64,000 nucleotides of DNA, taken from contig NZ_JAVRIC010000011.1 of NCBI RefSeq assembly GCF_031846245.1, positions 1 to 64,000 on the forward strand, given 5' to 3'. Source of the DNA: Banduia mediterranea. GTDB taxonomy: Bacteria; Pseudomonadota; Gammaproteobacteria; Nevskiales; Nevskiaceae. This document shows positions 1-64,000 of the stretch, piece after piece (the first letter of the stretch is position 1; every line of letters starts with the position of its first letter). The translations under genes and the position numbers were made by a program. The notes beneath the pieces were generated by a model, which was not told the origin of the DNA, ran no database searches, and saw only the letters and a program-made list of their open reading frames with translations.

Positions 1-53
1 GGAGCGTGGGGGCAACTGCGCTGCGGTTTGAACGCTTACGAATGATCGGCTTG

Positions 54-779
54 TCAGCTGCAACCCGCAAAACCGTTGCCGACGACCGCATTCCGGTCCA
101 GCCGCAGATGCTCCGGATCCAGCTTCAATTGTTCGAAACGCTGCCTCAGCAATCCCGGGAAACGTCCATACCAGGTGGCATTGAGCGGAGAGGGATGCGG
201 CAGCGGATGCAGACGCAGCGGGCGGCTCATTCCCGCCAACTGCACCTCCAGCGAACTTTCAAAGCGGTCTTCGCGGGCCCAGAAGGCATCGAGGCGGCCG
301 CGCAGCGACTTGTCCTGAGCGATGCCGAACCACAGAAAGGCTTCGCGCCCCAGCGTGATCAGATCGCGCCCCAGCCAGCTATGTTCGAGCAGCTCCGTCA
401 TCGCCGGGTGGAAACGCTTCTTGATACTCATCGACCAGGCCTTGTTTCCGACGGGCTTGTAAGGAACGGTATTGATCCAGAAGAAGTGCCGGCTCAGGGC
501 GCGCGAGGCTTCGAAGTCCGGAAGCGGCTGTCCATGAAGCTGCTGATGAATCGCGCGCCGAACGATCTGCCCACCGGCCCCGATGAAGGGCTCGCCGTGA
601 CAGATTTCATCCCGACCGGGATCGCGCCCCATGAATCCGATGCGGGCATCGATTTCGCCGAGGCCGATGATCGGATCGAGCGGATTCTTGTCGAAGCGAC
701 GGTAGACCTCCACGTCGACGCCCGGGGTCGCGGCCGCAAGCTGACGAAACGTGGCGAGTTGATGCGCGTCCAGCGCCAT
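54..779 (-). CDS. Uracil-DNA glycosylase superfamily protein
   Basis: The 241-aa protein has the two signatures of the uracil-DNA glycosylase fold. An N-terminal motif near residues 48-68 (MGRDPGRDE followed by GEPFIGAGG) resembles the GxxPGxxE...PFVG loop, and a late HPSPLNATWY segment matches the HPSP motif. The expected role is base excision of uracil or related deaminated bases from DNA in the cytoplasm. It has too few cysteines for the iron-sulfur cluster of family 4/5 enzymes, so it belongs to a cluster-free branch, and its substrate cannot be stated. GGAG lies about six bases before the ATG and supports the start. The gene is followed by only about 50 bp of window, so nothing can be said about what lies downstream of it. 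Confidence 0.8.
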   Translation of the reverse strand: MALDAHQLATFRQLAAATPGVDVEVYRRFDKNPLDPIIGLGEIDARIGFMGRDPGRDEICHGEPFIGAGGQIVRRAIHQQLHGQPLPDFEASRALSRHFFWINTVPYKPVGNKAWSMSIKKRFHPAMTELLEHSWLGRDLITLGREAFLWFGIAQDKSLRGRLDAFWAREDRFESSLEVQLAGMSRPLRLHPLPHPSPLNATWYGRFPGLLRQRFEQLKLDPEHLRLDRNAVVGNGFAGCS

Positions 780-847
780 GTGGATCTCCGAAACGGTGGG
801 GTTCGTGGCGGAGCAGCATGTCGGTCGCGGCGGTGACTCTCAAGCTT

Positions 848-1612
848 TCAATCGTCGCTCTTGCGCGCCAGCGCATCGAGTTCCGGATAAAAACGGAACA
901 GCCCGTCTCCGAATGCCTGGCGCCTCGGGGAGTGCCAATAGGTCGCCAGTGGCGGATGCGCGAGGACGGCCTCGACCAGCGTCGAGATTGCCGGATGGCA
1001 TGCCTCGCGCCGCCGCATCGCGGTCGGAAAGGCATAGCGCAGGCCTTCCACGACCAGGAACAGGGACAGGTCGGCGTAGCTCATGCGCGGACCCGCCAGA
1101 TACGGGCCCGGCGACAGTGCGATCACACCATCGAAGTAATCCAGGTACTTGGGCAGGCGCGACAGCAGGAATTCTTCGCTGCGCCGCGCTGCCTCCTCAG
1201 CCTGGTCTTCGTAGTGGAGCCCGGAGGCGATCGGGTGGTGCGTGTCGTGAATCTCCAGCACCCAGTCGGCCAGCGTGAGCTGCAGTTGCTGAACCCACAG
1301 GCGTCCGGCCTCGTCGTCGGGTGCCAGATCATGGCGCGGGCCCAGATAACCGAGGATATTGGCGGTCTGGCCGATCACCAGTTCGCCGTGGCGTAGCAAC
1401 GGTGGCGCGAAGCTGGGAGTTTTCAGGATATTGCCATCGATCGCCCACATCGGCGAAGTCAGGGCGGCCGCGCCGTCGCCGCCCTCCTGAGCAATATCGC
1501 GATACGCCACTCCGGCCGCCTCCAGCGTCAGGCGCACGAACTCGCCGCGACCTGGCAGACCCCGCCAGTAGTAGAGTTCGTAGGTATTGTCCCGCTGCGA
1601 CGCGCGGCGCAT
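848..1612 (-). CDS. Glutathione S-transferase family protein
   Basis: A 254-aa protein of GST length. The N-terminal thioredoxin-like part begins YELYYWRGLPGRGEFVRL, the sigma/alpha-like pattern in which an aromatic residue precedes a GRxExxR loop. The C-terminal all-helical domain contains PYLAGPRMSYADLSLF, matching the GST signature in which an Asp caps the helix near the substrate pocket. It probably conjugates glutathione to electrophiles in the cytoplasm; the substrate is unknown. An upstream ATG exists at 1657, but the start at 1612 is preferred: GGAG sits six bases before it and the beta-strand homology begins directly after. It is separated from pncB by about 100 bp and from the glycosylase by about 70 bp. 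Confidence 0.85.
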   Translation of the reverse strand: MRRASQRDNTYELYYWRGLPGRGEFVRLTLEAAGVAYRDIAQEGGDGAAALTSPMWAIDGNILKTPSFAPPLLRHGELVIGQTANILGYLGPRHDLAPDDEAGRLWVQQLQLTLADWVLEIHDTHHPIASGLHYEDQAEEAARRSEEFLLSRLPKYLDYFDGVIALSPGPYLAGPRMSYADLSLFLVVEGLRYAFPTAMRRREACHPAISTLVEAVLAHPPLATYWHSPRRQAFGDGLFRFYPELDALARKSDD

Positions 1613-1713
1613 TGCGATCTCCGATGCGACTTTCGAGGCGGTCCAGTCTGGGCGCAAAGGCTGAGTCGTCGCTGAAAGCCCAGGCCCGGAGAATCAGACG
1701 CGGCCGACGCGGT

Positions 1714-2895
1714 TCATGCCGACGACTCGCCGCGCACGGTGAACACTTCGCGCAGGTAGGCGAGATAGCCGGGATCGTCACACATGGTCTTTTCGGGCGA
1801 ATCGCTCAGCTTGGCCACCGGCTGGCCGTTGCAGCGCGTCATCTTGATGACGATATTGATCGGCTCGGGACCGAGATCGTTCGTCAGATTGGTCCCGATG
1901 CCGAAAGCGAGACGGCAGCGGTGCCGGAAACGGGCGTACAGCTCGACGATGCGCTGCATCGTCAGACCGTCACTGAAGACCAGCGTTTTGCCGAGCGGAT
2001 CGACGCGCATGCTGTCGTAGTGCGCCAGCATGCGTTCGCCCCATTCGAAGGGATCGCCGGAATCATGCCGGGCGCCGTCGAACAGCTTGCAGAAGTACAG
2101 ATCGAAGTCGCGCAGGAAGGCATCCATGCCATAGGTATCCGACAGGGCGATTCCGAGATCGCCGCGGTATTCGCTGGCCCAGGTTTCCAGCGCGAACTTC
2201 TGCGAATCGCGCAGGCGCGGCCCCAGCGCCTGACAGCCTTGCAGGAATTCGTGGGCCATCGAGCCAATCGGCGTCAGACCGTATTTCATGGCGTGCCAGA
2301 CATTGCTGGTGCCGGCGAGTTGGGGGCCGAGCAACGCCGGCAACTCGCCAATCAATTCATCATGCCAGGCACCCGAAAAACGGCGACGCGTGCCATAGTC
2401 GGCGATCCGGCAATCCGTATCCGCCTGATCGCGCAGCACCCTGCATTTCCGGCGCAGCCGGCGATGGCCTTCCCGGTGGGCCTCGGCACGATCCGTCCCG
2501 CGGAAATGCACCTCGTTGACGATGGCCAGCACCGGCACCTCGAACAGGATCGTATGCAGCCACGGGCCGCGGATCATGATCTCGATTTCTCCCGGAACCG
2601 GCGAAGGCCGGATGTCGATGAACTGCCCGTTGAGGTGAAACAGGCCGAGAAAGTCGACGAAATCGTCACGCAGAAACCGCAGGCTCCGCAGATAGTCGAG
2701 TTCGGTCTGGCTAAAATGCAAGGCGCACAAGCCACGAACTTCCTCACGAATCTCATCGAGCCCACGCGCCAGATCAACGCCGGGTGTCCGGCACTTGAAG
2801 CGAAACTCCGCCTGCGCCCCAGGGAAATGATGCAAGACAACCTGCATCATTGTGAACTTGTAGAGGTCGGTATCGAGCAAGGACTGGATTATCAT
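1714..2895 (-). CDS. pncB: Nicotinate phosphoribosyltransferase
   Basis: The 393-aa protein is full length for PncB, which joins nicotinate to PRPP with ATP hydrolysis to form nicotinate mononucleotide in the Preiss-Handler NAD salvage pathway. The N-terminus ([14 protein letters not shown]) is the family hallmark. The [13 protein letters not shown] and PIGSMAHEF segments in the centre carry the phosphoribosyl-binding and phosphorylated-histidine region, and [10 protein letters not shown] and [10 protein letters not shown] complete the active-site barrel. The gene stands alone on the minus strand and no partner for NAD metabolism lies beside it. The Shine-Dalgarno is weak, but the conserved N-terminus fixes the start. 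Confidence 0.95.
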
Positions 2896-3206
2896 GCGGG
2901 CAGCTTCTGGAGGGCGCTGACCAGTCTACCGCGCGCAAAAAGCGTACGGATCGAGATGAATCGATGCTCGAGCGAGCCTTACGGAGGCCTCACCGATGTT
3001 CAAGGCCAGGTGGTACTGGCCACGGCAAAGGGCGACGTGGATTCCCCATGCGACGATCGCGTGAATGTCGACAGTCCCTGACGGCCATGCCACAAGCGGG
3101 CACCCCGCAGAATGAACCTGCCGCGGCATGGCCCTTGCCCTTACCCACCGCTCTCCTCCCGCAATCGGGCGAGGGTAGATCGGCATCACGCGGCGCGTGA
3201 TTCACG
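2896..3206. other. Intergenic region upstream of pncB
   Basis: This 311-bp gap lies between the start of pncB and the end of the acyltransferase gene, both on the minus strand. The pncB-proximal 180 bp show no convincing ORF, RNA or strong sigma-70 promoter. The rest is filled by copy A of the interspersed multi-hairpin repeat (separate entry). Confidence 0.6.
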
Positions 3207-3208
3207 TC
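3077..3208 (+). repeat. Interspersed multi-hairpin repeat, copy A
   Basis: One of four related copies in the window. It starts with CCTGACGGCCATGCC and ends with ATCACGCGGCGCGTGAT followed by TCACGT. Between these it holds GCAGAATGAACCTGC, GCGGCATGGC, ACCCACCGCTC and CCCGCAATCGGGCGAGGG. Several of these segments are self-complementary, so the RNA or single-stranded DNA could fold into a chain of short hairpins. The right end touches the stop of the acyltransferase gene. It resembles REP/MITE-type non-coding elements; no transposase is present. Confidence 0.75.
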
Positions 3209-4013
3209 AATAAAGGGGAGCGGCCAGTTGTTCGGCGCGAAAGTTTCCAGCGTCGCGAGTGACGCGATAGGTGTCGGGGGACAGCATCTCGAGTGTTCCC
3301 TCAGCGCAGCGCTGCTCGAAATAGTCGAGCGTAGCTTCGACCTTCGAAAAATTGACCTTATGTTTGTGAGGCGCCAGATTGAATCGCCACCAGCGCAGCG
3401 CCAGCATGCGTTCGACGACCGGTTCCGGGAATCGCAGACGTACGACGCGCGCCGGCGCACCGACGGCAATGGCATATGGAGGAATATCGTGGGTCACAAC
3501 GCTTCCGGCGCCAATGACAGCACCATCACCGATGCGGATCCCCCGCTTGACGAAAGAACCCGCGCCGACGTAAGCCTCGTGCCCAATATGGGTCCACAAT
3601 GAAAGTGTTTCGGCGAACGAGTAGTCTTCGCTATCATCGGGAGCCAGGTCTCGAAAATCGGGCAGTTGGTACATCCGCGGCTGGTAGTGTTCCCGCGTGA
3701 ATGAAAACGGATGCGTACTGAACCAGTCAGTGGGATGGTCGGGCGGCCCGAGCACAACGCCTTCGCCGATCTGTCCGTAGCGACCTATCCAGCAGCGATA
3801 GATGCTGGTGGTGACCTGGCCATTGATCAGCGTAAACGCCCCCAGGTACGAGTCTCGAATGATCCTGGGATCATAGACCCAGGCGGGGCGCTCGTAAGTA
3901 ATCGAACCCGAAATCGTTCCCCCCGAGACAACGAACAGACCGAGATCAAGCAAGCCTTTGGCTGAAACTTCCTGTATCACGACCGCTCCAATATTTTTGC
4001 CCGAGAACCGCAT
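3207..4013 (-). CDS. Hexapeptide-repeat (left-handed beta-helix) acyltransferase
   Basis: A 268-aa protein with imperfect hexapeptide repeats across most of its length: SGGTISGSITYE, YRCWIGRYGQIGEGVVLG, THIGHEAYVGAGSFVKRG, then IGDGAVIGAGSVVTHDIPPYAIAVGAPARVVR. The last is the standard coil ending of CatB/xenobiotic and capsule O-acetyltransferases. The PPDHPTDWFSTHPF segment carries the histidine typical of that branch. It probably transfers an acetyl or other acyl group from acyl-CoA to a sugar or small hydroxyl acceptor; the acceptor is unknown. The gene is isolated, with an AT-rich upstream stretch (4020-4110) unlike its GC-rich surroundings, which could hold its promoter or hint at transfer. 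Confidence 0.85.
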   Translation of the reverse strand: MRFSGKNIGAVVIQEVSAKGLLDLGLFVVSGGTISGSITYERPAWVYDPRIIRDSYLGAFTLINGQVTTSIYRCWIGRYGQIGEGVVLGPPDHPTDWFSTHPFSFTREHYQPRMYQLPDFRDLAPDDSEDYSFAETLSLWTHIGHEAYVGAGSFVKRGIRIGDGAVIGAGSVVTHDIPPYAIAVGAPARVVRLRFPEPVVERMLALRWWRFNLAPHKHKVNFSKVEATLDYFEQRCAEGTLEMLSPDTYRVTRDAGNFRAEQLAAPLY

Positions 4014-4330
4014 CGGGTAGCCATTATAGCTCGAAATGAATGGGTATTTATCAAGGTATTGAATCGACTATTCAGCTTGTTTTGAAAAATTCTTACAAAA
4101 TCGTCGAGAACTTCAGTATTTGTGTCGTTACCGGACTATCGGATTCCGACCGGAAAGCCTTCCTGCAAACCGCAACCGGTCCTCCATCGATCGATGAAAT
4201 GATGCGTTCTTGATCGGCTTCCTGAGATTCTTCCGTTCAATTCCGCCGTCAGGACGTCCCCTCCCGCAGGGGTCAACAATTTCACCAGACGGGCAGGCTG
4301 AAGACTGGGCCGGTTTCTTGGCCACCTTAA

Positions 4331-5045
<715 letters not shown>

Positions 5046-5192
5046 CTAGCAATCGCGCCTGAATCGGATTCGAACTGGGTGCAATGCAATGCTGCGTCAT
5101 TCCACATTCGCTCATTCGAGGGGATGAGAATTCATGCGACATTGACTACCCTGACGCGGCGCGACCCAGGGACCAGCAATCAGGAGTCCGCC

Positions 5193-5723
5193 ATGCACCA
5201 CCGCATCGCCCTGCTCTCGGTGGTGGTCGCAATCTGCGGCTGCACCGGCGATCACAGCAATCAGGCATCATCCGCCCCATCGACCTCCGGGCTCGCAACG
5301 CCGCCAAAGATCTGCTCCGAGAACTATCTCAGCGTCCGCGAAACGGCAAGCAACGCCGGGGCCGGCCAGCAAGTCATCGAAGCCTCGGTCTTCAATGACA
5401 GTCCGAGAACCTGCGTTCTGCACGGATATCCGGGCCTGGCTCCACTGGACGCTGGCGGCGTCCGGGCTTCGGCCATCGAGGTTCGCCAGGTTGTCGGTGA
5501 CTCCGAGCTTCAACAGCCTCATGCGGTCGAATTGAAGCCTGGCGCATCGGCGCACTTCGAAATCAGCTTCAGCGTGATCGAAGGCGAATCGGGCGGATGT
5601 CCCGAAATCGAATCGGTGGACGTGATGGCCCCCGGCAGCAACAAGGTGATCGGCAACATCCGCCGGCCGATTCGCGCCTGTGGCGCGCACATCGACGTGG
5701 CGCCGCTCTCGAGTACGGATTAA
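5193..5723 (+). CDS. Putative lipoprotein with DUF4232-like domain
   Basis: A 176-aa protein with a lipoprotein signal peptide: positively charged start, hydrophobic ALLSVVVA and lipobox ending in a Cys at about residue 17 (AICGC). After a Ser/Ala-rich linker the domain from about 40 to 170 contains paired cysteines (CSENYL, RTCVLHGYPG, GGCPEIES, RACGAH). It includes the VFNDSPRTCVLHGYPGL pattern typical of DUF4232, an immunoglobulin-like domain of unknown function common on cell envelopes. The start is set by CAGGAG before the ATG and by the signal peptide. Its TAA stop overlaps the stop codon of the convergent hydrolase gene. Confidence 0.75.
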   Translation: MHHRIALLSVVVAICGCTGDHSNQASSAPSTSGLATPPKICSENYLSVRETASNAGAGQQVIEASVFNDSPRTCVLHGYPGLAPLDAGGVRASAIEVRQVVGDSELQQPHAVELKPGASAHFEISFSVIEGESGGCPEIESVDVMAPGSNKVIGNIRRPIRACGAHIDVAPLSSTD

Positions 5724-6583
5724 GCGGCAGGCAGTTCCACGCCGAGAAAGTTCGCGGTCCATCCGGCGATCAACGCGGCGTGGCTGGCGGGGAAGAAATG
5801 CCCGGCATCCGGCACCACGCGAAACTGCGTGTCCGGCAGTGTGGCGGCCAGGGCACGGCCGGACGGCAGGCAGCGCGAGCGTTCGCCATACAGCAACAGT
5901 GTGGGCGCTGCGATCCGTGCAATCTCATCGGCGCTGGCGCCCATCTCCAGAAACTCGCGCGGCGCCTCGGTCTCCTCAAGCAGTTTCAGATACTGCCGCG
6001 CACCTCGCATGCCGCCGCGTCCTTCGCCGAACGGCGTGAACGCATCACGCGCCTGCGGCGCCCATTGCTCGGCGCGCAGGCGCGCGGTCACCTCCAGATA
6101 ACGCAAGCCGACCTGAGGCTCTCGATCCCAGTCGAGTCCGGCACGCTCGGCAATCTCGATCTCCATGGCCGACAGATGCGGGGAATCCGCGAGGCGCTGT
6201 TCGGGCTGGAGCGTGTTGATCCTGCTGTCCATCAGCACCAGCCGGCGCAGCAGCTGCGGATACTGCACTGCGAACTCCAGTGCGATGCCACCGCCATAGC
6301 TGTGGCCCACGACATCGGCCGACTCGATGCCGGCCTGTTCGAGGAGCGCCGCAAGATCCCCGGCCTGGTCCGCGGCCGAGTAGCCCTGCGGGCTCAGACT
6401 GCTGTAGCCGTGACCGCGCAGGTCGTACAGGGTGACGCGGAACGCGTGCTTGAGCGCCTGCGCCAGCGAGGCGTACCAGAACGCCCGATTGGTGGCGAGT
6501 CCGTGCACCAGCACCAGGTCCGGCCCTTCGCCCACCTGCTGATATTCGAGGCGGCAAGCATCGGCTAGCTCAAGGCTTGCCAT
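5720..6583 (-). CDS. Alpha/beta hydrolase, last gene of the lipid-synthase operon
   Basis: A 287-aa alpha/beta-hydrolase. The oxyanion-hole segment is LVHGLATNRAFW (about 24-35), the nucleophile elbow is GHSYGGG (Ser about 95), and the later acid/His part is TLLLYGERSRC and DAGHFFPASH near the C-terminus. All three catalytic elements are therefore present. It follows the stand-alone ACP by 13 bp on the same strand, so co-translation with the giant synthases is likely. In that context it could act as a thioesterase releasing the finished acyl chain or as a type-II editing enzyme; that role is inferred from position only. It has no signal peptide, so it is probably cytoplasmic. Confidence 0.8.
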   Translation of the reverse strand: MASLELADACRLEYQQVGEGPDLVLVHGLATNRAFWYASLAQALKHAFRVTLYDLRGHGYSSLSPQGYSAADQAGDLAALLEQAGIESADVVGHSYGGGIALEFAVQYPQLLRRLVLMDSRINTLQPEQRLADSPHLSAMEIEIAERAGLDWDREPQVGLRYLEVTARLRAEQWAPQARDAFTPFGEGRGGMRGARQYLKLLEETEAPREFLEMGASADEIARIAAPTLLLYGERSRCLPSGRALAATLPDTQFRVVPDAGHFFPASHAALIAGWTANFLGVELPAA

Positions 6584-6596
6584 CAGCGCGGCTGGC

Positions 6597-6896
6597 TCAC
6601 AGCTGCTGCGCGAGGAAGTCCGAAATCTGGCCGATCGACAGATCGTCGACGTAGCGGCCGTCCTTCATCAGCAGCTTCTCGAACGGCAGCTTGCGCTTGC
6701 CGAAGTCCTCTTCGATCGCGACCACGAGCTGGATGATGTCGATCGATTCGAACGACAGGTCAGCCAGCAGCTTGGTGTCGCTGTTCATCACACCTTCGAA
6801 TTCACTGTCCCAGTCGGCGGTGAAGTCTTCCAGGGTGGCGATCAATTGGGCGGTGATGGCCTCGGGAGCCATCGAGGGCGTCGCGAGATCGTTCAT
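6597..6896 (-). CDS. Stand-alone acyl carrier protein
   Basis: A 99-aa acidic protein with the four-helix ACP pattern. The phosphopantetheine site is LSFESIDIIQLVVAIEE, with the attachment Ser at about residue 50. Its Asp-Ser is replaced by Glu-Ser, unlike the GIDS motif of the three ACPs in the giant synthase. This suggests a distinct partner set, for example loading a starter or carrying the product to a later enzyme. The ATG at 6896 is preferred over 6941 because GAGAGGAATCAGGAC lies just before it. It sits 55 bp after the phosphohydrolase and 13 bp before the hydrolase. Confidence 0.9.
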   Translation of the reverse strand: MNDLATPSMAPEAITAQLIATLEDFTADWDSEFEGVMNSDTKLLADLSFESIDIIQLVVAIEEDFGKRKLPFEKLLMKDGRYVDDLSIGQISDFLAQQL

Positions 6897-6951
6897 GTCC
6901 TGATTCCTCTCAATAGATTTCCGGGTGTAGGTATTCCGCAAGGAATCGCCC

Positions 6952-8550
6952 TCACTCCATGTAGCCGAGCATCTGCAACTGTTCCATCAGTTGCTGCTTT
7001 TCCTTTTCGTCCATTTCCTCGCCGGCCTGGCGTTCGCCCGGCGCTTTTGTCTTGGGACCGTGCTGGACCGGGTTCTGTGCCAGCCACTGTTCGCTGAAGA
7101 AGGCCGCGGGGACTTCACCCTCGAAATCCTTCGGCACTTTCAGGCCGACGCTGTGCAACAGCGTGGGCGCAACGTCAACGATCTGACGCCGTTCGATCAT
7201 GCCGGATGCGGCGACGCCAGGGCCATAGGCCATGAAGATGCCGTCCGGATGATGGGTGCCGGCCGCGACTTCGCGCTGGATCACGACGGGCTGGAAATTG
7301 CGGATCGAGACGAAGCCGTGATCGCGCAGCACCAATGTCAGGTCCGGCGCGCGCTCCATGTGCTTGCCGGGGAACCAGTCCTCGCGCTTGAGCACGTCGA
7401 TGACCACCGGCTCGCCCTTTTCATTGCTCAGGGAGTAGAGGTCGTCGATCAGCTTTTCGCGAAAACTTTCGTACTGTTCCGGCGGAACGCCGGAGTCGCC
7501 GGGCCGGGCCGCCACACGAATGTTGATGCCGTTCGAGGACGGCGTGCGGCAATAGGCGGTGGTGCCGGCCCAGTCGAGGTTGGCGAAGTCGCTGGCCTCG
7601 CGGCGCAGTGCCTGCTCGCTGCCGTCGCTCTCGGCCCATTTCACATAGCCCTTGTCCGCCAGGAAGGCGTTGATGCGCAGCACTTCGGTGGATGCGGTGA
7701 AGCCGTGGTCGGAGGCGAAGAATACCTGCGCGTCCGGGCCAGCCAGCTCCACCAGGCGCTTGATGTAGCCGTCCAGGTTGCGGAAATATTCGAGGCAGAC
7801 ATCGCGCATGCGCTTTTCCCAGGGCTTAGGATCGGCCGGCACCAGTTCGGGATCGAGGTAGGCCCAGGCCTGATGCTGGATCTTGTCGGTGCCGTCGAAC
7901 ATCACCGCCATCAGGTCGGGATCGTCATTCCGCAGAATATATTCGGCCACGCGAAACCATTGTTCCTCGCGCGGCAGGTGGTAGCGCACCCAGCTTTCGG
8001 TGTCCTCCTCCGAAAGCTTTTCCATCGCCTGCTTTTCGTTGTCGAAATCCCAGGCCAATTCCTTGGGATCGAAGCCGGGAATGTCCTGCTTCATGCGGTC
8101 GAACAGCTCACGCGGATAGGTGTTGCGGCGCAGGTGCTTGGCCGGGATGAAGCCCGGTACCACGCAGCCGTTGACGTTCTCGGGCGCCGGCGCGGTCAGC
8201 GGGAAATTCAGCGCTGCGACCTTCTTGCCCTGACGCGAGGCGATCTGCCAGATGAATTCGCAGTCGATGTCGCGCGAGTCGTACAGCGTCCAGTAGATCT
8301 CGCCGCCCTTGTCCTCGGCACGGATGAAATCGAACACGCCGTGGTGCCCCGGACCCCGTCCGGTCTGAATCGAGGCCCAGGCCGGCGGTGTCAGCGGATT
8401 CGGCGTGGACGCCAGCTTGGCGCGCGTGCCGGCCTCCATGACGCTCTTCATGAACGGCATGGTGATGCCTTCATCCGGAAGTTCGCGCGTCATTTCGTTG
8501 AGCACGGTGTAGGTGCAGCCGTCGAGGCCAATGAATAAGGTCTTGCTCAT
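6952..8550 (-). CDS. Alkaline-phosphatase-superfamily phosphohydrolase/phosphodiesterase (COG3379-like)
   Basis: A 532-aa protein of the type I phosphodiesterase/nucleotide pyrophosphatase group. Metal ligands and nucleophile appear in order: FIGLDGCTY at the N-terminus, the nucleophile loop LTPPAWASIQTG (about 52-63), VMFDGTDKIQHQAW (about 220-233), FASDHGF (about 279-285) and GTHHPDGIF (about 438-446). No signal peptide or membrane span is visible, so it should work in the cytoplasm. It lies 47 bp after the KS-AT-DH-PPTase gene. In this operon it might hydrolyse or transfer a phosphorylated head group on the synthase product; that is inference. The C-terminal 40 residues are charged and probably flexible. 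Confidence 0.8.
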   Translation of the reverse strand: MSKTLFIGLDGCTYTVLNEMTRELPDEGITMPFMKSVMEAGTRAKLASTPNPLTPPAWASIQTGRGPGHHGVFDFIRAEDKGGEIYWTLYDSRDIDCEFIWQIASRQGKKVAALNFPLTAPAPENVNGCVVPGFIPAKHLRRNTYPRELFDRMKQDIPGFDPKELAWDFDNEKQAMEKLSEEDTESWVRYHLPREEQWFRVAEYILRNDDPDLMAVMFDGTDKIQHQAWAYLDPELVPADPKPWEKRMRDVCLEYFRNLDGYIKRLVELAGPDAQVFFASDHGFTASTEVLRINAFLADKGYVKWAESDGSEQALRREASDFANLDWAGTTAYCRTPSSNGINIRVAARPGDSGVPPEQYESFREKLIDDLYSLSNEKGEPVVIDVLKREDWFPGKHMERAPDLTLVLRDHGFVSIRNFQPVVIQREVAAGTHHPDGIFMAYGPGVAASGMIERRQIVDVAPTLLHSVGLKVPKDFEGEVPAAFFSEQWLAQNPVQHGPKTKAPGERQAGEEMDEKEKQQLMEQLQMLGYME

Positions 8551-8597
8551 GGTCGCGTCCCTGTCGGTGGGTTCGTCGGTTATCCGGTTGAAAGTTC

Positions 8598-11500
8598 TCA
8601 GCGCATCGAAACGCTGCGTGGAGTGTGCTGCGTCGGCGGCGCGACAACCGCGATCACCGATTCCTCGTCCAGAAAATGCAGGCTCACCAAAAATTCCCGC
8701 GAGGCATGCAGCACTCGCGCCGAACCTGAGCCGATTGCCAGCTGAAGTTCAGTGACCACCCACTCCAAGGGACGCCCGTCCAGTCCCAGCCCGGCCGCTT
8801 TGGCGGCGGCCTCCTTGGCAGACCACAAAGCCACAGTGGCACGCAAGCGCATGGCCGCGTCCAGCGGTTCCACCAGGGCAGCCTCGCGCGCGTGCATGCC
8901 ACCGCGAATCAAGGCATCGACATCCACATCGTGCAGTCGTTGCAGATCGATTCCGATCTCGTGACCCGCGTCCGCAGCGACCGCCACGGCACCGCCGCCG
9001 GAATGACTCAGCGAAACCACGGGCGGCGTGCCGCTGATCGCCGCACAGCGCACATAGGGACGCCCGTTGTCGGCATTGAGTATGTCCACGTCCGCCGGCG
9101 ATAGGTTCAAGCCGCGTGCCGCCGCCCAGTGACGCACTGCATCCTTGGCAGCGACGCGACCCATCAGCCAGTCGGCACGCCGGCCACCGCCGCGCGGCAT
9201 CGCATTGAACAGCTTGCGTTCGCTGCTGGACAGCATCATGTGCGCCAGCACGCGCATCCAGATTTCGTGCCCGACGCCGAGGAAACCTTCCGGGAACGCA
9301 GGGTTGTGAACGGCATAGACGCCCGCGCCAAGCACCAGCGGGACACTCAAGCATTCGCGCTGCGGCTGCAAACGGTAGTTGAAATACCGCTGCGGCACAT
9401 CGAACTTCCGGTCCTGCCAGCCTTCGAGCCGCATCAGCACCGTTCCGTTTTCATGAATCAGATCGAACTCGGCATGCAGCTGCGTATCGCCGACGGGATG
9501 AATCCGGCCACGCCCGATCAGCCGGGTGCCCGGTGCAGGCGGCGGCCCGTAGCAACCGAAACGCTCGCAGCGAAACGGGAAGCAGTTGTAGTCCCAGCCG
9601 AAACGCTCGATCAACCAGTAGCCTGCCATCTGCCCGACGGCGTCGAGCAGCGCTGCATCGGTCTGCATCCTCGGCGAGCTCGTGAACGAAAAGAAGTTGT
9701 AGGTATCGTGCGCCGCGAGATCGCACTCCACAGCCGTGGCCGACCAGCGTCGCACGTGTTTCACGCAGCGCAGACGCGGGCCGTGAAACATACCCTGACT
9801 GTAAAGCGTGCTGTCGTCGTGACGGGCCACGATCTGCGACGGCTCGTCCGGCCAGGCCAGAGGCTGCGGCGGCGCTTCGTAGTCCTGGCCCAGCAACACT
9901 TCGGTCTCGAATACCACCAGTCCATCGGGAGGCATGCCGCTACCGAGCATGAACAGCCTGACGCCGACCGTGGAGGCGCCGGGTGCGCGGGTGGCGACGA
10001 TCCGCAGATCGAGGTGGTCCTCGTCCAGAGTCAGCCATCGGTGCCCGCGCACCTCATGGTGACCGCGTACCACGAAGCCGTCCCCAACCAGGCGTCGCGC
10101 GGCTTCGGACGCAATCTCCATGCTGAAGGTGAACGGCATCACCTGCAACGCGCGCAGATCGGGCTCCAGCACCGAGGGCGCGGAACCGATCGCGTGATCC
10201 CGCAGGTAGAGGTCGGTATCGGCATCGTAGCGGCGGCGCGATTCAAGCCGGCCAGCCTCGTGTGCGACGATCCGACCCAGCATCGGGTACGCCGGATCGT
10301 AGCCTGGTGTCACCGCCTCCGCTTTCGCGACCATGGCGGGCACCTGAACCGCCGGCGTCGCCAAGGGCAGCGCCGGCGGCGAGCCCTGCCCCAACTGCGA
10401 CATGACCCGCATCTGGCTGGCGAGAAAGTCGTTCATCAGCGAGAAATGGGCGCGCAGCGCAGCGCCGCGCGGATCGGTGACATCGGTCGCGGGTGGCGCC
10501 GCCAGCGGCGGTGCGGCGGCAGCCGGCACATTTCCAGCGACCGGGTTCGAGGCTTGCGGCGTCGAAGCCTGCGGCGGCGGCCCGCGGAAAGCATCCGGAA
10601 CCCGCAGCTCCGGCATGTTGAGGTTGAGAATCGCCGGTTTGCGGCGTGGAATGGCCGGCGCGACCCAGTCGATGTCGGCAATCTGCCGATGCGCGAACAG
10701 CCCCGGCATGCGCAGCGGCACACCGCAGGAAAACAGCTGCGCAAGCATGTGGTTCAGCTGTTGCACACCGGACCGGCGGCGGCTGTTGCTGGCCACCGCC
10801 ACCAGTTCCTCGCGTCCGCGCAAGGCATCCGACACGAACGAAGTCAGATTGCCGCTGGGACCGATTTCGACGAACACGCGCACGCCATCCGCATAGAGTC
10901 GCTCCACGGTTTCGGTGAAGCGAACCTTGGCTTCCCACTGCTTCGAAGCGAGCGCGCGGATGCCCGGCGCATCCTCGGGAAACGGTCCTGCGCTGCACGC
11001 GCTGTACAGCGGCACGCGTCCGGCGCCGAACTCGATGTTCTCGTAATAGTGGCGGTAGGCATCGGCCACCGGCCGGAACAGCTCGGTGTGATAGGCGCGG
11101 CCAAACGGCAGCTCCTGACAGATGGCGCCCTCGGCCGACAGCTTTGCGCGCAATTCTCCGACCGCCGCCGAATCTCCGAACAGCACCAGTTGATTGGGGC
11201 AATTGTCCATTGCCGGAACGATGTGGTTCGGTGGATCGTCGAGCAGCGCCTGACGCTGTTCGGGGCGCAGCGCACCAATCGTCAACAGACTGCCGCCAAG
11301 GATGCGGCCTTCCCCGTCGAGCCGCTTGTAGATGTCGTTGAGGTCTCGAATCGTCTGCGCGATCTCGCTGCGTTTGCTGAATCGGCGTACGCCCGATGCG
11401 GTGAGCGCGGTGTTCTCGCCGGTGCTGTGTCCGAGCATCAGGTCCGGCTTGAGGTCCACCGCATCGACAACGGCAAGCAGCGCCATGCTGGCGGCAAACA

Positions 11501-13442
11501 CCGACTCGGCCGCCACATCCATTTCGTAGAGCCGGGCTTCCAGCGATTTCGCGGCAGCCTCTCCCAGCGCCGTCGGTGCCGGGAACAACACCGGAGCCCG
11601 CGCCGGCGCACCGCGCGCGGCCGCGGTATCGTCCAGGAAATCGAACCAGTCACGCGCCTGCGGGAACTGCACGCAGACGTCCGACAGCATGTTCTGGTAC
11701 TGCGAGCCTTCGCCCGGGAACAGAAAGGCAATACGCCCCGGTGGTTCACCGTGGCCGTAATAGATTCCGTTGCGCGTCTTGAACGGCGTATCGCCGCGCG
11801 CCAGTTTTTCCGCTGCCTGGGCCAGCTTTTTCAGCAGATCATCGCGATCGGCGGCGACCAGTGCCAAACGATGACTGCCCGAGGCATCCTGCGCGCACAA
11901 GCGCGCCAGGGATGGCAGGCCGGGTTCATCGAAGGCCGAGGCACGCGCCACCAGTTGCTCGACGCGCCTGCGCAGCTCTTCCAGCGACTCGGCGGCCAGC
12001 ACCAGCAGCTCGCCTTCGCTGGGAGCATGCAGCACCTGGGCCTGCACCTTGCGGGCAGGCCGGTACTCCTCCAGCACGACATGCGCGTTGATCCCGCCAA
12101 AGCCGAAGGCGTTGACGCCGGCGCGGCGTGGCTCGCGGCCGCCATGTATCCACGGGCGCGTTTCGGTGTTGACGTAGAACGGCGTGCGTTCCAACCCCAG
12201 TTCGGGCTCCACCTCGTCGCACAGCGTCGGCGGCAACACCTTGTGGTGCAAGGCCAGCGCCATCTTGATCATGCTCGCCGAACCGGATGCCGGTATGCAG
12301 TGACTGATCATCGACTTGATCGAACCGATCGCGATCGTCGGCAACTCTCCGTGTCGCGGTCCGAACACCCGCGACAGCGCCTGAATCTCGGTGCGATCCC
12401 CCAGCGGCATGCCGGTGCCGTGCGCCTCGATCAGTGAAACCGTATCGGGCGAGACCTGAGCGTTTTCGTAAGCGCGGCGCAGCGCCAGTTCCTCGCCTTC
12501 CAGACGCGGCGCCAACACGCCCTTGGCACGGCCGTCACTGGCGACGCCGATGCCACGGATCAGCGCATAGACGCGGTCGCCGTCGGCTTCCGCATCGGAC
12601 AAACGCTTGAGCGCCAGAAAGCCCGCCCCTTCGCCCAGCAAGGTACCCGAGGAACCCTTGCTGAACGGGCGTACCCGCTCACGCGAGAGTGCATTGATGT
12701 TGCAGAAGCTCATGAAGATCTGTGCACCGGTCTGCACCTGTGAGCCGCCGCACAGCATCACGTCGCAGCGACCGGTCTGCAATTCGCGCACCGCCGCCTC
12801 GACCGCCAGCAACGACGACGCACAGGCCGCGTCGACCACGTAGTTCGGCCCCATCAGGTCGAGCCGGTTGGCAATCAGTCCGGTGGCGATGTTGGACACG
12901 AAGCCCGGCGTGGCCTCGGCGTTGAACGCCGGCAGCTGCGCACGCAAGGCTTCCCGCAGATCCTTGAGTTCGACCGCCGAGAAATCGGGACGCACCGCCG
13001 CGATCGCGGCCAGGGTCTGGTCCAGCACCAGGCCGTGCTGCGCCAGTGTCATCGTGCCGCGATAGGCGTAGCCACCGCGACCGACGATGATGCCGGCGCG
13101 GCTGCGGTCGAAATCCTTGTCGAGCAGGCCGGCGTCGGAGAGGGCATCGCGCGCCAGCCTCAAGCCCAGATAGTGATCCGGATCGGCACCATCGATCGAG
13201 CGCGGCATGATGCCGAACTCCGCCGCGTCGAAGCTCGCGAGTTCTTTAAGGAACCCACCGCGCGTGGTGTACAGACGCTCGGTGGATTCGGGATCATTGT
13301 CACGCGACAGCGAAGCCCAGGCGGCATCGGCCTCGCTGGTGGCGTCGACCTTGTTGAGCACGTTGTTCCACAACTGGGTCGCGTCGGCGGCACCGGCGAA
13401 ACAGCCGGCGACACCGACGATGGCAATCGGTTCGGCACTCAC
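8598..13442 (-). CDS. Giant PUFA/PKS-like synthase subunit: KS-AT-DH-phosphopantetheinyl transferase
   Basis: A 1614-aa multidomain enzyme. KS spans about 1-460, with Cys207 in DAACASS, His341 in HGTGM and His381 after GSIKSM, so it is a complete condensing domain. AT spans about 570-900, with Ser673 in GHSTGE and His785 in YHTEL. A Pro/Ala linker with a helix (about 985-1018) follows. A double-hotdog dehydratase covers about 1050-1350, with His1083 in RDHAIG and D1267xxxQ1271. A C-terminal Sfp-type 4'-phosphopantetheinyl transferase covers about 1395-1600, with GIDLQ and WSAKEAAAKA. It has no ACP, so it must work with the ACPs of the upstream subunit or the free ACP. The GTG start at 13442 forms a GTGA overlap with the upstream stop, implying translational coupling. 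The usual Glu of GIDxE is Gln here. Confidence 0.9.
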   Translation of the reverse strand: MSAEPIAIVGVAGCFAGAADATQLWNNVLNKVDATSEADAAWASLSRDNDPESTERLYTTRGGFLKELASFDAAEFGIMPRSIDGADPDHYLGLRLARDALSDAGLLDKDFDRSRAGIIVGRGGYAYRGTMTLAQHGLVLDQTLAAIAAVRPDFSAVELKDLREALRAQLPAFNAEATPGFVSNIATGLIANRLDLMGPNYVVDAACASSLLAVEAAVRELQTGRCDVMLCGGSQVQTGAQIFMSFCNINALSRERVRPFSKGSSGTLLGEGAGFLALKRLSDAEADGDRVYALIRGIGVASDGRAKGVLAPRLEGEELALRRAYENAQVSPDTVSLIEAHGTGMPLGDRTEIQALSRVFGPRHGELPTIAIGSIKSMISHCIPASGSASMIKMALALHHKVLPPTLCDEVEPELGLERTPFYVNTETRPWIHGGREPRRAGVNAFGFGGINAHVVLEEYRPARKVQAQVLHAPSEGELLVLAAESLEELRRRVEQLVARASAFDEPGLPSLARLCAQDASGSHRLALVAADRDDLLKKLAQAAEKLARGDTPFKTRNGIYYGHGEPPGRIAFLFPGEGSQYQNMLSDVCVQFPQARDWFDFLDDTAAARGAPARAPVLFPAPTALGEAAAKSLEARLYEMDVAAESVFAASMALLAVVDAVDLKPDLMLGHSTGENTALTASGVRRFSKRSEIAQTIRDLNDIYKRLDGEGRILGGSLLTIGALRPEQRQALLDDPPNHIVPAMDNCPNQLVLFGDSAAVGELRAKLSAEGAICQELPFGRAYHTELFRPVADAYRHYYENIEFGAGRVPLYSACSAGPFPEDAPGIRALASKQWEAKVRFTETVERLYADGVRVFVEIGPSGNLTSFVSDALRGREELVAVASNSRRRSGVQQLNHMLAQLFSCGVPLRMPGLFAHRQIADIDWVAPAIPRRKPAILNLNMPELRVPDAFRGPPPQASTPQASNPVAGNVPAAAAPPLAAPPATDVTDPRGAALRAHFSLMNDFLASQMRVMSQLGQGSPPALPLATPAVQVPAMVAKAEAVTPGYDPAYPMLGRIVAHEAGRLESRRRYDADTDLYLRDHAIGSAPSVLEPDLRALQVMPFTFSMEIASEAARRLVGDGFVVRGHHEVRGHRWLTLDEDHLDLRIVATRAPGASTVGVRLFMLGSGMPPDGLVVFETEVLLGQDYEAPPQPLAWPDEPSQIVARHDDSTLYSQGMFHGPRLRCVKHVRRWSATAVECDLAAHDTYNFFSFTSSPRMQTDAALLDAVGQMAGYWLIERFGWDYNCFPFRCERFGCYGPPPAPGTRLIGRGRIHPVGDTQLHAEFDLIHENGTVLMRLEGWQDRKFDVPQRYFNYRLQPQRECLSVPLVLGAGVYAVHNPAFPEGFLGVGHEIWMRVLAHMMLSSSERKLFNAMPRGGGRRADWLMGRVAAKDAVRHWAAARGLNLSPADVDILNADNGRPYVRCAAISGTPPVVSLSHSGGGAVAVAADAGHEIGIDLQRLHDVDVDALIRGGMHAREAALVEPLDAAMRLRATVALWSAKEAAAKAAGLGLDGRPLEWVVTELQLAIGSGSARVLHASREFLVSLHFLDEESVIAVVAPPTQHTPRSVSMR

Positions 13443-16400
13443 GAATGCCCCGCAGCGCGATTCAGCGCGGCCCACAAGGTGCTTTCGCTGTCGAGTACCG
13501 CCAATCTGAGGTCGCCCGCCGCGTCGATGAAGTAGGCATCGAAGGCGATCGCCAGATCATGCGGCGGCGGCCGCAGGCGGAACAATACTTTCAGTGTGGC
13601 GGGCAGCGGCGCCTTTCCGTAACGTACAAGCTGGCCGAAACGCGCTGGCAGCGCACTGGTCGAATGCTGCTTCCGCACCCAGACGAATGCCAGCTGCGCC
13701 GCGACATCGACCAGACCCGGATCGAGCAGCCATTGCCCTTCCACGCCGACCCACTCCTGCGGCGTGCTGGAACGCACGACGGCGTCCACGCCGGTCTCGC
13801 TGAAGGCATCGATCGCGGTCATGAGCTGGAATCGACCCGTATGGAACAGATAATCGCGATACACCGTGGCGATATCCAGGGACTCACCCTGGATGGCCGG
13901 TGGTACGGGCGGCGGGATTTCGTCGAAACGCTCGACCAGACGGACCGAAGCCCGATACAACGGCGCCTTCCGTCCCGGCTCCACGATGTCGACGCTGATC
14001 ATCTGCTCGCCGCTGCCGGAATGCGTGGAGGCGCGCGCGCGGATCGAGACTTCCCGCCCCTTGTCGCCATCCAGCACCACGCCGGCCAGCGTCCTCAGAT
14101 CGCGAACCTCGGCGAGCTGCCAGCCCGGCCAGCCTTCGACCGCCACCTGCGCCATCCACTCGGCGGCACCGGCCGCCGGCAGCACGCGCTTGCCGTTGAT
14201 GACGTGGTCGTCCAGATACGGATCCGACTCGGCCGTGAAGTGATGCGGCAGCACCAGAGCGCCGCCGCTGCCCATGCGCAGCGACTGACGGATCAGCGGC
14301 ATGGCCTGTGGCGGCTTGTCGGCGGCCGGTGCATCCAGCCGCGGTGCAATACCGTCGATTTGCTGCCACGGCCCCTGGCCGATCACAACCTCGACTTCGT
14401 TCTTGGGACCATAGGCGAGTTCATTGATGAAATAGCGGCGCCCCCCAGCCAGCGGAATCGGCGCCATGCCGCGTTCGCGGAACTGGCGCTTGACGCCTTC
14501 GCTGGCCATACCCGCATCCCAGGGCCCCCAGTTGACGGCGATCACGCGCGCCTCGGTCCATTCACGCGACAGCTGCCATGCCAGCCGGTTGATCACCTCG
14601 TTGGCGCAGGCATAGTCGGACTGGCCCTGATTACCGTAGCGGCCCGCGACACTGCTGAAGAACACCAGCAGCTTCAGGGAATCCGGGCGCAGCCTGTGCT
14701 TCAGGGTCCAGGCCGAATCGATCTTGGTGCCGAACACGCGGTCGAAGGACTCGACGCTCTTGTCGGCCAGCAGCTTGTCCTCGATCACGCCCGCGCCGTG
14801 GAGCACGGCGTCGATGCGTCCGTACCGGTCATAGACCGTGTCGATCAGCGCGCCGAAGGCCTGGACATCACGTACGTCACAAGCCTGATAGTCGACCGCG
14901 GCGCCGCAGGCCGCCAGCCGGAGCAGATTGCCGCGAATCTCGCGCGCCGCCAGCAGCCGCGACAGCTGACGCTCGAATTCGACCGGTTTAAGAGCCTGAC
15001 CACTCGCACGCGCGTCCTCGATCAGGCGCTGGCGCAGCGCCGTCGCGTCGGCGGCCGCCGCGTACCGGGCGTCTTCGGCCGGCGGTTCCGGGCTGCGCCC
15101 GACCAGCACGATCCGCATACCGGGCCGCGCGATTTCCTCCAACAGCTCGGCGGTGATTCCGCGCGCACCGCCGGTGGCCAGCACCACCCAATCAGCCGCA
15201 GGCGATAGGCGCGGTGCGAACGCATTTTCCCGCAATGCGTCGTCGACGGTGGTTGTCGCATAACGTGCGTCGCCGGTGTAGCCCACCTCCGGCAGCGCGT
15301 CGTTCGCCAGCAGTTCATCCGCCAGATAGTCGGCGATCGTCAGCGGTGTCTGGCCATCGAAATCAACCAGGCGGAAACGACCATCCGGGTATTCGTGGCG
15401 TAGACACTTGATCAGCCCGGAGACACCGCCGCCGAGCACCGAACCATTGCCCACGGCGGTGCGTCCCAGCGTGCCACCCAGCCGCGTCGCCGCGACCAGG
15501 CGGATGCCTGAGAGCTCCGCGCCCAGCGCCTGCACCCAATGGAACAGGGACATCACGCTGCGCTGGCCCGCATTGCGCCAGTCCTCGAAGGAATCCGAGG
15601 CCAGCGGCTCCATGCCGTACAGATGCACGACCCCGCGAACCGGACCGTGACGCTCGCGTGCAACGGCCAGGCTCGCGGCAATCGAATCAGCTTCGATCGC
15701 ATCCACCGCCACAACCGACGCGCCTTGCGCCGCCAGTGATTCCATCAACGGCATGCGGGTGGCGTCGTCGCCACCACAGACAAGCACGAGTCCGCTCAGC
15801 GTGCCGCGCTCGGCAATGAACGGCACCGACTGAGGACGGATCACATAGCGCGGCACCTCCGCTATTGCCTCGGTGGGAGGCGGGCTCGCGGGAGGTCGAA
15901 GGCCTGAGGCGGGAGGCCTTACGACAGCGGTAGGCGCCAGAGCCTCCAGCGCGGCGATGATTGCGTTGAGCGTCCTGGCGCGCGTGAAGGTCTCCATCCC
16001 CGCCTGCATCTGCGCGCCGGCGTCCGCCGGCAGTTGTTTCTGCAGAGCACCGGCGATTTCGACACGCTTGATCGAGTCGATGCCAAGGTCGGCTTCCAGA
16101 TCGGAATCCAGACCCAGCATGTCCTCGGGATAACCGGTGCGTTCTGCGACGATGCTCAGCAGCGTTGCCTTGTAGTCGATACGGGTGGAAGCAAGAGGCG
16201 TGAGGGGTAAGGCGGCAGGCGCAACAGCTGCAATCGGTGCCATGGGCGCCAGCGCTTCGAGCGCGGCGATGATCGCGTTGAGCGTCCTGGCCCGTGTAAA
16301 CGTCTCCATGCCTGCCTGCATCTGCGCGCCGGCGTCGGGCGGCAACTGCTTCTGCAGGGCACCGGCGATTTCGACACGCTTGATCGAGTCGATGCCAAGG

Positions 16401-19400
16401 TCGGCTTCCAGATCGGAATCCAGACCCAGCATGTCCTCGGGATAACCGGTGCGTTCTGCGACGATGCTCAGCAGCGTTGCCTTGTAGTCGATACGGGTGG
16501 AAGCAAGAGGCGTGAGGGGTAAGGCGGCAGGCGAAACAGCCGCAACCGGTGCCATGGGCGCCAGCGCTTCGAGCGCGGCGATGATCGCGTTGAGCGTCCT
16601 GGCCCGTGTAAACGTCTCCATGCCTGCCTGCATCTGCGCGCCGGCGTCGGGCGGCAGTTGTTTCTGCAGAGCACCGGCGATTTCGACACGCTTGATCGAG
16701 TCGATGCCAAGGTCGGCTTCCAGATCGGAATCCAGACCCAGCATGTCCTCGGGATAACCGGTGCGTTCTGCGACGATCGCCAGGAGCACAGCGGCGTAAT
16801 CGACGCTGTCCCGGGTCCCGGAAGCCGTCGCCAGGGGCGCCATGGGCTCGGGCGCCGAAACGGCTGCCGCAACCGACGCGGCAACCGGCGCCGCAGGCTC
16901 CACGCCTGACACCTCACCGGCGGCAGGCGCAGCCGCCGCCAGATACTGCCCAATCACACGTTCCTGCAAGGCCAGGAACTGGCGCATGGTTTCCTGGTAG
17001 GCCGCCATCGCATCGCCGCTGACCGGCGCGCCTGTGGCCGCAGCCGCCAGCGGTGCCGGACTGGCAGCCGGCGCGACCGGTGCAGAGGGCGGTGCTTGCC
17101 TGGCCCGGCGCTGGGCACGAGCCGCGTCACGCGTCTCCAGCGTCAGAGCCGGACGCTTGCCGGTACGGATCTCGGGATCGTTGAGCGCACGGGCGCAACC
17201 GCCGGACAGCATCCAGGTGGTCTTGCTCGGAATCGGTGCCGCCATCGCTTGGCTGAGTTTCGCTACGGCGTATGTAGTCAGGCCTCGCGGTTCATACAGC
17301 GCAAACGCGTCCAGCGTGGCACCGGCAACGACCAGTTCGGCGATACCGCCGAGCAGACCGCGCAGACCACCGCCCTGCCCGTCCAGCGATACGGCGCGCG
17401 CATCCTTGCCGGCCAAGGTGGCCATGGCCATGTTGCTGCAGATGCTCTTGGGCCCGAGTTCGAGGAACAAACGTATGCCGGCTTCGTACATCGCTTCGAT
17501 CTCTGCGACGAACTCCACCGAACTGAGCAGATGCCGATCCAGCAGAGCGCGGGCCTTGCTCGCATCGTCCGGATAGCGGGCGCCGAGCGTGTTCGAATAG
17601 ACCGGGAATTCGGGCACTGCGAAATGGGCGCCGGCAATCGCCGCCGACAGCGGCGCCTGGGCGGCGGCCACCAGTTCGGTATGGAATGCGCCGGACACCG
17701 GCAGACGAGTCGCGCGAATGTCCGCGTCCGTCAGCGCCTTCACCGCCGCGTCGATCTGACCGGAAGGACCGGAGATCACGCTCTGTTGTGGCGAGTTGTG
17801 GTTGGCGACACGCACGCCGTCGAAGGCGGCAATGTGCGTTTCGACGACCCCGCGATCGGCCTGTACCGCGGCCATGCCGCCAGCGACGCCATCAGCGGAC
17901 GCTTGCGCCATGGCGCCGCCACGAATCGCCGACAACCTCAGGAAGGTTTTCGGATCGATCACTCCGGCAGCCATCAGCGCGGCATATTCGCCATAGCTGT
18001 GGCCGGCCGCCGCGCTGGCCTGCAGGCCCAGGCGGCGCGCGAACCATAGGTAGCCGAGTTCGATCGCACCCAGCGCCGGCTGCGCGTGCTGTGTCTGCGT
18101 CAGGCGTTTCTGCTGAGCCGTTTCGACCTCGGGCGTGAACGCGGATTCCGGCCATATCAGTCGCGACAGACGCTGCGGCAGAACCTCCGCGAGTTCACCG
18201 TCGGCGAGTTCCACCGCTGCGCGCAGCTCCTCGAGGTACACAGCCGGCTCGCAGCCCATGTTGACGTACTGCGCACCCTGCCCTGGGAACAGCAGGCCGA
18301 TCTTTGGCGCGCTGTCCGGTACCGCTTTCGAGAACTTGATGTGCGGCGGCAGCGGTTTGCCGGATTCGACATGCGCGCTCAGAGCCGAAATATCGGCACT
18401 CAGCGCCTCATAGTCACGCGCGGCAAAAGCGGCCACGCAGCGGCCTGACTGGCGCAACTGCGCGTCACGTACCAGGCTTGCGGCGAAACTCGAGAATTCG
18501 AGATGCCTGTCCGAGGACAGCAGGCCTTGCAGCTGCTTCAATTGCTGCGCGATACCCGTTTCGTCGGTGGCGCGCAACACGATCAGTTCGTAGGGCCAGC
18601 TTTCCGCACCCGGCACATCCGCTTGCGCGTAGCCGTCTCGATACTCTTCGAGCACCGCGTGAAAATTGGTGCCGCCGAAGCCGAAGGCGGACACGCCGCC
18701 GCGCCGCGGATGCCGCGGATCGGCAACCCAGGGCCGTGGCGCCTTGAGCAGATACACCGGCGATTCTGGATCGGCGATCGTGTCGATCGGCCTGTCGACG
18801 CCGTAGTGCGCCGGCAGCGTGCGGTGATGCAGCGACATCGCCACCTTGATCAGGCCGGCGACACCCGCACTGGCCTTGGTATGACCGAGCAGGGTCTTGA
18901 CCGAGCCGATCGCCACGCTCTTGGTCGCCGCGCCTTCGGCCTGCAGGGATTCGATGATGGTCCGCGCCTCGGCGCGATCACCGACCGGCGTACCGGTCCC
19001 GTGCGCTTCGGCCATGCCGATGGTCGCCGGCGAGAAACCGGCCTTCGCGTATGCACGCTTGATCGCCCGCATCTGTCCTTCCGGACGCGGCGCCGTCATG
19101 CCCAGGGCCTTGCCGTCCGAGGAACCGGCAGCCGCCTTGATCACGGCGTAAATGCGATCCCCGTCGCGCTCCGCATCCTCCAGCCGCTTCATCACGATCA
19201 CGGCGAGACCCTCGCTGATTGCGATGCCGTTGGCGGCCTGGTCGAAGGTGCGCGGCTGGCCGTCCGGCGACAGCGCCTGCGTCTTCGAGAAACACAGGAA
19301 GCCGAACGCCGACTGCACGGTGTCGATGCCACCGGCGACGACGACGTTGCTGCGCCCGGTCTCGAGTTCGTTGACGCCCATGGAGATCGCCGCCAGCGAC

Positions 19401-22012
19401 GAGGCGCAAGCCGCATCCACGGTGAAATTGACGCCGCCGAAATCCAGACGGTTGGCGACGCGCCCGGCCACGACGTTGAGCAGGGAGCCGGCGAAGGATT
19501 CCTCGGTCCATTCCGGCAGGCGGTCCCAGACCTCCTCGGACAGGTCCTCGACGAATCGTGGCAGTTCTGCACGCAGTGCGTACTGGGTGCCGAGGTCGCC
19601 GAGACCGCCGCTGGTGCCGAGGATGATCGAGGTGTTCTCGCGGTCGAATCCGCCGTCCGCGAAACCGGCATCGGCCAGTGCGCGCCGCGACACTTCCAGC
19701 GTCAGCAGCTGCATCGGATCGATCGACTTCATCGACCTCGGCGGGATGCCGTAGATCATCGGATCGAACGGCAGCTCGTCGAGAAAACCGCCCCACTTCG
19801 AATAGACCTTGTCGCGCGCGGTACGGTCGGCATCGAAATACAACTGCCAGTCCCAACGCTCCTTGGGCACTTCGCGCAACACGCAGTTCTGACGCAGGAT
19901 GTTGTTCCAGTAGGCATCCGCGGCCAGCGCCTGCGGTAGCAGCGTACCGATGCCGACGATCGCGACGTTCGACGGCGCCGCCGCCGCCGCGCCCTCACGA
20001 CGGATCGTCCAGTTGGCCATCAAGGCCGCCGCACCTTCACTGACTTCCAGATGCAGGTTCTCGACCGGCAGGGCTGCGTCGCGCAGCGTCGCCACCTGGC
20101 CGATCATGTACATGCCGTCGCTCAACTGCTGCTCGGCCGCCACATCCACGATCGTGCCGCTGGCGTCGCGGTTGACGCCCTTGGAGGCGATGCGCAGGCG
20201 CCCCATGTTGAGATCTTCGAGCTCGTCGCGGATCTCGTCGGCGGACTTGCCTTCGCGCAGCAGCTGCCGGCGCTGCGCGTAGAACTCATGAGCGAATTGC
20301 GAATCGACGCAACGCGTGGAGTGCCCTGGCCCGGTCTCCAGGCTCATGGTGCGCCGGCAGGCGATCGCCTGAGCCTGGAAACCTTCGACCACGGCGCCGG
20401 AGCTGACGATCTCCGGCGTGAACAGATAGGCCGTGCCCATCAGCATGCCGATCTTGAAACCGCGCGCCGCCAGTGGCGCCGTCATCGCGGCGATCATCGC
20501 CCCGGAACGCGCGTCGTGTATGCCGCCCGCGAACAGCAGATGGAACTCGCCTTCGCTGCCGGGCGCGGCCTGGGCCAGCAGCATTTCGATCATCTGCTCC
20601 CACAGCGGGAAACTGGCGATCGGCCCGATATGGCCGCCGCATTCGCGGCCCTCGAACACGAAGCGGCGCGCGCCCTGCTCGATGTACATCTTCAGCAGCG
20701 CCGGCGCCGGGGCGTGGATATAGGTGGGAATGCCGCGGCTTTCGAACTGCGCGGCCTGATCCGGGCGGCCACCGGCGATCAGCGCATAGCTGGGCTTGCA
20801 GGCCCAGATCGCCTCGCACTGCTCGTCGCGCAGGGTCTGCGGCACGAAGCCGAGCATGCCCACACCCCAGGGCTGATCGCCGATCTGCCGGCGCGTGGAT
20901 TCCAGCATCTCGCGCACCTGCGGCCCGCGCATCAGCGCCAGCGCCAGGAACGGCAAGGCGCCACCGCGTGCCACATCGACCGCAAATTCCGGGCTGTCCG
21001 ACACGCGCGTCATCGGACCCTGCGCGATCGGGAAACGCGTGCCGTGCGAGGCAGCCAGCGGCGCACCGGGCGACAGGTGTTCGAGCCGGTTGGCCGTTTC
21101 GATGAATTGCTCGCTGGCGGAACGCATCGCCTGCACCAACCTGCCGACGCGTTTGTAGCGCTCGCGATAGATCGCCGCCACACCGATGCCCTGACCCAGC
21201 GGCAACAACTGAGCGGCCCCCCAGCCCAGCCGGGACCGGACTTCGCCGTGCCAGGCCTCGATGGTCAGCTCGCCACTTTCGGCGTCGCGCGAATGGGCTT
21301 CGATCGCCTTCAGCGATTCGCTGCCGGGCCGAGCGTAGACCCGGCACGGCGCATTCGCCAACTCACCGAACAGCCGCGTCTCGGAGCCGTTGAGCCGCGC
21401 CAGCTCCAGCTTGACGCGATCCGAGAGCGCGGATTCGTCGAGCAGCAGCAGTTGGTCGTCGAGCACCACGCCGGCGGCGCCGGCGATGCGCAGGCCGGCC
21501 GCGGAATGCAGGCCGATACCGCCACGCACATGAACCGGCCTGGCCACCTTGCCGAGCAGCTTCTGGGCGAGAATGTAGGCGGTGTCGTCACCGACCCAGC
21601 CACCGGCCTCGTGGCCCTTGGCAACATAGGCGTCGGGCTCGAAACCCAGCGCCGCGATGTCATCCGGCGAACGGATTTCGGCAAACACTGAATGTGCCGA
21701 ATGCGTGCCGGCAGGCAGCGATTCGAAGCGATCGCGGTCCGCATCCACGAGCATCACTACCAGCTCGCGTTCGCCGGCTCTCTCGATCAGGCGCCGGCCC
21801 ATGCCGAGTGACTGTGGCGTCAGTCGCAGACCGATACGGCCACGCGTGCCCGCAAGCAGGCGGTCGAAGTTGTCCTCGACACGCTGCGCGTCGCCGGCGT
21901 GCTCAAGGTCCAGAACCCCGATGGCGCCAGCCCGCGACGCCGCCACAGCGATGCCGGGATGCGAAAAGTCCGCCGGCACCAGACAGAAAATATCGAAACT
22001 GTTTACGTCCAT
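13439..22012 (-). CDS. Giant PUFA/PKS-like synthase subunit: NPD-NPD-KS-AT-ACPx3-KR-DH
   Basis: A 2857-aa enzyme. Two tandem FMN-type 2-nitropropane-dioxygenase-like barrels (about 1-260 with GHEAGG; about 320-660 with GRECGGH) resemble the stand-alone PfaD enoyl reductase. KS spans 680-1125 (Cys869, His1004, His1044). AT spans 1235-1560 (Ser1339 in GHSYGE; GAFH at 1441-1444, a malonyl-type signature). Three near-identical ACPs carry Ser1772, Ser1876 and Ser1980 in GIDSIKR. KR spans about 2070-2550 with a structural half, then TGGARG and Tyr2467. A double-hotdog DH covers 2575-2855 (H2603xxxGxxxxP; D2769xxxQ). This is a nearly complete PUFA-synthase cycle on one chain. Relative to PfaA, an enoyl reductase is fused in front and no chain-length factor is seen. 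It starts 127 bp after the sulfatase-like gene; the product is unknown. Confidence 0.9.
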   Translation of the reverse strand: MDVNSFDIFCLVPADFSHPGIAVAASRAGAIGVLDLEHAGDAQRVEDNFDRLLAGTRGRIGLRLTPQSLGMGRRLIERAGERELVVMLVDADRDRFESLPAGTHSAHSVFAEIRSPDDIAALGFEPDAYVAKGHEAGGWVGDDTAYILAQKLLGKVARPVHVRGGIGLHSAAGLRIAGAAGVVLDDQLLLLDESALSDRVKLELARLNGSETRLFGELANAPCRVYARPGSESLKAIEAHSRDAESGELTIEAWHGEVRSRLGWGAAQLLPLGQGIGVAAIYRERYKRVGRLVQAMRSASEQFIETANRLEHLSPGAPLAASHGTRFPIAQGPMTRVSDSPEFAVDVARGGALPFLALALMRGPQVREMLESTRRQIGDQPWGVGMLGFVPQTLRDEQCEAIWACKPSYALIAGGRPDQAAQFESRGIPTYIHAPAPALLKMYIEQGARRFVFEGRECGGHIGPIASFPLWEQMIEMLLAQAAPGSEGEFHLLFAGGIHDARSGAMIAAMTAPLAARGFKIGMLMGTAYLFTPEIVSSGAVVEGFQAQAIACRRTMSLETGPGHSTRCVDSQFAHEFYAQRRQLLREGKSADEIRDELEDLNMGRLRIASKGVNRDASGTIVDVAAEQQLSDGMYMIGQVATLRDAALPVENLHLEVSEGAAALMANWTIRREGAAAAAPSNVAIVGIGTLLPQALAADAYWNNILRQNCVLREVPKERWDWQLYFDADRTARDKVYSKWGGFLDELPFDPMIYGIPPRSMKSIDPMQLLTLEVSRRALADAGFADGGFDRENTSIILGTSGGLGDLGTQYALRAELPRFVEDLSEEVWDRLPEWTEESFAGSLLNVVAGRVANRLDFGGVNFTVDAACASSLAAISMGVNELETGRSNVVVAGGIDTVQSAFGFLCFSKTQALSPDGQPRTFDQAANGIAISEGLAVIVMKRLEDAERDGDRIYAVIKAAAGSSDGKALGMTAPRPEGQMRAIKRAYAKAGFSPATIGMAEAHGTGTPVGDRAEARTIIESLQAEGAATKSVAIGSVKTLLGHTKASAGVAGLIKVAMSLHHRTLPAHYGVDRPIDTIADPESPVYLLKAPRPWVADPRHPRRGGVSAFGFGGTNFHAVLEEYRDGYAQADVPGAESWPYELIVLRATDETGIAQQLKQLQGLLSSDRHLEFSSFAASLVRDAQLRQSGRCVAAFAARDYEALSADISALSAHVESGKPLPPHIKFSKAVPDSAPKIGLLFPGQGAQYVNMGCEPAVYLEELRAAVELADGELAEVLPQRLSRLIWPESAFTPEVETAQQKRLTQTQHAQPALGAIELGYLWFARRLGLQASAAAGHSYGEYAALMAAGVIDPKTFLRLSAIRGGAMAQASADGVAGGMAAVQADRGVVETHIAAFDGVRVANHNSPQQSVISGPSGQIDAAVKALTDADIRATRLPVSGAFHTELVAAAQAPLSAAIAGAHFAVPEFPVYSNTLGARYPDDASKARALLDRHLLSSVEFVAEIEAMYEAGIRLFLELGPKSICSNMAMATLAGKDARAVSLDGQGGGLRGLLGGIAELVVAGATLDAFALYEPRGLTTYAVAKLSQAMAAPIPSKTTWMLSGGCARALNDPEIRTGKRPALTLETRDAARAQRRARQAPPSAPVAPAASPAPLAAAATGAPVSGDAMAAYQETMRQFLALQERVIGQYLAAAAPAAGEVSGVEPAAPVAASVAAAVSAPEPMAPLATASGTRDSVDYAAVLLAIVAERTGYPEDMLGLDSDLEADLGIDSIKRVEIAGALQKQLPPDAGAQMQAGMETFTRARTLNAIIAALEALAPMAPVAAVSPAALPLTPLASTRIDYKATLLSIVAERTGYPEDMLGLDSDLEADLGIDSIKRVEIAGALQKQLPPDAGAQMQAGMETFTRARTLNAIIAALEALAPMAPIAAVAPAALPLTPLASTRIDYKATLLSIVAERTGYPEDMLGLDSDLEADLGIDSIKRVEIAGALQKQLPADAGAQMQAGMETFTRARTLNAIIAALEALAPTAVVRPPASGLRPPASPPPTEAIAEVPRYVIRPQSVPFIAERGTLSGLVLVCGGDDATRMPLMESLAAQGASVVAVDAIEADSIAASLAVARERHGPVRGVVHLYGMEPLASDSFEDWRNAGQRSVMSLFHWVQALGAELSGIRLVAATRLGGTLGRTAVGNGSVLGGGVSGLIKCLRHEYPDGRFRLVDFDGQTPLTIADYLADELLANDALPEVGYTGDARYATTTVDDALRENAFAPRLSPAADWVVLATGGARGITAELLEEIARPGMRIVLVGRSPEPPAEDARYAAAADATALRQRLIEDARASGQALKPVEFERQLSRLLAAREIRGNLLRLAACGAAVDYQACDVRDVQAFGALIDTVYDRYGRIDAVLHGAGVIEDKLLADKSVESFDRVFGTKIDSAWTLKHRLRPDSLKLLVFFSSVAGRYGNQGQSDYACANEVINRLAWQLSREWTEARVIAVNWGPWDAGMASEGVKRQFRERGMAPIPLAGGRRYFINELAYGPKNEVEVVIGQGPWQQIDGIAPRLDAPAADKPPQAMPLIRQSLRMGSGGALVLPHHFTAESDPYLDDHVINGKRVLPAAGAAEWMAQVAVEGWPGWQLAEVRDLRTLAGVVLDGDKGREVSIRARASTHSGSGEQMISVDIVEPGRKAPLYRASVRLVERFDEIPPPVPPAIQGESLDIATVYRDYLFHTGRFQLMTAIDAFSETGVDAVVRSSTPQEWVGVEGQWLLDPGLVDVAAQLAFVWVRKQHSTSALPARFGQLVRYGKAPLPATLKVLFRLRPPPHDLAIAFDAYFIDAAGDLRLAVLDSESTLWAALNRAAGHS
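15930..16810 (-). repeat. Three tandem 312-bp ACP-coding repeats
   Basis: Within the giant synthase gene, three units of 312 bp (104 codons) encode ACP domains with identical GIDSIKRVEIAGALQ helices. The units are nearly identical at the DNA level, including third-codon positions, and even the Ala/Pro linkers between units 1 and 2 match. This points to recent duplication or continuing gene conversion. Tandem ACPs are a hallmark of PUFA synthases. Confidence 0.95.
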
Positions 22013-22139
22013 GTCTTGCCACCCCAGGGCCTGTTCGCCTTTCGCGCGACGCCGAATCCCGTCGCAGTCGCCGAATATCGACGATCACTGCTGCAATCTG
22101 CTGTATCAACCTTTGTGCCCCCCCCACGCTCGGTTCATA

Positions 22140-22958
22140 CTAGCGCTTGACGCCCTCCAGAAACGGTACTTCCAGTACCTTCTCGTGCACGATCGGGCCA
22201 TGCCCGAAATAGCCGCTTTCGCCAAAGCACTCGCCGTGATCGGCGGTGATGACGAAGTGCGTATCCTTCGGCGCCTTGTCGATCAGCGCGGCCAGCACCT
22301 GGTCAACATATTCCACGGTCTTGGTCTGCTGAAGATGCAGCATCCGCATCTGGTCAGCGTCAAAAAACTGACTATCGGTATCGATTCCCAGATGGTCGTC
22401 CATGCGTTTGAACACCCCGTGCACCCCGGAGATGTGCGGCATCGTCTTCGGATCCAGCATGTACGGATAGTGGGTCTCGCCGAGGTTCAGGAAATGGAAG
22501 CTCGGTTCATCCTCGTCGAATTCGATCTGGTTGACGATGCCGACGAAATCGTTGTGATTCGGCATCAGCTTGTATTCGTCGAAATGCCGGTTCAGATGCG
22601 AGAACGGATTGAGTACCGGCAGCGACACGCGCGCCTCGGTGCGGTAGCCATGGCTCTGCAAGACCTTGGGCAAGGACAGCTCGGGGATGAAACTCTTGAA
22701 CGACAGGCCGTCGATGCCGAGCCGGTCGACCCACTTGGAAAAGTCCTTCTTGTAGACCTCGGACGCGAACACGCCCTGCGGACTCTCGTGCGGAATCATT
22801 CCCATCAGATAGGTGTAGTGGGACGGGCTGGTCCAGGAGGCAAACGAATAGCGTCGCGAGCCCTCGCCCAAGGCATCCATGTTCGGGGTCTTCGCAGCCT
22901 GGTAGCTGTCGAAACGACAGCTGTCCATCACGATGAAGACCAGATTTTTCAATGCCAT
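22140..22958 (-). CDS. Sulfatase/phosphoglycerol-transferase-like alkaline phosphatase superfamily enzyme
   Basis: A 272-aa compact enzyme. The N-terminal beta-strand and metal-binding Asp are in VFIVMDSCRFDSY. The candidate nucleophile loop is WTSPSHY, which lines up with the sulfatase CxPSR motif but has Thr/Ser and His in place of Cys and Arg, so formylglycine activation is not expected. Further metal ligands are in ITADHGECFGESG and GHGPIVHEKVLEVP near the C-terminus. It lacks membrane spans and a signal peptide and is shorter than usual sulfatases. As the first gene of the synthase operon it may add or remove a phosphate- or sulfate-containing group on the product; this is inference. An in-frame ATG at 22997 is an alternative start; 22958 is where homology begins. 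Confidence 0.75.
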   Translation of the reverse strand: MALKNLVFIVMDSCRFDSYQAAKTPNMDALGEGSRRYSFASWTSPSHYTYLMGMIPHESPQGVFASEVYKKDFSKWVDRLGIDGLSFKSFIPELSLPKVLQSHGYRTEARVSLPVLNPFSHLNRHFDEYKLMPNHNDFVGIVNQIEFDEDEPSFHFLNLGETHYPYMLDPKTMPHISGVHGVFKRMDDHLGIDTDSQFFDADQMRMLHLQQTKTVEYVDQVLAALIDKAPKDTHFVITADHGECFGESGYFGHGPIVHEKVLEVPFLEGVKR

Positions 22959-23024
22959 CCTTGTGCGCGCTCCGTGTGGAATTACTGAACTGTCCATGCC
23001 CCTGACGGACAGCGGGTGGGCAGT

Positions 23025-23172
23025 CTAACGGCCGTGCCGCCAAGCGGCACCCCGCAGAATGAATCTGCTGCGGAATGGCCGTTCCCCTACCCACCGCTCG
23101 CATTCGCGAGCGCCGCCTTTCCCGCAAGCGGGCGAGGGTCGGTCGGCATCACGCGGCGCGTGATTCACGTTG
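23025..23172 (+). repeat. Interspersed multi-hairpin repeat, copy C
   Basis: The longest and best preserved copy. It has GGCCGTGCCGCCAAGCGGCA, GCAGAATGAATCTGCTGC, the palindrome CGCTCGCATTCGCGAGCG, CCCGCAAGCGGG and ATCACGCGGCGCGTGAT, ending TTCACGT. Each named segment is itself an inverted repeat, so it can form about four consecutive hairpins. It lies directly upstream of the synthase operon. Confidence 0.8.
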
Positions 23173-23253
23173 ACAATGTAAGGTTTTGCGCATGGCGCCT
23201 CCGGTCATTGACTTCGATACGACCACAACCAGTTCGACTCCTGCAAATCGTGC

Positions 23254-23282
23254 TCGACGCGCTTGCCGCTTTACTCTAGAAT
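23254..23282 (+). promoter_or_regulatory. Candidate sigma-70 promoter for tRNA-Met
   Basis: TCGACG (23254-23259, four of six matches to TTGACA) is separated by 17 bp from TAGAAT (23277-23282, five of six matches to TATAAT). A GC-rich discriminator (TCGCGACCC) follows, typical of stringently controlled stable-RNA promoters. The predicted start would be about 14 bp before the tRNA. Confidence 0.5.
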
Positions 23283-23303
23283 TCGCGACCCTTTTGAGAT
23301 CAT

Positions 23304-23380
23304 GGCTAGGTAGCTCAGCCGGTTAGAGCGCGGCACTCATAATGCTGAGGTCGAGAGTTCGAGTCTCTCCCTAGCCACCA
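23304..23380 (+). tRNA. tRNA-Met (CAT), elongator type
   Basis: A 77-nt cloverleaf with encoded CCA. The acceptor arms GGCTAGG and CCTAGCC pair perfectly. The D-arm is GCTC/GAGC, the anticodon stem CGGCA/TGCTG encloses loop CTCATAA (anticodon CAT), and the T-arm is GAGAG-TTCGAGT-CTCTC. The G1:C72 pair and D-loop match elongator tRNA-Met rather than initiator (which has an unpaired first position) and look less like tRNA-Ile2. Confidence 0.95.
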
Positions 23381-23400
23381 TCTCGACTTCGATGACCGCA

Positions 23401-23437
23401 AGGCTTGCGAAATCCGCTCAACGGAATCCGCAAGCCT
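23401..23437 (+). other. Hairpin downstream of tRNA-Met
   Basis: AGGCTTGCG (23401-23409) and CGCAAGCCT (23429-23437) form a perfect 9-bp stem around a 19-nt loop, 20 bp after the tRNA. No T-run follows, so it is not a canonical intrinsic terminator, but it could stabilise or end the tRNA transcript. Confidence 0.4.
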
Positions 23438-23634
23438 GCCGTTCGTGCCCCCTCGCCGCCATCGGCGACCTTGCCAACGGTTTCTTACGCAATCGCAATG
23501 GTCTATCGCAGGCAAGCGCCATGCCGCTATTCGGCATTTTGCAGGCGTGCGCGTCCGGTTCATGCTTCAATCGACTGCATGGAGCGGGCCCCCACCAAAC
23601 CCATCAAACCCAGCCGACACCGTCAAGAACGAAA

Positions 23635-24633
23635 ATGCGAGGAGACCACGGTGAAAGTCGCCGCGCGATGGACGACATCCCGACAGAGCTGCGCCTCGCC
23701 GCGTCAGGCCAGGTCATGAATGCGGCCCAGTCCGCATCATCACTACTGCCGTTCACGCATTTCGAGGACAAGATCGACGCCTGGCTGGAACAGGGCCACG
23801 CGCAGATGGGCCACAGGCTGTGGTTCCTGGCGCGTCTCGCACCGGCACGCGCGGTCGTGCTGCGCAGCCTGGATGGTTTCGGTTGCATTCCCCCCGGAAC
23901 GGTACTGCGCCTGCCATGCGAACTGTGGCGCGCCGAACAGGCCGACAGCGTGCACATCATTCCCTCGCTGTTGAATGCGGCGCTGTGCATCGACGACGCG
24001 CGCGAAGTTTGCCTGCAGGTCCGGTCCTGGATGTCCGCCCCCCTGCAGGACGCCACCGGGCATGCCTACGCCGCGCTGTTCGCCATGGATTCCACCGCGC
24101 ACGACGACTCGATTCATTCTTGCAGCCACCTGCTCAGGTTCGCAGCGCGTCAGCTTTCGACAATATTTATCGATGAGCAGCGCGACGTGGCGCGGCAGCG
24201 CGATCACGAACGCAGCAGCATGCTGAACAGCACCGACCCCTCCACCGGCCTGTTCACGACCTCGGCCTGGCGTTCGAGCCTTGCGGTGGAGGAACAGCGC
24301 TGTCATCGGCTCGGCGACCCCTGCGGCGCCATCGCGATCCGCATTCAGACATCCACCGAGGACCGCCGAGAGCACGACCGTGCGTTACGCCGGATCGGCT
24401 GGATCGTGCGTTCGCTGGTTCAGAGCCCGCATCTGGCGGCACGCACCGACGATCATCTGCTCGGCGTGCTGTGCATCGGCATCCACGCACCAGAGACGCA
24501 AAGTCTGGCGCAGTCCCTGCGCGCCGCCTTTGACCAGGAACAACTGCCCGTCAAGCTCGCGCATGCGCAACGCGACTCCGCTTCACGCAATCTGCCAAGC
24601 GCCTGGCTGACGGCACTGCGTGAGGTTGTCTGA
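23635..24633 (+). CDS. Hypothetical protein with degenerate GGDEF-like C-terminal domain
   Basis: A roughly 332-aa soluble protein. The C-terminal 140 residues follow the outline of a GGDEF domain: DPSTGLFTTSAWRSSL mimics the DxLTGLxNR start, then an AIAIRI strand and RTDDHLLGVLCIG where the signature should be. The GG(D/E)EF residues themselves are absent, so diguanylate cyclase activity is not expected. The N-terminal 180 residues (PGTVLRLP, PLQDATGHAYAALFAMD) look GAF-like, which would fit a ligand or redox sensor. Its role is unknown. The start is uncertain: ATGs at 23635 and 23668 are both possible and neither has a strong Shine-Dalgarno. It precedes rlmKL by 35 bp on the same strand. 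Confidence 0.55.
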   Translation: MRGDHGESRRAMDDIPTELRLAASGQVMNAAQSASSLLPFTHFEDKIDAWLEQGHAQMGHRLWFLARLAPARAVVLRSLDGFGCIPPGTVLRLPCELWRAEQADSVHIIPSLLNAALCIDDAREVCLQVRSWMSAPLQDATGHAYAALFAMDSTAHDDSIHSCSHLLRFAARQLSTIFIDEQRDVARQRDHERSSMLNSTDPSTGLFTTSAWRSSLAVEEQRCHRLGDPCGAIAIRIQTSTEDRREHDRALRRIGWIVRSLVQSPHLAARTDDHLLGVLCIGIHAPETQSLAQSLRAAFDQEQLPVKLAHAQRDSASRNLPSAWLTALREVV

Positions 24634-24668
24634 GACAGGCAAGCGTTTCAACACGGATAATCCCCCCG

Positions 24669-26834
24669 ATGCCGCAGCCCGAACTTCTCGATGCCTTCGT
24701 CACCGCTGCGCGCGGCCTCGAACCGCTGCTGGCCACCGAGCTGAGCGAATTGGGTGCTCAGGACGTGCGGGAGCGTCGCGGCGGGGTCGCCCTGCGTGCG
24801 GATCTGGCAAGCCTCTATCGCGCCTGCCTGTGGTCGCGAACCGCGTCGCGCGTGCTGCTGCCGCTGTTCGTGGTGGACGCACCGGACCCGGAGCGCCTCT
24901 ACGAAGGCGCGCTCGCCCATGACTGGTCCGCCCTGTTCGATGTGGACGTGCGGCTGGCGATCGAAGTGGCCGGACGCTCTCCAGGCATCACGCATACGCA
25001 TTTCGCCACACTGCGACTCAAGGATGCGATCGTCGACCAGTTTCGCGCACGCAGCGGACGCCGACCCTCGATCGATACCGAACACGCCGACATTCGCCTG
25101 CACCTGCATTTGGATCGCGAACGCGCCACCATCAGCCTTGACCTTGGCGGCGGCAGCCTGCACGAGCGCGGCTATCGGCGCGATGGCGGCCAGGCGCCGC
25201 TGAAGGAAAATCTGGCGGCCGCGCTGCTGTTGCGTTCAGGCTGGGCCCGGCTCGCAGCAGAAGGCGCGGCGTTCTGCGACCCGATGTGCGGCTCCGGCAC
25301 GCTGGCGATCGAGGCGGCGATGATCGCCGCCCAGCAGGCCCCGGGCCTGTCGCGCCGGCAATGGGGATTCAGCGCCTGGCTGGGCCATCGTGCGGACCTC
25401 TGGGAAACCGTGCGGCGCGAGGCGGTCGAGGCCAGGCGCACCATCAGCCTACCGATTCATGCTTCCGATTCGGACCCGCGAGCGCTGGAGACGGCGCGCG
25501 CCAACGCCCGGCGTGCCGGACTTGCGCCGGCCATCACCTGGACACTGGGCGATGCGCTGCAACAGACCGCGCCGGCCGCAAGCGGCCTGCTGCTCAGCAA
25601 TCCACCATACGGCGAACGCCTGGGCAGCGAGAACGAACTGATCAAGCTCTACAGCCTGCTCGGCAATCAGTTGCGTCAGGGTTTTGGCGGCTGGCATGCC
25701 GGCATCTTCACCGCCCGCCCGGACCTGGCGCCGCGCCTGGGCCTGCGCGCCTCGGCGATCCATTCGTTCTACAACGGCGATCTGCCGTGCAAGCTGTTGC
25801 AGTTCGACATCCCGGCCGAACCGCCCTCGGCCGAACACGGCAGCGATTTCGCCAACCGCATCCGCAAGAACCTGCGCCATCTCGGCAAGTGGGCGCGGCG
25901 CAACGGCATCTCCGCCTACCGGCTGTACGACGCCGACCTGTCCGAATACGCACTCGCGGTGGACCTCTACGACTGCGCCGGCGAAATCCATCTGCACGTC
26001 CAGGAATACCTGGCACCCAAGGACATCGACCCGGTGCGTGCCGAGCAGCGTCTTCGACAGGCGCTGGCGGCCCTGCACAGCATTTTCGAACTGCCGTCCG
26101 AGCGGCTGCACTTCAAATTGCGCAAACCGCAGAAGGGCAGCGCCCAGTACGAGCGCCAGAGCCAGGCCCAGCGATTCTTCGAACTGGTCGAGCACGACTG
26201 CCGGCTGAGCGTGAACTTCGACGACTATCTCGACACTGGCCTGTTTCTGGATCACCGGCCGCTGCGTCTGCGCCTGCAACGTGAATCGCGCGACAAGCGC
26301 GTGCTTAACCTGTTCTGCTACACCGGCAGCGCCACCGCGCATGCGGCGGTGGGCGGCGCCTCGCGCACGCTGTCGGTTGATCTGTCCAAACCCTATCTCG
26401 AATGGGCGGCGCGCAACCTGCAAGCCAACGGCTTCGCGTCCACGCTACAGACGCGCCGCGGCGTGCGTTCCGCCTGGAACGAACCGCATGTGCTGCTGCA
26501 GGCCGACTGCCTGCAATGGCTGCGCGAACAAGCCGCCGACCCGGCCTCGCCGCGCTTCGACCTGATCTTCTGCGACCCACCGACCTTCTCCAATTCCAAA
26601 CGCATGGAGGAAGTGCTGGACACGCAGCGCGATCACGTGGAAATGATCCGCAACGCCGCCGCCCTGTTGCGTCCCGGCGGCACGCTGTATTTCTCGACCA
26701 ATCGGCGACGCTTCAAGCTCGACGACGCGGCATCGGCCGGCCTGCACGTCGAGGACATCACGCAACAAACGCTGGACGAGGATTTCAAACGTCCGCCGCC
26801 CGCGCACCGCTGCTGGAAAGTCACACAGCTCTGA
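24669..26834 (+). CDS. rlmKL: Bifunctional 23S rRNA methyltransferase RlmKL
   Basis: A 721-aa protein, full length for the fused RlmL-RlmK enzyme that makes m2G2445 and m7G2069 in 23S rRNA during 50S assembly. Order: THUMP domain (about 50-160), RlmL methyltransferase (about 160-390) with PMCGSGTLAIEAA for SAM binding and NPPYGER as the amino-methylation motif, then the RlmK half (about 400-721) with LNLFCYTGSATAHAA and FCDPPTFSNSKRM. Both catalytic centres look intact. No operon partner is obvious; the nucleoside hydrolase-like gene follows 71 bp downstream. Confidence 0.95.
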   Translation: MPQPELLDAFVTAARGLEPLLATELSELGAQDVRERRGGVALRADLASLYRACLWSRTASRVLLPLFVVDAPDPERLYEGALAHDWSALFDVDVRLAIEVAGRSPGITHTHFATLRLKDAIVDQFRARSGRRPSIDTEHADIRLHLHLDRERATISLDLGGGSLHERGYRRDGGQAPLKENLAAALLLRSGWARLAAEGAAFCDPMCGSGTLAIEAAMIAAQQAPGLSRRQWGFSAWLGHRADLWETVRREAVEARRTISLPIHASDSDPRALETARANARRAGLAPAITWTLGDALQQTAPAASGLLLSNPPYGERLGSENELIKLYSLLGNQLRQGFGGWHAGIFTARPDLAPRLGLRASAIHSFYNGDLPCKLLQFDIPAEPPSAEHGSDFANRIRKNLRHLGKWARRNGISAYRLYDADLSEYALAVDLYDCAGEIHLHVQEYLAPKDIDPVRAEQRLRQALAALHSIFELPSERLHFKLRKPQKGSAQYERQSQAQRFFELVEHDCRLSVNFDDYLDTGLFLDHRPLRLRLQRESRDKRVLNLFCYTGSATAHAAVGGASRTLSVDLSKPYLEWAARNLQANGFASTLQTRRGVRSAWNEPHVLLQADCLQWLREQAADPASPRFDLIFCDPPTFSNSKRMEEVLDTQRDHVEMIRNAAALLRPGGTLYFSTNRRRFKLDDAASAGLHVEDITQQTLDEDFKRPPPAHRCWKVTQL

Positions 26835-26905
26835 GCGGCGAAGTTCCCGGCTGGCACAGGCATTGCGGCGCACTTGCTTGAATCCATCGCCCTGCCCGAC
26901 GACCG

Positions 26906-28060
26906 ATGACGCGACAACCACGCTTTGCCGCTTATCCACGCCGCAGTCCCTGGCTTGCCGGCCTTGCTCTCACGGTCCTCGCCGGACCCGCTCTGGCCGC
27001 CGACAGACTCAAGCTGATCCTCGACGACGACGTGCCGATGTTGCACCCGGCACAGCTGATGGCCTTGCAGTCGCCGCGCGTGGACGTGCTCGGCATCACC
27101 ATCGTCAGCGGCTCCACCTGGCGCGACGAGAACGTGGCCCACGCGCTGCGCATGCTGGAGATCATCGATCGCCCCGAGGTGCCGGTCGTACCGGGTTCGG
27201 CATTCCCATTGGTCAATACCGAAAAGGAGACAGAACGCTGGGAGTCGCTGTTCGGCAAGCTGGTGTTCAAGGGTCCGTGGATGAAGCAATGGGTCGAGGA
27301 CACCGTGCAGACCGCACCGAACTACCACGCACACGATGTCGTACCCGACTTGCCGGAAGGCAATCCGAGCCTCGAAGCCTCCGATGAAATCGCGGCGAAT
27401 TTCCTGATCCGCAAGGTTCGTGAATTTCCGGGCGAGGTCACGATCATCGCCACCGGTCCGCTGACCAATCTGGCGCTGGCGCAGCGGCTCGACCCCGAGT
27501 TCGCCGCCACGGCCAAGCAGCTGATCTACATGGGCGGCAGCATCAACCCGCGGCAGATGCGCGATTCGGTGTCCGCCGCGCAGTTCGCCCGTGAATTCAT
27601 CAACACCCCGCGCCTGGAATTCAATTTCCGCTGGGACCCGGAAGCCGCGAGCATCACGCTGCGTGCGCCCTGGAAGAAGATCACGATGATTCCCGTGGAC
27701 CCCTCGACCGCGACCGAACTCACGCCGAAGCTGGTCGAGCGCATGAGCGCCGCCGGCACGCCGCTGTCGAAGGCCTTCCAGGACCATCTGGAAACCGGCT
27801 TTCCCTTGTGGGACGAAATCGCCACAGCGGTGTGGCTGGACCCGTCGATCATCACGAAAAGCAGTCCGCTCTACGTGGACGTGGACACCAGTTTCAGTGC
27901 CGGCTACGGCCAGACCTTGTCATGGTCCGAGCACTACCAGCCGGGACTCGGCGAACAGCTTCAGACCGTGGTGCGGGCAATCGACGTGGAGCGGCTTGAG
28001 AACATGATGGTGGAACTGATGAACCGTCCATTGCAACGCGGAACATCGGAACAGTACTGA
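26906..28060 (+). CDS. Exported nucleoside-hydrolase-like protein
   Basis: A 384-aa protein with an N-terminal signal peptide (basic start, hydrophobic LAGLALTVLA, cleavage after GPALAA), then the inosine/uridine nucleoside hydrolase fold: LGITIVSGSTW, ENVAHALRMLE, TIIATGPLTNLALA and IYMGGSI. These enzymes cleave the N-glycosidic bond of nucleosides. The catalytic N-terminal motif, normally DxDPGxDD, reads DDDVPMLH. The base-like Asp is kept but the DD pair is replaced by Leu-His, while the distal metal Asp (PLWDEIATAVWL) remains. It may therefore have altered metal use or substrate. The signal peptide suggests a periplasmic or extracellular role in nucleoside scavenging. It converges with the quinone oxidoreductase gene. 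Confidence 0.8.
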   Translation: MTRQPRFAAYPRRSPWLAGLALTVLAGPALAADRLKLILDDDVPMLHPAQLMALQSPRVDVLGITIVSGSTWRDENVAHALRMLEIIDRPEVPVVPGSAFPLVNTEKETERWESLFGKLVFKGPWMKQWVEDTVQTAPNYHAHDVVPDLPEGNPSLEASDEIAANFLIRKVREFPGEVTIIATGPLTNLALAQRLDPEFAATAKQLIYMGGSINPRQMRDSVSAAQFAREFINTPRLEFNFRWDPEAASITLRAPWKKITMIPVDPSTATELTPKLVERMSAAGTPLSKAFQDHLETGFPLWDEIATAVWLDPSIITKSSPLYVDVDTSFSAGYGQTLSWSEHYQPGLGEQLQTVVRAIDVERLENMMVELMNRPLQRGTSEQY

Positions 28061-28068
28061 AAAGCTGC

Positions 28069-28173
28069 CTCGCGCAAAGACGCCAGGGCACAAAGAAAAC
28101 GCCGAAGAACAGACGGGCAAGCGGTGCTTGTACCTCGGAACAAATCCTTCGCGTCTTTGCGTCTTTGCGCGAG
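28069..28173. repeat. Inverted repeat between convergent genes
   Basis: CTCGCGCAAAGACGC (28069-28083) is matched exactly by GCGTCTTTGCGCGAG (28159-28173), with a second partial GCGTCTTT unit inside the right arm. The spacer is 75 bp. Similar GCGTCTTTGCG elements are common non-coding repeats in proteobacteria. Its place between convergent ends suggests transcription attenuation or an inert repeat. Confidence 0.6.
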
Positions 28174-28214
28174 CCCCGCTTTTGGCCGTCGCCCGGCCAA
28201 CGCCAAACCCTGGA

Positions 28215-29201
28215 TCAGAGCTTCAGCACCAGCTTGCCGATGTGCGCGCTGCTTTCCATCATGCGGTGCGCCTCGGCCGCGTCATCCAGCGCGAAGATCT
28301 GGTGGATCACCGGTTTGAGCTGTCCGCTCTCGATCAGCGGCCAGACCCGCTGACGCAGCTGCGCGGCAATCGCGGCCTTGAATGCCACCGAGCGCGGTCG
28401 CAGCGTCGAACCGCTCACCGACAGGCGACGGCTCATGATCTTGCCCAGGTTCACGGTGGCGCGAGCGCCGCCGAGCAGGGCGATGATCACGATTCGGCCA
28501 TCTTCCGCGAGGCAGTCGATCTCGCGCGGAACGTAATCCCCGGCCACCATGTCGAGAATCACATCAACGCCGCGACCGCCGGTGTGCTCGCGAACCACGG
28601 CGACGAAATCCTGTTCCCGATAGTTGATCGCCGTGGCGCCAAGCGATTCGCAGGCCTGACACTTTTCAGCGCTGCCCGCCGTGGCGAACACCGGATGACC
28701 AAGCGCGCTGGCGATCTGGATCGCCGTCACGCCGATGCCGCTGCTGCCGCCCTGCACCAACAGCGATTCGCCCGGCGCCAGCGCCGCGCGGTCGAAGACA
28801 TTGCTCCACACCGTAAAGCAGGTTTCCGGCAAAACGGCCGCCTGAATCTCGTCCAGACCGTCCGGAATCGGAAGACACACGCCGTTGTCCGCGAGACAGT
28901 ACTCGGCATAGCCGCCGCCGTGGACCAGGGCGCAAACCCGGTCGCCGACGGCGAAACCGGAGTCACCGCAGTCGCCGTCAACGATCGTGCCTGCCACTTC
29001 CAGGCCCGGCAGATCGGAGGCTCCCGGCGGCGGCGGATAGGCACCCATGCGCTGAAACACGTCGGGCCGGTTCACGCCGGCAGCGGCGACCCGAATCAGC
29101 ACCTGAGCCGGTCCGGGAGTCGGGCGCGGTCGCTCGCAGGCCTTCAGCACCTCCGGCCCACCCGGTTCGCTGATCTCGATCGCCTTCATGGTCTGGCTCA
29201 T
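28215..29201 (-). CDS. Zinc-free NAD(P)H quinone oxidoreductase (PIG3/QOR-like MDR family)
   Basis: A 328-aa medium-chain reductase. The N-terminal GroES-like half contains RVAAAGVNRPDVFQRMGAYPPP and DLPGLEVAGTI. The Rossmann half carries VQGGSSGIGVTAIQIA (about 147-162), the PIG3 version of the nucleotide-binding loop, then GRIVIIALLGG. Zinc-binding cysteines of alcohol dehydrogenases are absent. It should reduce quinones or enones with NADPH in the cytoplasm. The start at 29201 (MSQTMKAIEI) is favoured by AGAGGAG upstream and by homology; an in-frame ATG at 29249 would extend into the divergent kinase gene. Confidence 0.9.
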   Translation of the reverse strand: MSQTMKAIEISEPGGPEVLKACERPRPTPGPAQVLIRVAAAGVNRPDVFQRMGAYPPPPGASDLPGLEVAGTIVDGDCGDSGFAVGDRVCALVHGGGYAEYCLADNGVCLPIPDGLDEIQAAVLPETCFTVWSNVFDRAALAPGESLLVQGGSSGIGVTAIQIASALGHPVFATAGSAEKCQACESLGATAINYREQDFVAVVREHTGGRGVDVILDMVAGDYVPREIDCLAEDGRIVIIALLGGARATVNLGKIMSRRLSVSGSTLRPRSVAFKAAIAAQLRQRVWPLIESGQLKPVIHQIFALDDAAEAHRMMESSAHIGKLVLKL

Positions 29202-29238
29202 TACTTTACGTGCTCCTCTGCGGGGACAGGACATATTC

Positions 29239-30597
29239 GTGTCATGCACGGAGTCCAGACTCTACCGGTTCTACTCGCCGGACCCTCCAAACGTGTCGGA
29301 ATCGCCGCGCTCCATCGTCTCATTGCTGATCGAGGTTCGTCCGATCTCGCCGGTCACGAGCATCGCCGAGGCCGCCGACCTGCTGCTGGGCAATGAATAC
29401 GATCGCCTGCTGTGCCTGCCAATCGTGTCCAACGGCACGGTGGTCGGTGTACTCAGCCGCAATCAGTTGAACCAGATTTTCATGCATCGCTACGGTCGCG
29501 AATTGTACGGCCGCCGAACTGTCTCCAGCGTGATGAATCGCGAACCGCTGATCGTGAGAATCGACGATTCGCTCGAAGACGCCGCGGCCTATGTCGGCGC
29601 GCGTCTGCAATCGCCGATCACTGAGGACTTCGTGATCGTGCGCGATCAACGCTACCTCGGCGTCGGACTGGTGCTGGATCTGCTCTCGGCGATCCAGAAA
29701 CAGCTGGTCGACAGCCGCAGCGACGTCTCGCGCGCCTACGACAGCCTCAAGGCCTCGCAGGCCGCGCTGGTTCAGTCCGAAAAGATGGCCTCGCTCGGTC
29801 AGATGGTGGCCGGCGTTGCGCACGAGATCAACACGCCACTGGGCTATGTGCGCAACAACGTGGAAATGTTCGCGCTGACGCTGGACGCGCTTGCCGAAAC
29901 CATCGAGCACAGCGAGAGCCTGCTGCAACTGCTGCGCGAAGGCAGCGCCGACGAAGCCGAATTTGCACAGCGCCTGGGCGCGGCCACCGAATCGCTTGCG
30001 GGCATCCGCGAAAGCGTCTTGATCGACGACACCCGCGAACTGCTGACGGACACCCTGTTCGGAGCCGACTCGATCCGCGACCTGGTGCTGGGGCTGCGCG
30101 ACTTCTCGCGTCTCGATCAGGCGCCCGTGGACGCCGTCGATCTGCATGCCTGCATCGAACAGGCGCTGACCATCGCCAACAACGCGATCAAGAGCCGGGT
30201 ACAGGTGATCCGTCGCTTCGGCACGCTGCCGACGGTGAGCTGCTCGCCTTCGCAGATCAATCAGGTACTGCTCAATCTCATCGTCAATGCGTCACAGGCG
30301 ATCGAGCATGACCAGGGCAAGCTGCTGATCAAGACCTCCGACGAAGACGGCTGGGCACGAATCTCGATCCAGGACAACGGCAAGGGCATTGCGCCGGAGC
30401 ACCTGAAGCGCATCTTCGACCCGTTCTTCACCACCAAGCCCGTGGGCGAAGGCACCGGCCTGGGGCTGTCGATCTGCTACCAGATCGTGCAGGCCCACGG
30501 CGGCCGCATCGACGTGGTGTCCGAACCCGGGCGCGGTACGCGCTTCGTGATAAGCCTGCCGCAATCGCAGCCAGGCCAGTCGGCTCAGGCCGCATGA
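29239..30597 (+). CDS. CBS-domain sensor histidine kinase
   Basis: An approximately 452-aa soluble kinase. The N-terminal 150 residues form a CBS-domain pair (LLIEVRPISPVTSIAEAA; VSSVMNREPLIVRID), suggesting an adenine-nucleotide or similar cytoplasmic signal. A coiled coil leads to the HisKA H-box GVAHEINTPLGYV (His about 195). The HATPase has VNASQAIEH (N-box), DNGKGI, FDPFFTTK and GTGLGLS, all intact. No membrane span is seen. The ATGA overlap with the response-regulator gene makes them an obvious pair. The start is uncertain: GTG at 29239 has GGGGACAGG upstream and avoids overlap with the divergent gene; ATG 29188 and GTG 29293 are alternatives. Confidence 0.85.
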   Translation: MSCTESRLYRFYSPDPPNVSESPRSIVSLLIEVRPISPVTSIAEAADLLLGNEYDRLLCLPIVSNGTVVGVLSRNQLNQIFMHRYGRELYGRRTVSSVMNREPLIVRIDDSLEDAAAYVGARLQSPITEDFVIVRDQRYLGVGLVLDLLSAIQKQLVDSRSDVSRAYDSLKASQAALVQSEKMASLGQMVAGVAHEINTPLGYVRNNVEMFALTLDALAETIEHSESLLQLLREGSADEAEFAQRLGAATESLAGIRESVLIDDTRELLTDTLFGADSIRDLVLGLRDFSRLDQAPVDAVDLHACIEQALTIANNAIKSRVQVIRRFGTLPTVSCSPSQINQVLLNLIVNASQAIEHDQGKLLIKTSDEDGWARISIQDNGKGIAPEHLKRIFDPFFTTKPVGEGTGLGLSICYQIVQAHGGRIDVVSEPGRGTRFVISLPQSQPGQSAQAA

Positions 30598-31523
30598 ATA
30601 CCCTGACCACCAAACCGACGGTACTGCTGGTCGACGACGAAGAACGCATCCTGCGTTCGCTGTCGATGCTGTTCCGGCTTCAGTTCAAGATCCACGCCAC
30701 GACCAACCCGCAGCAGGCCATCGCCATCGCACGCAGCGAGCCGGTGCACGTCGTGGTCTCGGACCAGCGCATGCCGCAGATGCTCGGCGCCGATCTGCTG
30801 CGCGAGATTCGAGCCGTCTCGCCAAACAGCATGCGGCTGCTGCTGACCGGATATTCCGAGTATGAGGCCGTGGTGGCGAGCATCAACGAAGGCGAAGTGT
30901 TTCGCTTCATCGCCAAACCGTGGGATGCGGTCGAATTGCGCAGCAGCGTGCTTCAAGCGGCCGAGATCGCGATGAATCTGAGCGAGCAGGCCGCCGTCGA
31001 ACCAGCCCGAGCGATGACCGCAGCGCCAGCGGGCGTGCTGGTCATCGACACCGACCCGGCGACCGAGCAGAGCGTGCGCGAGATCGTGGGTGCGTCGCGA
31101 CCGGTCTACGGCGCCACCTCACTGGACGAGGGCTTCGAATGTCTAGCCCGGCACGATGTCGCGGTGCTGATCAGCGAACTGTTCGTCAACGGTGATGCCC
31201 TGACGGGCGCGCTGCAGATGCTCAAGGCCCAGCACCCCGAGGTGGTGACGCTGGTGCTGACCTCGTTTCGCGACGTATCCACGCTGGTCGGACTGATCAA
31301 TGGCGCCCAGGTCTACCGGTTTCTGCCGAAGCCGCTGCGCAAGGGACCGCTGTCGATGAGTTTGCAGTCCGCGCTGAATCACCGGCAGACGCTTCATGCG
31401 CAGCCGCGGCTGGCGCAACGCCACGCGGTCCAGATAACGCCTGGCGAAGGCGATCCAAGCATTGCCCGCAAGGTGATGAGCTATCTGTCGCGCCTGCGCG
31501 CACGCGGCCTGGGATCGTCCTAG
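30594..31523 (+). CDS. Response regulator with two receiver domains
   Basis: A 309-aa protein. REC1 (about 8-125) is intact: acidic DDE near 14-16, phospho-acceptor Asp57 in VVSDQRMP, Thr in LLLTGYSE and Lys108 in FIAKPW, in the RpfG/HupR style. A linker precedes a second receiver (about 140-265) in which the acceptor Asp is missing (VLISELFVNG) although KPL is kept, so REC2 is probably a pseudo-receiver. There is no DNA-binding, HD-GYP or GGDEF output. It overlaps the kinase gene by four bases (ATGA). It may act by protein contact or as a phosphate sink. Confidence 0.85.
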   Translation: MNTLTTKPTVLLVDDEERILRSLSMLFRLQFKIHATTNPQQAIAIARSEPVHVVVSDQRMPQMLGADLLREIRAVSPNSMRLLLTGYSEYEAVVASINEGEVFRFIAKPWDAVELRSSVLQAAEIAMNLSEQAAVEPARAMTAAPAGVLVIDTDPATEQSVREIVGASRPVYGATSLDEGFECLARHDVAVLISELFVNGDALTGALQMLKAQHPEVVTLVLTSFRDVSTLVGLINGAQVYRFLPKPLRKGPLSMSLQSALNHRQTLHAQPRLAQRHAVQITPGEGDPSIARKVMSYLSRLRARGLGSS

Positions 31524-31552
31524 GACCGCGACACGGCGGTTTCGGAACAAAC

Positions 31553-31583
31553 CGTAGCCCGGAGAAGCGCAGCGGAATCCGGG
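31553..31583 (+). repeat. REP-like palindrome
   Basis: GTAGCCCGGAGAAGCG is followed by CAGCGGAATCCGGGA. The outer CCCGGA/TCCGGG arms pair around a GC-rich loop. This GTAGCCCGGA...TCCGGG pattern is a familiar dispersed motif in proteobacterial intergenic DNA. It lies 30 bp after the response-regulator stop. The rest of the 285-bp gap to paoA shows no gene. Confidence 0.55.
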
Positions 31584-31808
31584 AGCAAGGTTTCACAATG
31601 TCGCCCGGCGCCCGGACTTGGGATGACGGGCCTGGGTGGCAAGCTCCAGGGCGGCATTCATTTCTGGTCGGGGCTCATGGCTTTATGCTGAGCAGACAGC
31701 TGGCTGACAACACAGGGCGGCGCCAATGTCCCTCGATAGCAGACCCCAGTATCATCGGCATGCAGCAGCGGGTGCCGACCGAGCATTGATCGAGCTACGG
31801 CACAGTCC

Positions 31809-32483
31809 GTGGCCGCCGCGAGTCCGCGCTCAGGAGTCGAAGACATCCAAGACACGAACGAGGCGGACCGACTCACGCTTACTCGGCGCAAGCTGCTGGT
31901 CGCCGGCGCAGCTTCAGCGACAGCGGCCGCGGCGCCGCCCATCGGCATGAGCCAGAACGCTGCCCCGCCGCCCACCGCGACCACGTCGCTGCAGGTCAAC
32001 GGCAAGACCCGGAAACTGGTGCTCGATACGCGCACGACCCTGCTCGACGCCTTGCGCGAGCAGCTGCGGCTGACCGGCACCAAGAAGGGCTGCGACCATG
32101 GGCAATGCGGCGCCTGTACCGTGCTCGTCGACGGACGGCGCATCAACGCCTGCCTGACGCTGGCGGTCATGCACGAGGGCGCCAGCATCACCACGATCGA
32201 GGGGCTCGGCACCCCGGGCGCGCTGCATCCGATGCAGGCCGCGTTCGTCCGGCACGACGGCTATCAATGCGGATACTGCACGCCGGGCCAGATCTGTTCG
32301 GCCGTGGCGGTGCTCGAGGAAATCAGAGACGGCATTCCGAGTCATGTCAGCCCGGACCTGAACGCCGCGCCGCGCCTCAGCCTCGACGAGGTCCGCGAGC
32401 GGATGAGCGGCAACCTCTGCCGCTGCGGCGCCTATTCCAACATCATCGAGGCGATTTTCGACGTGGCCGGGGAATCGGCATGA
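31809..32483 (+). CDS. paoA: Periplasmic aldehyde oxidoreductase, [2Fe-2S] subunit
   Basis: A 224-aa protein very close to E. coli PaoA (YagT). A Tat signal ([11 protein letters not shown], twin Arg 26-27) directs the folded complex to the periplasm. The ferredoxin-like cluster is bound by [11 protein letters not shown] and a later Cys (INACLT). The second, xanthine-oxidase-type cluster is bound by [10 protein letters not shown] and GNLCRCGAY. It passes electrons from the molybdenum centre of PaoC toward FAD on PaoB. It is first of three overlapping genes. The GTG start is the best available in frame, but no strong ribosome-binding site is seen. Confidence 0.95.
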
Positions 32484-33433
32484 AGGCGTTTACCTACGAA
32501 CGCGCGAACACGCCGGCCGAAGCCGCCGCGGCGGCCGCGCGCACGCCCGGCGCCAGCTTCATCGCGGGCGGCACCAATTTGCTCGACCTGATGAAACTGG
32601 AGATCGAAGCGCCCACGCATTTGATCGACATCAATCCGCTGGGGCTGGACCGCATCGAGCCGAGCGAGGATGGCGGCCTGCGTATCGGGGCGCTGGTCCG
32701 CAACACCGATCTGGCGGCCGATACGCGTGTGCGCCGGGACTACGCAGTGCTGTCGCGCGCGCTGCTGGCGGGCGCCTCCGGGCAGCTGCGCAACAAGGCG
32801 ACCACTGCCGGAAATCTGCTGCAGCGTACGCGCTGCCCGTACTTCTACGATCCGAATCAGGCGTGCAACAAGCGCCTGCCCGGCAGCGGCTGTTCGGCCA
32901 TCGGCGGCGTCAGCCGGCAGCTGGGCGTGATCGGCGGCAGCGAGGCCTGCATCGCCACGCATCCCAGCGACATGGCGGTGGCCATGCGCGTGCTCGATGC
33001 CCGCGTGGAAACCGTGAAGCCGGACGGCAGTCGCCGCGACATTCCGATCGCGGACCTGCATCGCCTGCCCGGACAGACGCCGCATATCGAAAACACGCTG
33101 GAACGCGGCGAGTTGATCACGGCCGTGACGCTACCCAGGCCTCTCGGCGGCGTTCAGCTCTACCGCAAGGTCCGGGATCGTTCGTCGTATGCCTTCGCGC
33201 TGGTCTCGGTCGCGGCGGTGGTGCAGCGCGACGGCAGCGGCCGCGTCGCCCTGGGCGGGGTGGCGGCCAAACCCTGGCGTGTCGAGGCGGCGGAAGCGGA
33301 AATGCCGCAAGGCGCCAAAGCGGTGGCGGCACGGCTCATGAACGGCGCGACACCCACACCGCAAAGCCGGTTCAAACTGACCCTGGTCGAACGCACGCTC
33401 GGCGCCGTGATGGCGCAGGCGAGGTCGGCATGA
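32480..33433 (+). CDS. paoB: Periplasmic aldehyde oxidoreductase, FAD subunit
   Basis: A 317-aa subunit matching PaoB (YagS, 318 aa). The FAD-binding PCMH-type fold begins [15 protein letters not shown], with [15 protein letters not shown] (about 33-47) for the pyrophosphate and [15 protein letters not shown] (about 110-124). That region, with nearby NKRLPGSGC, can hold the extra [4Fe-4S] cluster known from E. coli PaoB. The C-terminal CO-dehydrogenase flavoprotein domain follows. It accepts electrons and passes them to the external acceptor. ATGA overlaps with both neighbours indicate coupled translation. Confidence 0.95.
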
Positions 33434-35625
33434 AGTTCGAGACGCCCGCCACCACCAATCCGATCGACCGGCTCAAGCTCATCGGCAAGCCTACCGACCG
33501 GATCGACGGTCCGGCCAAGACCACCGGCACCGCGCCTTACGCCTACGAGCATCACGATGCCGTGCCGCATCAGGCGTACGGCTACGTCGTCGGCGCGGCG
33601 ATCGCCAAAGGTCGAATCAAGTCCATGGATACGTCCCGTGCCCTGGCTGCATCCGGCGTGCTGGCGGTGGTGACCTCCGCCAATGCCGGCGATCTCGGCA
33701 AGGGCCGCTTCAATACCGCAAGACTGCTAGCCGGCCCAGACGTCCAGCATTACCACCAGGCGATCGCGCTGGTGGTGGCCGAAACCTTCGAGCAGGCGCG
33801 GTCCGCCGCCCAGTTGCTGGACGTGTCCTACACCCGCGATCAGGGCGTGTTCGATCTGGCCGCGGCACGGGATACCGCCGTGCCGTCCGACGAACAGCAG
33901 GACGTCGCGGTCGGCGACTTCGCGAGCGCCTTGGCCGCATCGGCGGTCCGGTTCGATGAAAGCTACACGACCCCGGATCACAGCCACGCGATGATGGAAC
34001 CGCACGCGACGATCGCGGCCTGGGAGGGCGAGAAGCTGACGCTCTGGACCTCGAACCAGATGATCAACTGGAGCCGGGGCGATGTCGCCAGGACACTGGG
34101 TCTGTCCAAAGACAATGTCCGCCTGATTTCGCCCTATATCGGCGGCGGCTTCGGTGGCAAGCTTTTCATCCGTGCCGACCTCATTCTTGCCGCGCTGGGC
34201 GCGCGCGCCGCGAAACGGACGGTCAAACTCAGCCTCACGCGTCCGCTGATCTTCAACAACACCACGCATCGGCCGGCGACCATTCAACGCATCCGGATCG
34301 GCGCCGGCCACGACGGCAGGATCACCGCCATCGGCCACGAATGCTGGTCCGGCAACCTTCCGGGGGGCGACATCGAGAATGCGATCCAACAGACACGGCG
34401 GCTCTACGCCGGCGCCCATCGCATGATGGCGGCACGCTTGGCCACGCTGGATCTTCCGGAGGGCAACGCGATGCGTGCCCCGGGCGAAGCGCCGGGACTG
34501 ATGGCCCTGGAAATCGCCATGGACGAGATGGCCGAAAGGCTCGGGCTGGACCCGATCGAATTCCGCGTGCTCAACGACACCCAGGTCGATCCTGAAAACC
34601 CGCAGCGTCCCTTCTCCCAGCGCCAGCTCATTGCCTGTCTGCGCAACGGCGCCGAGCGCTTTGGCTGGAACCGGCGACAGCGCAAACCCGCCAGCGTCCG
34701 GGACGGTGGCTGGCTCATCGGCATGGGCGTCGCCGCCGCATTCCGCAACAATCTGCTGACGAAATCCGGCGCGCGCGTGCGCCTCGGGGGCGACGGCATG
34801 GTGACGGTCGAAACCGACATGACCGACATCGGCACCGGTTCGTACACGATCATCGCGCAGACCGCCGCCGAGACCCTGGGGCTGCCGCTCGACCGGATCA
34901 AGGTGCGCCTCGGCGATTCGGACTTTCCGGTATCGGCCGGCTCCGGCGGTCAATGGGGCGCGAACAACTCCACGTCCGGCGTCTACGCCGCCTGCATGAA
35001 ACTGCGGGAAACGGTGGCCCGGACTTTGGGGTTCGATCCGACCGAAACCGATTTCAGCGACGGGCGGGTGCGTGCGGGAAACCGGGACGCGGCGCTCGCG
35101 GACGCCGCCCGCGACGGCGAACTCGTGGCCGAGGACCGCATCGAGTACGGCGACCTCGACGAGCAGTATCAGCAGTCCACCTTCGGCGCGCACTTCGTTG
35201 AAGTCGCGGTCGACGCCATGACCTCGGAAATCCGCATCCGCCGCATGCTCGCCGTCTGCGCCGCCGGGCGCATCCTGAATCCCAAGGCCGCCCGTAGCCA
35301 GGTCATCGGCGCCATGACCATGGGTGCCGGCGCTGCCCTGATGGAGGAGTTGGCCATCGACAAGCGATTCGGCTACTTCGTCAATCATGATCTCGCGGGC
35401 TACGAAGTGCCGGTGCACGCGGACATCCCGCATCAGGACGTCATATTCCTCGACGAGGTCGACCCGATTTCGTCCCCGATGAAAGCCAAGGGTGTCGGAG
35501 AACTGGGAATCTGCGGCGTCGCCGCCGCGGTCGCCAACGCCATCTACAACGCCACCGGCGTCCGCGTCCGCGACTACCCGATCACGCTCGACAAACTGAT
35601 CGACCGGCTGCCGGACAGCGTGTAA
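33430..35625 (+). CDS. paoC: Periplasmic aldehyde oxidoreductase, molybdopterin subunit
   Basis: A 731-aa catalytic subunit almost equal in length to E. coli PaoC (732 aa). Signature loops are present: GGGFGGK (molybdopterin), [11 protein letters not shown] (substrate-site Arg) and GVGELG near the end, whose Glu (about 691) is the catalytic base. It oxidises a range of aldehydes to acids; in E. coli the complex detoxifies aromatic aldehydes. It has no signal peptide of its own and should travel with PaoA through Tat. The dedicated cofactor-insertion chaperone paoD is not next to it in this window. Confidence 0.95.
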
Positions 35626-35747
35626 GCGCAGCTAGCACGCTGTTTCAATAATAGATTTACATCACTGCTGTCCGGTAAACTGTCACCGTAACCACGTAAC
35701 CCCGCTCGCTCCCTACGGCAGCATCGGTGCGGCGGGCGCTGCCCGAT

Positions 35748-37463
35748 TCACTGCGCTTCGCGCACCGCCTTGAACTCCGAGCCTTCCTTCCAGGTCGGAA
35801 TGTCCTCGCTGTCGGCCACATGCTGGCCGATCTCGAACAGCAGTTGCTGATCGGCGACCATGCCGGACAGGTCCCAATCCGGCTTCACTTCGTCGGAGAC
35901 GGAGTGGTAGTCATTGGCGGTGTATTCCTTCATCTTCTGCTCGCCGTAGCCCTTGGGTTTGCCGATCACGTCCACGCCGCCGTCCGCGTACAGCGCGGGA
36001 ATGCCGACCTTGGCGAACTCGAACTGGTCGGATCGGTAGTAGAAGCCCTTCTCGGGCGCGGTGTCGGGCACGATCTCGCGCTCGTGTGAGGCCGCGATCT
36101 CCTCGGCGATGTCCTCCAGGCTGTTCTGTCCGTAGCCGATGATCTGCACGTCGCGGGTTGCGCCGAAGGGATTCATCGCGTCCATGTTGAGCATCGCCAC
36201 GGTGTCCGCAACCGGATACAGCGGGTTCTGCGCGTAGTGCTTGGAGCCGAGCAGCCCCTGTTCCTCGGCGGTCACGGCCAGAAACAGAATCGAGCGCTTC
36301 GGGGCTTGCGGCAGGGCCTTGTAGGCTTGCGCGATTTCCAGCAGGCCGGCGGTGCCGGAGGCGTTGTCGACGGCGCCGTTGAAGATCTGGTCGCCTTCCA
36401 GGTCCGGGTTGCGGCCCAGGTGATCCCAATGGCCGCTGTAGACCACGTACTGGTTCTTGAGCGTGGCGTCACTGCCTTCGATACGGGCGATCACGTTCTG
36501 TGAGTCGACTTCACGGACCGTATTGTCGATGCGCGCGGTGACGGTGGCCGAGTCCAGCGGCACCGGCTTGAAGTCGCGGCTCACGGCCTGTTTCTTCAGT
36601 GCGTCGAAGTCCTGACCGGCCGCCGAGAACAGCTCGTGGGCGCGGTCCAGCGTGATCCAGCCCTGCACCGGCACGCGGTCCATGTTCTTGTTGCTGGCGG
36701 CGAGTTCGAACTGCTCGCCGGTCCAGCTGTGTTCGACCACGCTCCAGGGATAGCTGGCCGGTTCGGTCTCGTGGACGATGATCACGGCGGCGGCGCCGAG
36801 CTTGGAAGCGATGTCGTATTTGTAGGTCCAGCGACCGTAGTAGGTCATGGCCTGGCCGCCGAACACCTCCGAATCCAGTTCACCGTCCTCGCCGCTGACC
36901 GGCGGATCGTTGATCAGCATGACCAGGGCCTTGCCCTTGGGATCGATGCCCTTGTAGTCGTTCCAGTCGTATTCCGGTGCCTGCACGCCGTAGCCGACGA
37001 ACACCAGCGGCACCTCCTCGACCGAAACCTCATCGGTGAACTGCGCGGTGGTGGCCACGAAATCGCTGCCACGCTGCATTTCGATCGGTTTGTCGCCGAC
37101 CGTGAACTGCATCGTCGGCTGACCGGTGATGCCGACCAGGGGCACCGCCTGGGTGTAGCTGCCGTCGGGGTTGCCGGGCGCCAGCCCCAATCTCTTGAAC
37201 TGTTCGACGAGGTAGGCCACCGTTTTCTCGCCGCCGGGCGTGCCGGGCAGGCGGCCTTCGAACTCGTCCGAGGACAGCTGCTTGATGTACTTGAGCAGGT
37301 CGTCCGTATCGATCTGCGATTCGGCGTCGTTCGCGACCGCCATCACCGGTGCCTCGGCCGGTTCGGTCTGGCTGACGGATTCGCCCCCGTCGCTGGAGTG
37401 CTCGCAGGCGGTGAGGCTCAGCAGCGTCAACAGTGCCACGCCAGTGTAGGTTTTGGTCGTCAT
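35748..37463 (-). CDS. M28-family aminopeptidase lipoprotein with PA insert
   Basis: A 571-aa exported metallopeptidase. Its signal peptide ends in a lipobox (SLTAC), so it is probably membrane-anchored. A protease-associated domain lies around 170-300. The M28 zinc site is complete: SGHWDHLG (His, Asp), VDNASGTAG, VTAEEQGLLGS, NMDAM and YHSVSDE. It likely trims N-terminal residues from peptides in the periplasm. The start at 37463 is preferred because GGAG lies seven bases before it; ATG 37469 overlaps the S9 stop as ATGA. Either way it is coupled to the upstream S9 peptidase gene. Confidence 0.9.
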   Translation of the reverse strand: MTTKTYTGVALLTLLSLTACEHSSDGGESVSQTEPAEAPVMAVANDAESQIDTDDLLKYIKQLSSDEFEGRLPGTPGGEKTVAYLVEQFKRLGLAPGNPDGSYTQAVPLVGITGQPTMQFTVGDKPIEMQRGSDFVATTAQFTDEVSVEEVPLVFVGYGVQAPEYDWNDYKGIDPKGKALVMLINDPPVSGEDGELDSEVFGGQAMTYYGRWTYKYDIASKLGAAAVIIVHETEPASYPWSVVEHSWTGEQFELAASNKNMDRVPVQGWITLDRAHELFSAAGQDFDALKKQAVSRDFKPVPLDSATVTARIDNTVREVDSQNVIARIEGSDATLKNQYVVYSGHWDHLGRNPDLEGDQIFNGAVDNASGTAGLLEIAQAYKALPQAPKRSILFLAVTAEEQGLLGSKHYAQNPLYPVADTVAMLNMDAMNPFGATRDVQIIGYGQNSLEDIAEEIAASHEREIVPDTAPEKGFYYRSDQFEFAKVGIPALYADGGVDVIGKPKGYGEQKMKEYTANDYHSVSDEVKPDWDLSGMVADQQLLFEIGQHVADSEDIPTWKEGSEFKAVREAQ

Positions 37464-37465
37464 GG

Positions 37466-39481
37466 TCATTCTCCGGTCCAGCGTTTGATCCAGGCTTCGA
37501 CGGCGCGATGCCATTGCACGCTGTTGTGGGGCTTGAGCACCCAATGGTTTTCGTCGGGGTAATACAGGAACTGGCTCGGGATGTTCTGGCGCTGCAGGGC
37601 GGTGAAGGCCGACAACCCCTGTTCCAGCGGCACGCGGTAGTCGAGCCCGCCCTGAATCACCATCATCGGTGTCTTCCAGCGCTCGACCCGCGTCGCCGGA
37701 TTGAAGCGCTCGTAGGCGTCCGGCTTTTCGTAGTAGGGGCCGCCGTTTTCCCATTCCGGGAACCACAGCTCCTCGGTGCTGTAGTACATCGAGCGCGCAT
37801 CGAATACGCCGTCGTGGTTGACCAGGCACCGGAAGGCGTCCGGCCATTGGCCGGCGATCCAGTTGATCATGTAACCGCCGTAGGACGCGCCCAGGGCGCA
37901 GGCCTTGTCGCCGTCGAGAAAGGAATATTCCTGCAGTGCGTAGGCCCAGCCCTTCTGCAGGTCGGCCAGCGGCTTGCCGCCCCAGTCGCGCGAGATGGCG
38001 TCGGTGAAGGCCTGGCCGTAGCCGGTGGAGCCGTGGAAGTCGATGAATACCACCGCGAAGCCGGCGCCAGCGTAGGTCTGCGGATTCCAGCGATAGTGGA
38101 AGTGATTGCCCATGCTGCCCTGCGGGCCGCCGTGGATGATGAAGGCCACCGGGTACTTCCGGCCTTTTTTGTAGCCCGCTGGCTTGACCACGTAGCCGTG
38201 GACTTCGTCGTCGTTCCAGCCCTTGAACGAGAACTGCTCGTAGTCACCGAACTCGATGTCCGCCAGGCGTTCGGCGTTGAGCTTGGTGATGGGCTTGGGT
38301 TTGCCGGAACCGCTGATGCGGTAGACCTGCGCCGGCGAGTCGAGATTGTCCATCGTCAGCACGATTTGCCCGGTGCCCACGTCGAAATTGCCGACCGAAC
38401 CATCCTTGCTCAGGGCGCTGACGCGCTGGCTGGCGACGCCGATCGCAAACAATCGATGCTGGCCGAGATCGTCGGCCGTGGTGTAGAGCGTCTTGCCGTC
38501 CGGCGAAACCTGTAGCGCGCCGGCCGAACGATCCCAGGTGGCGCCGATTTCCCGCGTGGAGCCCTTGTCCAGATCCAGGGCCACGATGCCGTAGCGGTCG
38601 GCCTCGAAACCGGGGCGCTTCATGGCACGGTAGTACAGGGTTTTGCCGTCCGGCGAGTACAGCGGGCCGGCATCCCAGGCCTGGTTCATGGCCGTGTGGT
38701 TGCTTGGCGCGGCGCTGCCGTCGACTGCGACCGTGTAGATATCGAAGTTGGTGGACCAGGGCTCGCCCTGCTTGAGCCGGGCCGAAAACGCCAGGGTCCG
38801 CGAATCCGGCGAGAACGCCGGTTCGGTGATGTCGGCGTCGAGCGTGGAGGACAGCGCGACGGGTTCGCCAAGGCCGTCGTCCTTGAGTGTGGCCGAGAAC
38901 AGCTGGGTATTGCGGCCGTCTTCCCAGGTATCCCAGTGACGCACGAAGATGCGCTGATACATCACGCCGCTGACGGGGTCCTCGTCGGCGGACTTGATGC
39001 GCGCGGCGGTGCAGGCGAGGTTCGTGCAGTCCGCAAACACATCGATCAACAAAGCGAGCTGCTTGCCGTCCGGCGCGATCAGGAAGCTGCCGATGTCGAC
39101 CGGCAATTCACTGAGCGTTTCGGCATCCTCGCCAGGAACCACGCGCCACAGTTGCTGCGAGCCGTCCTTTGCCGCGAGGAAATAAACGGCGCTGCCATCG
39201 GGCGCCCACTGCGCGTCATGCGCACCGAGGCTGGCCGGCGTGATGCGTTGCGGTGTGGCCTTGCCGTTTGCGAGTGACAGCGTCCACAGGCTGTTGAGCC
39301 CCTTGTCGGCATCGAAGTCGGTTTCGCGCAGCTGGTAGACCAGCGACTCGCCGTCGGGCGCCAGCTGGGGGCTGCTGACACGATCGAAGCGAACCTGATC
39401 GTCAATCGAATAGGGATGGGTCGCCGCCGTGGCGATTGAGGCGGTGAGGCTCAGCGCGGCAGCCGAAACAATGCGCAGCAT
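37466..39481 (-). CDS. S9-family (dipeptidyl-peptidase-like) serine peptidase
   Basis: A 671-aa protein with a cleavable signal peptide (SAAALSLTASIATAA). The first about 400 residues form a WD40-like beta-propeller (repeated SPDGK motifs, e.g. FSPDSRTL, YSPDGKTL, VSPDGKTL). The C-terminal prolyl-oligopeptidase hydrolase contains IIHGGPQGSMGN, nucleophile elbow GASYGGY, Asp in GGLDYRVP and His in DENHWVL, so the triad is complete. It resembles DPP5-type enzymes releasing dipeptides in the periplasm. It is cotranscribed with the M28 peptidase and divergent from a POT transporter, suggesting one peptide-use system. Confidence 0.9.
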   Translation of the reverse strand: MLRIVSAAALSLTASIATAATHPYSIDDQVRFDRVSSPQLAPDGESLVYQLRETDFDADKGLNSLWTLSLANGKATPQRITPASLGAHDAQWAPDGSAVYFLAAKDGSQQLWRVVPGEDAETLSELPVDIGSFLIAPDGKQLALLIDVFADCTNLACTAARIKSADEDPVSGVMYQRIFVRHWDTWEDGRNTQLFSATLKDDGLGEPVALSSTLDADITEPAFSPDSRTLAFSARLKQGEPWSTNFDIYTVAVDGSAAPSNHTAMNQAWDAGPLYSPDGKTLYYRAMKRPGFEADRYGIVALDLDKGSTREIGATWDRSAGALQVSPDGKTLYTTADDLGQHRLFAIGVASQRVSALSKDGSVGNFDVGTGQIVLTMDNLDSPAQVYRISGSGKPKPITKLNAERLADIEFGDYEQFSFKGWNDDEVHGYVVKPAGYKKGRKYPVAFIIHGGPQGSMGNHFHYRWNPQTYAGAGFAVVFIDFHGSTGYGQAFTDAISRDWGGKPLADLQKGWAYALQEYSFLDGDKACALGASYGGYMINWIAGQWPDAFRCLVNHDGVFDARSMYYSTEELWFPEWENGGPYYEKPDAYERFNPATRVERWKTPMMVIQGGLDYRVPLEQGLSAFTALQRQNIPSQFLYYPDENHWVLKPHNSVQWHRAVEAWIKRWTGE

Positions 39482-39579
39482 GGGGATTCCGGGTATTGGG
39501 GCTTCGCGGATGGTACGCGCCGAATCCGGGCCTGCAAAACCGAAGCTTGGGTAAAAGCGGTACGGCGGCGTGCGCTCGG

Positions 39580-39585
39580 TATACT
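39580..39585 (+). promoter_or_regulatory. Candidate -10 element for the POT transporter
   Basis: TATACT stands 30 bp upstream of the POT start in the 134-bp divergent region. No matching -35 is visible at 16-18 bp, so the assignment rests on the -10 and position only. Confidence 0.3.
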
Positions 39586-39615
39586 CCGGGCAAAGTTATT
39601 GCTTGCCGGGGATTC

Positions 39616-41163
39616 ATGTCGACGTCCATTGCTGCCGCATCACGCGGCCAAACGTTTTTGGGTCATCCCATCGGGCTCTATATCTGCTTCGGCACGGAGC
39701 TGTGGGAACGCTTCTCGTTCTACGGGATGAAGTACCTGCTGGTGCTCTATCTCACCAAGTACCATCTGTTCACCGACAAGGACGGGCTCGACGTGCTCGG
39801 CGCCTATGCCGGCCTGGCCTACGCCGCGCCGGTACTCGGCGGCATGCTCGCCGACCGCTACCTGGGCATGCGCAAGGCCGTGACCTTCGGTGGCCTGCTG
39901 CTGGTGCTGGGGCATCTGGGCCTCGCCATCGAAGGCACCCAGGCCTACATCGAGAACGGTACCGTCATCCGTGATACCGGCGCCTTGCAGATGTTCTATT
40001 TCTCGCTGGCATTGGTGATTACCGGTGTCGGCTTTCTCAAACCGAACATCTCCACCATCGTCGGTCAGCTCTATGAACAGGGCGATTCGCGGCGCGATGC
40101 CGGTTTCACCATCTTCTACATGGGCATCAACATCGGTTCGTTCTCGGCGACGCTGCTGTGCGGCTGGCTGGGTGAAACCTATGGCTGGCGCTACGGCTTC
40201 GGCGCTGCCGGCATCGGCATGCTGTTCGGACTGGTGTGGTTCCTGTGGGGCCAGCGCTATCTGCACGGTGCCGCCGAGCCGCACGACCCCGAGAAGCTGC
40301 GGGCCAAGGTGTTCGGCTTCATGTCGCGCGAATGGCTGATCTATGCCGGCTCGATCGCCGCGCTGTTCGTGATCTGGCGCTTGGTGCAGTTCAATCCGGT
40401 GGTGCATACCGCGCTGAACCTGCTGGCGCTGGGCTTCCTGGTCTGGTTTACCTGGTTCGTGACGATGCGCTGCGATGCACAGCAACGCAGCCGCATGATC
40501 GTGCTGGCGGTGCTGACGATCTCCACCGTGGTGTTCTGGGCCTTGTTCGAGCAGTCCTCGGCATCGATGACCCTGTACGCGGATCGGGTGCTTGATCGGG
40601 AGGCATTCGGGTTCACCTTCACGGCGGTGCAGATTGGCTCGCTCAACGCCTTCTTCATTTTCACTGTGGCACCTTTCTTCGCGATTTTGTGGCAATACCT
40701 CGGCAAGCGCGGCTGGGAGCCGAGTACGCCGGTGAAGTTCGCGCTGGGCATCGCCCAGGCTGGCCTGGGATTCGGCATGCTGGTCTACGGCGCGCAGCAT
40801 CCGGACGAACTCGGCAAGGTCGCGTTGATCTGGATGGTGTTGGCCTATTTCTTCCACACCACCGGCGAGCTGTGCCTGTCACCGGTCGGTTTGTCGGCTG
40901 TGACCAAGCTGGCCGTGCCCTCGGTGGTCGGCGTGATGATGGGCGCCTGGTTCCTGGCCACGGCCTACGCGGAATTCATGGCCGCGCTGATCTCCAAGCT
41001 CGCCTCGGTGGATACCACCGCGGGTGCGGTCGCCGACATCGGTGTGGCGCTGGCGACCTATACCGAGTTGTTCGGCAAGCTGTTCTGGATTGGAATCGGT
41101 ACCGGAGCGGTGCTGCTGGCGCTGTCGCCGCTGTTGCGCAAGGGCATGCGCGGCATCCACTGA
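39616..41163 (+). CDS. POT-family proton-dependent oligopeptide transporter
   Basis: A 515-aa polytopic inner-membrane protein with about 14 hydrophobic segments, as in bacterial DtpT/DtpA relatives. The POT signatures are clear: GTELWERFSFYGMKYLLVLY in TM1 with the ExxERF proton-coupling motif, then GGMLADRYLGMRKA and FTIFYMGINIGSF. It imports di- and tripeptides with protons. The start is set by GGGGAT seven bases upstream and by the TM1 motif. It is divergent from the S9/M28 peptidase operon whose products it could take up, and it ends at a strong terminator. Confidence 0.93.
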   Translation: MSTSIAAASRGQTFLGHPIGLYICFGTELWERFSFYGMKYLLVLYLTKYHLFTDKDGLDVLGAYAGLAYAAPVLGGMLADRYLGMRKAVTFGGLLLVLGHLGLAIEGTQAYIENGTVIRDTGALQMFYFSLALVITGVGFLKPNISTIVGQLYEQGDSRRDAGFTIFYMGINIGSFSATLLCGWLGETYGWRYGFGAAGIGMLFGLVWFLWGQRYLHGAAEPHDPEKLRAKVFGFMSREWLIYAGSIAALFVIWRLVQFNPVVHTALNLLALGFLVWFTWFVTMRCDAQQRSRMIVLAVLTISTVVFWALFEQSSASMTLYADRVLDREAFGFTFTAVQIGSLNAFFIFTVAPFFAILWQYLGKRGWEPSTPVKFALGIAQAGLGFGMLVYGAQHPDELGKVALIWMVLAYFFHTTGELCLSPVGLSAVTKLAVPSVVGVMMGAWFLATAYAEFMAALISKLASVDTTAGAVADIGVALATYTELFGKLFWIGIGTGAVLLALSPLLRKGMRGIH

Positions 41164-41184
41164 GCATTGGCCGGTTCGGTCAAG

Positions 41185-41218
41185 GCCCGTCCGCGCAACA
41201 GCGCGGACGGGCTTTTTT
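41185..41218 (+). terminator. Intrinsic terminator after POT gene
   Basis: GCCCGTCCGCGC and GCGCGGACGGGC form a perfect 12-bp stem with loop AACA, followed at once by TTTTTT. It lies 21 bp after the POT stop and isolates that gene from aidB. Confidence 0.95.
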
Positions 41219-41297
41219 CATGCAGTGGCGCCGGTGGCTCTGGCTGGAACCGGCGGAACGGGGTACGGTCGAAGCCCCCGTTTTGGCGGAGTTGCGC

Positions 41298-42953
41298 ATG
41301 AACATCTCCAGACCCTCCGAACGCTTCGTTACTCATGAAGTGACCAACCAGGCGCCGCCGCTGAGCGGCTTCAATGCCTATGTCAGTGATCCGGCCCTTC
41401 GCGATGCAGTGCATCGCGAAGGCGGCGGCTGGGCCGAGAGTCAACTGCAGGCCTTCGGCGAACTTGCCGGCGGCGAACTGCTCGATCTCGGTTTCGAGGC
41501 CAATCATCACAAGCCGGAACTGGTGCTCTACGATCGTTACGGGCACCGTCTCGATACGGTCGAGTTCCATCCGGCGTATCACCGCATCATGGAATTGGCG
41601 GTGGCCCACGGCGTGCCGGGGTTCGCCTGGAAGCACGCGGGCCAGCACGGCGCCCACGTGGCGCGCGCGGCGCTGGCATTGCTGCACGCGCAGGCCGAGC
41701 AGGGCACCGGTTGTCCGCTGACGATGACCTATGCCAGCGTGCCGGCCCTGCTTCACGCTGGCGATTTCGGCCGGCAGTGGGTGTCGAAAATCGCTGACGG
41801 GCAATACGATCCGCGCCCGCTGCCGGGCCTGAGCAAGAACGGCGTGCAGATCGGCATGGGCATGACCGAGAAGCAGGGCGGCTCCGATGTTCGCAGCAAC
41901 ACCACGCGCGCGTATGAGCTGGGCGACGCTCAGTTCGAGATCGTCGGCCACAAATGGTTCTTTTCGGCGCCGGCCTGCGATGCGCATCTGGTGCTGGCGC
42001 AGGAGGACGCGGGAATCTCCTGCTTCCTGCTGCCCCGTTATCTGGACGACGGCTCCAGGAATCGCGTGCGCATCCAGCGCCTCAAGGACAAGCTCGGCGA
42101 CTGGAGCAATGCCTCCAGCGAGGTCGAGTTCCACGGGGCGGTGGCGAGTCGTGTGGGTGAGCCGGGGCGTGGGGTCGCGACGATACTGGAGATGGTGGCG
42201 CTGACGCGGCTGGACTGCATGATGGGCTCGTCCGCCGTGATGCGGCAGGCCCTGCAGCACGCGGTACATCACGCCCGCTATCGTCAGACCTTCGGCAAGA
42301 CCCTGGTCGAACATGCGCTGATGCGGAACGTGCTGGCCGATCTGGCGCTGGAGTCCGAGGCGGCCACTGCGCTGACGATGCGCGTGGCGCGTGCCGTGGA
42401 CGCCAGCGCCCGCGACCCGCGGGAAGCCGCATTCGCGCGAATCGCCACGGCGATCGGCAAGTACTGGATCTGCAAACGCTGCGCGCCGTTCGTCAACGAG
42501 GCCCAGGAATGCCTCGGCGGCCAGGGCTATGTCGAGGAATCGATCCTGCCGCGCCTGTACCGGCAGGCGCCGCTGAACTCGATCTGGGAGGGTAGCGGCA
42601 ACATCCAGTGTCTGGACGTGTTGCGCGCGCTCAATCGCGAACCGGCAACGGCCGAGGCGCTGATGGCCGAGCTGGAATCGGCACGCGGTGGTCATCCGGC
42701 GCTGGACCGCGAGATCGGCGCGCTGCGCGAGGAACTGGCCGACAAGGACAACATCGAGCCGCGCGCACGCTACCTGACCGAGCGCGCGGCGCTGGCGATT
42801 CAGGCGGCAGTGCTGATCCGAGGCGGCAATCGTGTGGTTTCCGATGCCTTCTGCGAATCGCGGTTGGGTGGGCAGCGCGGCCAGGCCTTCGGCACGCTGT
42901 CGCCGCTGGCGCCGATGCAGACCTTGATCGAGCGCAGCTTCGTCCCCAACTAG
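41298..42953 (+). CDS. aidB: AidB-type acyl-CoA dehydrogenase, alkylation response
   Basis: A 551-aa flavoprotein strongly similar to E. coli AidB. Shared segments are THEVTNQAPPL near the start, GMGMTEKQGGSDVRSNTT and VGHKWFFSAP (FAD-binding region), RLKDKLG, and NSIWEGSGNIQCLDVLR toward the C-terminus. AidB binds DNA and is part of the adaptive response to alkylating agents in E. coli; it has weak isovaleryl-CoA dehydrogenase activity. The ATG at 41298 has GGAG seven bases upstream; the longer open frame to 40689 runs through the POT gene and terminator and is rejected. No ada/alkB lies nearby. Confidence 0.93.
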   Translation: MNISRPSERFVTHEVTNQAPPLSGFNAYVSDPALRDAVHREGGGWAESQLQAFGELAGGELLDLGFEANHHKPELVLYDRYGHRLDTVEFHPAYHRIMELAVAHGVPGFAWKHAGQHGAHVARAALALLHAQAEQGTGCPLTMTYASVPALLHAGDFGRQWVSKIADGQYDPRPLPGLSKNGVQIGMGMTEKQGGSDVRSNTTRAYELGDAQFEIVGHKWFFSAPACDAHLVLAQEDAGISCFLLPRYLDDGSRNRVRIQRLKDKLGDWSNASSEVEFHGAVASRVGEPGRGVATILEMVALTRLDCMMGSSAVMRQALQHAVHHARYRQTFGKTLVEHALMRNVLADLALESEAATALTMRVARAVDASARDPREAAFARIATAIGKYWICKRCAPFVNEAQECLGGQGYVEESILPRLYRQAPLNSIWEGSGNIQCLDVLRALNREPATAEALMAELESARGGHPALDREIGALREELADKDNIEPRARYLTERAALAIQAAVLIRGGNRVVSDAFCESRLGGQRGQAFGTLSPLAPMQTLIERSFVPN

Positions 42954-42987
42954 CTTGTGCACTGACCGACTCGGATAAACTGCGCTG

Positions 42988-43605
42988 ATGAACAAACCCA
43001 AGACCGACCTCCGCATGCTCAACGACGATCCGGAATCCGAAAACGAGAAGAAGGCCCCGCGCACGCCTGCGCTCGAGGAACGCCTGTTCAAGGCGCGCAC
43101 GATCCTGATCTATGGCGGTATCGACCAGAAGCTCGCCGAAACGGTGACCGCACGCTTGCTGGCCTTGCAGTCCGAAAGCGACGAGCCGATCACGATCTTC
43201 ATCAACAGCCAGGGCGGCCACGTCGAGTCCGGCGATACGATCTACGACATGATCAAGTTCGTGAAGCCAGAGGTCCGGATCGTGGGCACCGGTTGGGTTG
43301 CCAGCGCCGGCGCCCTGATCTATGCCGCGGCCAAGGCGGAAAACCGCCTGAGCCTGCCAAATACGCGCTTCCTGCTGCATCAGCCCTCGGGCGGCGGCAC
43401 GGGCACGGCGTCGGACATCGCGATCCAGGCCAAGGAAATCATCCGCATGCGTCGCCGGCTCAACGAGATTTTCTCGATCGAGACGGGGCAGCCGATCGAG
43501 CGCATCGAGAAGGACACCGATCGCGACTATTGGATGTCCGCGGCGGAAGCCAAGGATTACGGTCTGGTCGGTCGTATCGTCCAGAGCGCAGCCGAAATCG
43601 GATGA
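42988..43605 (+). CDS. ClpP-family serine protease subunit
   Basis: A 205-aa member of the Clp protease family. The active-site Ser is Ser106 in GWVASAGA (standard ClpP has GQAASMGA), His131 is in FLLHQPSGG, and Asp180 is in [15 protein letters not shown] charged 30-residue N-terminal extension precedes the fold. It should assemble into rings that degrade peptides, with or without a Clp ATPase. No clpX, clpA or tig is adjacent, so it is more likely a second ClpP paralogue than the housekeeping copy. Confidence 0.85.
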
Positions 43606-43685
43606 AGTCCTGTCGACCGAGCGGTGCCGGTATTCGAACGCGCTGACGGGTGTCGGGGGCCGTGAGCGAAACCGGACCCCCGGCG

Positions 43686-44135
43686 ATGCTGTCGCGAGCC
43701 GCATTCCTGGATGTGGTGCGTGATGCGCCGCTGGTGTCGATCGATCTGATCGTGCGTGATGCCGCGGGGCGGGTGTTGCTCGGCTTGCGCCGCAACGAGC
43801 CGGCGCGCGACTTCTGGTTTGTTCCTGGCGGGCGCGTGCTCAAGAATGAGCCGCTTGAGGCGGCCTTCGGCCGTCTGACCGCAAGCGAGCTTGGCCGGGC
43901 GAAGCAGCGCAGCGATGCGCGTTTTCTCGGCGTCTACGAGCACGTTTACGACAACAATGCCGGTGAACGCCCGGGCTTCGGAACACACTACGTCGTGCTC
44001 GGCTACGAACTGCGCCTGGAGGCCGGGCTGGAACTGCCGCCGGAACAGCACAGCGACTATCGCTGGTGTGGGGTCGCGGCGCTGCTGAGCGATGACCGCG
44101 TGCACGCGAACACCAAGGCGTATTTCGTGGACTGA
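43686..44135 (+). CDS. gmm: GDP-mannose mannosyl hydrolase (Nudix)
   Basis: A 149-aa protein close to E. coli Gmm/NudD. It has FLDVVRDAPLVSIDLIV at the start, FWFVPGGRVLKNEPLEAAF and RLTASELG (the Gmm variant of the Nudix box), GTHYVVLGYEL, EQHSDYRW and VHANTKAYF. Gmm hydrolyses GDP-mannose or GDP-glucose to GDP and the free sugar, by inversion at C1, and may tune sugar-nucleotide levels for surface polysaccharides. Start at ATG 43686 matches the E. coli N-terminus; upstream GTGs at 43650 and 43662 are alternatives. No other polysaccharide gene is adjacent. Confidence 0.9.
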   Translation: MLSRAAFLDVVRDAPLVSIDLIVRDAAGRVLLGLRRNEPARDFWFVPGGRVLKNEPLEAAFGRLTASELGRAKQRSDARFLGVYEHVYDNNAGERPGFGTHYVVLGYELRLEAGLELPPEQHSDYRWCGVAALLSDDRVHANTKAYFVD

Positions 44136-44182
44136 GGCCTGTTTTGGTATCCCCGAGGTCAGTGCAATCAATCGCGAAGGGA

Positions 44183-44298
44183 TGGTGCTGAGAGACAAGG
44201 CGCGAGGCGGAGGCATGGCCATCGCTATGGTGACGACGAGCAACGCCGTATCGCAGCGCCAGACCGAGCGAGAATTGATACTTGTCTCTGGGGCACCA
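44183..44298. repeat. 116-bp element with terminal inverted repeats
   Basis: The left end TGGTGCTGAGAGACAAG and the right end CTTGTCTCTGGGGCACCA are imperfect inverse copies, with AGAGACAAG and TGGTGC arms separated by two or three mismatched bases. They enclose about 80 bp of GC-rich sequence with no credible ORF. It lies between the convergent gmm and kinase genes. It could be a MITE-like remnant, a bidirectional attenuator or a structured RNA; no target-site duplication is obvious. Confidence 0.5.
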
Positions 44299-44330
44299 CT
44301 CTAGCCGCCGCCACGCAGGGCGGGATAGGT

Positions 44331-45671
44331 TCAGGCTTCCGGATTACCGCGCGGGTCGGGCCAGACGAAGCGCACGCGGGTACCGGGTCGGGCGTCACGG
44401 AACTTGACGATGCCGCCGTGCGCGGCGGCGATGCGCTGCACGATGTGCAGTCCGTATCCGTGGCGCCGCTCTTCGGACAGGTTCGGGCGTCGACCGAGTT
44501 GTTCCTGCGCGGTCGGCGGCAGCCCCTCGCCATGGTCGCGAACGCTCAGCTCGATGGTATTGCCGCGCCGCCGGCAGGACAGCTGGATCGGTGGCCGACC
44601 GTGGCGTACGGCGTTGTCGAGCAGATTGTGCAGTAAGCGTTGCAGCGCCTGCGGACGGCATTGCGCGTCGAGGTGCTGTGCCACTTCCACCTCGATCCGC
44701 ATCTGCGCGCGGTAGCGTTGCGCCGCCTCGCGGACCAGCACGGCGAGATCGGTGTGCGCGAACGGTTCTTCGCGCCCGTCCCGTACATATTCCATGAAAC
44801 GGTCGAGTATCGCGTTGATTTCGCCGATGTCCTGTTCGATCGCGAGATGCGTGTCCTCGTCGCCTTTCAGCAGATCGACCGATAGCTGCATGCGAGCCAG
44901 CGGCGTGCGCAGGTCGTGCGAAATGCTCGCCAGCATCAGTTTGCGTTCCTGCAGATCGTCGCGCAGCCTGCGGTCGGCGTCGCCCAGGGCTGCGGCCAGC
45001 TGGCGGACCTCGCGCGGCCCTTCCTCGCGGGCCGGAGGCAGGGGTTTGCCCTCCGCCAGCGTGCGGGTCGCGGCGGCGAGACGTTGCAGAGGACGGTTGA
45101 TCTGCCCGGCCAGCCACCACGACGCGACGATGATCGCGGCGGCCACCGCGGCAAACCAGATCAGAATCAGCAGGCGTACGTTGCCGGGATCGTAGGCCAG
45201 GGGCAGCGCCAGCCAGTCGCCGCCGATGTCGGGGGTGGGGCCGATCCAGAACACCACGCGTTGCTCGCCGTCGCGGCGGACCTCCACCGGCACCCCGAGC
45301 CGTTCCGAGGCCCGACGCGCGACGCTGCGCGCGGTGATCCGTATCGGTGACAGCGGCGTGCCCAGGCTCGGCGGCTCGCGGCTCAGTTCCAGCCCGGAAC
45401 CCTTGAGGATTTCGCGTGCCTGTTCGTCGGAATCGGCGGTCGCGTAGATGTACTGCGCCAGTCGGTACTGCGCCTGGACGAGATCGCCAACGCTGTCGAA
45501 CTGGACGCCGGCGATGAACACCCAGGCCAGCGTGATCGCGCTGCCGATCGTCACCACTACGGCCGAAGCGACCGCGAAGAAGGTCTGCTGATGTGCGCTG
45601 GGCGCGGTCAGGATGGACGATCCGGATCCCGAGCCTGGCCCCGCCATCCGTGGCGGTGCGGTTTCAGCCAT
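44331..45671 (-). CDS. EnvZ-like membrane sensor histidine kinase
   Basis: A 446-aa kinase. TM1 covers about 31-55, a periplasmic loop about 56-164, and TM2 about 165-188; a HAMP domain follows (about 189-240). The H-box SISHDLRTPLAR (His252) is of the EnvZ type. The HATPase has LLDNAVRHG, RDHGEGLPP and HGYGLHIV; the G2 box is a little degenerate (HGYGL rather than GxGLGL). The small periplasmic domain resembles those sensing envelope or osmotic state. It overlaps the OmpR-like regulator gene by eight bases, so the two act as a pair. Confidence 0.92.
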   Translation of the reverse strand: MAETAPPRMAGPGSGSGSSILTAPSAHQQTFFAVASAVVVTIGSAITLAWVFIAGVQFDSVGDLVQAQYRLAQYIYATADSDEQAREILKGSGLELSREPPSLGTPLSPIRITARSVARRASERLGVPVEVRRDGEQRVVFWIGPTPDIGGDWLALPLAYDPGNVRLLILIWFAAVAAAIIVASWWLAGQINRPLQRLAAATRTLAEGKPLPPAREEGPREVRQLAAALGDADRRLRDDLQERKLMLASISHDLRTPLARMQLSVDLLKGDEDTHLAIEQDIGEINAILDRFMEYVRDGREEPFAHTDLAVLVREAAQRYRAQMRIEVEVAQHLDAQCRPQALQRLLHNLLDNAVRHGRPPIQLSCRRRGNTIELSVRDHGEGLPPTAQEQLGRRPNLSEERRHGYGLHIVQRIAAAHGGIVKFRDARPGTRVRFVWPDPRGNPEA

Positions 45672-46386
45672 CCGCGACGAAGACGTAGCCGAAGCCCCAG
45701 ACGGTCTGGATGTAGCGCGGCTGGGAATTGTCGTCTGTCAGGAGTTTGCGCAGGCGCGACACGCGGACGTCGATCGCCCGGTCTTCGGGCAGGTATTCGC
45801 GCCCGGTGGCCAGCACGTAGAGACGGTCGCGCGACAGTGGTTGCCCGGCGTGACGGATCAGGGCGGACAGCAGCGCGAAGTCGCCGGTGGTCAGCGGGAT
45901 GCGGGTATCCGCGTCGCGCGTCAGGCTGCGCCGTTCGAAATCCAGGATGAACGGACCGAAGCGGTACTGGCCCAGTTGCGGTTCCGGCGCGCCCGGCGGG
46001 GTCGAGCGTGTACGCCGCAGTATCGCCTTGACGCGCGCCACCAGTTCGCGTGCGTTGCAGGGCTTGGGCAGGTAGTCGTCGGCGCCGACTTCGAGCCCGA
46101 GGATGCGGTCCACGTCGTCGCCCTTGGCCGTGAGCATCAGCACCGGCACGTCGTTGCCTTCGGCGCGCAGGCGCGAACACACACGCAGCCCGTCGTCGTC
46201 CGGCAGCATCAGGTCGAGCACGATCAGGTCCTGATGCTCGCGTTCCAACCAACGCTGCATCTGGCGCGCATCCGGCACGCCGCGCGCATCCATGCCGGCG
46301 TCGTTGAGATGCCGGACGATCAGGGCGCGCAGACGATCGTCGTCGTCGACGACCAGTACGCGGCGGTTTCTTAGATCGGTTTCCAT
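45664..46386 (-). CDS. OmpR/PhoB-family response regulator
   Basis: A 240-aa regulator. The receiver has VVDDDDRLR, acceptor Asp58 in VLDLMLPDDDG, MLTAKG and Lys in YLPKPCNARE. The winged-helix DNA-binding domain (about 140-235) has LTTGDFALLSALIRHAGQPLSRDRL and RAIDVRVSRLRKLL, ending with the family YIQTVWGFGYVF wing. It is closest in style to OmpR. It is translated ahead of, and overlaps, the EnvZ-like kinase. Its targets are not evident; no porin gene lies in the window. Confidence 0.93.
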   Translation of the reverse strand: METDLRNRRVLVVDDDDRLRALIVRHLNDAGMDARGVPDARQMQRWLEREHQDLIVLDLMLPDDDGLRVCSRLRAEGNDVPVLMLTAKGDDVDRILGLEVGADDYLPKPCNARELVARVKAILRRTRSTPPGAPEPQLGQYRFGPFILDFERRSLTRDADTRIPLTTGDFALLSALIRHAGQPLSRDRLYVLATGREYLPEDRAIDVRVSRLRKLLTDDNSQPRYIQTVWGFGYVFVADG

Positions 46387-46509
46387 TGCTGTCTGGCCGA
46401 TTCGGATCAGCCTGTTCTCCCCGGACCGGGTCTAGGCGCGTTCGTCATCAAGCCCAGGTTCAAGCGTACCCGCTTTTGCCAAGGGCATCGCGGACCGCAG
46501 ACGCCATGC

Positions 46510-47337
46510 TCATACCGCATCCAACGCGAAGAACGCGCGCGCGTTGTCACGGGTCAGGCCAGCGAGCTGTGATGCTGTCTGCTGGCGCGCCTCGGCCACG
46601 GCCGCCAGCACCGCGGGCAGGAACGCCGGTTCATTGCGCCGGCCCGCCTGCTTGCGGACCTCGCGCGGCAGATTGCGCGGCATCAGATAGGGCGCATCGG
46701 TCTCGATCATCAGGCGGTCGTCCGCAATGCGCGGCACCGATTCGAGCAAATGAGCGCCGCGGCGCTCATCGCTGATCCAGCCGGTGATGCCGATGTGGCA
46801 GTCCAGCGCGAGGTAGTCGTCCAGAGCTTCGACACTGTCGGTAAAGCAATGCACACAAGCGGCCTTCAGCTGCGGGCGAAATTCACGCAGGATCGCCAGG
46901 AAGTCGGCATGTGCGTCGCGCTGATGCAGAAATACCGGCATGGCACAGTCGACCGCCAGCCGAAGCTGTTCCGAGAACGCCTGGCGCTGCGCCGGGCGCG
47001 GTGCGAGATCACGAAAATAGTCGAGCCCGCATTCGCCGAGGGCGACACAGCCCGGGTCCTGCGCCAGCGTCTGAAAATGGCTGCGCAGATCGGAATTCCA
47101 GTGCTCGGCGTGGTGGGGGTGCAGGCCGGCCGTGGCGTACAGGCGGCCCGGATGCCGGCGCGCGAGTTCGACCGCGTGCGTGGCACTGTCGCGGTCGCTG
47201 CCGGTGACGATGATGGCCTCCAGGCCCGCAGCCCAGGCGCGTTCCAGCACGGCGTCGAGATCGGCCTTGAAGCTTTCGTGCGAAAGATTGGCGCCGATGT
47301 CGATCAGCCCCACCGGTGCATCGTGCTCAGTAGGCAT
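46510..47337 (-). CDS. tatD: TatD-family metal-dependent deoxyribonuclease
   Basis: A 275-aa TIM-barrel hydrolase. The metal-binding motifs appear in order: LIDIGANLSHESF (in place of the common DxHxH, as in TatD itself), ATAGLHPHHAE, ALGECGLDYFRD, VFLHQRDAH, VHCFTDS and METDAPYLMPRN. TatD is a 3'-5' exonuclease with DNA-repair and quality roles. The ATG at 47337 follows GAGGG and lies within the last codons of the HTTM gene, an 11-bp overlap, indicating translational coupling. Confidence 0.92.
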   Translation of the reverse strand: MPTEHDAPVGLIDIGANLSHESFKADLDAVLERAWAAGLEAIIVTGSDRDSATHAVELARRHPGRLYATAGLHPHHAEHWNSDLRSHFQTLAQDPGCVALGECGLDYFRDLAPRPAQRQAFSEQLRLAVDCAMPVFLHQRDAHADFLAILREFRPQLKAACVHCFTDSVEALDDYLALDCHIGITGWISDERRGAHLLESVPRIADDRLMIETDAPYLMPRNLPREVRKQAGRRNEPAFLPAVLAAVAEARQQTASQLAGLTRDNARAFFALDAV

Positions 47338-49147
47338 CGACACCCTCGGTTCGCGTCGCCGGCGCCAGGCAGTCGTGGCGCCACAGTACGCGTTGTTCGA
47401 TCCGGGCCGTTTCGCCGGGCGGCGGAGTACGCTCCAGCATGTAGATCAGGCGCAGCGACAGCAGGCGCTGCTGCGGCCGGGCTTTGAGGTTCCAGTCGCG
47501 GCACAGGTAGCGCGCGTAGTGCCCGCGCTGGTCGGCGTATTCGCGCTGCCACAACCGTGTGCGATAGGTGCGCCAGCGGATCGGCGTGGCATGGGTCATC
47601 GCGATGTGGGCGGGCTTGTCGAAGCTCGGCGTCTGTCCCGGATGCAGCACGTCGACTTCGGAACCATCCACCAGGCGGCCGGGAACCACCATCCAGCCGT
47701 CGTCCCGGTACGGGCGCGGCGCGAACATGTTCCAGTTCTGATCGATGCGCAGCCAGTTGAACACCGGCTCGACCGGCCCGCCGACGAAGCGTGGCAGGGC
47801 CTGCACCGAGCTCAGGTTCCAGGCCAGGATTCCGAACAGGAAAATCGCGGCGATGATCTGCGAGGCGTGGCCGGGTACGAAGCGTACCGGGCGCTCGTGC
47901 AGCAGCCAGGCACTCGCTCGACCGACTGCTGCACGATGATTCGCAACGAAGTCATAGAGTCGGTTGCCGGGCGTCTGTAGCCAGGTCGCCGAGAGCAGAT
48001 GCCCGAATGGGGCCAGCCACGGCGAGGCTTTCAGCAGCGCGGTAAAGGCACTGAACTTGAGGTGCGCGGTGTCGCTGTAGTCGATGACAACCCACGACCC
48101 ATGTGCCTGCATCAGCGCGTCGGCGCGCGGGCTGTCCTGCGCCGGACGGATTTCGGCGCGCGGCAGCATCAGCAGTGCGCACAGCGCGCGACAGCTCTGG
48201 CGGCAGAACGCGCAGTCGTGATCGTAGTGGACACGCAGGCCGCGTCCGAGTTGCTGGCGAGTTCCCAGCCAGTCCCACAGCCCTCCGCCGATCAGCACCG
48301 TCAGCGAGCACAGACTCACGAACGGGAACAGACCCAGCGTCAGGCAGGCGAGGAAGCCGAGGTGCATCAGCGCCAGCAACAGCAGCGCGACGCCGCGTGT
48401 GATGCGGTTGAACCATGGACACAACACCAGCAGCGGTGCAGCCCATTCGAGGCCGTAGACACCGTAGCTCAGCGTGCGCATGAGCCCTGGGAAATCGCGC
48501 AGCCATTCGCCGATAGGCGTGACGTAGCGGTCGAGCTTGAGCGCGTAATAGACCGCATTGCCGTCCGGCCACCAGTCCGCGTCCGACTTGAGCCAGGCGG
48601 TGAAGAAGTACACCGACAGCACCTGCAGCAGCAGGCCGGCGCTGGCCCAGCTGCGATAGTGATTCGTTTCAGGCGGGGCGGCGTGCGTCAGCGCGGCATC
48701 CAGCGAGGCGCGCGCGCCGAGCGGCAGCAGCATGCCCCAGAACAGCAGGCAGCTCAGCAGATTGTCGGCGCCGATCAGGATCAGCGGGTTGCGGCTTTGC
48801 AGCGATACCAGCAGTACGAAGCTGATCACGGCGGCCAGGCGTGTGCGCCAACCGACTACCAGCGCCAGTGCCGCGGCCATCTGCGCGACGAACAAGGCGG
48901 CCTCGAAATACACCGAGCCGCTGGACAGGTGTAGCGAGAAACGCCAGGCGCCGGCGCTGGTCACGGCGACTTCGCGCGGGAACACGCCGAAATCGCTGTA
49001 GAACGCGCCGAGGTCGGCAAAGCGCTGCCACAGGTCCACGAACAGCAGCAGACCCAGCGCGATGCGGAACAGCGCCAGCGTCCTCAGATCGATTGCGAAC
49101 AGATCGAGCAGGCGGTCCGGCAGGCGGATGGGCGAACGAACGGTCAT
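47327..49147 (-). CDS. HTTM (gamma-carboxylase-like) membrane protein fused to a DCC thiol-oxidoreductase domain
   Basis: A 606-aa protein. The first about 300 residues contain several membrane spans in the HTTM pattern found at the N-terminus of vitamin-K-dependent carboxylases (LALFRIALGLLLFVDLW; NPLILIGADNLLSCLLFWG; YFFTAWLKSDADWW). A DCC/DUF393 domain follows (VHYDHDCAFCRQSCRAL, with the CxxC pair about 100 residues after the last HTTM span). Another span near 440 (IIAAIFLFGILAWNL) and a soluble tail end the chain. It could couple thiol-disulfide chemistry with membrane modification of a substrate; function unproven. GGGGAAAC precedes the ATG at 49147. It overlaps tatD. Confidence 0.85.
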   Translation of the reverse strand: MTVRSPIRLPDRLLDLFAIDLRTLALFRIALGLLLFVDLWQRFADLGAFYSDFGVFPREVAVTSAGAWRFSLHLSSGSVYFEAALFVAQMAAALALVVGWRTRLAAVISFVLLVSLQSRNPLILIGADNLLSCLLFWGMLLPLGARASLDAALTHAAPPETNHYRSWASAGLLLQVLSVYFFTAWLKSDADWWPDGNAVYYALKLDRYVTPIGEWLRDFPGLMRTLSYGVYGLEWAAPLLVLCPWFNRITRGVALLLLALMHLGFLACLTLGLFPFVSLCSLTVLIGGGLWDWLGTRQQLGRGLRVHYDHDCAFCRQSCRALCALLMLPRAEIRPAQDSPRADALMQAHGSWVVIDYSDTAHLKFSAFTALLKASPWLAPFGHLLSATWLQTPGNRLYDFVANHRAAVGRASAWLLHERPVRFVPGHASQIIAAIFLFGILAWNLSSVQALPRFVGGPVEPVFNWLRIDQNWNMFAPRPYRDDGWMVVPGRLVDGSEVDVLHPGQTPSFDKPAHIAMTHATPIRWRTYRTRLWQREYADQRGHYARYLCRDWNLKARPQQRLLSLRLIYMLERTPPPGETARIEQRVLWRHDCLAPATRTEGVDAY

Positions 49148-49175
49148 GTTTCCCCGAGTATGGTCAGCCCCCACG

Positions 49176-49200
49176 AAAAAGGGGAGCGCGAACGCTCCCC
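49176..49200 (-). terminator. Intrinsic terminator with UUCG tetraloop
   Basis: Read on the minus strand, GGGGAGCG-TTCG-CGCTCCCC is followed by TTTTT. It is 21 bp downstream of the Gly/Asp-rich protein gene and just upstream of the HTTM gene, so it separates these transcripts. Confidence 0.95.
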
Positions 49201-49221
49201 CGTGTCACTGCAAGTGTGTCA

Positions 49222-49887
49222 TCAACCGCCGAGGTCGCCCATCTGGCCGCTGCCGCCGTCCAGCCAGCGCTGGTATTCCGGATCGACGCGTTCACCGAGG
49301 CCGCGCACGTAGCCGCCGTCGCGGTATCCGCTACCGAGCAGTCCTCCGAGCAGCCCGCCGCCGTCACCGTCGTCTCCGTCATCGCCACCGCCGAGCAAGC
49401 CCCCGCCGTCACCGCCGAGCAGCCCACCGCCGGTGTCCTCGGCGGGTTCGGGCTCGTCGTCGTCATCGCCTTCGCTGATTTCATAGATCAGGTATCCAAA
49501 GCCGGCCGCCGCCACCGCAATCAACGCCCAGTCCGTCCATTGATATTCGGTGTCGTCGCCGTTGGCCCGGTTGCCGGGAATCGCCGCGCGGCGAACCATG
49601 GGAACGCCGTTGAAGCTGATCTGCTCCAGCCCCTGCGCCGTGAAGTCGGCCATTGCAAACGGCGTGCCGCCGAACGTGTCGGTCTGCCAGCGGTGGCTTC
49701 GTGCCTGATCGAAGCGAAAGCCGTAGTGCAGAGGGACGTCCCGGTTCGTGGTGGTGGTGCCACCGAATTCCATGCCGACATAGGCGCTGGCGCGCGATTC
49801 CGAGGAACGGTCCCAGGTGTCCGCCTGTGCCAAGCCGACCGTCGCCAGAGCGCCGACGGTGACTGCTGCTAGAGCGATCGAACGCAT
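49222..49887 (-). CDS. Exported Gly/Asp-rich hypothetical protein
   Basis: A 221-aa protein with a signal peptide (ALAAVTVGALATVGLAQA). The middle (about 25-120) looks like a short beta-barrel or envelope protein segment (SAYVGMEFGG, HYGFRFDQAR). A hydrophobic stretch at about 120-137 (WALIAVAAAGFGYLIYEI) is followed by a low-complexity acidic tail with repeated GGGLLGG and DDGDDGD blocks, then a GYRDGGYV end. The tail could bind Ca2+ or be disordered. No family recognised. GGGGGAGC precedes the ATG at 49887, and a strong terminator follows. Confidence 0.65.
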   Translation of the reverse strand: MRSIALAAVTVGALATVGLAQADTWDRSSESRASAYVGMEFGGTTTTNRDVPLHYGFRFDQARSHRWQTDTFGGTPFAMADFTAQGLEQISFNGVPMVRRAAIPGNRANGDDTEYQWTDWALIAVAAAGFGYLIYEISEGDDDDEPEPAEDTGGGLLGGDGGGLLGGGDDGDDGDGGGLLGGLLGSGYRDGGYVRGLGERVDPEYQRWLDGGSGQMGDLGG

Positions 49888-50104
49888 CCGTGCTCCCCCA
49901 TCCAGTTTATTTGGGTGTGTCGTTACGCCATACACCGGTTCGAGTGCGGCGGTGCTGCACTGACTATATGGAGCTGCATGCGGGCTGACAAGCGCTGCAC
50001 TATGCTCGCACCGGCGAATGTCGAAGGCGGGCTGGTCGATCATGTGCATGCAAGGGAATGCTCGGGGAAGGCTGCGCGCAGCCTTTGGGGCGGTCGGGGC
50101 GCTG

Positions 50105-50662
50105 ATGAGGCTGGGGCTGACGCTTGCGGCACTGCTGCCGGCGCCGATTCTGGCGCAGGACGCGCGCGCTTATGTCAGCGATGAGCTGGCCGTGACCTTG
50201 CGTGCGGCGAAGGGGACCGATGCCACGGTGCTCGGGCTGGTGCACAGTGGTGAGGCGGTGACCGTGCTGGCGCAGGATACCGACAGCGGCTATGCCCGCG
50301 TGTCCACCGCGGACGGACGACGCGGTTGGTTGCTGTCGCGTTATCTCAGCGAGCAGCCGAGCGCGCGCCAGCAGATGGAATCGGTGCTGGCCGATCTTGA
50401 AACGGCGCGAGCCCGCATCCTTGAACTGGAGGCGCTGTCGGGGGTCGATGTCGAGGCGCTGCTGGAAGACAATGAGCGCCTGCGGCGCGAGCTTGAGAAA
50501 AGCGCCGCGGATGAGCAGTTGCGACAGCGCAAGTCCGAACTGGCGCGAGCGCAGCGCGATGCGCTGGTTGCCGGCGCCTTGGTGTTTGTCGTGGGTCTGG
50601 CCTTGGGCGCATGGGCGACGCGGCGACTGGCCAAGCCGCCCGCCGGCTGGCGAGAATTGTGA
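50105..50662 (+). CDS. SH3-domain membrane protein (TIGR04211/YgiM-like)
   Basis: A 185-aa protein. A signal peptide (LGLTLAALLPAPILAQ) leads to a bacterial SH3 domain at about 22-85 (YVSDELAVTLRAAKGTDATVL; ARVSTADGRRGWLLSRYL). A coiled coil covers about 88-150 and one C-terminal membrane span about 153-172 (LVAGALVFVVGLALGAWAT) with a short basic tail. This is the YgiM/TIGR04211 layout, exposing SH3 in the periplasm. The role is uncertain, probably envelope or peptidoglycan related. Start 50105 is chosen at the signal peptide. Confidence 0.85.
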   Translation: MRLGLTLAALLPAPILAQDARAYVSDELAVTLRAAKGTDATVLGLVHSGEAVTVLAQDTDSGYARVSTADGRRGWLLSRYLSEQPSARQQMESVLADLETARARILELEALSGVDVEALLEDNERLRRELEKSAADEQLRQRKSELARAQRDALVAGALVFVVGLALGAWATRRLAKPPAGWREL

Positions 50663-50720
50663 TCCGTTTCGCCGCTGGCCGGCGAACCTACCACCATGCA
50701 GTGCTGAAACGACCCATTTC

Positions 50721-51383
50721 ATGAACTCGAATTCCTTACCCTCTGTCGGCGAATCCAGGAACCTGAGCCTGCGCGCCGGAGGCGGAGCCGTTGAGGCAAT
50801 CCTGTCGGCTCCCCGCAAGTCGCGCCAGCGCCCGGGCTTCGCCGTGGTCTGTCATCCGCACCCGCTGATGGGCGGTGCGATGTCGAACAAGGTGTCGTAC
50901 ATGCTGGCGTCCTCTGCGCAGCAGGCCGGGCTGTACGCGCTGCGTTTCAATTTCCGCGGCGTCGGCACCAGCGAGGGTGAACACGACAAGGGGTTTGGCG
51001 AGACCGATGACGCGATCGAGCTGTTCGAGTGGATGCAGGCGCAGATGCCCGATGCGCAGACGGTGATGGCCGGTTTCTCGTTCGGTGGCTATGTCGCGCT
51101 CGGCGCGGCCGCCCGGGTGAAGCCGGATGCGCTGGTGACGGTGGCGCCGCCGTTTCGCTATTTCGAGGATCGCGAGACGCCGCAGCCGGATTGTCCGTGG
51201 CTGCTGATCCACGGCACGGATGACGAGGTGGTGCCGTATGCGGAAACCGCAAGCAAGATCGAGACGCTGTCGCCCAGGCCGCGCCTGGTGACAGCGCAAG
51301 GCTGCGGGCACTTCTTCCATGGCCGGCTCGATGTGGTGCGCGATGCCGTCGTGCCGTTTCTGGATGAATTGCTGCAGGCCTAG
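50721..51383 (+). CDS. Alpha/beta hydrolase (COG2945-like)
   Basis: A 220-aa soluble hydrolase. VVCHPHPLMGGAMSNKV marks the COG2945/dienelactone-hydrolase-like subgroup. RFNFRGVGTSEG, the nucleophile elbow GFSFGGYVAL, Asp in HGTDDEVV and His in GCGHFFHG complete the triad. It is probably a carboxylesterase; substrate unknown. An interspersed-repeat copy begins 16 bp after its stop. Confidence 0.82.
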   Translation: MNSNSLPSVGESRNLSLRAGGGAVEAILSAPRKSRQRPGFAVVCHPHPLMGGAMSNKVSYMLASSAQQAGLYALRFNFRGVGTSEGEHDKGFGETDDAIELFEWMQAQMPDAQTVMAGFSFGGYVALGAAARVKPDALVTVAPPFRYFEDRETPQPDCPWLLIHGTDDEVVPYAETASKIETLSPRPRLVTAQGCGHFFHGRLDVVRDAVVPFLDELLQA

Positions 51384-51398
51384 CAGCCTGCCGGACTC

Positions 51399-51492
51399 AG
51401 TATGAATCTGCTGCGGCATGGCCGTTGCCCTCACCCAGCGCTCGCATTCGCGCGGGTCGGTCGGCATCACGCCGCGAGTGATTCACGCTAAC
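51399..51492 (+). repeat. Interspersed multi-hairpin repeat, copy D (shortened)
   Basis: The shortest copy. It has ATGAATCTGCTGCGGCATGG, CACCCAGCGCTCGCATTCGC and GGTCGGTCGGCATCACG, ending GTGATTCACG. The left GGCCATGCCGC segment and the CCCGCAAGCGGG hairpin are missing, so it looks partly deleted. It lies between the COG2945-like hydrolase and the outer-membrane protein gene. Confidence 0.75.
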
Positions 51493-51581
51493 AACTTCTG
51501 AGCTGCAAGGCGCTGCTCGAAGCCAGGCGTTCACATTCGGTTTGGTATGCTCGCCCGCAATAACCAAGGAGGGGAATCCCC

Positions 51582-52304
51582 ATGCACAGATTGCGCGTTC
51601 TGCCCCCATTTGCAGTGCTGCTGAGCCTTGCATTCTCGGCACAGGCGCTGGCCGGCGATTTCGATATCGAGACGCCGGACCAGGATGCTTTCGGTGATGT
51701 CGCCAAGGACATCACTGCGGCCCTGAACTACAAGGCACTGGGTCCGGCCGAGCCGTCCGGTCTGAGCGGATTTTCGATCGGCATGTTCGGCAGCTACGTG
51801 CCGGTCGAGAACGAGGACGCGTGGGAGACCCTGACCGGTGATGAGCCTGGCGAGATCGGAATGGCCGGCATCAGTGTCAGCAAGGGCTTGCCGTTCGGGG
51901 TCGATGTGGGAGCGTTCTACAGCGCCGTGCCGGGCACCGACGGCAGCCTGTTCGGCGCGGAACTGCGCTATGCGGTGTGGAAAGGCGGGATCGCATCGCC
52001 GGCGGTGGCGGTGCGCGCCAGTTACAGCAAGCTGTCGGGTGTCGACGATATCGACTACGACTCCACGGGCCTCGACGTTTCGATTTCCAAGGGCTTCACC
52101 CTGCTGACGCCCTACGCCGGAGCCGGTATGGTGTTCGGCACCGTTGACGCCGCCGACGAATTCGGGCTCGACAAGGAAGATGTCGACGTGGGTCGCTTCT
52201 TCGCGGGCGTCCGCATGACGCTCGGGTTCATGGCGCTGACACCGGAGTACGAGCACGTGGGCGACAACGATGTCTTCAGCCTGCGTGTTTCACTTGGACT
52301 TTGA
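51582..52304 (+). CDS. Outer-membrane beta-barrel-like hypothetical protein
   Basis: A 240-aa protein with a signal peptide (FAVLLSLAFSAQALAG). The mature part consists of alternating polar/hydrophobic strands (SGFSIGMFGSYVPV; GLPFGVDVGAFYSAV; YAVWKGGIASPAVAVRASY; GLDVSISKGFTLLTPYAGAG; VRMTLGFMALTPEYEHV). It ends LRVSLGL, consistent with a small barrel of about ten strands, although the last residue is Leu rather than Phe. AAGGAGG eight bases before ATG is a strong ribosome-binding site. Function unknown. The TerB-like gene follows after 20 bp. Confidence 0.7.
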   Translation: MHRLRVLPPFAVLLSLAFSAQALAGDFDIETPDQDAFGDVAKDITAALNYKALGPAEPSGLSGFSIGMFGSYVPVENEDAWETLTGDEPGEIGMAGISVSKGLPFGVDVGAFYSAVPGTDGSLFGAELRYAVWKGGIASPAVAVRASYSKLSGVDDIDYDSTGLDVSISKGFTLLTPYAGAGMVFGTVDAADEFGLDKEDVDVGRFFAGVRMTLGFMALTPEYEHVGDNDVFSLRVSLGL

Positions 52305-52324
52305 TCGAACACAAGGACTGACCA

Positions 52325-52765
52325 TTGCTGGAAGCGCTGAGCAAGCTGTTCGCCCGTGGCGATGAACCGAACCAGGATCCGGAAGCGAAACGCCGCATGG
52401 CGGTTGCGGTGCTGTTGCTGGAGATCGCCCGCGCCGATTTCGAGTTGCAGGAGACCGAACACAAGACCGTGCGTGACCTGGTTGGGCGCCATTTCGGGCT
52501 CGACTCGGCCGCGCTCGACATGTTGATGGAACGCGCCGGCCGGGAGCTGCGCAGCACGACCTCGCTCTACGGATTTGTCGAGACCCTGAACCGCTCACTG
52601 AGTTACGAAGACCGTCAGGGCATGATCAACATGATCTGGCAGGTCGCTTTTGCGGACGGTCGGCTCGATCCGAACGAGGAAGTGCTGGTGCGGCGTCTTG
52701 CGGACATGCTGCATATCCCGCACAAGGATTTCATACGCGAAAAGCTGCGCGTCTCGGGTGACTGA
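52325..52765 (+). CDS. TerB-family protein
   Basis: A 146-aa all-helical cytoplasmic protein with two TerB-type acidic motifs: LLLEIARADFELQETEH (about 31-47) and IWQVAFADGRLDPNEE (about 105-120). Both match the E-I-x-x-A-D-x-x-x-x-x-x-E metal-binding pattern. TerB relatives are linked to tellurite and stress responses, but a stand-alone protein like this has no proven function. It starts with TTG; AAGGA lies seven bases upstream. It may be cotranscribed with the barrel protein. Confidence 0.82.
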   Translation: MLEALSKLFARGDEPNQDPEAKRRMAVAVLLLEIARADFELQETEHKTVRDLVGRHFGLDSAALDMLMERAGRELRSTTSLYGFVETLNRSLSYEDRQGMINMIWQVAFADGRLDPNEEVLVRRLADMLHIPHKDFIREKLRVSGD

Positions 52766-52804
52766 TCCCGCGTTGGTCCATGCTGCGAACGGGGTGCGGC
52801 GCTG

Positions 52805-55800
52805 ATGGCGAAGCGGGAGCTCAGCCGGGCCTGGCTGGCAAACCGGCGGGTCATGACCAAAATCGCCGTGACCTTCGGCAGCTTGCTGCTGTTGTTCGCT
52901 GTGACCTGCGGCCTGTTCTTCGTATCGCAGCAGCTCACCGAGGACGCGCGCCGCTGGACCGCGCATACCCTCGAGGTATTGCTCGCCGGCGAGGAGATCA
53001 AGGGCCTGGTGCTTGATCAGCAGCGACTGGTCCGGAATGCATTGATCTACGAGTCGCCGGATGAGCTCGCTGGCTATCGTGAATCCGCCCGCCGGTTCGA
53101 CGATGCCTTGGCATCCCTGGTGATATTGGTCAGCGACAATCCGCAGCAGCGGGTCGGTGCCGAGCGGATCGGTGAGCTGATGGACGACTATCGCGAGATC
53201 GTCGTCGTGCCGATGCTGGCGGTCGAGGGGCGCCGCGGGTTGGCCGCCTTGCGTGCGCCGTTCTCGATGGAGGACGGCCCGCTCAGGCGCGGTGCCGTCG
53301 TGATCGATCAGCTGTTCGACCAGTTGACGCGCTTCATCAGTGCAGAACGCAAGTTGTTGGCGGAGCGTGAAGCGCGCCTGGACCGGTCCAAACTGATCAG
53401 CAACATCGAAGTGCTCGGCATGCTGGCGCTCGGGATCTTCATCGGCTGGGGGACGCTGCGGCTGGCCTCCCGCTCGATTGCCGGCCCGCTCGAAAAGCTG
53501 ACGCGCGAGACCCAGGAGCTGGCCGGCGGCCGACTCGATATCGAGCTGTCGTACAGGAGCCACCGCGATGAGGTCGGCGATATCGCGCGTGCGCTCGAAG
53601 TGTTCCAGGACGCTGCACGAAATACCGCCGATCGGGAGTGGATCAAGACCTGTTTGGCCAGCATCAGTGTGGATATGGGCTCTGAGGCGACGCCACGCGC
53701 GCTCGCCACCATCGTACTCTCGCGTTTGTGTCCCGTGGTCGAGCTGCCGTACGGAGCCTTGTTCTACCGGGATGCCGAACAAGACACCTACGAGCCCATC
53801 GGAAGTCATGGTACGCAGCCCACGACCAAGGCTGTTCGCGAGGGTGAGGGGCTGGTTGGACAATGCGTGCGGACGCGAAGCCCCATGCGGATCGATGCCT
53901 TGCCCGCGGACTACGTGCGTATCGAATCCGGTCTGGGCGCAGCCACTCCGCGGGTGCTGTATCTGTGGCCGCTGATTACCGCTGGCGGTAACGTGGTCGC
54001 TGTGCTCGAACTGGCCGGATTCCAAGCCATCGATGTCCGCCAGCAGGAACTCGTCACGGAACTCACCAAAGTGATGTCCCTGGCTCTGGAGTCTCTGGGA
54101 CATGCACAACGCACACGCCAGTTGCTCGAGGAAACTCAGGCGCAGGCCGAGGAATTGCATGCCTCACAGGAGGCTCTGCGCGGAAGCAATGAAACCTTGC
54201 AGTCGAGCAATGCGCAACTCGAAGAACAGAGCCAGCAGCTACGCGCGTCCGAAGAGGAACTGCGGGTGCAGCAGGAGGAACTGCAATCGACCAACGAGGA
54301 ACTGGAGGAGAAGAGCCGTACCCTGGGCGAATTCAACGAGCAGTTGCAGAGCTTCCGGCGGGAACTCGAGCAGCGCAACCAGGACCTGGAACAGGCCAGC
54401 CAGTACAAGTCGGAATTTCTGGCGAACATGTCGCACGAGCTGCGTACGCCGCTCAACAGCCTGCTGATACTCGCCAAGACCCTGGCCGACAACGACGAAG
54501 GCAACCTCAGCGAAGACCAGATCGAATCCGCCCGAATCGTGTTCGAAAGCGGAACCAATCTGCTGCAGCTCATCAACGACATTCTCGATCTGTCGAAGAT
54601 CGAGGCCGGCAAGATGGAGGTGGTCACTGATTTCATCGACCTGCCGCTGTTCGCCGCCGGGCTCAAGCGCGAGTACCAGCATGTCGCACGTCAGCGCGGG
54701 CTCGATTTCCATATCGACATCGCCGCCGAGGCGCCGGAATGCTTGCAGACCGACTCGCACAAACTGCGACAGATCCTGGTGAACCTGATCGGCAATGCGT
54801 TCAAGTTCACCGCCAGCGGTGGCGTAAGTTTGCGCATCGAGCCGGTGCGTGAGCAACGCCTGTTTGGCGGGGTTCCGGCGTTCGTACGCCTGGTGGTCAC
54901 CGACACCGGCATCGGCATTCCGGCTGAAAAATTGGAGCGCATCTTCCAGGCTTTCGAGCAGGTCGACAGTTCGACCAGCCGCAATTACGGCGGGACCGGG
55001 CTCGGGCTTTCCATCGTGCGCGGTCTGGCGATGATGCTTGGCGGGGAAATCGGCGTGCACAGCCGCGAAGGCGAGGGCTCCTCATTCAGCCTGATCCTGC
55101 CCGAGATGCCACCCGCCGAGGCCGACCGGCCAAGTCAGGCGCCCTTGCGTCGCGACGGGGTGACGACGCAGGCGCCGCAGCCGCCGACCATCTTGACCGA
55201 AGCGGCAGCGCCGGTCAGTACGCGGGCACTGGTCGATGACGACCGCGATCGCATCGAGGCCGGCGATACGGTGATACTCGCGGTGGAAGATGATCCGGTC
55301 TTCCTCAAGATCCTGGTGGATGTGACGCGCAAAAAGGGCTTTCGAGTGCTCGCCGCGCTCGACGGAGCCAGTGCCCTGATCCTGGCCGGGCAGTATCGGC
55401 CGACCGGCGTGCTGCTGGATGTGGCTCTGCCGGGCATGAGTGGCCTGGACGTGATCGAGCACCTCAAACGCAATCCGGTGACGCGCACGATCCCTGTCCA
55501 CATGATTTCCGCTGGCGAGGAGTCGGCCAAGAGCCTGGAGCTGGGCGCTGTCGGCTTCCTGCACAAACCCGTCAGCAAGGAAGGTCTCGACCAGGCCTTC
55601 GACCGCGTGATGCACTTCGCCTCGAATGGCGCCCGCACCGTGCTGGTGGTGGACGATGACAATGCATCAAGGGTCGCAGTACGCAAGCTGCTGTCCGAAG
55701 CGCAGGTCGAACTCACCGAGGCGGCGACGGCGGCCGATGGTCTCAAAGCCTTGCAGGACGGCCAGTTCGACTGCGTGATTCTGGACCTGGGGCTGCCGGA

Positions 55801-56449
55801 CGGAACCGGCTTCGATCTGCTGGAACAGGCAGCACGCAGTGGTCCGGTGCCACCCGTGGTGGTTTATTCGGCACGCGAGCTGACGCGCGAGGAGAACCTC
55901 CAGCTGCATGAATACACCGACAGCATCGTCATCAAGGGCGCGCGCTCGCCGGAAAGGTTGCTGGATGAGGTGAGCCTGTTCCTGCACGCGATCCGCCGTG
56001 AATCGGCATCGGCGCCGGCCTTGGTGCCCCAGCCGGAGCGCAGTACCGACCTGGCTGGAAAGACCGTGCTCGTGGTTGACGATGACATGCGCAACGTGTT
56101 CGCCTTGTCCAAGGCGCTGCGTAGCCGCGGCCTCAACGTAGTGGCGGCGCAGGACGGCTTCAAGGCACTCGAGCAGCTGGAGAAGCAGCCCGTCGTGGAC
56201 ATAGTGCTGATGGACATCATGATGCCCGGCATGGACGGTTACGAAACCATGCGCCGCATCCGCGGCAACGCGCAATGGCTGCGTCTGCCGATCATCGCGC
56301 TCACCGCAAAGGCGATGCGTGGCGATCGCGAGAAATGCCTTGAAGCCGGCGCCAACGACTATCTGTCCAAACCGATCGACGTCGAGCGGCTGGTGTCGCT
56401 GATGCGTGTCTGGGCCGGCGGCGACAACATTCGCAAACCGCTGGCCTGA
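52805..56449 (+). CDS. Hybrid sensor histidine kinase with HAMP, GAF and three receiver domains
   Basis: A 1214-aa protein. TM1 is about 18-42, an extracytoplasmic CHASE3-like helical domain about 43-200, TM2 about 201-222, and HAMP about 222-275. GAF lies at about 285-430, and a long coiled coil at about 435-535 ([18 protein letters not shown]). HisKA has H-box [11 protein letters not shown] (His544); HATPase has N664, DTGIG at 700 and GTGLGLS at 730. REC1 (Asp872), REC2 (Asp994) and REC3 (Asp1137) have acceptor Asp residues; REC2 has Lys1044 in an unusual IVIKGA context. This is the architecture of multi-receiver stress kinases of the CheBR-linked type. It is followed closely by cheR, cheB and REC-GGDEF genes. 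Confidence 0.92.
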
Positions 56450-56469
56450 CGGAGCCGCCGGGTGCCCGC

Positions 56470-57315
56470 ATGAGCAGCCTCCATCCATCGGACCTGCAGG
56501 ACATCGAAGTTCGCCTGTTCGTGCAGGCCATGCAGCTGCGCTACGGCTACGATTTCAGCGGTTATTCGCCAGCCTCGTTCAAGCGCCGCGTGCGCGGTGC
56601 CACCGAACACTTCGGCCTGGCCACGATCTCGCAACTCACGGAACGCGCGTTGCATGACGAGACCTTGTTGACACAACTGATCGCGCGTCTTTCGGTGCCG
56701 GTGACGGAGATGTTCCGCAACCCGGAGGTGTTCCAGCAGCTGCGCGAGGACGTGCTGCCGTGGTTGTCGAGCTTCCCGCAGTTCAACATCTGGCAGGCCG
56801 GCTGCGCCAGCGGCGAGGAGGTGTATTCGCTGGCGATCCTGCTGGAGGAAGCCGGTCTCTACGACCGGGCCCTGATCTACGCCACCGACTTCAACGAGCA
56901 CGCGCTGGACCGCGCCCGTGAAGGTATCTACGCGGCACGCGAGGCGCGACTGTTCTCGGAGAACTACCAGCGCGCCGGCGGTAGTGGCTCGCTGTCCGAC
57001 TACTACGTGGCCGGCTATGACCATATCAAGCTCGACGCACGCCTGAAGCGCAACATCAGCTTCGCCAATCACAATCTCACGGCGGACGGCGTGTTCTGCG
57101 AGGCGCATCTGATTCTGTGCCGTAACGTGCTGATCTACTTTTCCGACAGCCTCAAGGATCGCGTGCTGACGCTGTTTCGCGACAGCCTGGCGCGGGGGGG
57201 CTATCTGTGTCTCGGCAACAAGGAATCGCTGATATTGTCCACGCTGGCGGACGAGTTCAAGCCGGTGAGCAGCGGCCACGCCTTCTACAGGCTACGCAGC
57301 ACGAATGCCGTCTAG
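56470..57315 (+). CDS. CheR-type SAM-dependent protein methyltransferase
   Basis: A 281-aa enzyme. The N-terminal helical domain has GYDFSGYSPASFKRRVR. The Rossmann domain contains VTEMFRNPEVF, the SAM motif AGCASGEEVYSLAI, ATDFNEHALDRAREGIY and ILCRNVLIYF. CheR methylates Glu side chains of chemoreceptors, but none is encoded nearby. In this operon it may modify the coiled coil of the hybrid kinase or other partners. It starts 20 bp after the kinase stop and overlaps cheB by 11 bp. Confidence 0.92.
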   Translation: MSSLHPSDLQDIEVRLFVQAMQLRYGYDFSGYSPASFKRRVRGATEHFGLATISQLTERALHDETLLTQLIARLSVPVTEMFRNPEVFQQLREDVLPWLSSFPQFNIWQAGCASGEEVYSLAILLEEAGLYDRALIYATDFNEHALDRAREGIYAAREARLFSENYQRAGGSGSLSDYYVAGYDHIKLDARLKRNISFANHNLTADGVFCEAHLILCRNVLIYFSDSLKDRVLTLFRDSLARGGYLCLGNKESLILSTLADEFKPVSSGHAFYRLRSTNAV

Positions 57316-57886
57316 ACGGTATCGGGCAGTGGTCGTTGGCGCTTCGCTGGGCGGCTTTCATGCCCTGCGAACGTTGTTCGCGGCCCTGCACGGCCGTTTT
57401 CCCTGGCCGGTGATCGCGGTCCTGCACACCGCAACCGAAGACGTGTCCGACATGGCTCAGCTGTACGCCGCACGGACGCCGTTGAATGTATCCGAGGCGC
57501 CGGAGCGAGTCGCGCCGCAGGCCGGCAATGTCTATCTCGCGCCGGGCGGCATGCACTTGCTGATCGAAACCGACGGACGGTTCGCATTCTCCACCGAGGC
57601 GCGCGTGAACTTTTCGAGACCGTCGATAGACGTGCTGTTCGACAGTGCCGCAGACGTCTATCGTTCCGGGCTGATCGGAGTCGTGCTGACAGGCGCCAAC
57701 GATGACGGGGCCCGCGGGCTGTCCGCGATCCGCTCACGCGGCGGGCTGGCCATCGTCCAGAACCCCGCGACCGCGGAAGCGCCCAGCATGCCGGCTGCCG
57801 CGCTGGATATCGCCGGCGCGGACTATGTGCTCGACCTTGAGAAGCTCGGGCCGCAGCTCAATCGACTTGCAGGACTGGATGCATGA
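57305..57886 (+). CDS. CheB-type methylesterase catalytic domain (no receiver)
   Basis: A 193-aa protein consisting only of the CheB effector domain. The Ser-His-Asp triad is Ser14 (GASLGG), His41 (VLHTATED) and Asp134 (LTGANDDGARG), with LAPGGMH and FSRPSIDVLF in the expected places. It would remove methyl groups or deamidate Gln on targets of CheR. Lacking the regulatory receiver found in classical CheB, it may be controlled by complex formation. Both ends overlap neighbouring genes. Confidence 0.92.
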   Translation: MPSRRYRAVVVGASLGGFHALRTLFAALHGRFPWPVIAVLHTATEDVSDMAQLYAARTPLNVSEAPERVAPQAGNVYLAPGGMHLLIETDGRFAFSTEARVNFSRPSIDVLFDSAADVYRSGLIGVVLTGANDDGARGLSAIRSRGGLAIVQNPATAEAPSMPAAALDIAGADYVLDLEKLGPQLNRLAGLDA

Positions 57887-58899
57887 ATCAGCACATGAAA
57901 GGGACCAGGCCGAAAATACTGGTCGTCGACGACACGCCGGCCAATCTGGTCGCAATGCGTCGGCTGCTGTCCAAGGTCGATGCCGAACTGGTGGAGGCGA
58001 ATGGAGGCAACGAGGCACTGGCGGCCACGCTGGAGCACGAGTTCGCACTGATTCTGCTCGACGTACAGATGCCCGATATCGACGGTTTCGAAGTAGCCAG
58101 CCTGCTATCCGAGGAGGAAAGCACGCGCGACACGCCGTTGATCTTCGTCACCGCCGCCAGCAGCGACGAACTCAACCGGCTGCGCGGCTACCGGTCCGGC
58201 GCTGTCGACTACATCACCAAGCCGATCAACGACATGGTGCTGCTGTCGAAGGTCAATATTTTCCTCGACCTGTTTCGTGGTCGCCGCGAACTGGAGGTGC
58301 TGCTGGCGAGGCTCGCCGAGCAGAACAAGCAGTTGGAGATCGAGATCACCGAACGTCGGCGGCTGGAAGCGCTGGCGCGCCATCAGGCCGGCCATGATCC
58401 ACTGACCGGACTACCCAACCGCATGTTGTTTCACGACCGGCTGGCGACGGCGATCGAGCGCAGCCACCGCAGTGGACACATGTTCGCACTGGCCTACATC
58501 GACATCGACGGGTTCAAACCGGTCAATGATCAGCACGGGCACGATGCGGGCGACGAATTGCTCAAGAGCATCGCGCAGAGAATGCGAACGATGACGCGTA
58601 CAGAAGACACGGTCGCTCGTCTGGGCGGAGACGAGTTCGCGGTGATCATGGAGGGCTTTGTCGACCAGACGACGGCGGCCTTGCGTCTGTCCGAGGACAT
58701 CTGCGTGTCTTTGCGCGAGCCATATCACCTGAGCGCTGGTGAACCGGCAAACTCGGTCGAAGTCGAGGTCGGTGCAAGTCTCGGGCTTGCGCTGTTCCCG
58801 ATCAACGCCGCAGATGCCGACAGCTTGGTACGGGCGGCCGATCGGGCGATGTACGCCGCCAAGCGCGGTGGCAAGAACCGGTGCGTCGTCGCCGACTGA
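57883..58899 (+). CDS. Response regulator diguanylate cyclase (REC-GGDEF)
   Basis: A 338-aa protein. The receiver (about 10-130) has VVDDTPAN, Asp60 in LLDVQMPDIDG, FVTAAS and Lys in YITKPIN. A short coiled coil follows, then the GGDEF domain (about 170-335) with DPLTGLPNR, the catalytic GGDEF at 248-252 and a complete RxxD inhibitory site (R239, D242) five residues before it. It should make c-di-GMP when phosphorylated and be subject to product inhibition. Its ATGA overlap with cheB places it as output of the hybrid kinase module. Confidence 0.93.
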   Translation: MNQHMKGTRPKILVVDDTPANLVAMRRLLSKVDAELVEANGGNEALAATLEHEFALILLDVQMPDIDGFEVASLLSEEESTRDTPLIFVTAASSDELNRLRGYRSGAVDYITKPINDMVLLSKVNIFLDLFRGRRELEVLLARLAEQNKQLEIEITERRRLEALARHQAGHDPLTGLPNRMLFHDRLATAIERSHRSGHMFALAYIDIDGFKPVNDQHGHDAGDELLKSIAQRMRTMTRTEDTVARLGGDEFAVIMEGFVDQTTAALRLSEDICVSLREPYHLSAGEPANSVEVEVGASLGLALFPINAADADSLVRAADRAMYAAKRGGKNRCVVAD

Positions 58900-58919
58900 G
58901 TTCTTCGGACTCAGTCGGC
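58891..58919. terminator. Bidirectional hairpin between convergent genes
   Basis: GCCGACTGAGT (58891-58901) and ACTCAGTCGGC (58909-58919) form a perfect 11-bp stem with a 7-nt loop. The stem includes the stop codons of both the cyclase gene and the convergent LuxR-type gene. No T-run, so it may be a weak or Rho-assisted terminator on either strand. Confidence 0.5.
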
Positions 58920-59861
58920 GCCGGAGTTGACCAAAGACGCCAGTTCGTCGCGACTGGACACGGCCAGCTTGGTGTAGATGCGCTGCAGGTGGTTGGAGAC
59001 CGTGGACGGAGAGATGTCGAGATCGCGTGCCACGGACTTGTAGCTGCGTCCCGAGGCGATCGCATCCGCGATCTCACGTTCCCGATCCGTCAGGCGTTCA
59101 AGCGCGCCACGCTCCCAGATGCGGACATAGGCCAGATCCTTGTCGACTTCCACGAACACGGTGAGCCGACCCACTGTGATCTCGCTGCGCATGGTGTCGT
59201 CCGGAATGTCGAACGGCAAGGGGCCGCCGCGCCAGCTTGGGAAATGCTTCTGGATCATCGACAGGAACGAATCCTGCGCGTGGTAAACGCGGCCCTCGCT
59301 GTCCACCAGCGCGGTCGGCCGGTTCCAGTGCCTGGCGGTGGGGCGCGCGGCATTGAGGAAGTAGGACTGCGTCGCGGCGGCGGTCATCAGCGGCGCGGCG
59401 CGCGCCAGCAGGTACTTCGCCTCGCTGCCGAACGGTGGATCATCAAGGCTGCGGAACAGCGCGATCTCGGTACACAGCCCGGTGAGCTTGTCTTCCACGC
59501 GAATGGCGAGGATACGGCCCAGATCGAGTGGCTCCAGCACTCTTCGGTTGAAGGACTCAACACGCAGTTGTTCGTCGCTGATCAGGTCTTCGAGCGCCAC
59601 GGCAACACCGGGCTCGGCGCCGATCGCCGCGTACACGGCGATGTTGGCGCGATTGCGCGACAGCACCGCCGCAGTGGTCGGCGGCAGATTGACCAGCGTC
59701 TGGCTGTGCGTAATCTCTGACACGATGTGACCGCGTCGCCACATCGCCCCCGTCGCCGGGATCATCTGCAAAAGCTCCTTGAGCAACCATTCGCGAAAAG
59801 TACTTCCGTCGACGCAAATAGCTCCTTCGAAGAAGAGCCGCGCCAGACTGGCGGTGTCCAT
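58911..59861 (-). CDS. LuxR-type helix-turn-helix transcriptional regulator
   Basis: A 316-aa protein with a C-terminal LuxR/FixJ DNA-binding domain: LTDREREIADAIASGRSYKSVARDL, then ISPSTVSNHLQRIYTKL at about 275-305. The N-terminal 240 residues are not a receiver or clear autoinducer domain; they look PAS/GAF-like (ALVDSEGRVYHAQDSFLSMI at about 185-205 fits a PAS core). A cytoplasmic ligand sensor is likely, signal unknown. The ATG at 59861 follows a G-rich stretch; an upstream ATG at 60017 would give an unlikely N-terminus. It converges with the signalling operon. Confidence 0.85.
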   Translation of the reverse strand: MDTASLARLFFEGAICVDGSTFREWLLKELLQMIPATGAMWRRGHIVSEITHSQTLVNLPPTTAAVLSRNRANIAVYAAIGAEPGVAVALEDLISDEQLRVESFNRRVLEPLDLGRILAIRVEDKLTGLCTEIALFRSLDDPPFGSEAKYLLARAAPLMTAAATQSYFLNAARPTARHWNRPTALVDSEGRVYHAQDSFLSMIQKHFPSWRGGPLPFDIPDDTMRSEITVGRLTVFVEVDKDLAYVRIWERGALERLTDREREIADAIASGRSYKSVARDLDISPSTVSNHLQRIYTKLAVSSRDELASLVNSGAD

Positions 59862-60221
59862 ATTTCTTAGCCCCCCCGAGCTGCAAAGCGGTTGATGAAT
59901 TGCCGCCATTCTAACCTGTCCGAAGTTCCCTAAACGTTCTTGGGGTAGTTCTGCCCTGGCCAGTCCAGGGGATACCGGGCGGCCGAAGATTGCTGTCATG
60001 GCAAGCATTCCAGTCAATTCCCGATGTTTTGCTTGGATAATCGCTTGACCGCTTTTTCACTAGCCCCCGTATGGGGTGTTCGCTCCGGACTCTAGTCATG
60101 CTGGCGCCTTGGGTATGTGACTTTTGGATAGGTCCGGACTAGGGTGAGCGTTGGAACCCGTACGGGAAGCAAACGGGTCGTCTGGGGCGGCAAAGGAATG
60201 CTTGTCGTCAGGAGAACAGGG
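59862..60221. other. Divergent intergenic region with candidate operator sites
   Basis: A 360-bp gap between the LuxR-type gene and the secreted-protein gene. It contains CCCCGTATGGGG (60065-60076) and two TCCGGACT sites (60084-60091 and 60133-60140) spaced 49 bp start to start, each followed closely by a TAG. These could be regulator-binding sites for one or both divergent genes. No RNA gene is seen. Confidence 0.4.
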
Positions 60222-60851
60222 ATGTTGAATCGATCCATCAGCCGGTGGCGCGCAGCGTTTTCGATGCTTTGCGCATGGTCGTGCATACAGATCGGGCCGG
60301 CGTGGGCCCTGGATTTCGAAGGGCAGGCCGCTACCGACCTGGCCCGTTTCCAGGATCTGCTGGAAGTGGCCAAACTGCGGGATGCGCACGAGATCGAGCT
60401 GCCGGTTGCCGGTGGCAATCTGGAAGTCACCGTCCGTGCCGGCAAGGTTTCCGATCAGGACTGCCACTACTACGAAACCCTGCGCAAGCACAGCGCCCGC
60501 CAGCCGGCGACGCTGCGCATCTGGCGGTCCGCCCATGCGCTGCCGTGCGCACGACTGGCCGATGATCTGCGGGCCAATCTGACGACCTTCGACATCGAAC
60601 CTTCGGGCCTCGTCAGAACCGCGATTTCGCCGGTTTCGGCCGACGGGCGGGCCGGGTCGGCACATGTCGCCTTGACCGCCGGTGCACGAATTCGCAGCGA
60701 GCCTTCGTTGCAGTCGCTCAAGGTCAGGCCCACTCGCAGTGAAGCCGAGGTGGGTCCGTTGACGGCCGGTGACTGGCATCCGGTGCTGGAACACGGACGC
60801 GTGATCGGCTACGTTCACCGCGCCGTGGTCGAGCGGCTCGGTTCAGGCTGA
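60222..60851 (+). CDS. Secreted hypothetical protein with possible C-terminal SH3-like fold
   Basis: A 209-aa protein with a signal peptide (AAFSMLCAWSCIQIGPAWA). The mature N-terminal part (ARFQDLLEVAKLRDAHEIELPV, DCHYYETLRKHSARQPATLRIW) is unfamiliar. The C-terminal 60 residues (VALTAGARIRSEPSLQSLKV to VIGYVHRAVV) have the outline of a bacterial SH3 domain. Probably periplasmic; function unknown. AGGAGAACAGGG directly precedes the ATG at 60222, supporting this start over 60144. The amidase gene follows after 34 bp. Confidence 0.6.
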   Translation: MLNRSISRWRAAFSMLCAWSCIQIGPAWALDFEGQAATDLARFQDLLEVAKLRDAHEIELPVAGGNLEVTVRAGKVSDQDCHYYETLRKHSARQPATLRIWRSAHALPCARLADDLRANLTTFDIEPSGLVRTAISPVSADGRAGSAHVALTAGARIRSEPSLQSLKVRPTRSEAEVGPLTAGDWHPVLEHGRVIGYVHRAVVERLGSG

Positions 60852-60885
60852 GGTCGCGCCCCTCTTTGACAACAGACACACTACT

Positions 60886-62373
60886 GTGGATTTCGAGGAA
60901 TACCGGCGATATGACGCCGTAGGCCTTGCGGCGCTGGTCGCACGCGGAGAAGTGTCGGCCGAGGCCCTGCTCGAACTGGCCCTGGCGCGCAGCCGCGAAG
61001 TCGGCCCCAGGATCAACGCGATCGTGCACGACCTTGGCGATGCGGCACTCTCGCAGTTGGCTCGGCGCGCGCCTGCTGGTGCATTGGCAGGCGTGCCATT
61101 CCTGGTCAAGGATGTGTCGCAGGATATCGAGGGCGTGCCTACCCAGGCCGGTAGCCGCGCGCTGATGGACGCCGTGGCGCCGGCGACGGTGACGGCCGTG
61201 CGGCGCTGGATGGAGGCCGGTCTCATTGTCTTCGGAAAGACCGCGACACCGGAATTCGCCCTCAAGGGCATCACTGAAGCCCACGCCTATGGCGCGACGC
61301 GCAATCCCTGGAACCCGGCGCGGACGCCGGGTGGCTCCAGTGGCGGCGCAGCGGCCGCGGTCGCCGCCGGCATCGTGCCGATGGCCGGTGCCAACGATGG
61401 TGGCGGTTCGATCCGGATTCCCGCGGCGTACTGCGGCCTGTTCGGTCTGCGTCCCTCGCGTGGCCGCGTGCCGATGGGGCCCACCTATGGCGAACTCTGG
61501 GAGGGCGCGAGCAGCGATTTGGTGGTGTCGCGCTCGGTTCGCGACAGCGCCTTGGCGCTTGATCTGGCACAGGGCGCCGACGTCGGCGCGCCGTTCGTGA
61601 TCGCGCCCCCGCAGCGACCGTATCTCGATGAGGCGGCGATCGACCCGCCGCCGCTGCGCATTGGTGTCCTCACGCGTTCGCCGATCGGCACGCCAGTGGA
61701 TGCGGCCTGCGTCGAAGCCGTGGACCGGACCGCGACGCTGCTCGAATCGCTGGGGCACCACGTCGAGTGGGCCGAACCGGACATCGATGGCGCCGCGCTG
61801 GCCGACAGCTATCTGCGCATGTATTTCGGACAGGTGGCGGCCGATGTCGAACGTGCGCGCAGGCTGACCGGACGCAATGACTTCGAGGCGGAGACGCGGG
61901 CGCTGGCGGCGCTGGGGCGATCGATGAACGCGGGCGAATATGTCGCTTCGCGACGTCGCTGGAACGTCTTCGCGCGGGCGCTTGGTGACTACCACCAGCG
62001 CTACGACCTCTTGATGACGCCCACCGTGGCGATGCGTGCCGCGCGCATCGGCGAACTCGAACTCTCATCCGGCAAGCGGCTGATGATCTTGCTGATGCTG
62101 GGTTTGCGCGCCGGCCGCCTCGCGCTCAGGTCCGGCATGGTCCGGCAGCTTGCGCAGGACAGCCTGCAACGCACGCCGTTTACGCAGCTGTCCAATCTGA
62201 CCGGCACGCCGTCGATGTCGGTACCGCTGCACTGGGACGGCGAGGGCATGCCGGTTGGCGTGCAGTTTGTCGCCGCCTTCGGCGGCGAGGATCGGCTGCT
62301 GCAACTGGCCGGGCAGCTGGAGCGGGCGCAGCCCTGGTTCGATCGCGTGCCGACCGACTCCAAGGTCGCCTGA
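60886..62373 (+). CDS. Amidase-signature family hydrolase
   Basis: A 495-aa enzyme with the Ser-cisSer-Lys triad of the amidase signature family: Lys in [10 protein letters not shown] (about 74), cis-Ser and nucleophile Ser in [14 protein letters not shown] and [14 protein letters not shown] (about 145-180). [14 protein letters not shown] and [13 protein letters not shown] form the C-terminal part. It hydrolyses carboxamides; resemblance to 6-aminohexanoate-cyclic-dimer hydrolase-type amidases is possible but the substrate is not known. GTG start with a poor ribosome-binding site; no signal peptide. It converges with valS, ending 8 bp from its stop. Confidence 0.88.
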
Positions 62374-62381
62374 GCGCGGGG

Positions 62382-64000
62382 CTACAGCGCCTTGATCCGG
62401 TCTTCCTGAACCCGCAGCGCTTCCAGATCCGCGCGCTGCTTGGCGACGCGTTGCCGCGCACCGTCCTGGACGTGTTCCGGGGCCTTGCCGAAATTGGGGT
62501 TGGAGATTTGCACTTCGCCCTTGGCGAGGTCGGCTTCGACCTTCGCGATCTGCCGGCCCAGACGCGCCAGCTCGGCATCCTTGTCGATCAGGCCCTTGAT
62601 CGGCACCAGCAGCTTCATCTGGCCGAGCAGGGCCACCGCCGATTCGGGTGCGACTTCGTCGGATTCCAGGAACATCGGGTCTTCGACCCGGGCCAGGAAT
62701 TCGATCGCCACGCGCATGCGCTGGGTGCGGGCGGCGTCGGCGTCCGTGGCGTTCTGCAACAGCAGCGGCAGCGGCTTGCCGGGCGCGATGTCCATTTCGC
62801 CGCGAATCTGGCGGATGCCGAGGATGAAGGCCTTCAGCCATTCGATATCGGCTTCGGCGGCTTCGTCGATCCGGCTGGCGTCGGCGCGCGGATAGGGCTG
62901 GTGCATGATCGTGTCGCCTGCGGCCGCAGCCAGCGGGGCGATGCGCTCGCGCACTTCCTCGGTGATGAACGGCATCAGCGGGTGCAGCAGGCGCAAGGAC
63001 GTTTCGAGCACGCGCACCAGGGTACGCCGCGTGCCGCGTTGCTGCACCGCGTTGCCGGATTGCAGCGCCGGTTTCGCCAGTTCCAGATACCAGTCGCAGT
63101 ACTCGTTCCAGACGAACTGGTAGAGCGCCTGGGCCAGCAGATCGAAGCGATAGCTTTCGAAGTGCGCGGCGACTTCGGTTTCGAGCTTCTGCAGACGCGA
63201 CACGATCCATCGGTCGGCGACCGACAGCTCGAATTGCAGCGTGTCGTCCTGGCCGCAGTCCTGATCCTCGCAGTTCATCAGCACGAAACGCGCGGCGTTC
63301 CAGATCTTGTTGCAGAAGTTGCGGTAGCCGTCGGCGCGGCTGGCGTCGAAGCGGATGTCGCGGCCGGGGCTGGCGAGCGCGGCGAAGGTGAAGCGCAGCG
63401 CGTCCACGCCCAGCGGCGGGATGCCGTCCGGAAACTGCCTGCGCGTGGTCTTTTCGATCTTCTGGGCGAGCTGCGGCTGCATCATGCCGCTGGTGCGCTT
63501 GGCGACGAGGTCTTCGAGGCTGATGCCGTCGACCAGGTCCAGCGGGTCCAGCACATTGCCCTTGGACTTGCTCATCTTCTGGCCTTCCGCATCGCGGATC
63601 AGGCCGGTGACATAGACCTCGCGAAACGGCGGCTTGCCGGTGAAGTACAGGCCCATCATCACCATGCGCGCGATCCAGAAGAAGATGATGTCGAAGCCGG
63701 TGACGAGCACGCTGGTGGGGTAGTAGCGCGCGAGGTCTTCGGTGTCGTCCGGCCAGCCCAGGGTCGCCAGCGGCCACAGGTCCGAGGAGAACCAGGTGTC
63801 GAACACGTCCTCGTCCTGTTTGAGCGCGGTGTCAGGCGTGAGGACTGAGGCATATTTTTCGCGGACTTCGTCCTCGCTGCGGCCGACGTAGACATTTCCG
63901 GCTTCGTCGTACCAGGCCGGGATGCGGTGGCCCCACCACAGCTGGCGGCTGATGCACCAGTCCTGGATGTTGCCGAGCCACTGGTTATAGGTATTGATCC
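62382..64000 (-). CDS. valS: Valyl-tRNA synthetase, C-terminal portion (gene runs past window end)
   Basis: About 538 C-terminal codons are present; the 5' end lies beyond 64000. Reading from the right edge, [28 protein letters not shown] is split here as [10 protein letters not shown] and [15 protein letters not shown], typical of the ValS catalytic core. [27 protein letters not shown] (the KMSKS ATP-binding loop), [11 protein letters not shown] and the anticodon-binding domain with [12 protein letters not shown] follow. The last about 70 residues form the ValS coiled-coil arm ([31 protein letters not shown]). It charges tRNA-Val. The open frame starting at 63806 is internal and not the true start. 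Confidence 0.97.

Follow-up and report, generated by a model that had tools for sequence, protein, structure and literature searches.

Secondary lipid synthases fall into 20 types, 14 of them without a known product, in the 2011 list of Shulse and Allen (PMC3098273). In this scheme, the synthase of Beijerinckia indica is assigned to Type P, and Type O synthases, which have no known product, are placed in Dinoroseobacter, Gloeobacter and Parvularcula (PMC3098273). The PfaABCDE systems (Types A, B, and D) have a PfaA-like KS-AT-tandem ACP-KR core and their own PPTase, both of which are also present in the operon described here. They also have a chain-length factor (CLF) and a FabA-type DH, whereas this operon has neither and its enoyl reductase (ER) is fused to the first synthase. 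A pair of FabA-type dehydratases is a defining feature of an omega-3 PUFA synthase.

The operon consists of six genes on the minus strand at 5720-22958 of the window, which is the whole stretch of 64,000 nucleotides that was analysed, in the order SULF, G1, G2, PDE, ACP, and ABH. The source genome belongs to the family of Solimonas and Panacagrimonas. When open reading frames and domains were re-checked, the genes, strand, order, and coordinates all agreed with the original prediction. The operon is real, conserved, and bacterial, and codes for a large synthase, probably of a long-chain lipid. A hexapeptide acyltransferase gene and an export cassette are additions to the gene set first predicted. 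A promoter and terminator scan gave 2 and 7 sites, against shuffle means of 2.2 and 10.0. The features, all on the minus strand, are as follows.

22140-22958, minus strand: SULF, 272 aa, alkaline-phosphatase-superfamily protein with Thr nucleophile (PF00884, E 8e-11)
13439-22012, minus strand: G1 synthase, 2857 aa, with pseudo-ER barrel, ER barrel, KS, AT, three ACPs, KR, and DH (Pfam/NCBIfam)
21113-22012, minus strand: G1 barrel 1 (NPDa), pseudo-enoylreductase (FabK structures, E 1.4e-5)
20018-21055, minus strand: G1 barrel 2 (NPDb), FabK-like ER (profile and structure matches)
18653-19969, minus strand: G1 KS, Cys motif present, both His motifs by eye (PF00109/PF02801)
17411-18292, minus strand: G1 AT, GHSYGE (PF00698, E 1.1e-32)
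15983-16789, minus strand: three tandem ACPs of G1, Ser-site motifs at residues 1768, 1872, and 1976 (PF00550, three stretches)
14516-15184, minus strand: G1 KR (PF08659, E 4e-36)
13496-14299, minus strand: G1 DH, HxxxGxxxxP by eye (PF21089 and PF14765)
8598-13475, minus strand: G2 synthase with KS, AT, DH, and PPTase (Pfam/NCBIfam)
12066-13433, minus strand: G2 KS, Cys motif present, no CLF after it (domain search and motif reading)
10806-11726, minus strand: G2 AT, GHSTGE and GRAYHTE (PF00698, E 2.5e-18)
9408-10208, minus strand: G2 DH (PF14765, E 2.5e-7, second half only)
8715-8957, minus strand: G2 PPTase core (PF01648, E 2.6e-11)
6952-8550, minus strand: PDE, type I phosphodiesterase with Thr nucleophile (PF01663, E 5e-43, and alignment)
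6597-6941, minus strand: free ACP, LSFESIDII, ATG start possible at 6896 (synteny and weak NCBIfam ACP matches, best E 6.7e-5)
5720-6583, minus strand: ABH, alpha/beta hydrolase, Ser in GHSYGG, Asp at +24, and His (PF00561, E 4e-32)
3210-4013, minus strand: hexapeptide acyltransferase (orthologue placement in relatives)

Both N-terminal barrels of G1 matched FabK and nitronate-monooxygenase structures. Barrel 2 contains the motif EGRECGGH with its invariant His, while barrel 1 reads GHEAGGW, the catalytic His being replaced by Trp; of 127 loci, counting repeats, 126 lack this His. Judged by these motifs, barrel 2 is a competent ER and barrel 1 a conserved pseudo-ER. The two NPD-type enoyl-reductase barrels originally predicted are therefore both FabK-like in fold, but only one is a competent enoyl reductase, because barrel 1 is without the catalytic His.

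G2 probably starts at the GTG at 13442, in a GTGA overlap with the stop of G1. His 1094 and the Asp motif of its DH were present in 25 of 25 aligned rows, and its PPTase motif was absent from three of the 25, all distant. Read by eye in the translation, this motif is VSLSH, the P1b hShxH form given for Types M-T in PMC3098273, whereas that of PfaABCDE is (F/S)NxSH. The predicted domain set of two KS, two AT, one KR, two DH, and a dedicated PPTase was recovered with Pfam and NCBIfam, and the four predicted ACPs correspond to the three PF00550 stretches of G1 plus the free ACP, which had no Pfam match. G1 and G2 contain no KS beyond these two, each of which carries the Cys motif, and a CLF was not found, as had been predicted. 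The DH domains matched only PF14765/PF21089, with no FabA-type DH found in either protein. The layout had also been described as unlike PfaABCDE, which holds for the ER at the front and the PPTase at the end, but it is not unique, as B. indica and other phyla share it.

A phylogeny of KS domains, proposed with the original prediction, was built as a quick tree in which the S. globosus CLF and C-1027 rows formed long branches, and their join was disregarded. G1 fell in an ER-fused clade (42 rows, support 99) together with the B. indica Type P synthase, and in a 20-row subclade (support 99) that holds no member of known product; seven Pfa-like rows stood apart. Both KS domains of the operon lay outside the Pfa-like clade. 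In the Persicobacter and S. globosus references, by contrast with the operon, the KS is accompanied by another, KS-like domain. With the PfaA profile cut-off passed, no CLF, and this KS position, the description as an unassigned PUFA-synthase-like secondary lipid operon stands.

SULF had been called sulfatase-like, which is correct for its fold but not for its nucleophile. Formylglycine sulfatases have the nucleophile motif C/S-x-P-S-R, with Cys or Ser, whereas all 19 aligned SULF rows read T-[SA]-P-S-H, with Thr. Residues D12, T43, D240, H241, and H253 are invariant across the same number of aligned rows. SULF scored 67 bits against the NCBIfam STM4013-like profile, under the cut-off of 250. 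Its AF2 model (pLDDT 69, pTM 0.77) matched sulfatases, EptC, and LtaS alike in Foldseek, so no substrate was called. The predicted ATG at 22958 remains the best start; the open reading frame opens at 22997, and homology in most relatives begins near residue 17. PDE matched NPP and phosphonoacetate hydrolase structures, and its single-sequence model was uninformative (pLDDT 36). By alignment, SULF and PDE both retain the Thr and likely metal ligands, and no signal peptide was seen by eye in either. The presence of two alkaline-phosphatase-superfamily enzymes suggests that the head group of the product may be coupled to phosphate.

ABH is likely a release thioesterase or an acyltransferase. The hexapeptide acyltransferase gene is downstream of the operon here, and its orthologue is inside the operon in most relatives. 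The export cassette, which comprises a degenerate sulfotransferase, an unknown protein, HlyD, and TolC, was found in nine of nine family genomes examined. It lies 0.6-9.7 kb from the operon in eight of eight relatives examined and 63 kb away in the source genome, outside the window, so the link comes from the relatives.

A search for the gene order in other genomes, also proposed originally, showed that it recurs within the family and in part across phyla, so the operon is more than a chance arrangement. G2, PDE, and ACP were present in all 36 same-family loci examined. SULF was directly upstream in 31 of these, the rest being contig ends (three), the edge of the examined stretch (one), and the divergent locus L074 (one). 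ABH was not seen in six of the 36, all with 1-2 kb of DNA remaining at that end. Median identity across 34 family loci was 79% for SULF (24 loci scored), 74% for the G1 KS, 73% for barrel 2, and 72% for PDE, with the remaining domains of the synthases at 44-70%. The gene set occurs in Solimonas fluminis, Panacagrimonas perspica, and Hydrocarboniphaga daqingensis, and in part in Fischerella.

Outside the family, 22 genomes were selected for holding a close PDE match, and in 17 of them, from five phyla, PDE directly adjoins G2 or its ACP. In two of the 22, G1 is ~245-290 kb away and PDE is still with the G2 part and ACP; two more (L190 and L222) had no synthase on the examined stretch around PDE. 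In Bosea the synthase is ~10 kb from PDE on the opposite strand. A close PDE is rare: three of the 397 other genomes in the phylum sample have one, as does one of 193 other cyanobacteria. Of 41 named genomes that carry a synthase of this kind, 18 lack a PDE at 40% identity; these include Neptuniibacter, Ideonella, and Lysobacter sedimenti, which share the KS subclade of G1. In four loci belonging to two further families of the order, G1, G2, and ABH are retained, with neither PDE nor SULF nearby. Going by sequence matches, the operon is spread across several phyla with the same helper enzymes. Neither the operon nor a PDE beside such a synthase was described in the literature covered, which was titles and displayed abstracts, mostly outside subscription journals.

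The observed domain content, catalytic motifs, single ER with a conserved pseudo-ER, gene order, and PDE-G2-ACP linkage make us lean, on balance, towards an exported specialised long-chain lipid, made by an ER-fused two-subunit synthase and bearing a head group that needs two Thr-nucleophile phosphoesterases. G1 and G2 would together form an iterative type I fatty-acid/polyketide synthase with two subunits, belonging to the ER-fused lineage, on the Type P side and not that of the CLF-bearing PUFA synthases, and would produce a long acyl chain. This chain may be taken off the synthase by the free ACP and ABH, and SULF and PDE would then act on a phosphate-containing ester in the head group. Acylation of the head group would fall to the hexapeptide enzyme, and export of the finished specialised lipid to the linked HlyD-TolC system. 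How long the chain is, in which order the late steps run, what the phosphate chemistry is, and that this product is exported are all inferred here. A bolder and rather doubtful extension is that the operon represents an undescribed cross-phylum class of exported specialised lipid, with an ER-fused two-KS synthase and an obligate pseudo-ER, where a dedicated PF01663 enzyme would transfer or trim a phosphoester on the carrier-bound or freshly released long chain and the neighbouring degenerate sulfotransferase would be kept for a new, PAPS-independent role.

A canonical PUFA synthase was rejected because of the missing CLF, the lack of a FabA-type DH match, and the KS position. G1 scored 1260 bits against TIGR02813, the PfaA profile (cut-off 1010.1), which none of 14 control genomes passed and 11 of the 14 matched more weakly, and this could fit a variant of the ordinary PUFA synthase in which G1 and G2 supply membrane phospholipids with EPA/DHA-like fatty acids. 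Such a variant is quite unlikely given the same absence of a CLF, the exclusively PKS-type DH matches, the fused FabK-like ER, the KS domains outside the Pfa-like clade, the phosphoesterases adjoining the synthase, and the linked export genes. We consider it very unlikely that the operon encodes a phenolic-lipid (ars-type) chain synthase whose head group is made elsewhere. The giant does have the layout of that of B. indica, with 51% identity over the ER-KS part, but no type III PKS was found among the six genes with Pfam/NCBIfam, the PPTase protein of B. indica contains nothing equivalent to the KS-AT of G2, and the KS clade is separate. A PF00195 search of 26 named genomes with related synthases gave matches over the cut-off, anywhere in the genome, in 10; Beijerinckia mobilis, whose synthase falls with Type P, had none over the cut-off.

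Decarboxylative termination of the CurM/olefin type, in which the free ACP, sulfotransferase, and ABH would make a terminal alkene, or else a sulfated lipid, is unlikely. A sulfotransferase-fold protein is linked in nine of 10 family genomes (E 1e-10), the tenth having a 62-bit match, and the closest structures to that of the source genome are the olefin-synthase sulfotransferase (E 1e-16) and then CurM. The order-level family f3 has an ACP-sulfotransferase fusion that matches this protein at E 1.6e-59, and three related loci have an APS kinase gene close by, with Pfam confirmation in one case. However, MPHCGAARV stands where a PRSGST-like PAPS loop is expected, the loop being degenerate (PRS lost) in 11 of 11 aligned family copies and intact in Fischerella and others; the gene is also 63 kb from the operon in the source genome, and the 56 structures that ABH matched at E 1e-10 include none named as a CurM thioesterase. 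A sulfated product, initially preferred on account of the linked sulfotransferase, was judged less likely because of this loop. It is highly improbable that PDE acts on the carrier, cutting or remodelling the phosphodiester that joins phosphopantetheine to the adjacent free ACP and so releasing acyl-phosphopantetheine. PDE is in the phosphodiesterase branch of its superfamily, and G2-ACP-PDE adjacency is seen outside the family, but family loci have PDE ahead of ACP, in most cases with a gene separating the two, and we know of no precedent in this superfamily for cleavage of a phosphopantetheine carrier.

Under the preferred reading of an exported specialised lipid, the gene set of synthase, two phosphoesterases, acyltransferase, and exporter is defined well enough to test, and since the same helper enzymes occur across several phyla, the missing product is a concrete target. 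Its identification would give PF01663 and STM4013-like proteins a role in a pathway and might account for the persistence, in nearly all these synthases, of a barrel that lacks the catalytic His.

Compared to other known systems, the heterocyst glycolipid synthase (Type F) has a KS-CLF-AT protein (HglC), whereas G2 is KS-AT without CLF. ACP, alpha/beta hydrolase, and CurM-like sulfotransferase of the CurM and olefin synthase pathways also occur in related loci, but in this family the parts are unfused and the sulfotransferase P-loop is degenerate. Type P (ArsA/ArsD of Azotobacter; B. indica pBIND02), judged from B. indica, shares with this operon a giant protein with two N-terminal barrels, KS, AT, ACP, and KR, as well as a separate DH-PPTase protein and the ER-fused KS clade. 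In B. indica, however, two genes annotated as KAS III-like and read as type III PKSs are beside the synthase, with none among the six genes here, a second KS-AT is absent, the KS subclade is different, and neither PDE nor SULF was matched on the stretch examined. In Cyanaurora, which we take to be a relative of Gloeobacter, SULF-G1 is on one contig and ACP-PDE-ABH on another, and Type O synthases are possibly of this kind.

Six closely spaced genes on the minus strand make up the operon, in the order SULF-G1-G2-PDE-ACP-ABH, as originally predicted:

22140-22958, minus strand: first gene, SULF, a small protein of the alkaline phosphatase superfamily
13439-22012, minus strand: second gene, G1, a giant synthase
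8598-13442 or 13475, minus strand: third gene, G2, a giant synthase with two possible starts
6952-8550, minus strand: fourth gene, PDE, a PF01663 phosphodiesterase
6597-6941, minus strand: fifth gene, a free ACP
5720-6583, minus strand: sixth gene, ABH, an alpha/beta hydrolase
3210-4013: outside the six, this genome's copy of a hexapeptide transferase (acyltransferase)

The operon is single copy in this genome. G1 and G2 overlap by GTGA, provided that G2 starts at 13442, while gaps of about 10-50 bases separate the genes after G2 and 127 bases separate SULF from G1. The stops of ABH and an opposite-strand DUF4232 gene (5079-5723) overlap by four bases (5720-5723). Pfam and NCBIfam searches agreed with the predicted domain list; corrections on the enoyl reductases and the sulfatase are given below.

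The same gene order is evident across the window's own family (f1), which we take to be Nevskiaceae and which includes Solimonas fluminis, Hydrocarboniphaga daqingensis, Panacagrimonas perspica, Sinimarinibacterium flocculans, and Stagnimonas aquatica. An unbroken G2 match of at least about 890 residues at ≥50% identity was found in 42 of the 57 other family genomes searched, with fragments or weaker matches in seven and no match at E 1e-50 in eight. Forty loci were fetched, 36 from this family and four from two other families of the order. PDE and ACP were downstream of G2 in all 36 family loci, and SULF was directly upstream of G1 in 31, the other five being three contig ends, one fetch edge, and one divergent locus (L074). 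ABH was seen in 30, the remaining six ending 1-2 kb on at that side, and the hexapeptide transferase was inside or adjoining the operon in 33. The four order-level loci had G1, G2, and ABH, with no match to PDE or SULF. Median identity to the window over 34 family loci was 79% for SULF (24 scored), 72% for PDE, 74% for the G1 KS, and 73% for barrel 2 (the second N-terminal ER-type barrel of G1), with the remaining synthase domains at 44-70%. One genome (G033, contig C1, contamination 9%) contains two G2 copies of equal score (27101-31876 and 230633-235408), which may be an assembly effect.

Association of PDE with the synthase extends beyond the family. Scanning with barrel 2 identified at least 556 relatives, of which the best 80 were used; PDE was matched at E ≤1e-30 in 25 of the 41 genomes searched from these, and in 23 the identity was ≥40% (five of the 23 from the window's family). 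Close PDEs were rare in random samples: among 397 other genomes of the phylum, three had one (E 1e-60), as did one of 193 other cyanobacteria (E 1e-90). PDE surroundings were fetched for 22 genomes outside the family (18 + 3 + 1), each chosen by having a PDE match, and in 17 of these PDE was on the same strand and directly adjoined G2, its PPTase end, or its ACP. These 17, presumably representing five phyla as assigned from names, were Fischerella (3), Synechococcus, Cyanaurora (contig end, weak PPTase piece), Micromonospora (2), Haliea, Pseudomonas sp. PDM16, two genomes of one genus, Paludisphaera, two beta-proteobacterial MAGs, and Brocadia, Phycisphaerales, and Herpetosiphonaceae MAGs. In Fischerella PCC 9431 and the Phycisphaerales MAG, PDE is accompanied only by ACP and the G2 part, which lacks a KS in the MAG, and G1 is about 290 kb and 245 kb off, respectively. 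PDE was ≤7 kb from the synthase on the same strand in Luteitalea and L193, and ~10 kb away on the opposite strand in Bosea. No synthase was found on the stretch fetched around PDE in L190 and L222, both of which contain ACP. Overall, PDE thus tracks G2 and ACP, not G1. The 20-kb stretch from L222, a cyanobacterial genome, carries SULF, PDE, and ACP within 7 kb.

SULF had been described as a sulfatase-like enzyme. A formylglycine sulfatase is ruled out, as all 19 aligned rows contain the motif T-[SA]-P-S-H. In PDE, residues D10, T54, D219, D281, H282, and H433 were kept in 19 of 19 rows at identities down to 38%, and are predicted from the superfamily to be the nucleophile and metal ligands. 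The Ser, acid at +24 (Asp or Glu), and His of ABH were kept in 25 of 25 rows.

G1 scored 1260 bits against the NCBIfam PfaA subfamily (cut-off 1010.1); 11 of 14 control genomes had some match to this subfamily, none above the cut-off. Of the two enoyl reductases predicted in G1, both are FabK-like, matching FabK-type structures at E 1.4e-5 (barrel 1) and E 7.7e-9 (barrel 2), but the catalytic His is present only in barrel 2 (EGRECGGH), where all 12 aligned rows share it. In barrel 1 a Trp takes its place, and His was found in 1 of the 127 loci where the stretch aligned (Beijerinckia mobilis; some genomes counted more than once). Thraustochytrid synthases are reported to contain two ER domains as a heterodimer (PMC13311796), and by analogy barrel 1, read as a pseudo-ER, may be a structural partner. 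Three tandem ACPs (15983-16789) are alike at 80-89% DNA identity; relatives have 1 to 6 ACP motifs, some loci being cut.

A ~500-aa protein without a Pfam match (L213:3118-4611, contig C11 87.0-88.5 kb) is kept beside these synthases in several phyla. It was near 17 of 51 clustered distant loci, some from the same genome, and each of the 10 family genomes tested had a single orthologue. A sulfotransferase-fold protein adjoins it in 9 of 10 family genomes (E 1e-10), and in all nine genomes fetched an HlyD-type fusion protein and a TolC-type outer membrane protein come next. The distance from ABH to the start of this putative export cassette is 0.6-9.7 kb in the eight relatives fetched. In the window's genome it is located beyond the window on the same contig (86.1-92.2 kb), and in a congener (G001) the operon and cassette are on different contigs. 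Another type of ER-fused synthase is encoded in five family loci (L075, L076, L077, L080, L082), together with an EryCIII-like glycosyltransferase, an ABC-2 permease, and a conserved protein without a Pfam match; the set looks like a glycolipid pathway.

The only solved relatives of the sulfotransferase-fold protein at E 0.01 are olefin-synthase and CurM sulfotransferases, a resemblance that would fit sulfation or CurM-like decarboxylation of the product. In another family of the order (f3, including Abyssibacter), an ACP-sulfotransferase fusion matches the same structure at E 1.6e-59. However, all 11 family genomes aligned have a degenerate PAPS loop, whereas the loop is intact in Fischerella, Lysobacter sedimenti, Pseudomonas, and others, making either reaction unlikely in the window's family and plausible in relatives. 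The f3 fusion occurs at L071:499-1866 and in L072, with a free ACP besides, and degenerate second sulfotransferase copies occur in Bosea, L112, and L193. APS kinase-like genes (Pfam check on L111 only) near related synthases in Fischerella, Herpetosiphonaceae, and Bosea (L111:8039-8614, L129, L185) are consistent with PAPS use in those loci.

At the sequence level, the operon encodes one ER site and the functions for carrier activation, malonyl loading, condensation, ketoreduction, and dehydration. In the proposed pathway, a long chain would be built on G1/G2 and passed to the free ACP or let go by ABH. SULF and PDE would hydrolyze or transfer a head-group phosphoester, the acyltransferase would decorate the head group, and HlyD-TolC would carry the product out of the cell. 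As the original prediction held, the sequence gives no product name.

We found no description of the constant phosphoesterases, pseudo-ER, or linked export genes in the papers that our literature searches listed, judged by titles and abstracts. The kind of synthase is already known, and the operon is well supported as an uncharacterized type of operon for secondary lipid synthesis. In a quick, midpoint-rooted tree of 85 KS domains, G1 KS domains with fused ER formed one clade (42 rows, support 99) that included Beijerinckia indica, listed as Type P, the phenolic-lipid kind, by Shulse and Allen (PMC3098273). The window is in a 20-row subclade (support 99) with Pseudomonas, Bosea, Haliea, Fischerella, and Synechococcus, as well as Neptuniibacter, Ideonella, and Lysobacter sedimenti, the last three being genomes in which the PDE search gave no match. 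By eye, the G1 tree agrees largely with that of G2, and thus the pair seems to evolve as one unit. Seven Pfa-like rows were outside the ER-fused clade, including Persicobacter and S. globosus, whose synthases contain a KS and another KS-like domain. Azotobacter ArsA produces C23-C25 acids for type III PKSs (PMC4824345). Type P KS domains form a clade of their own (support 100).
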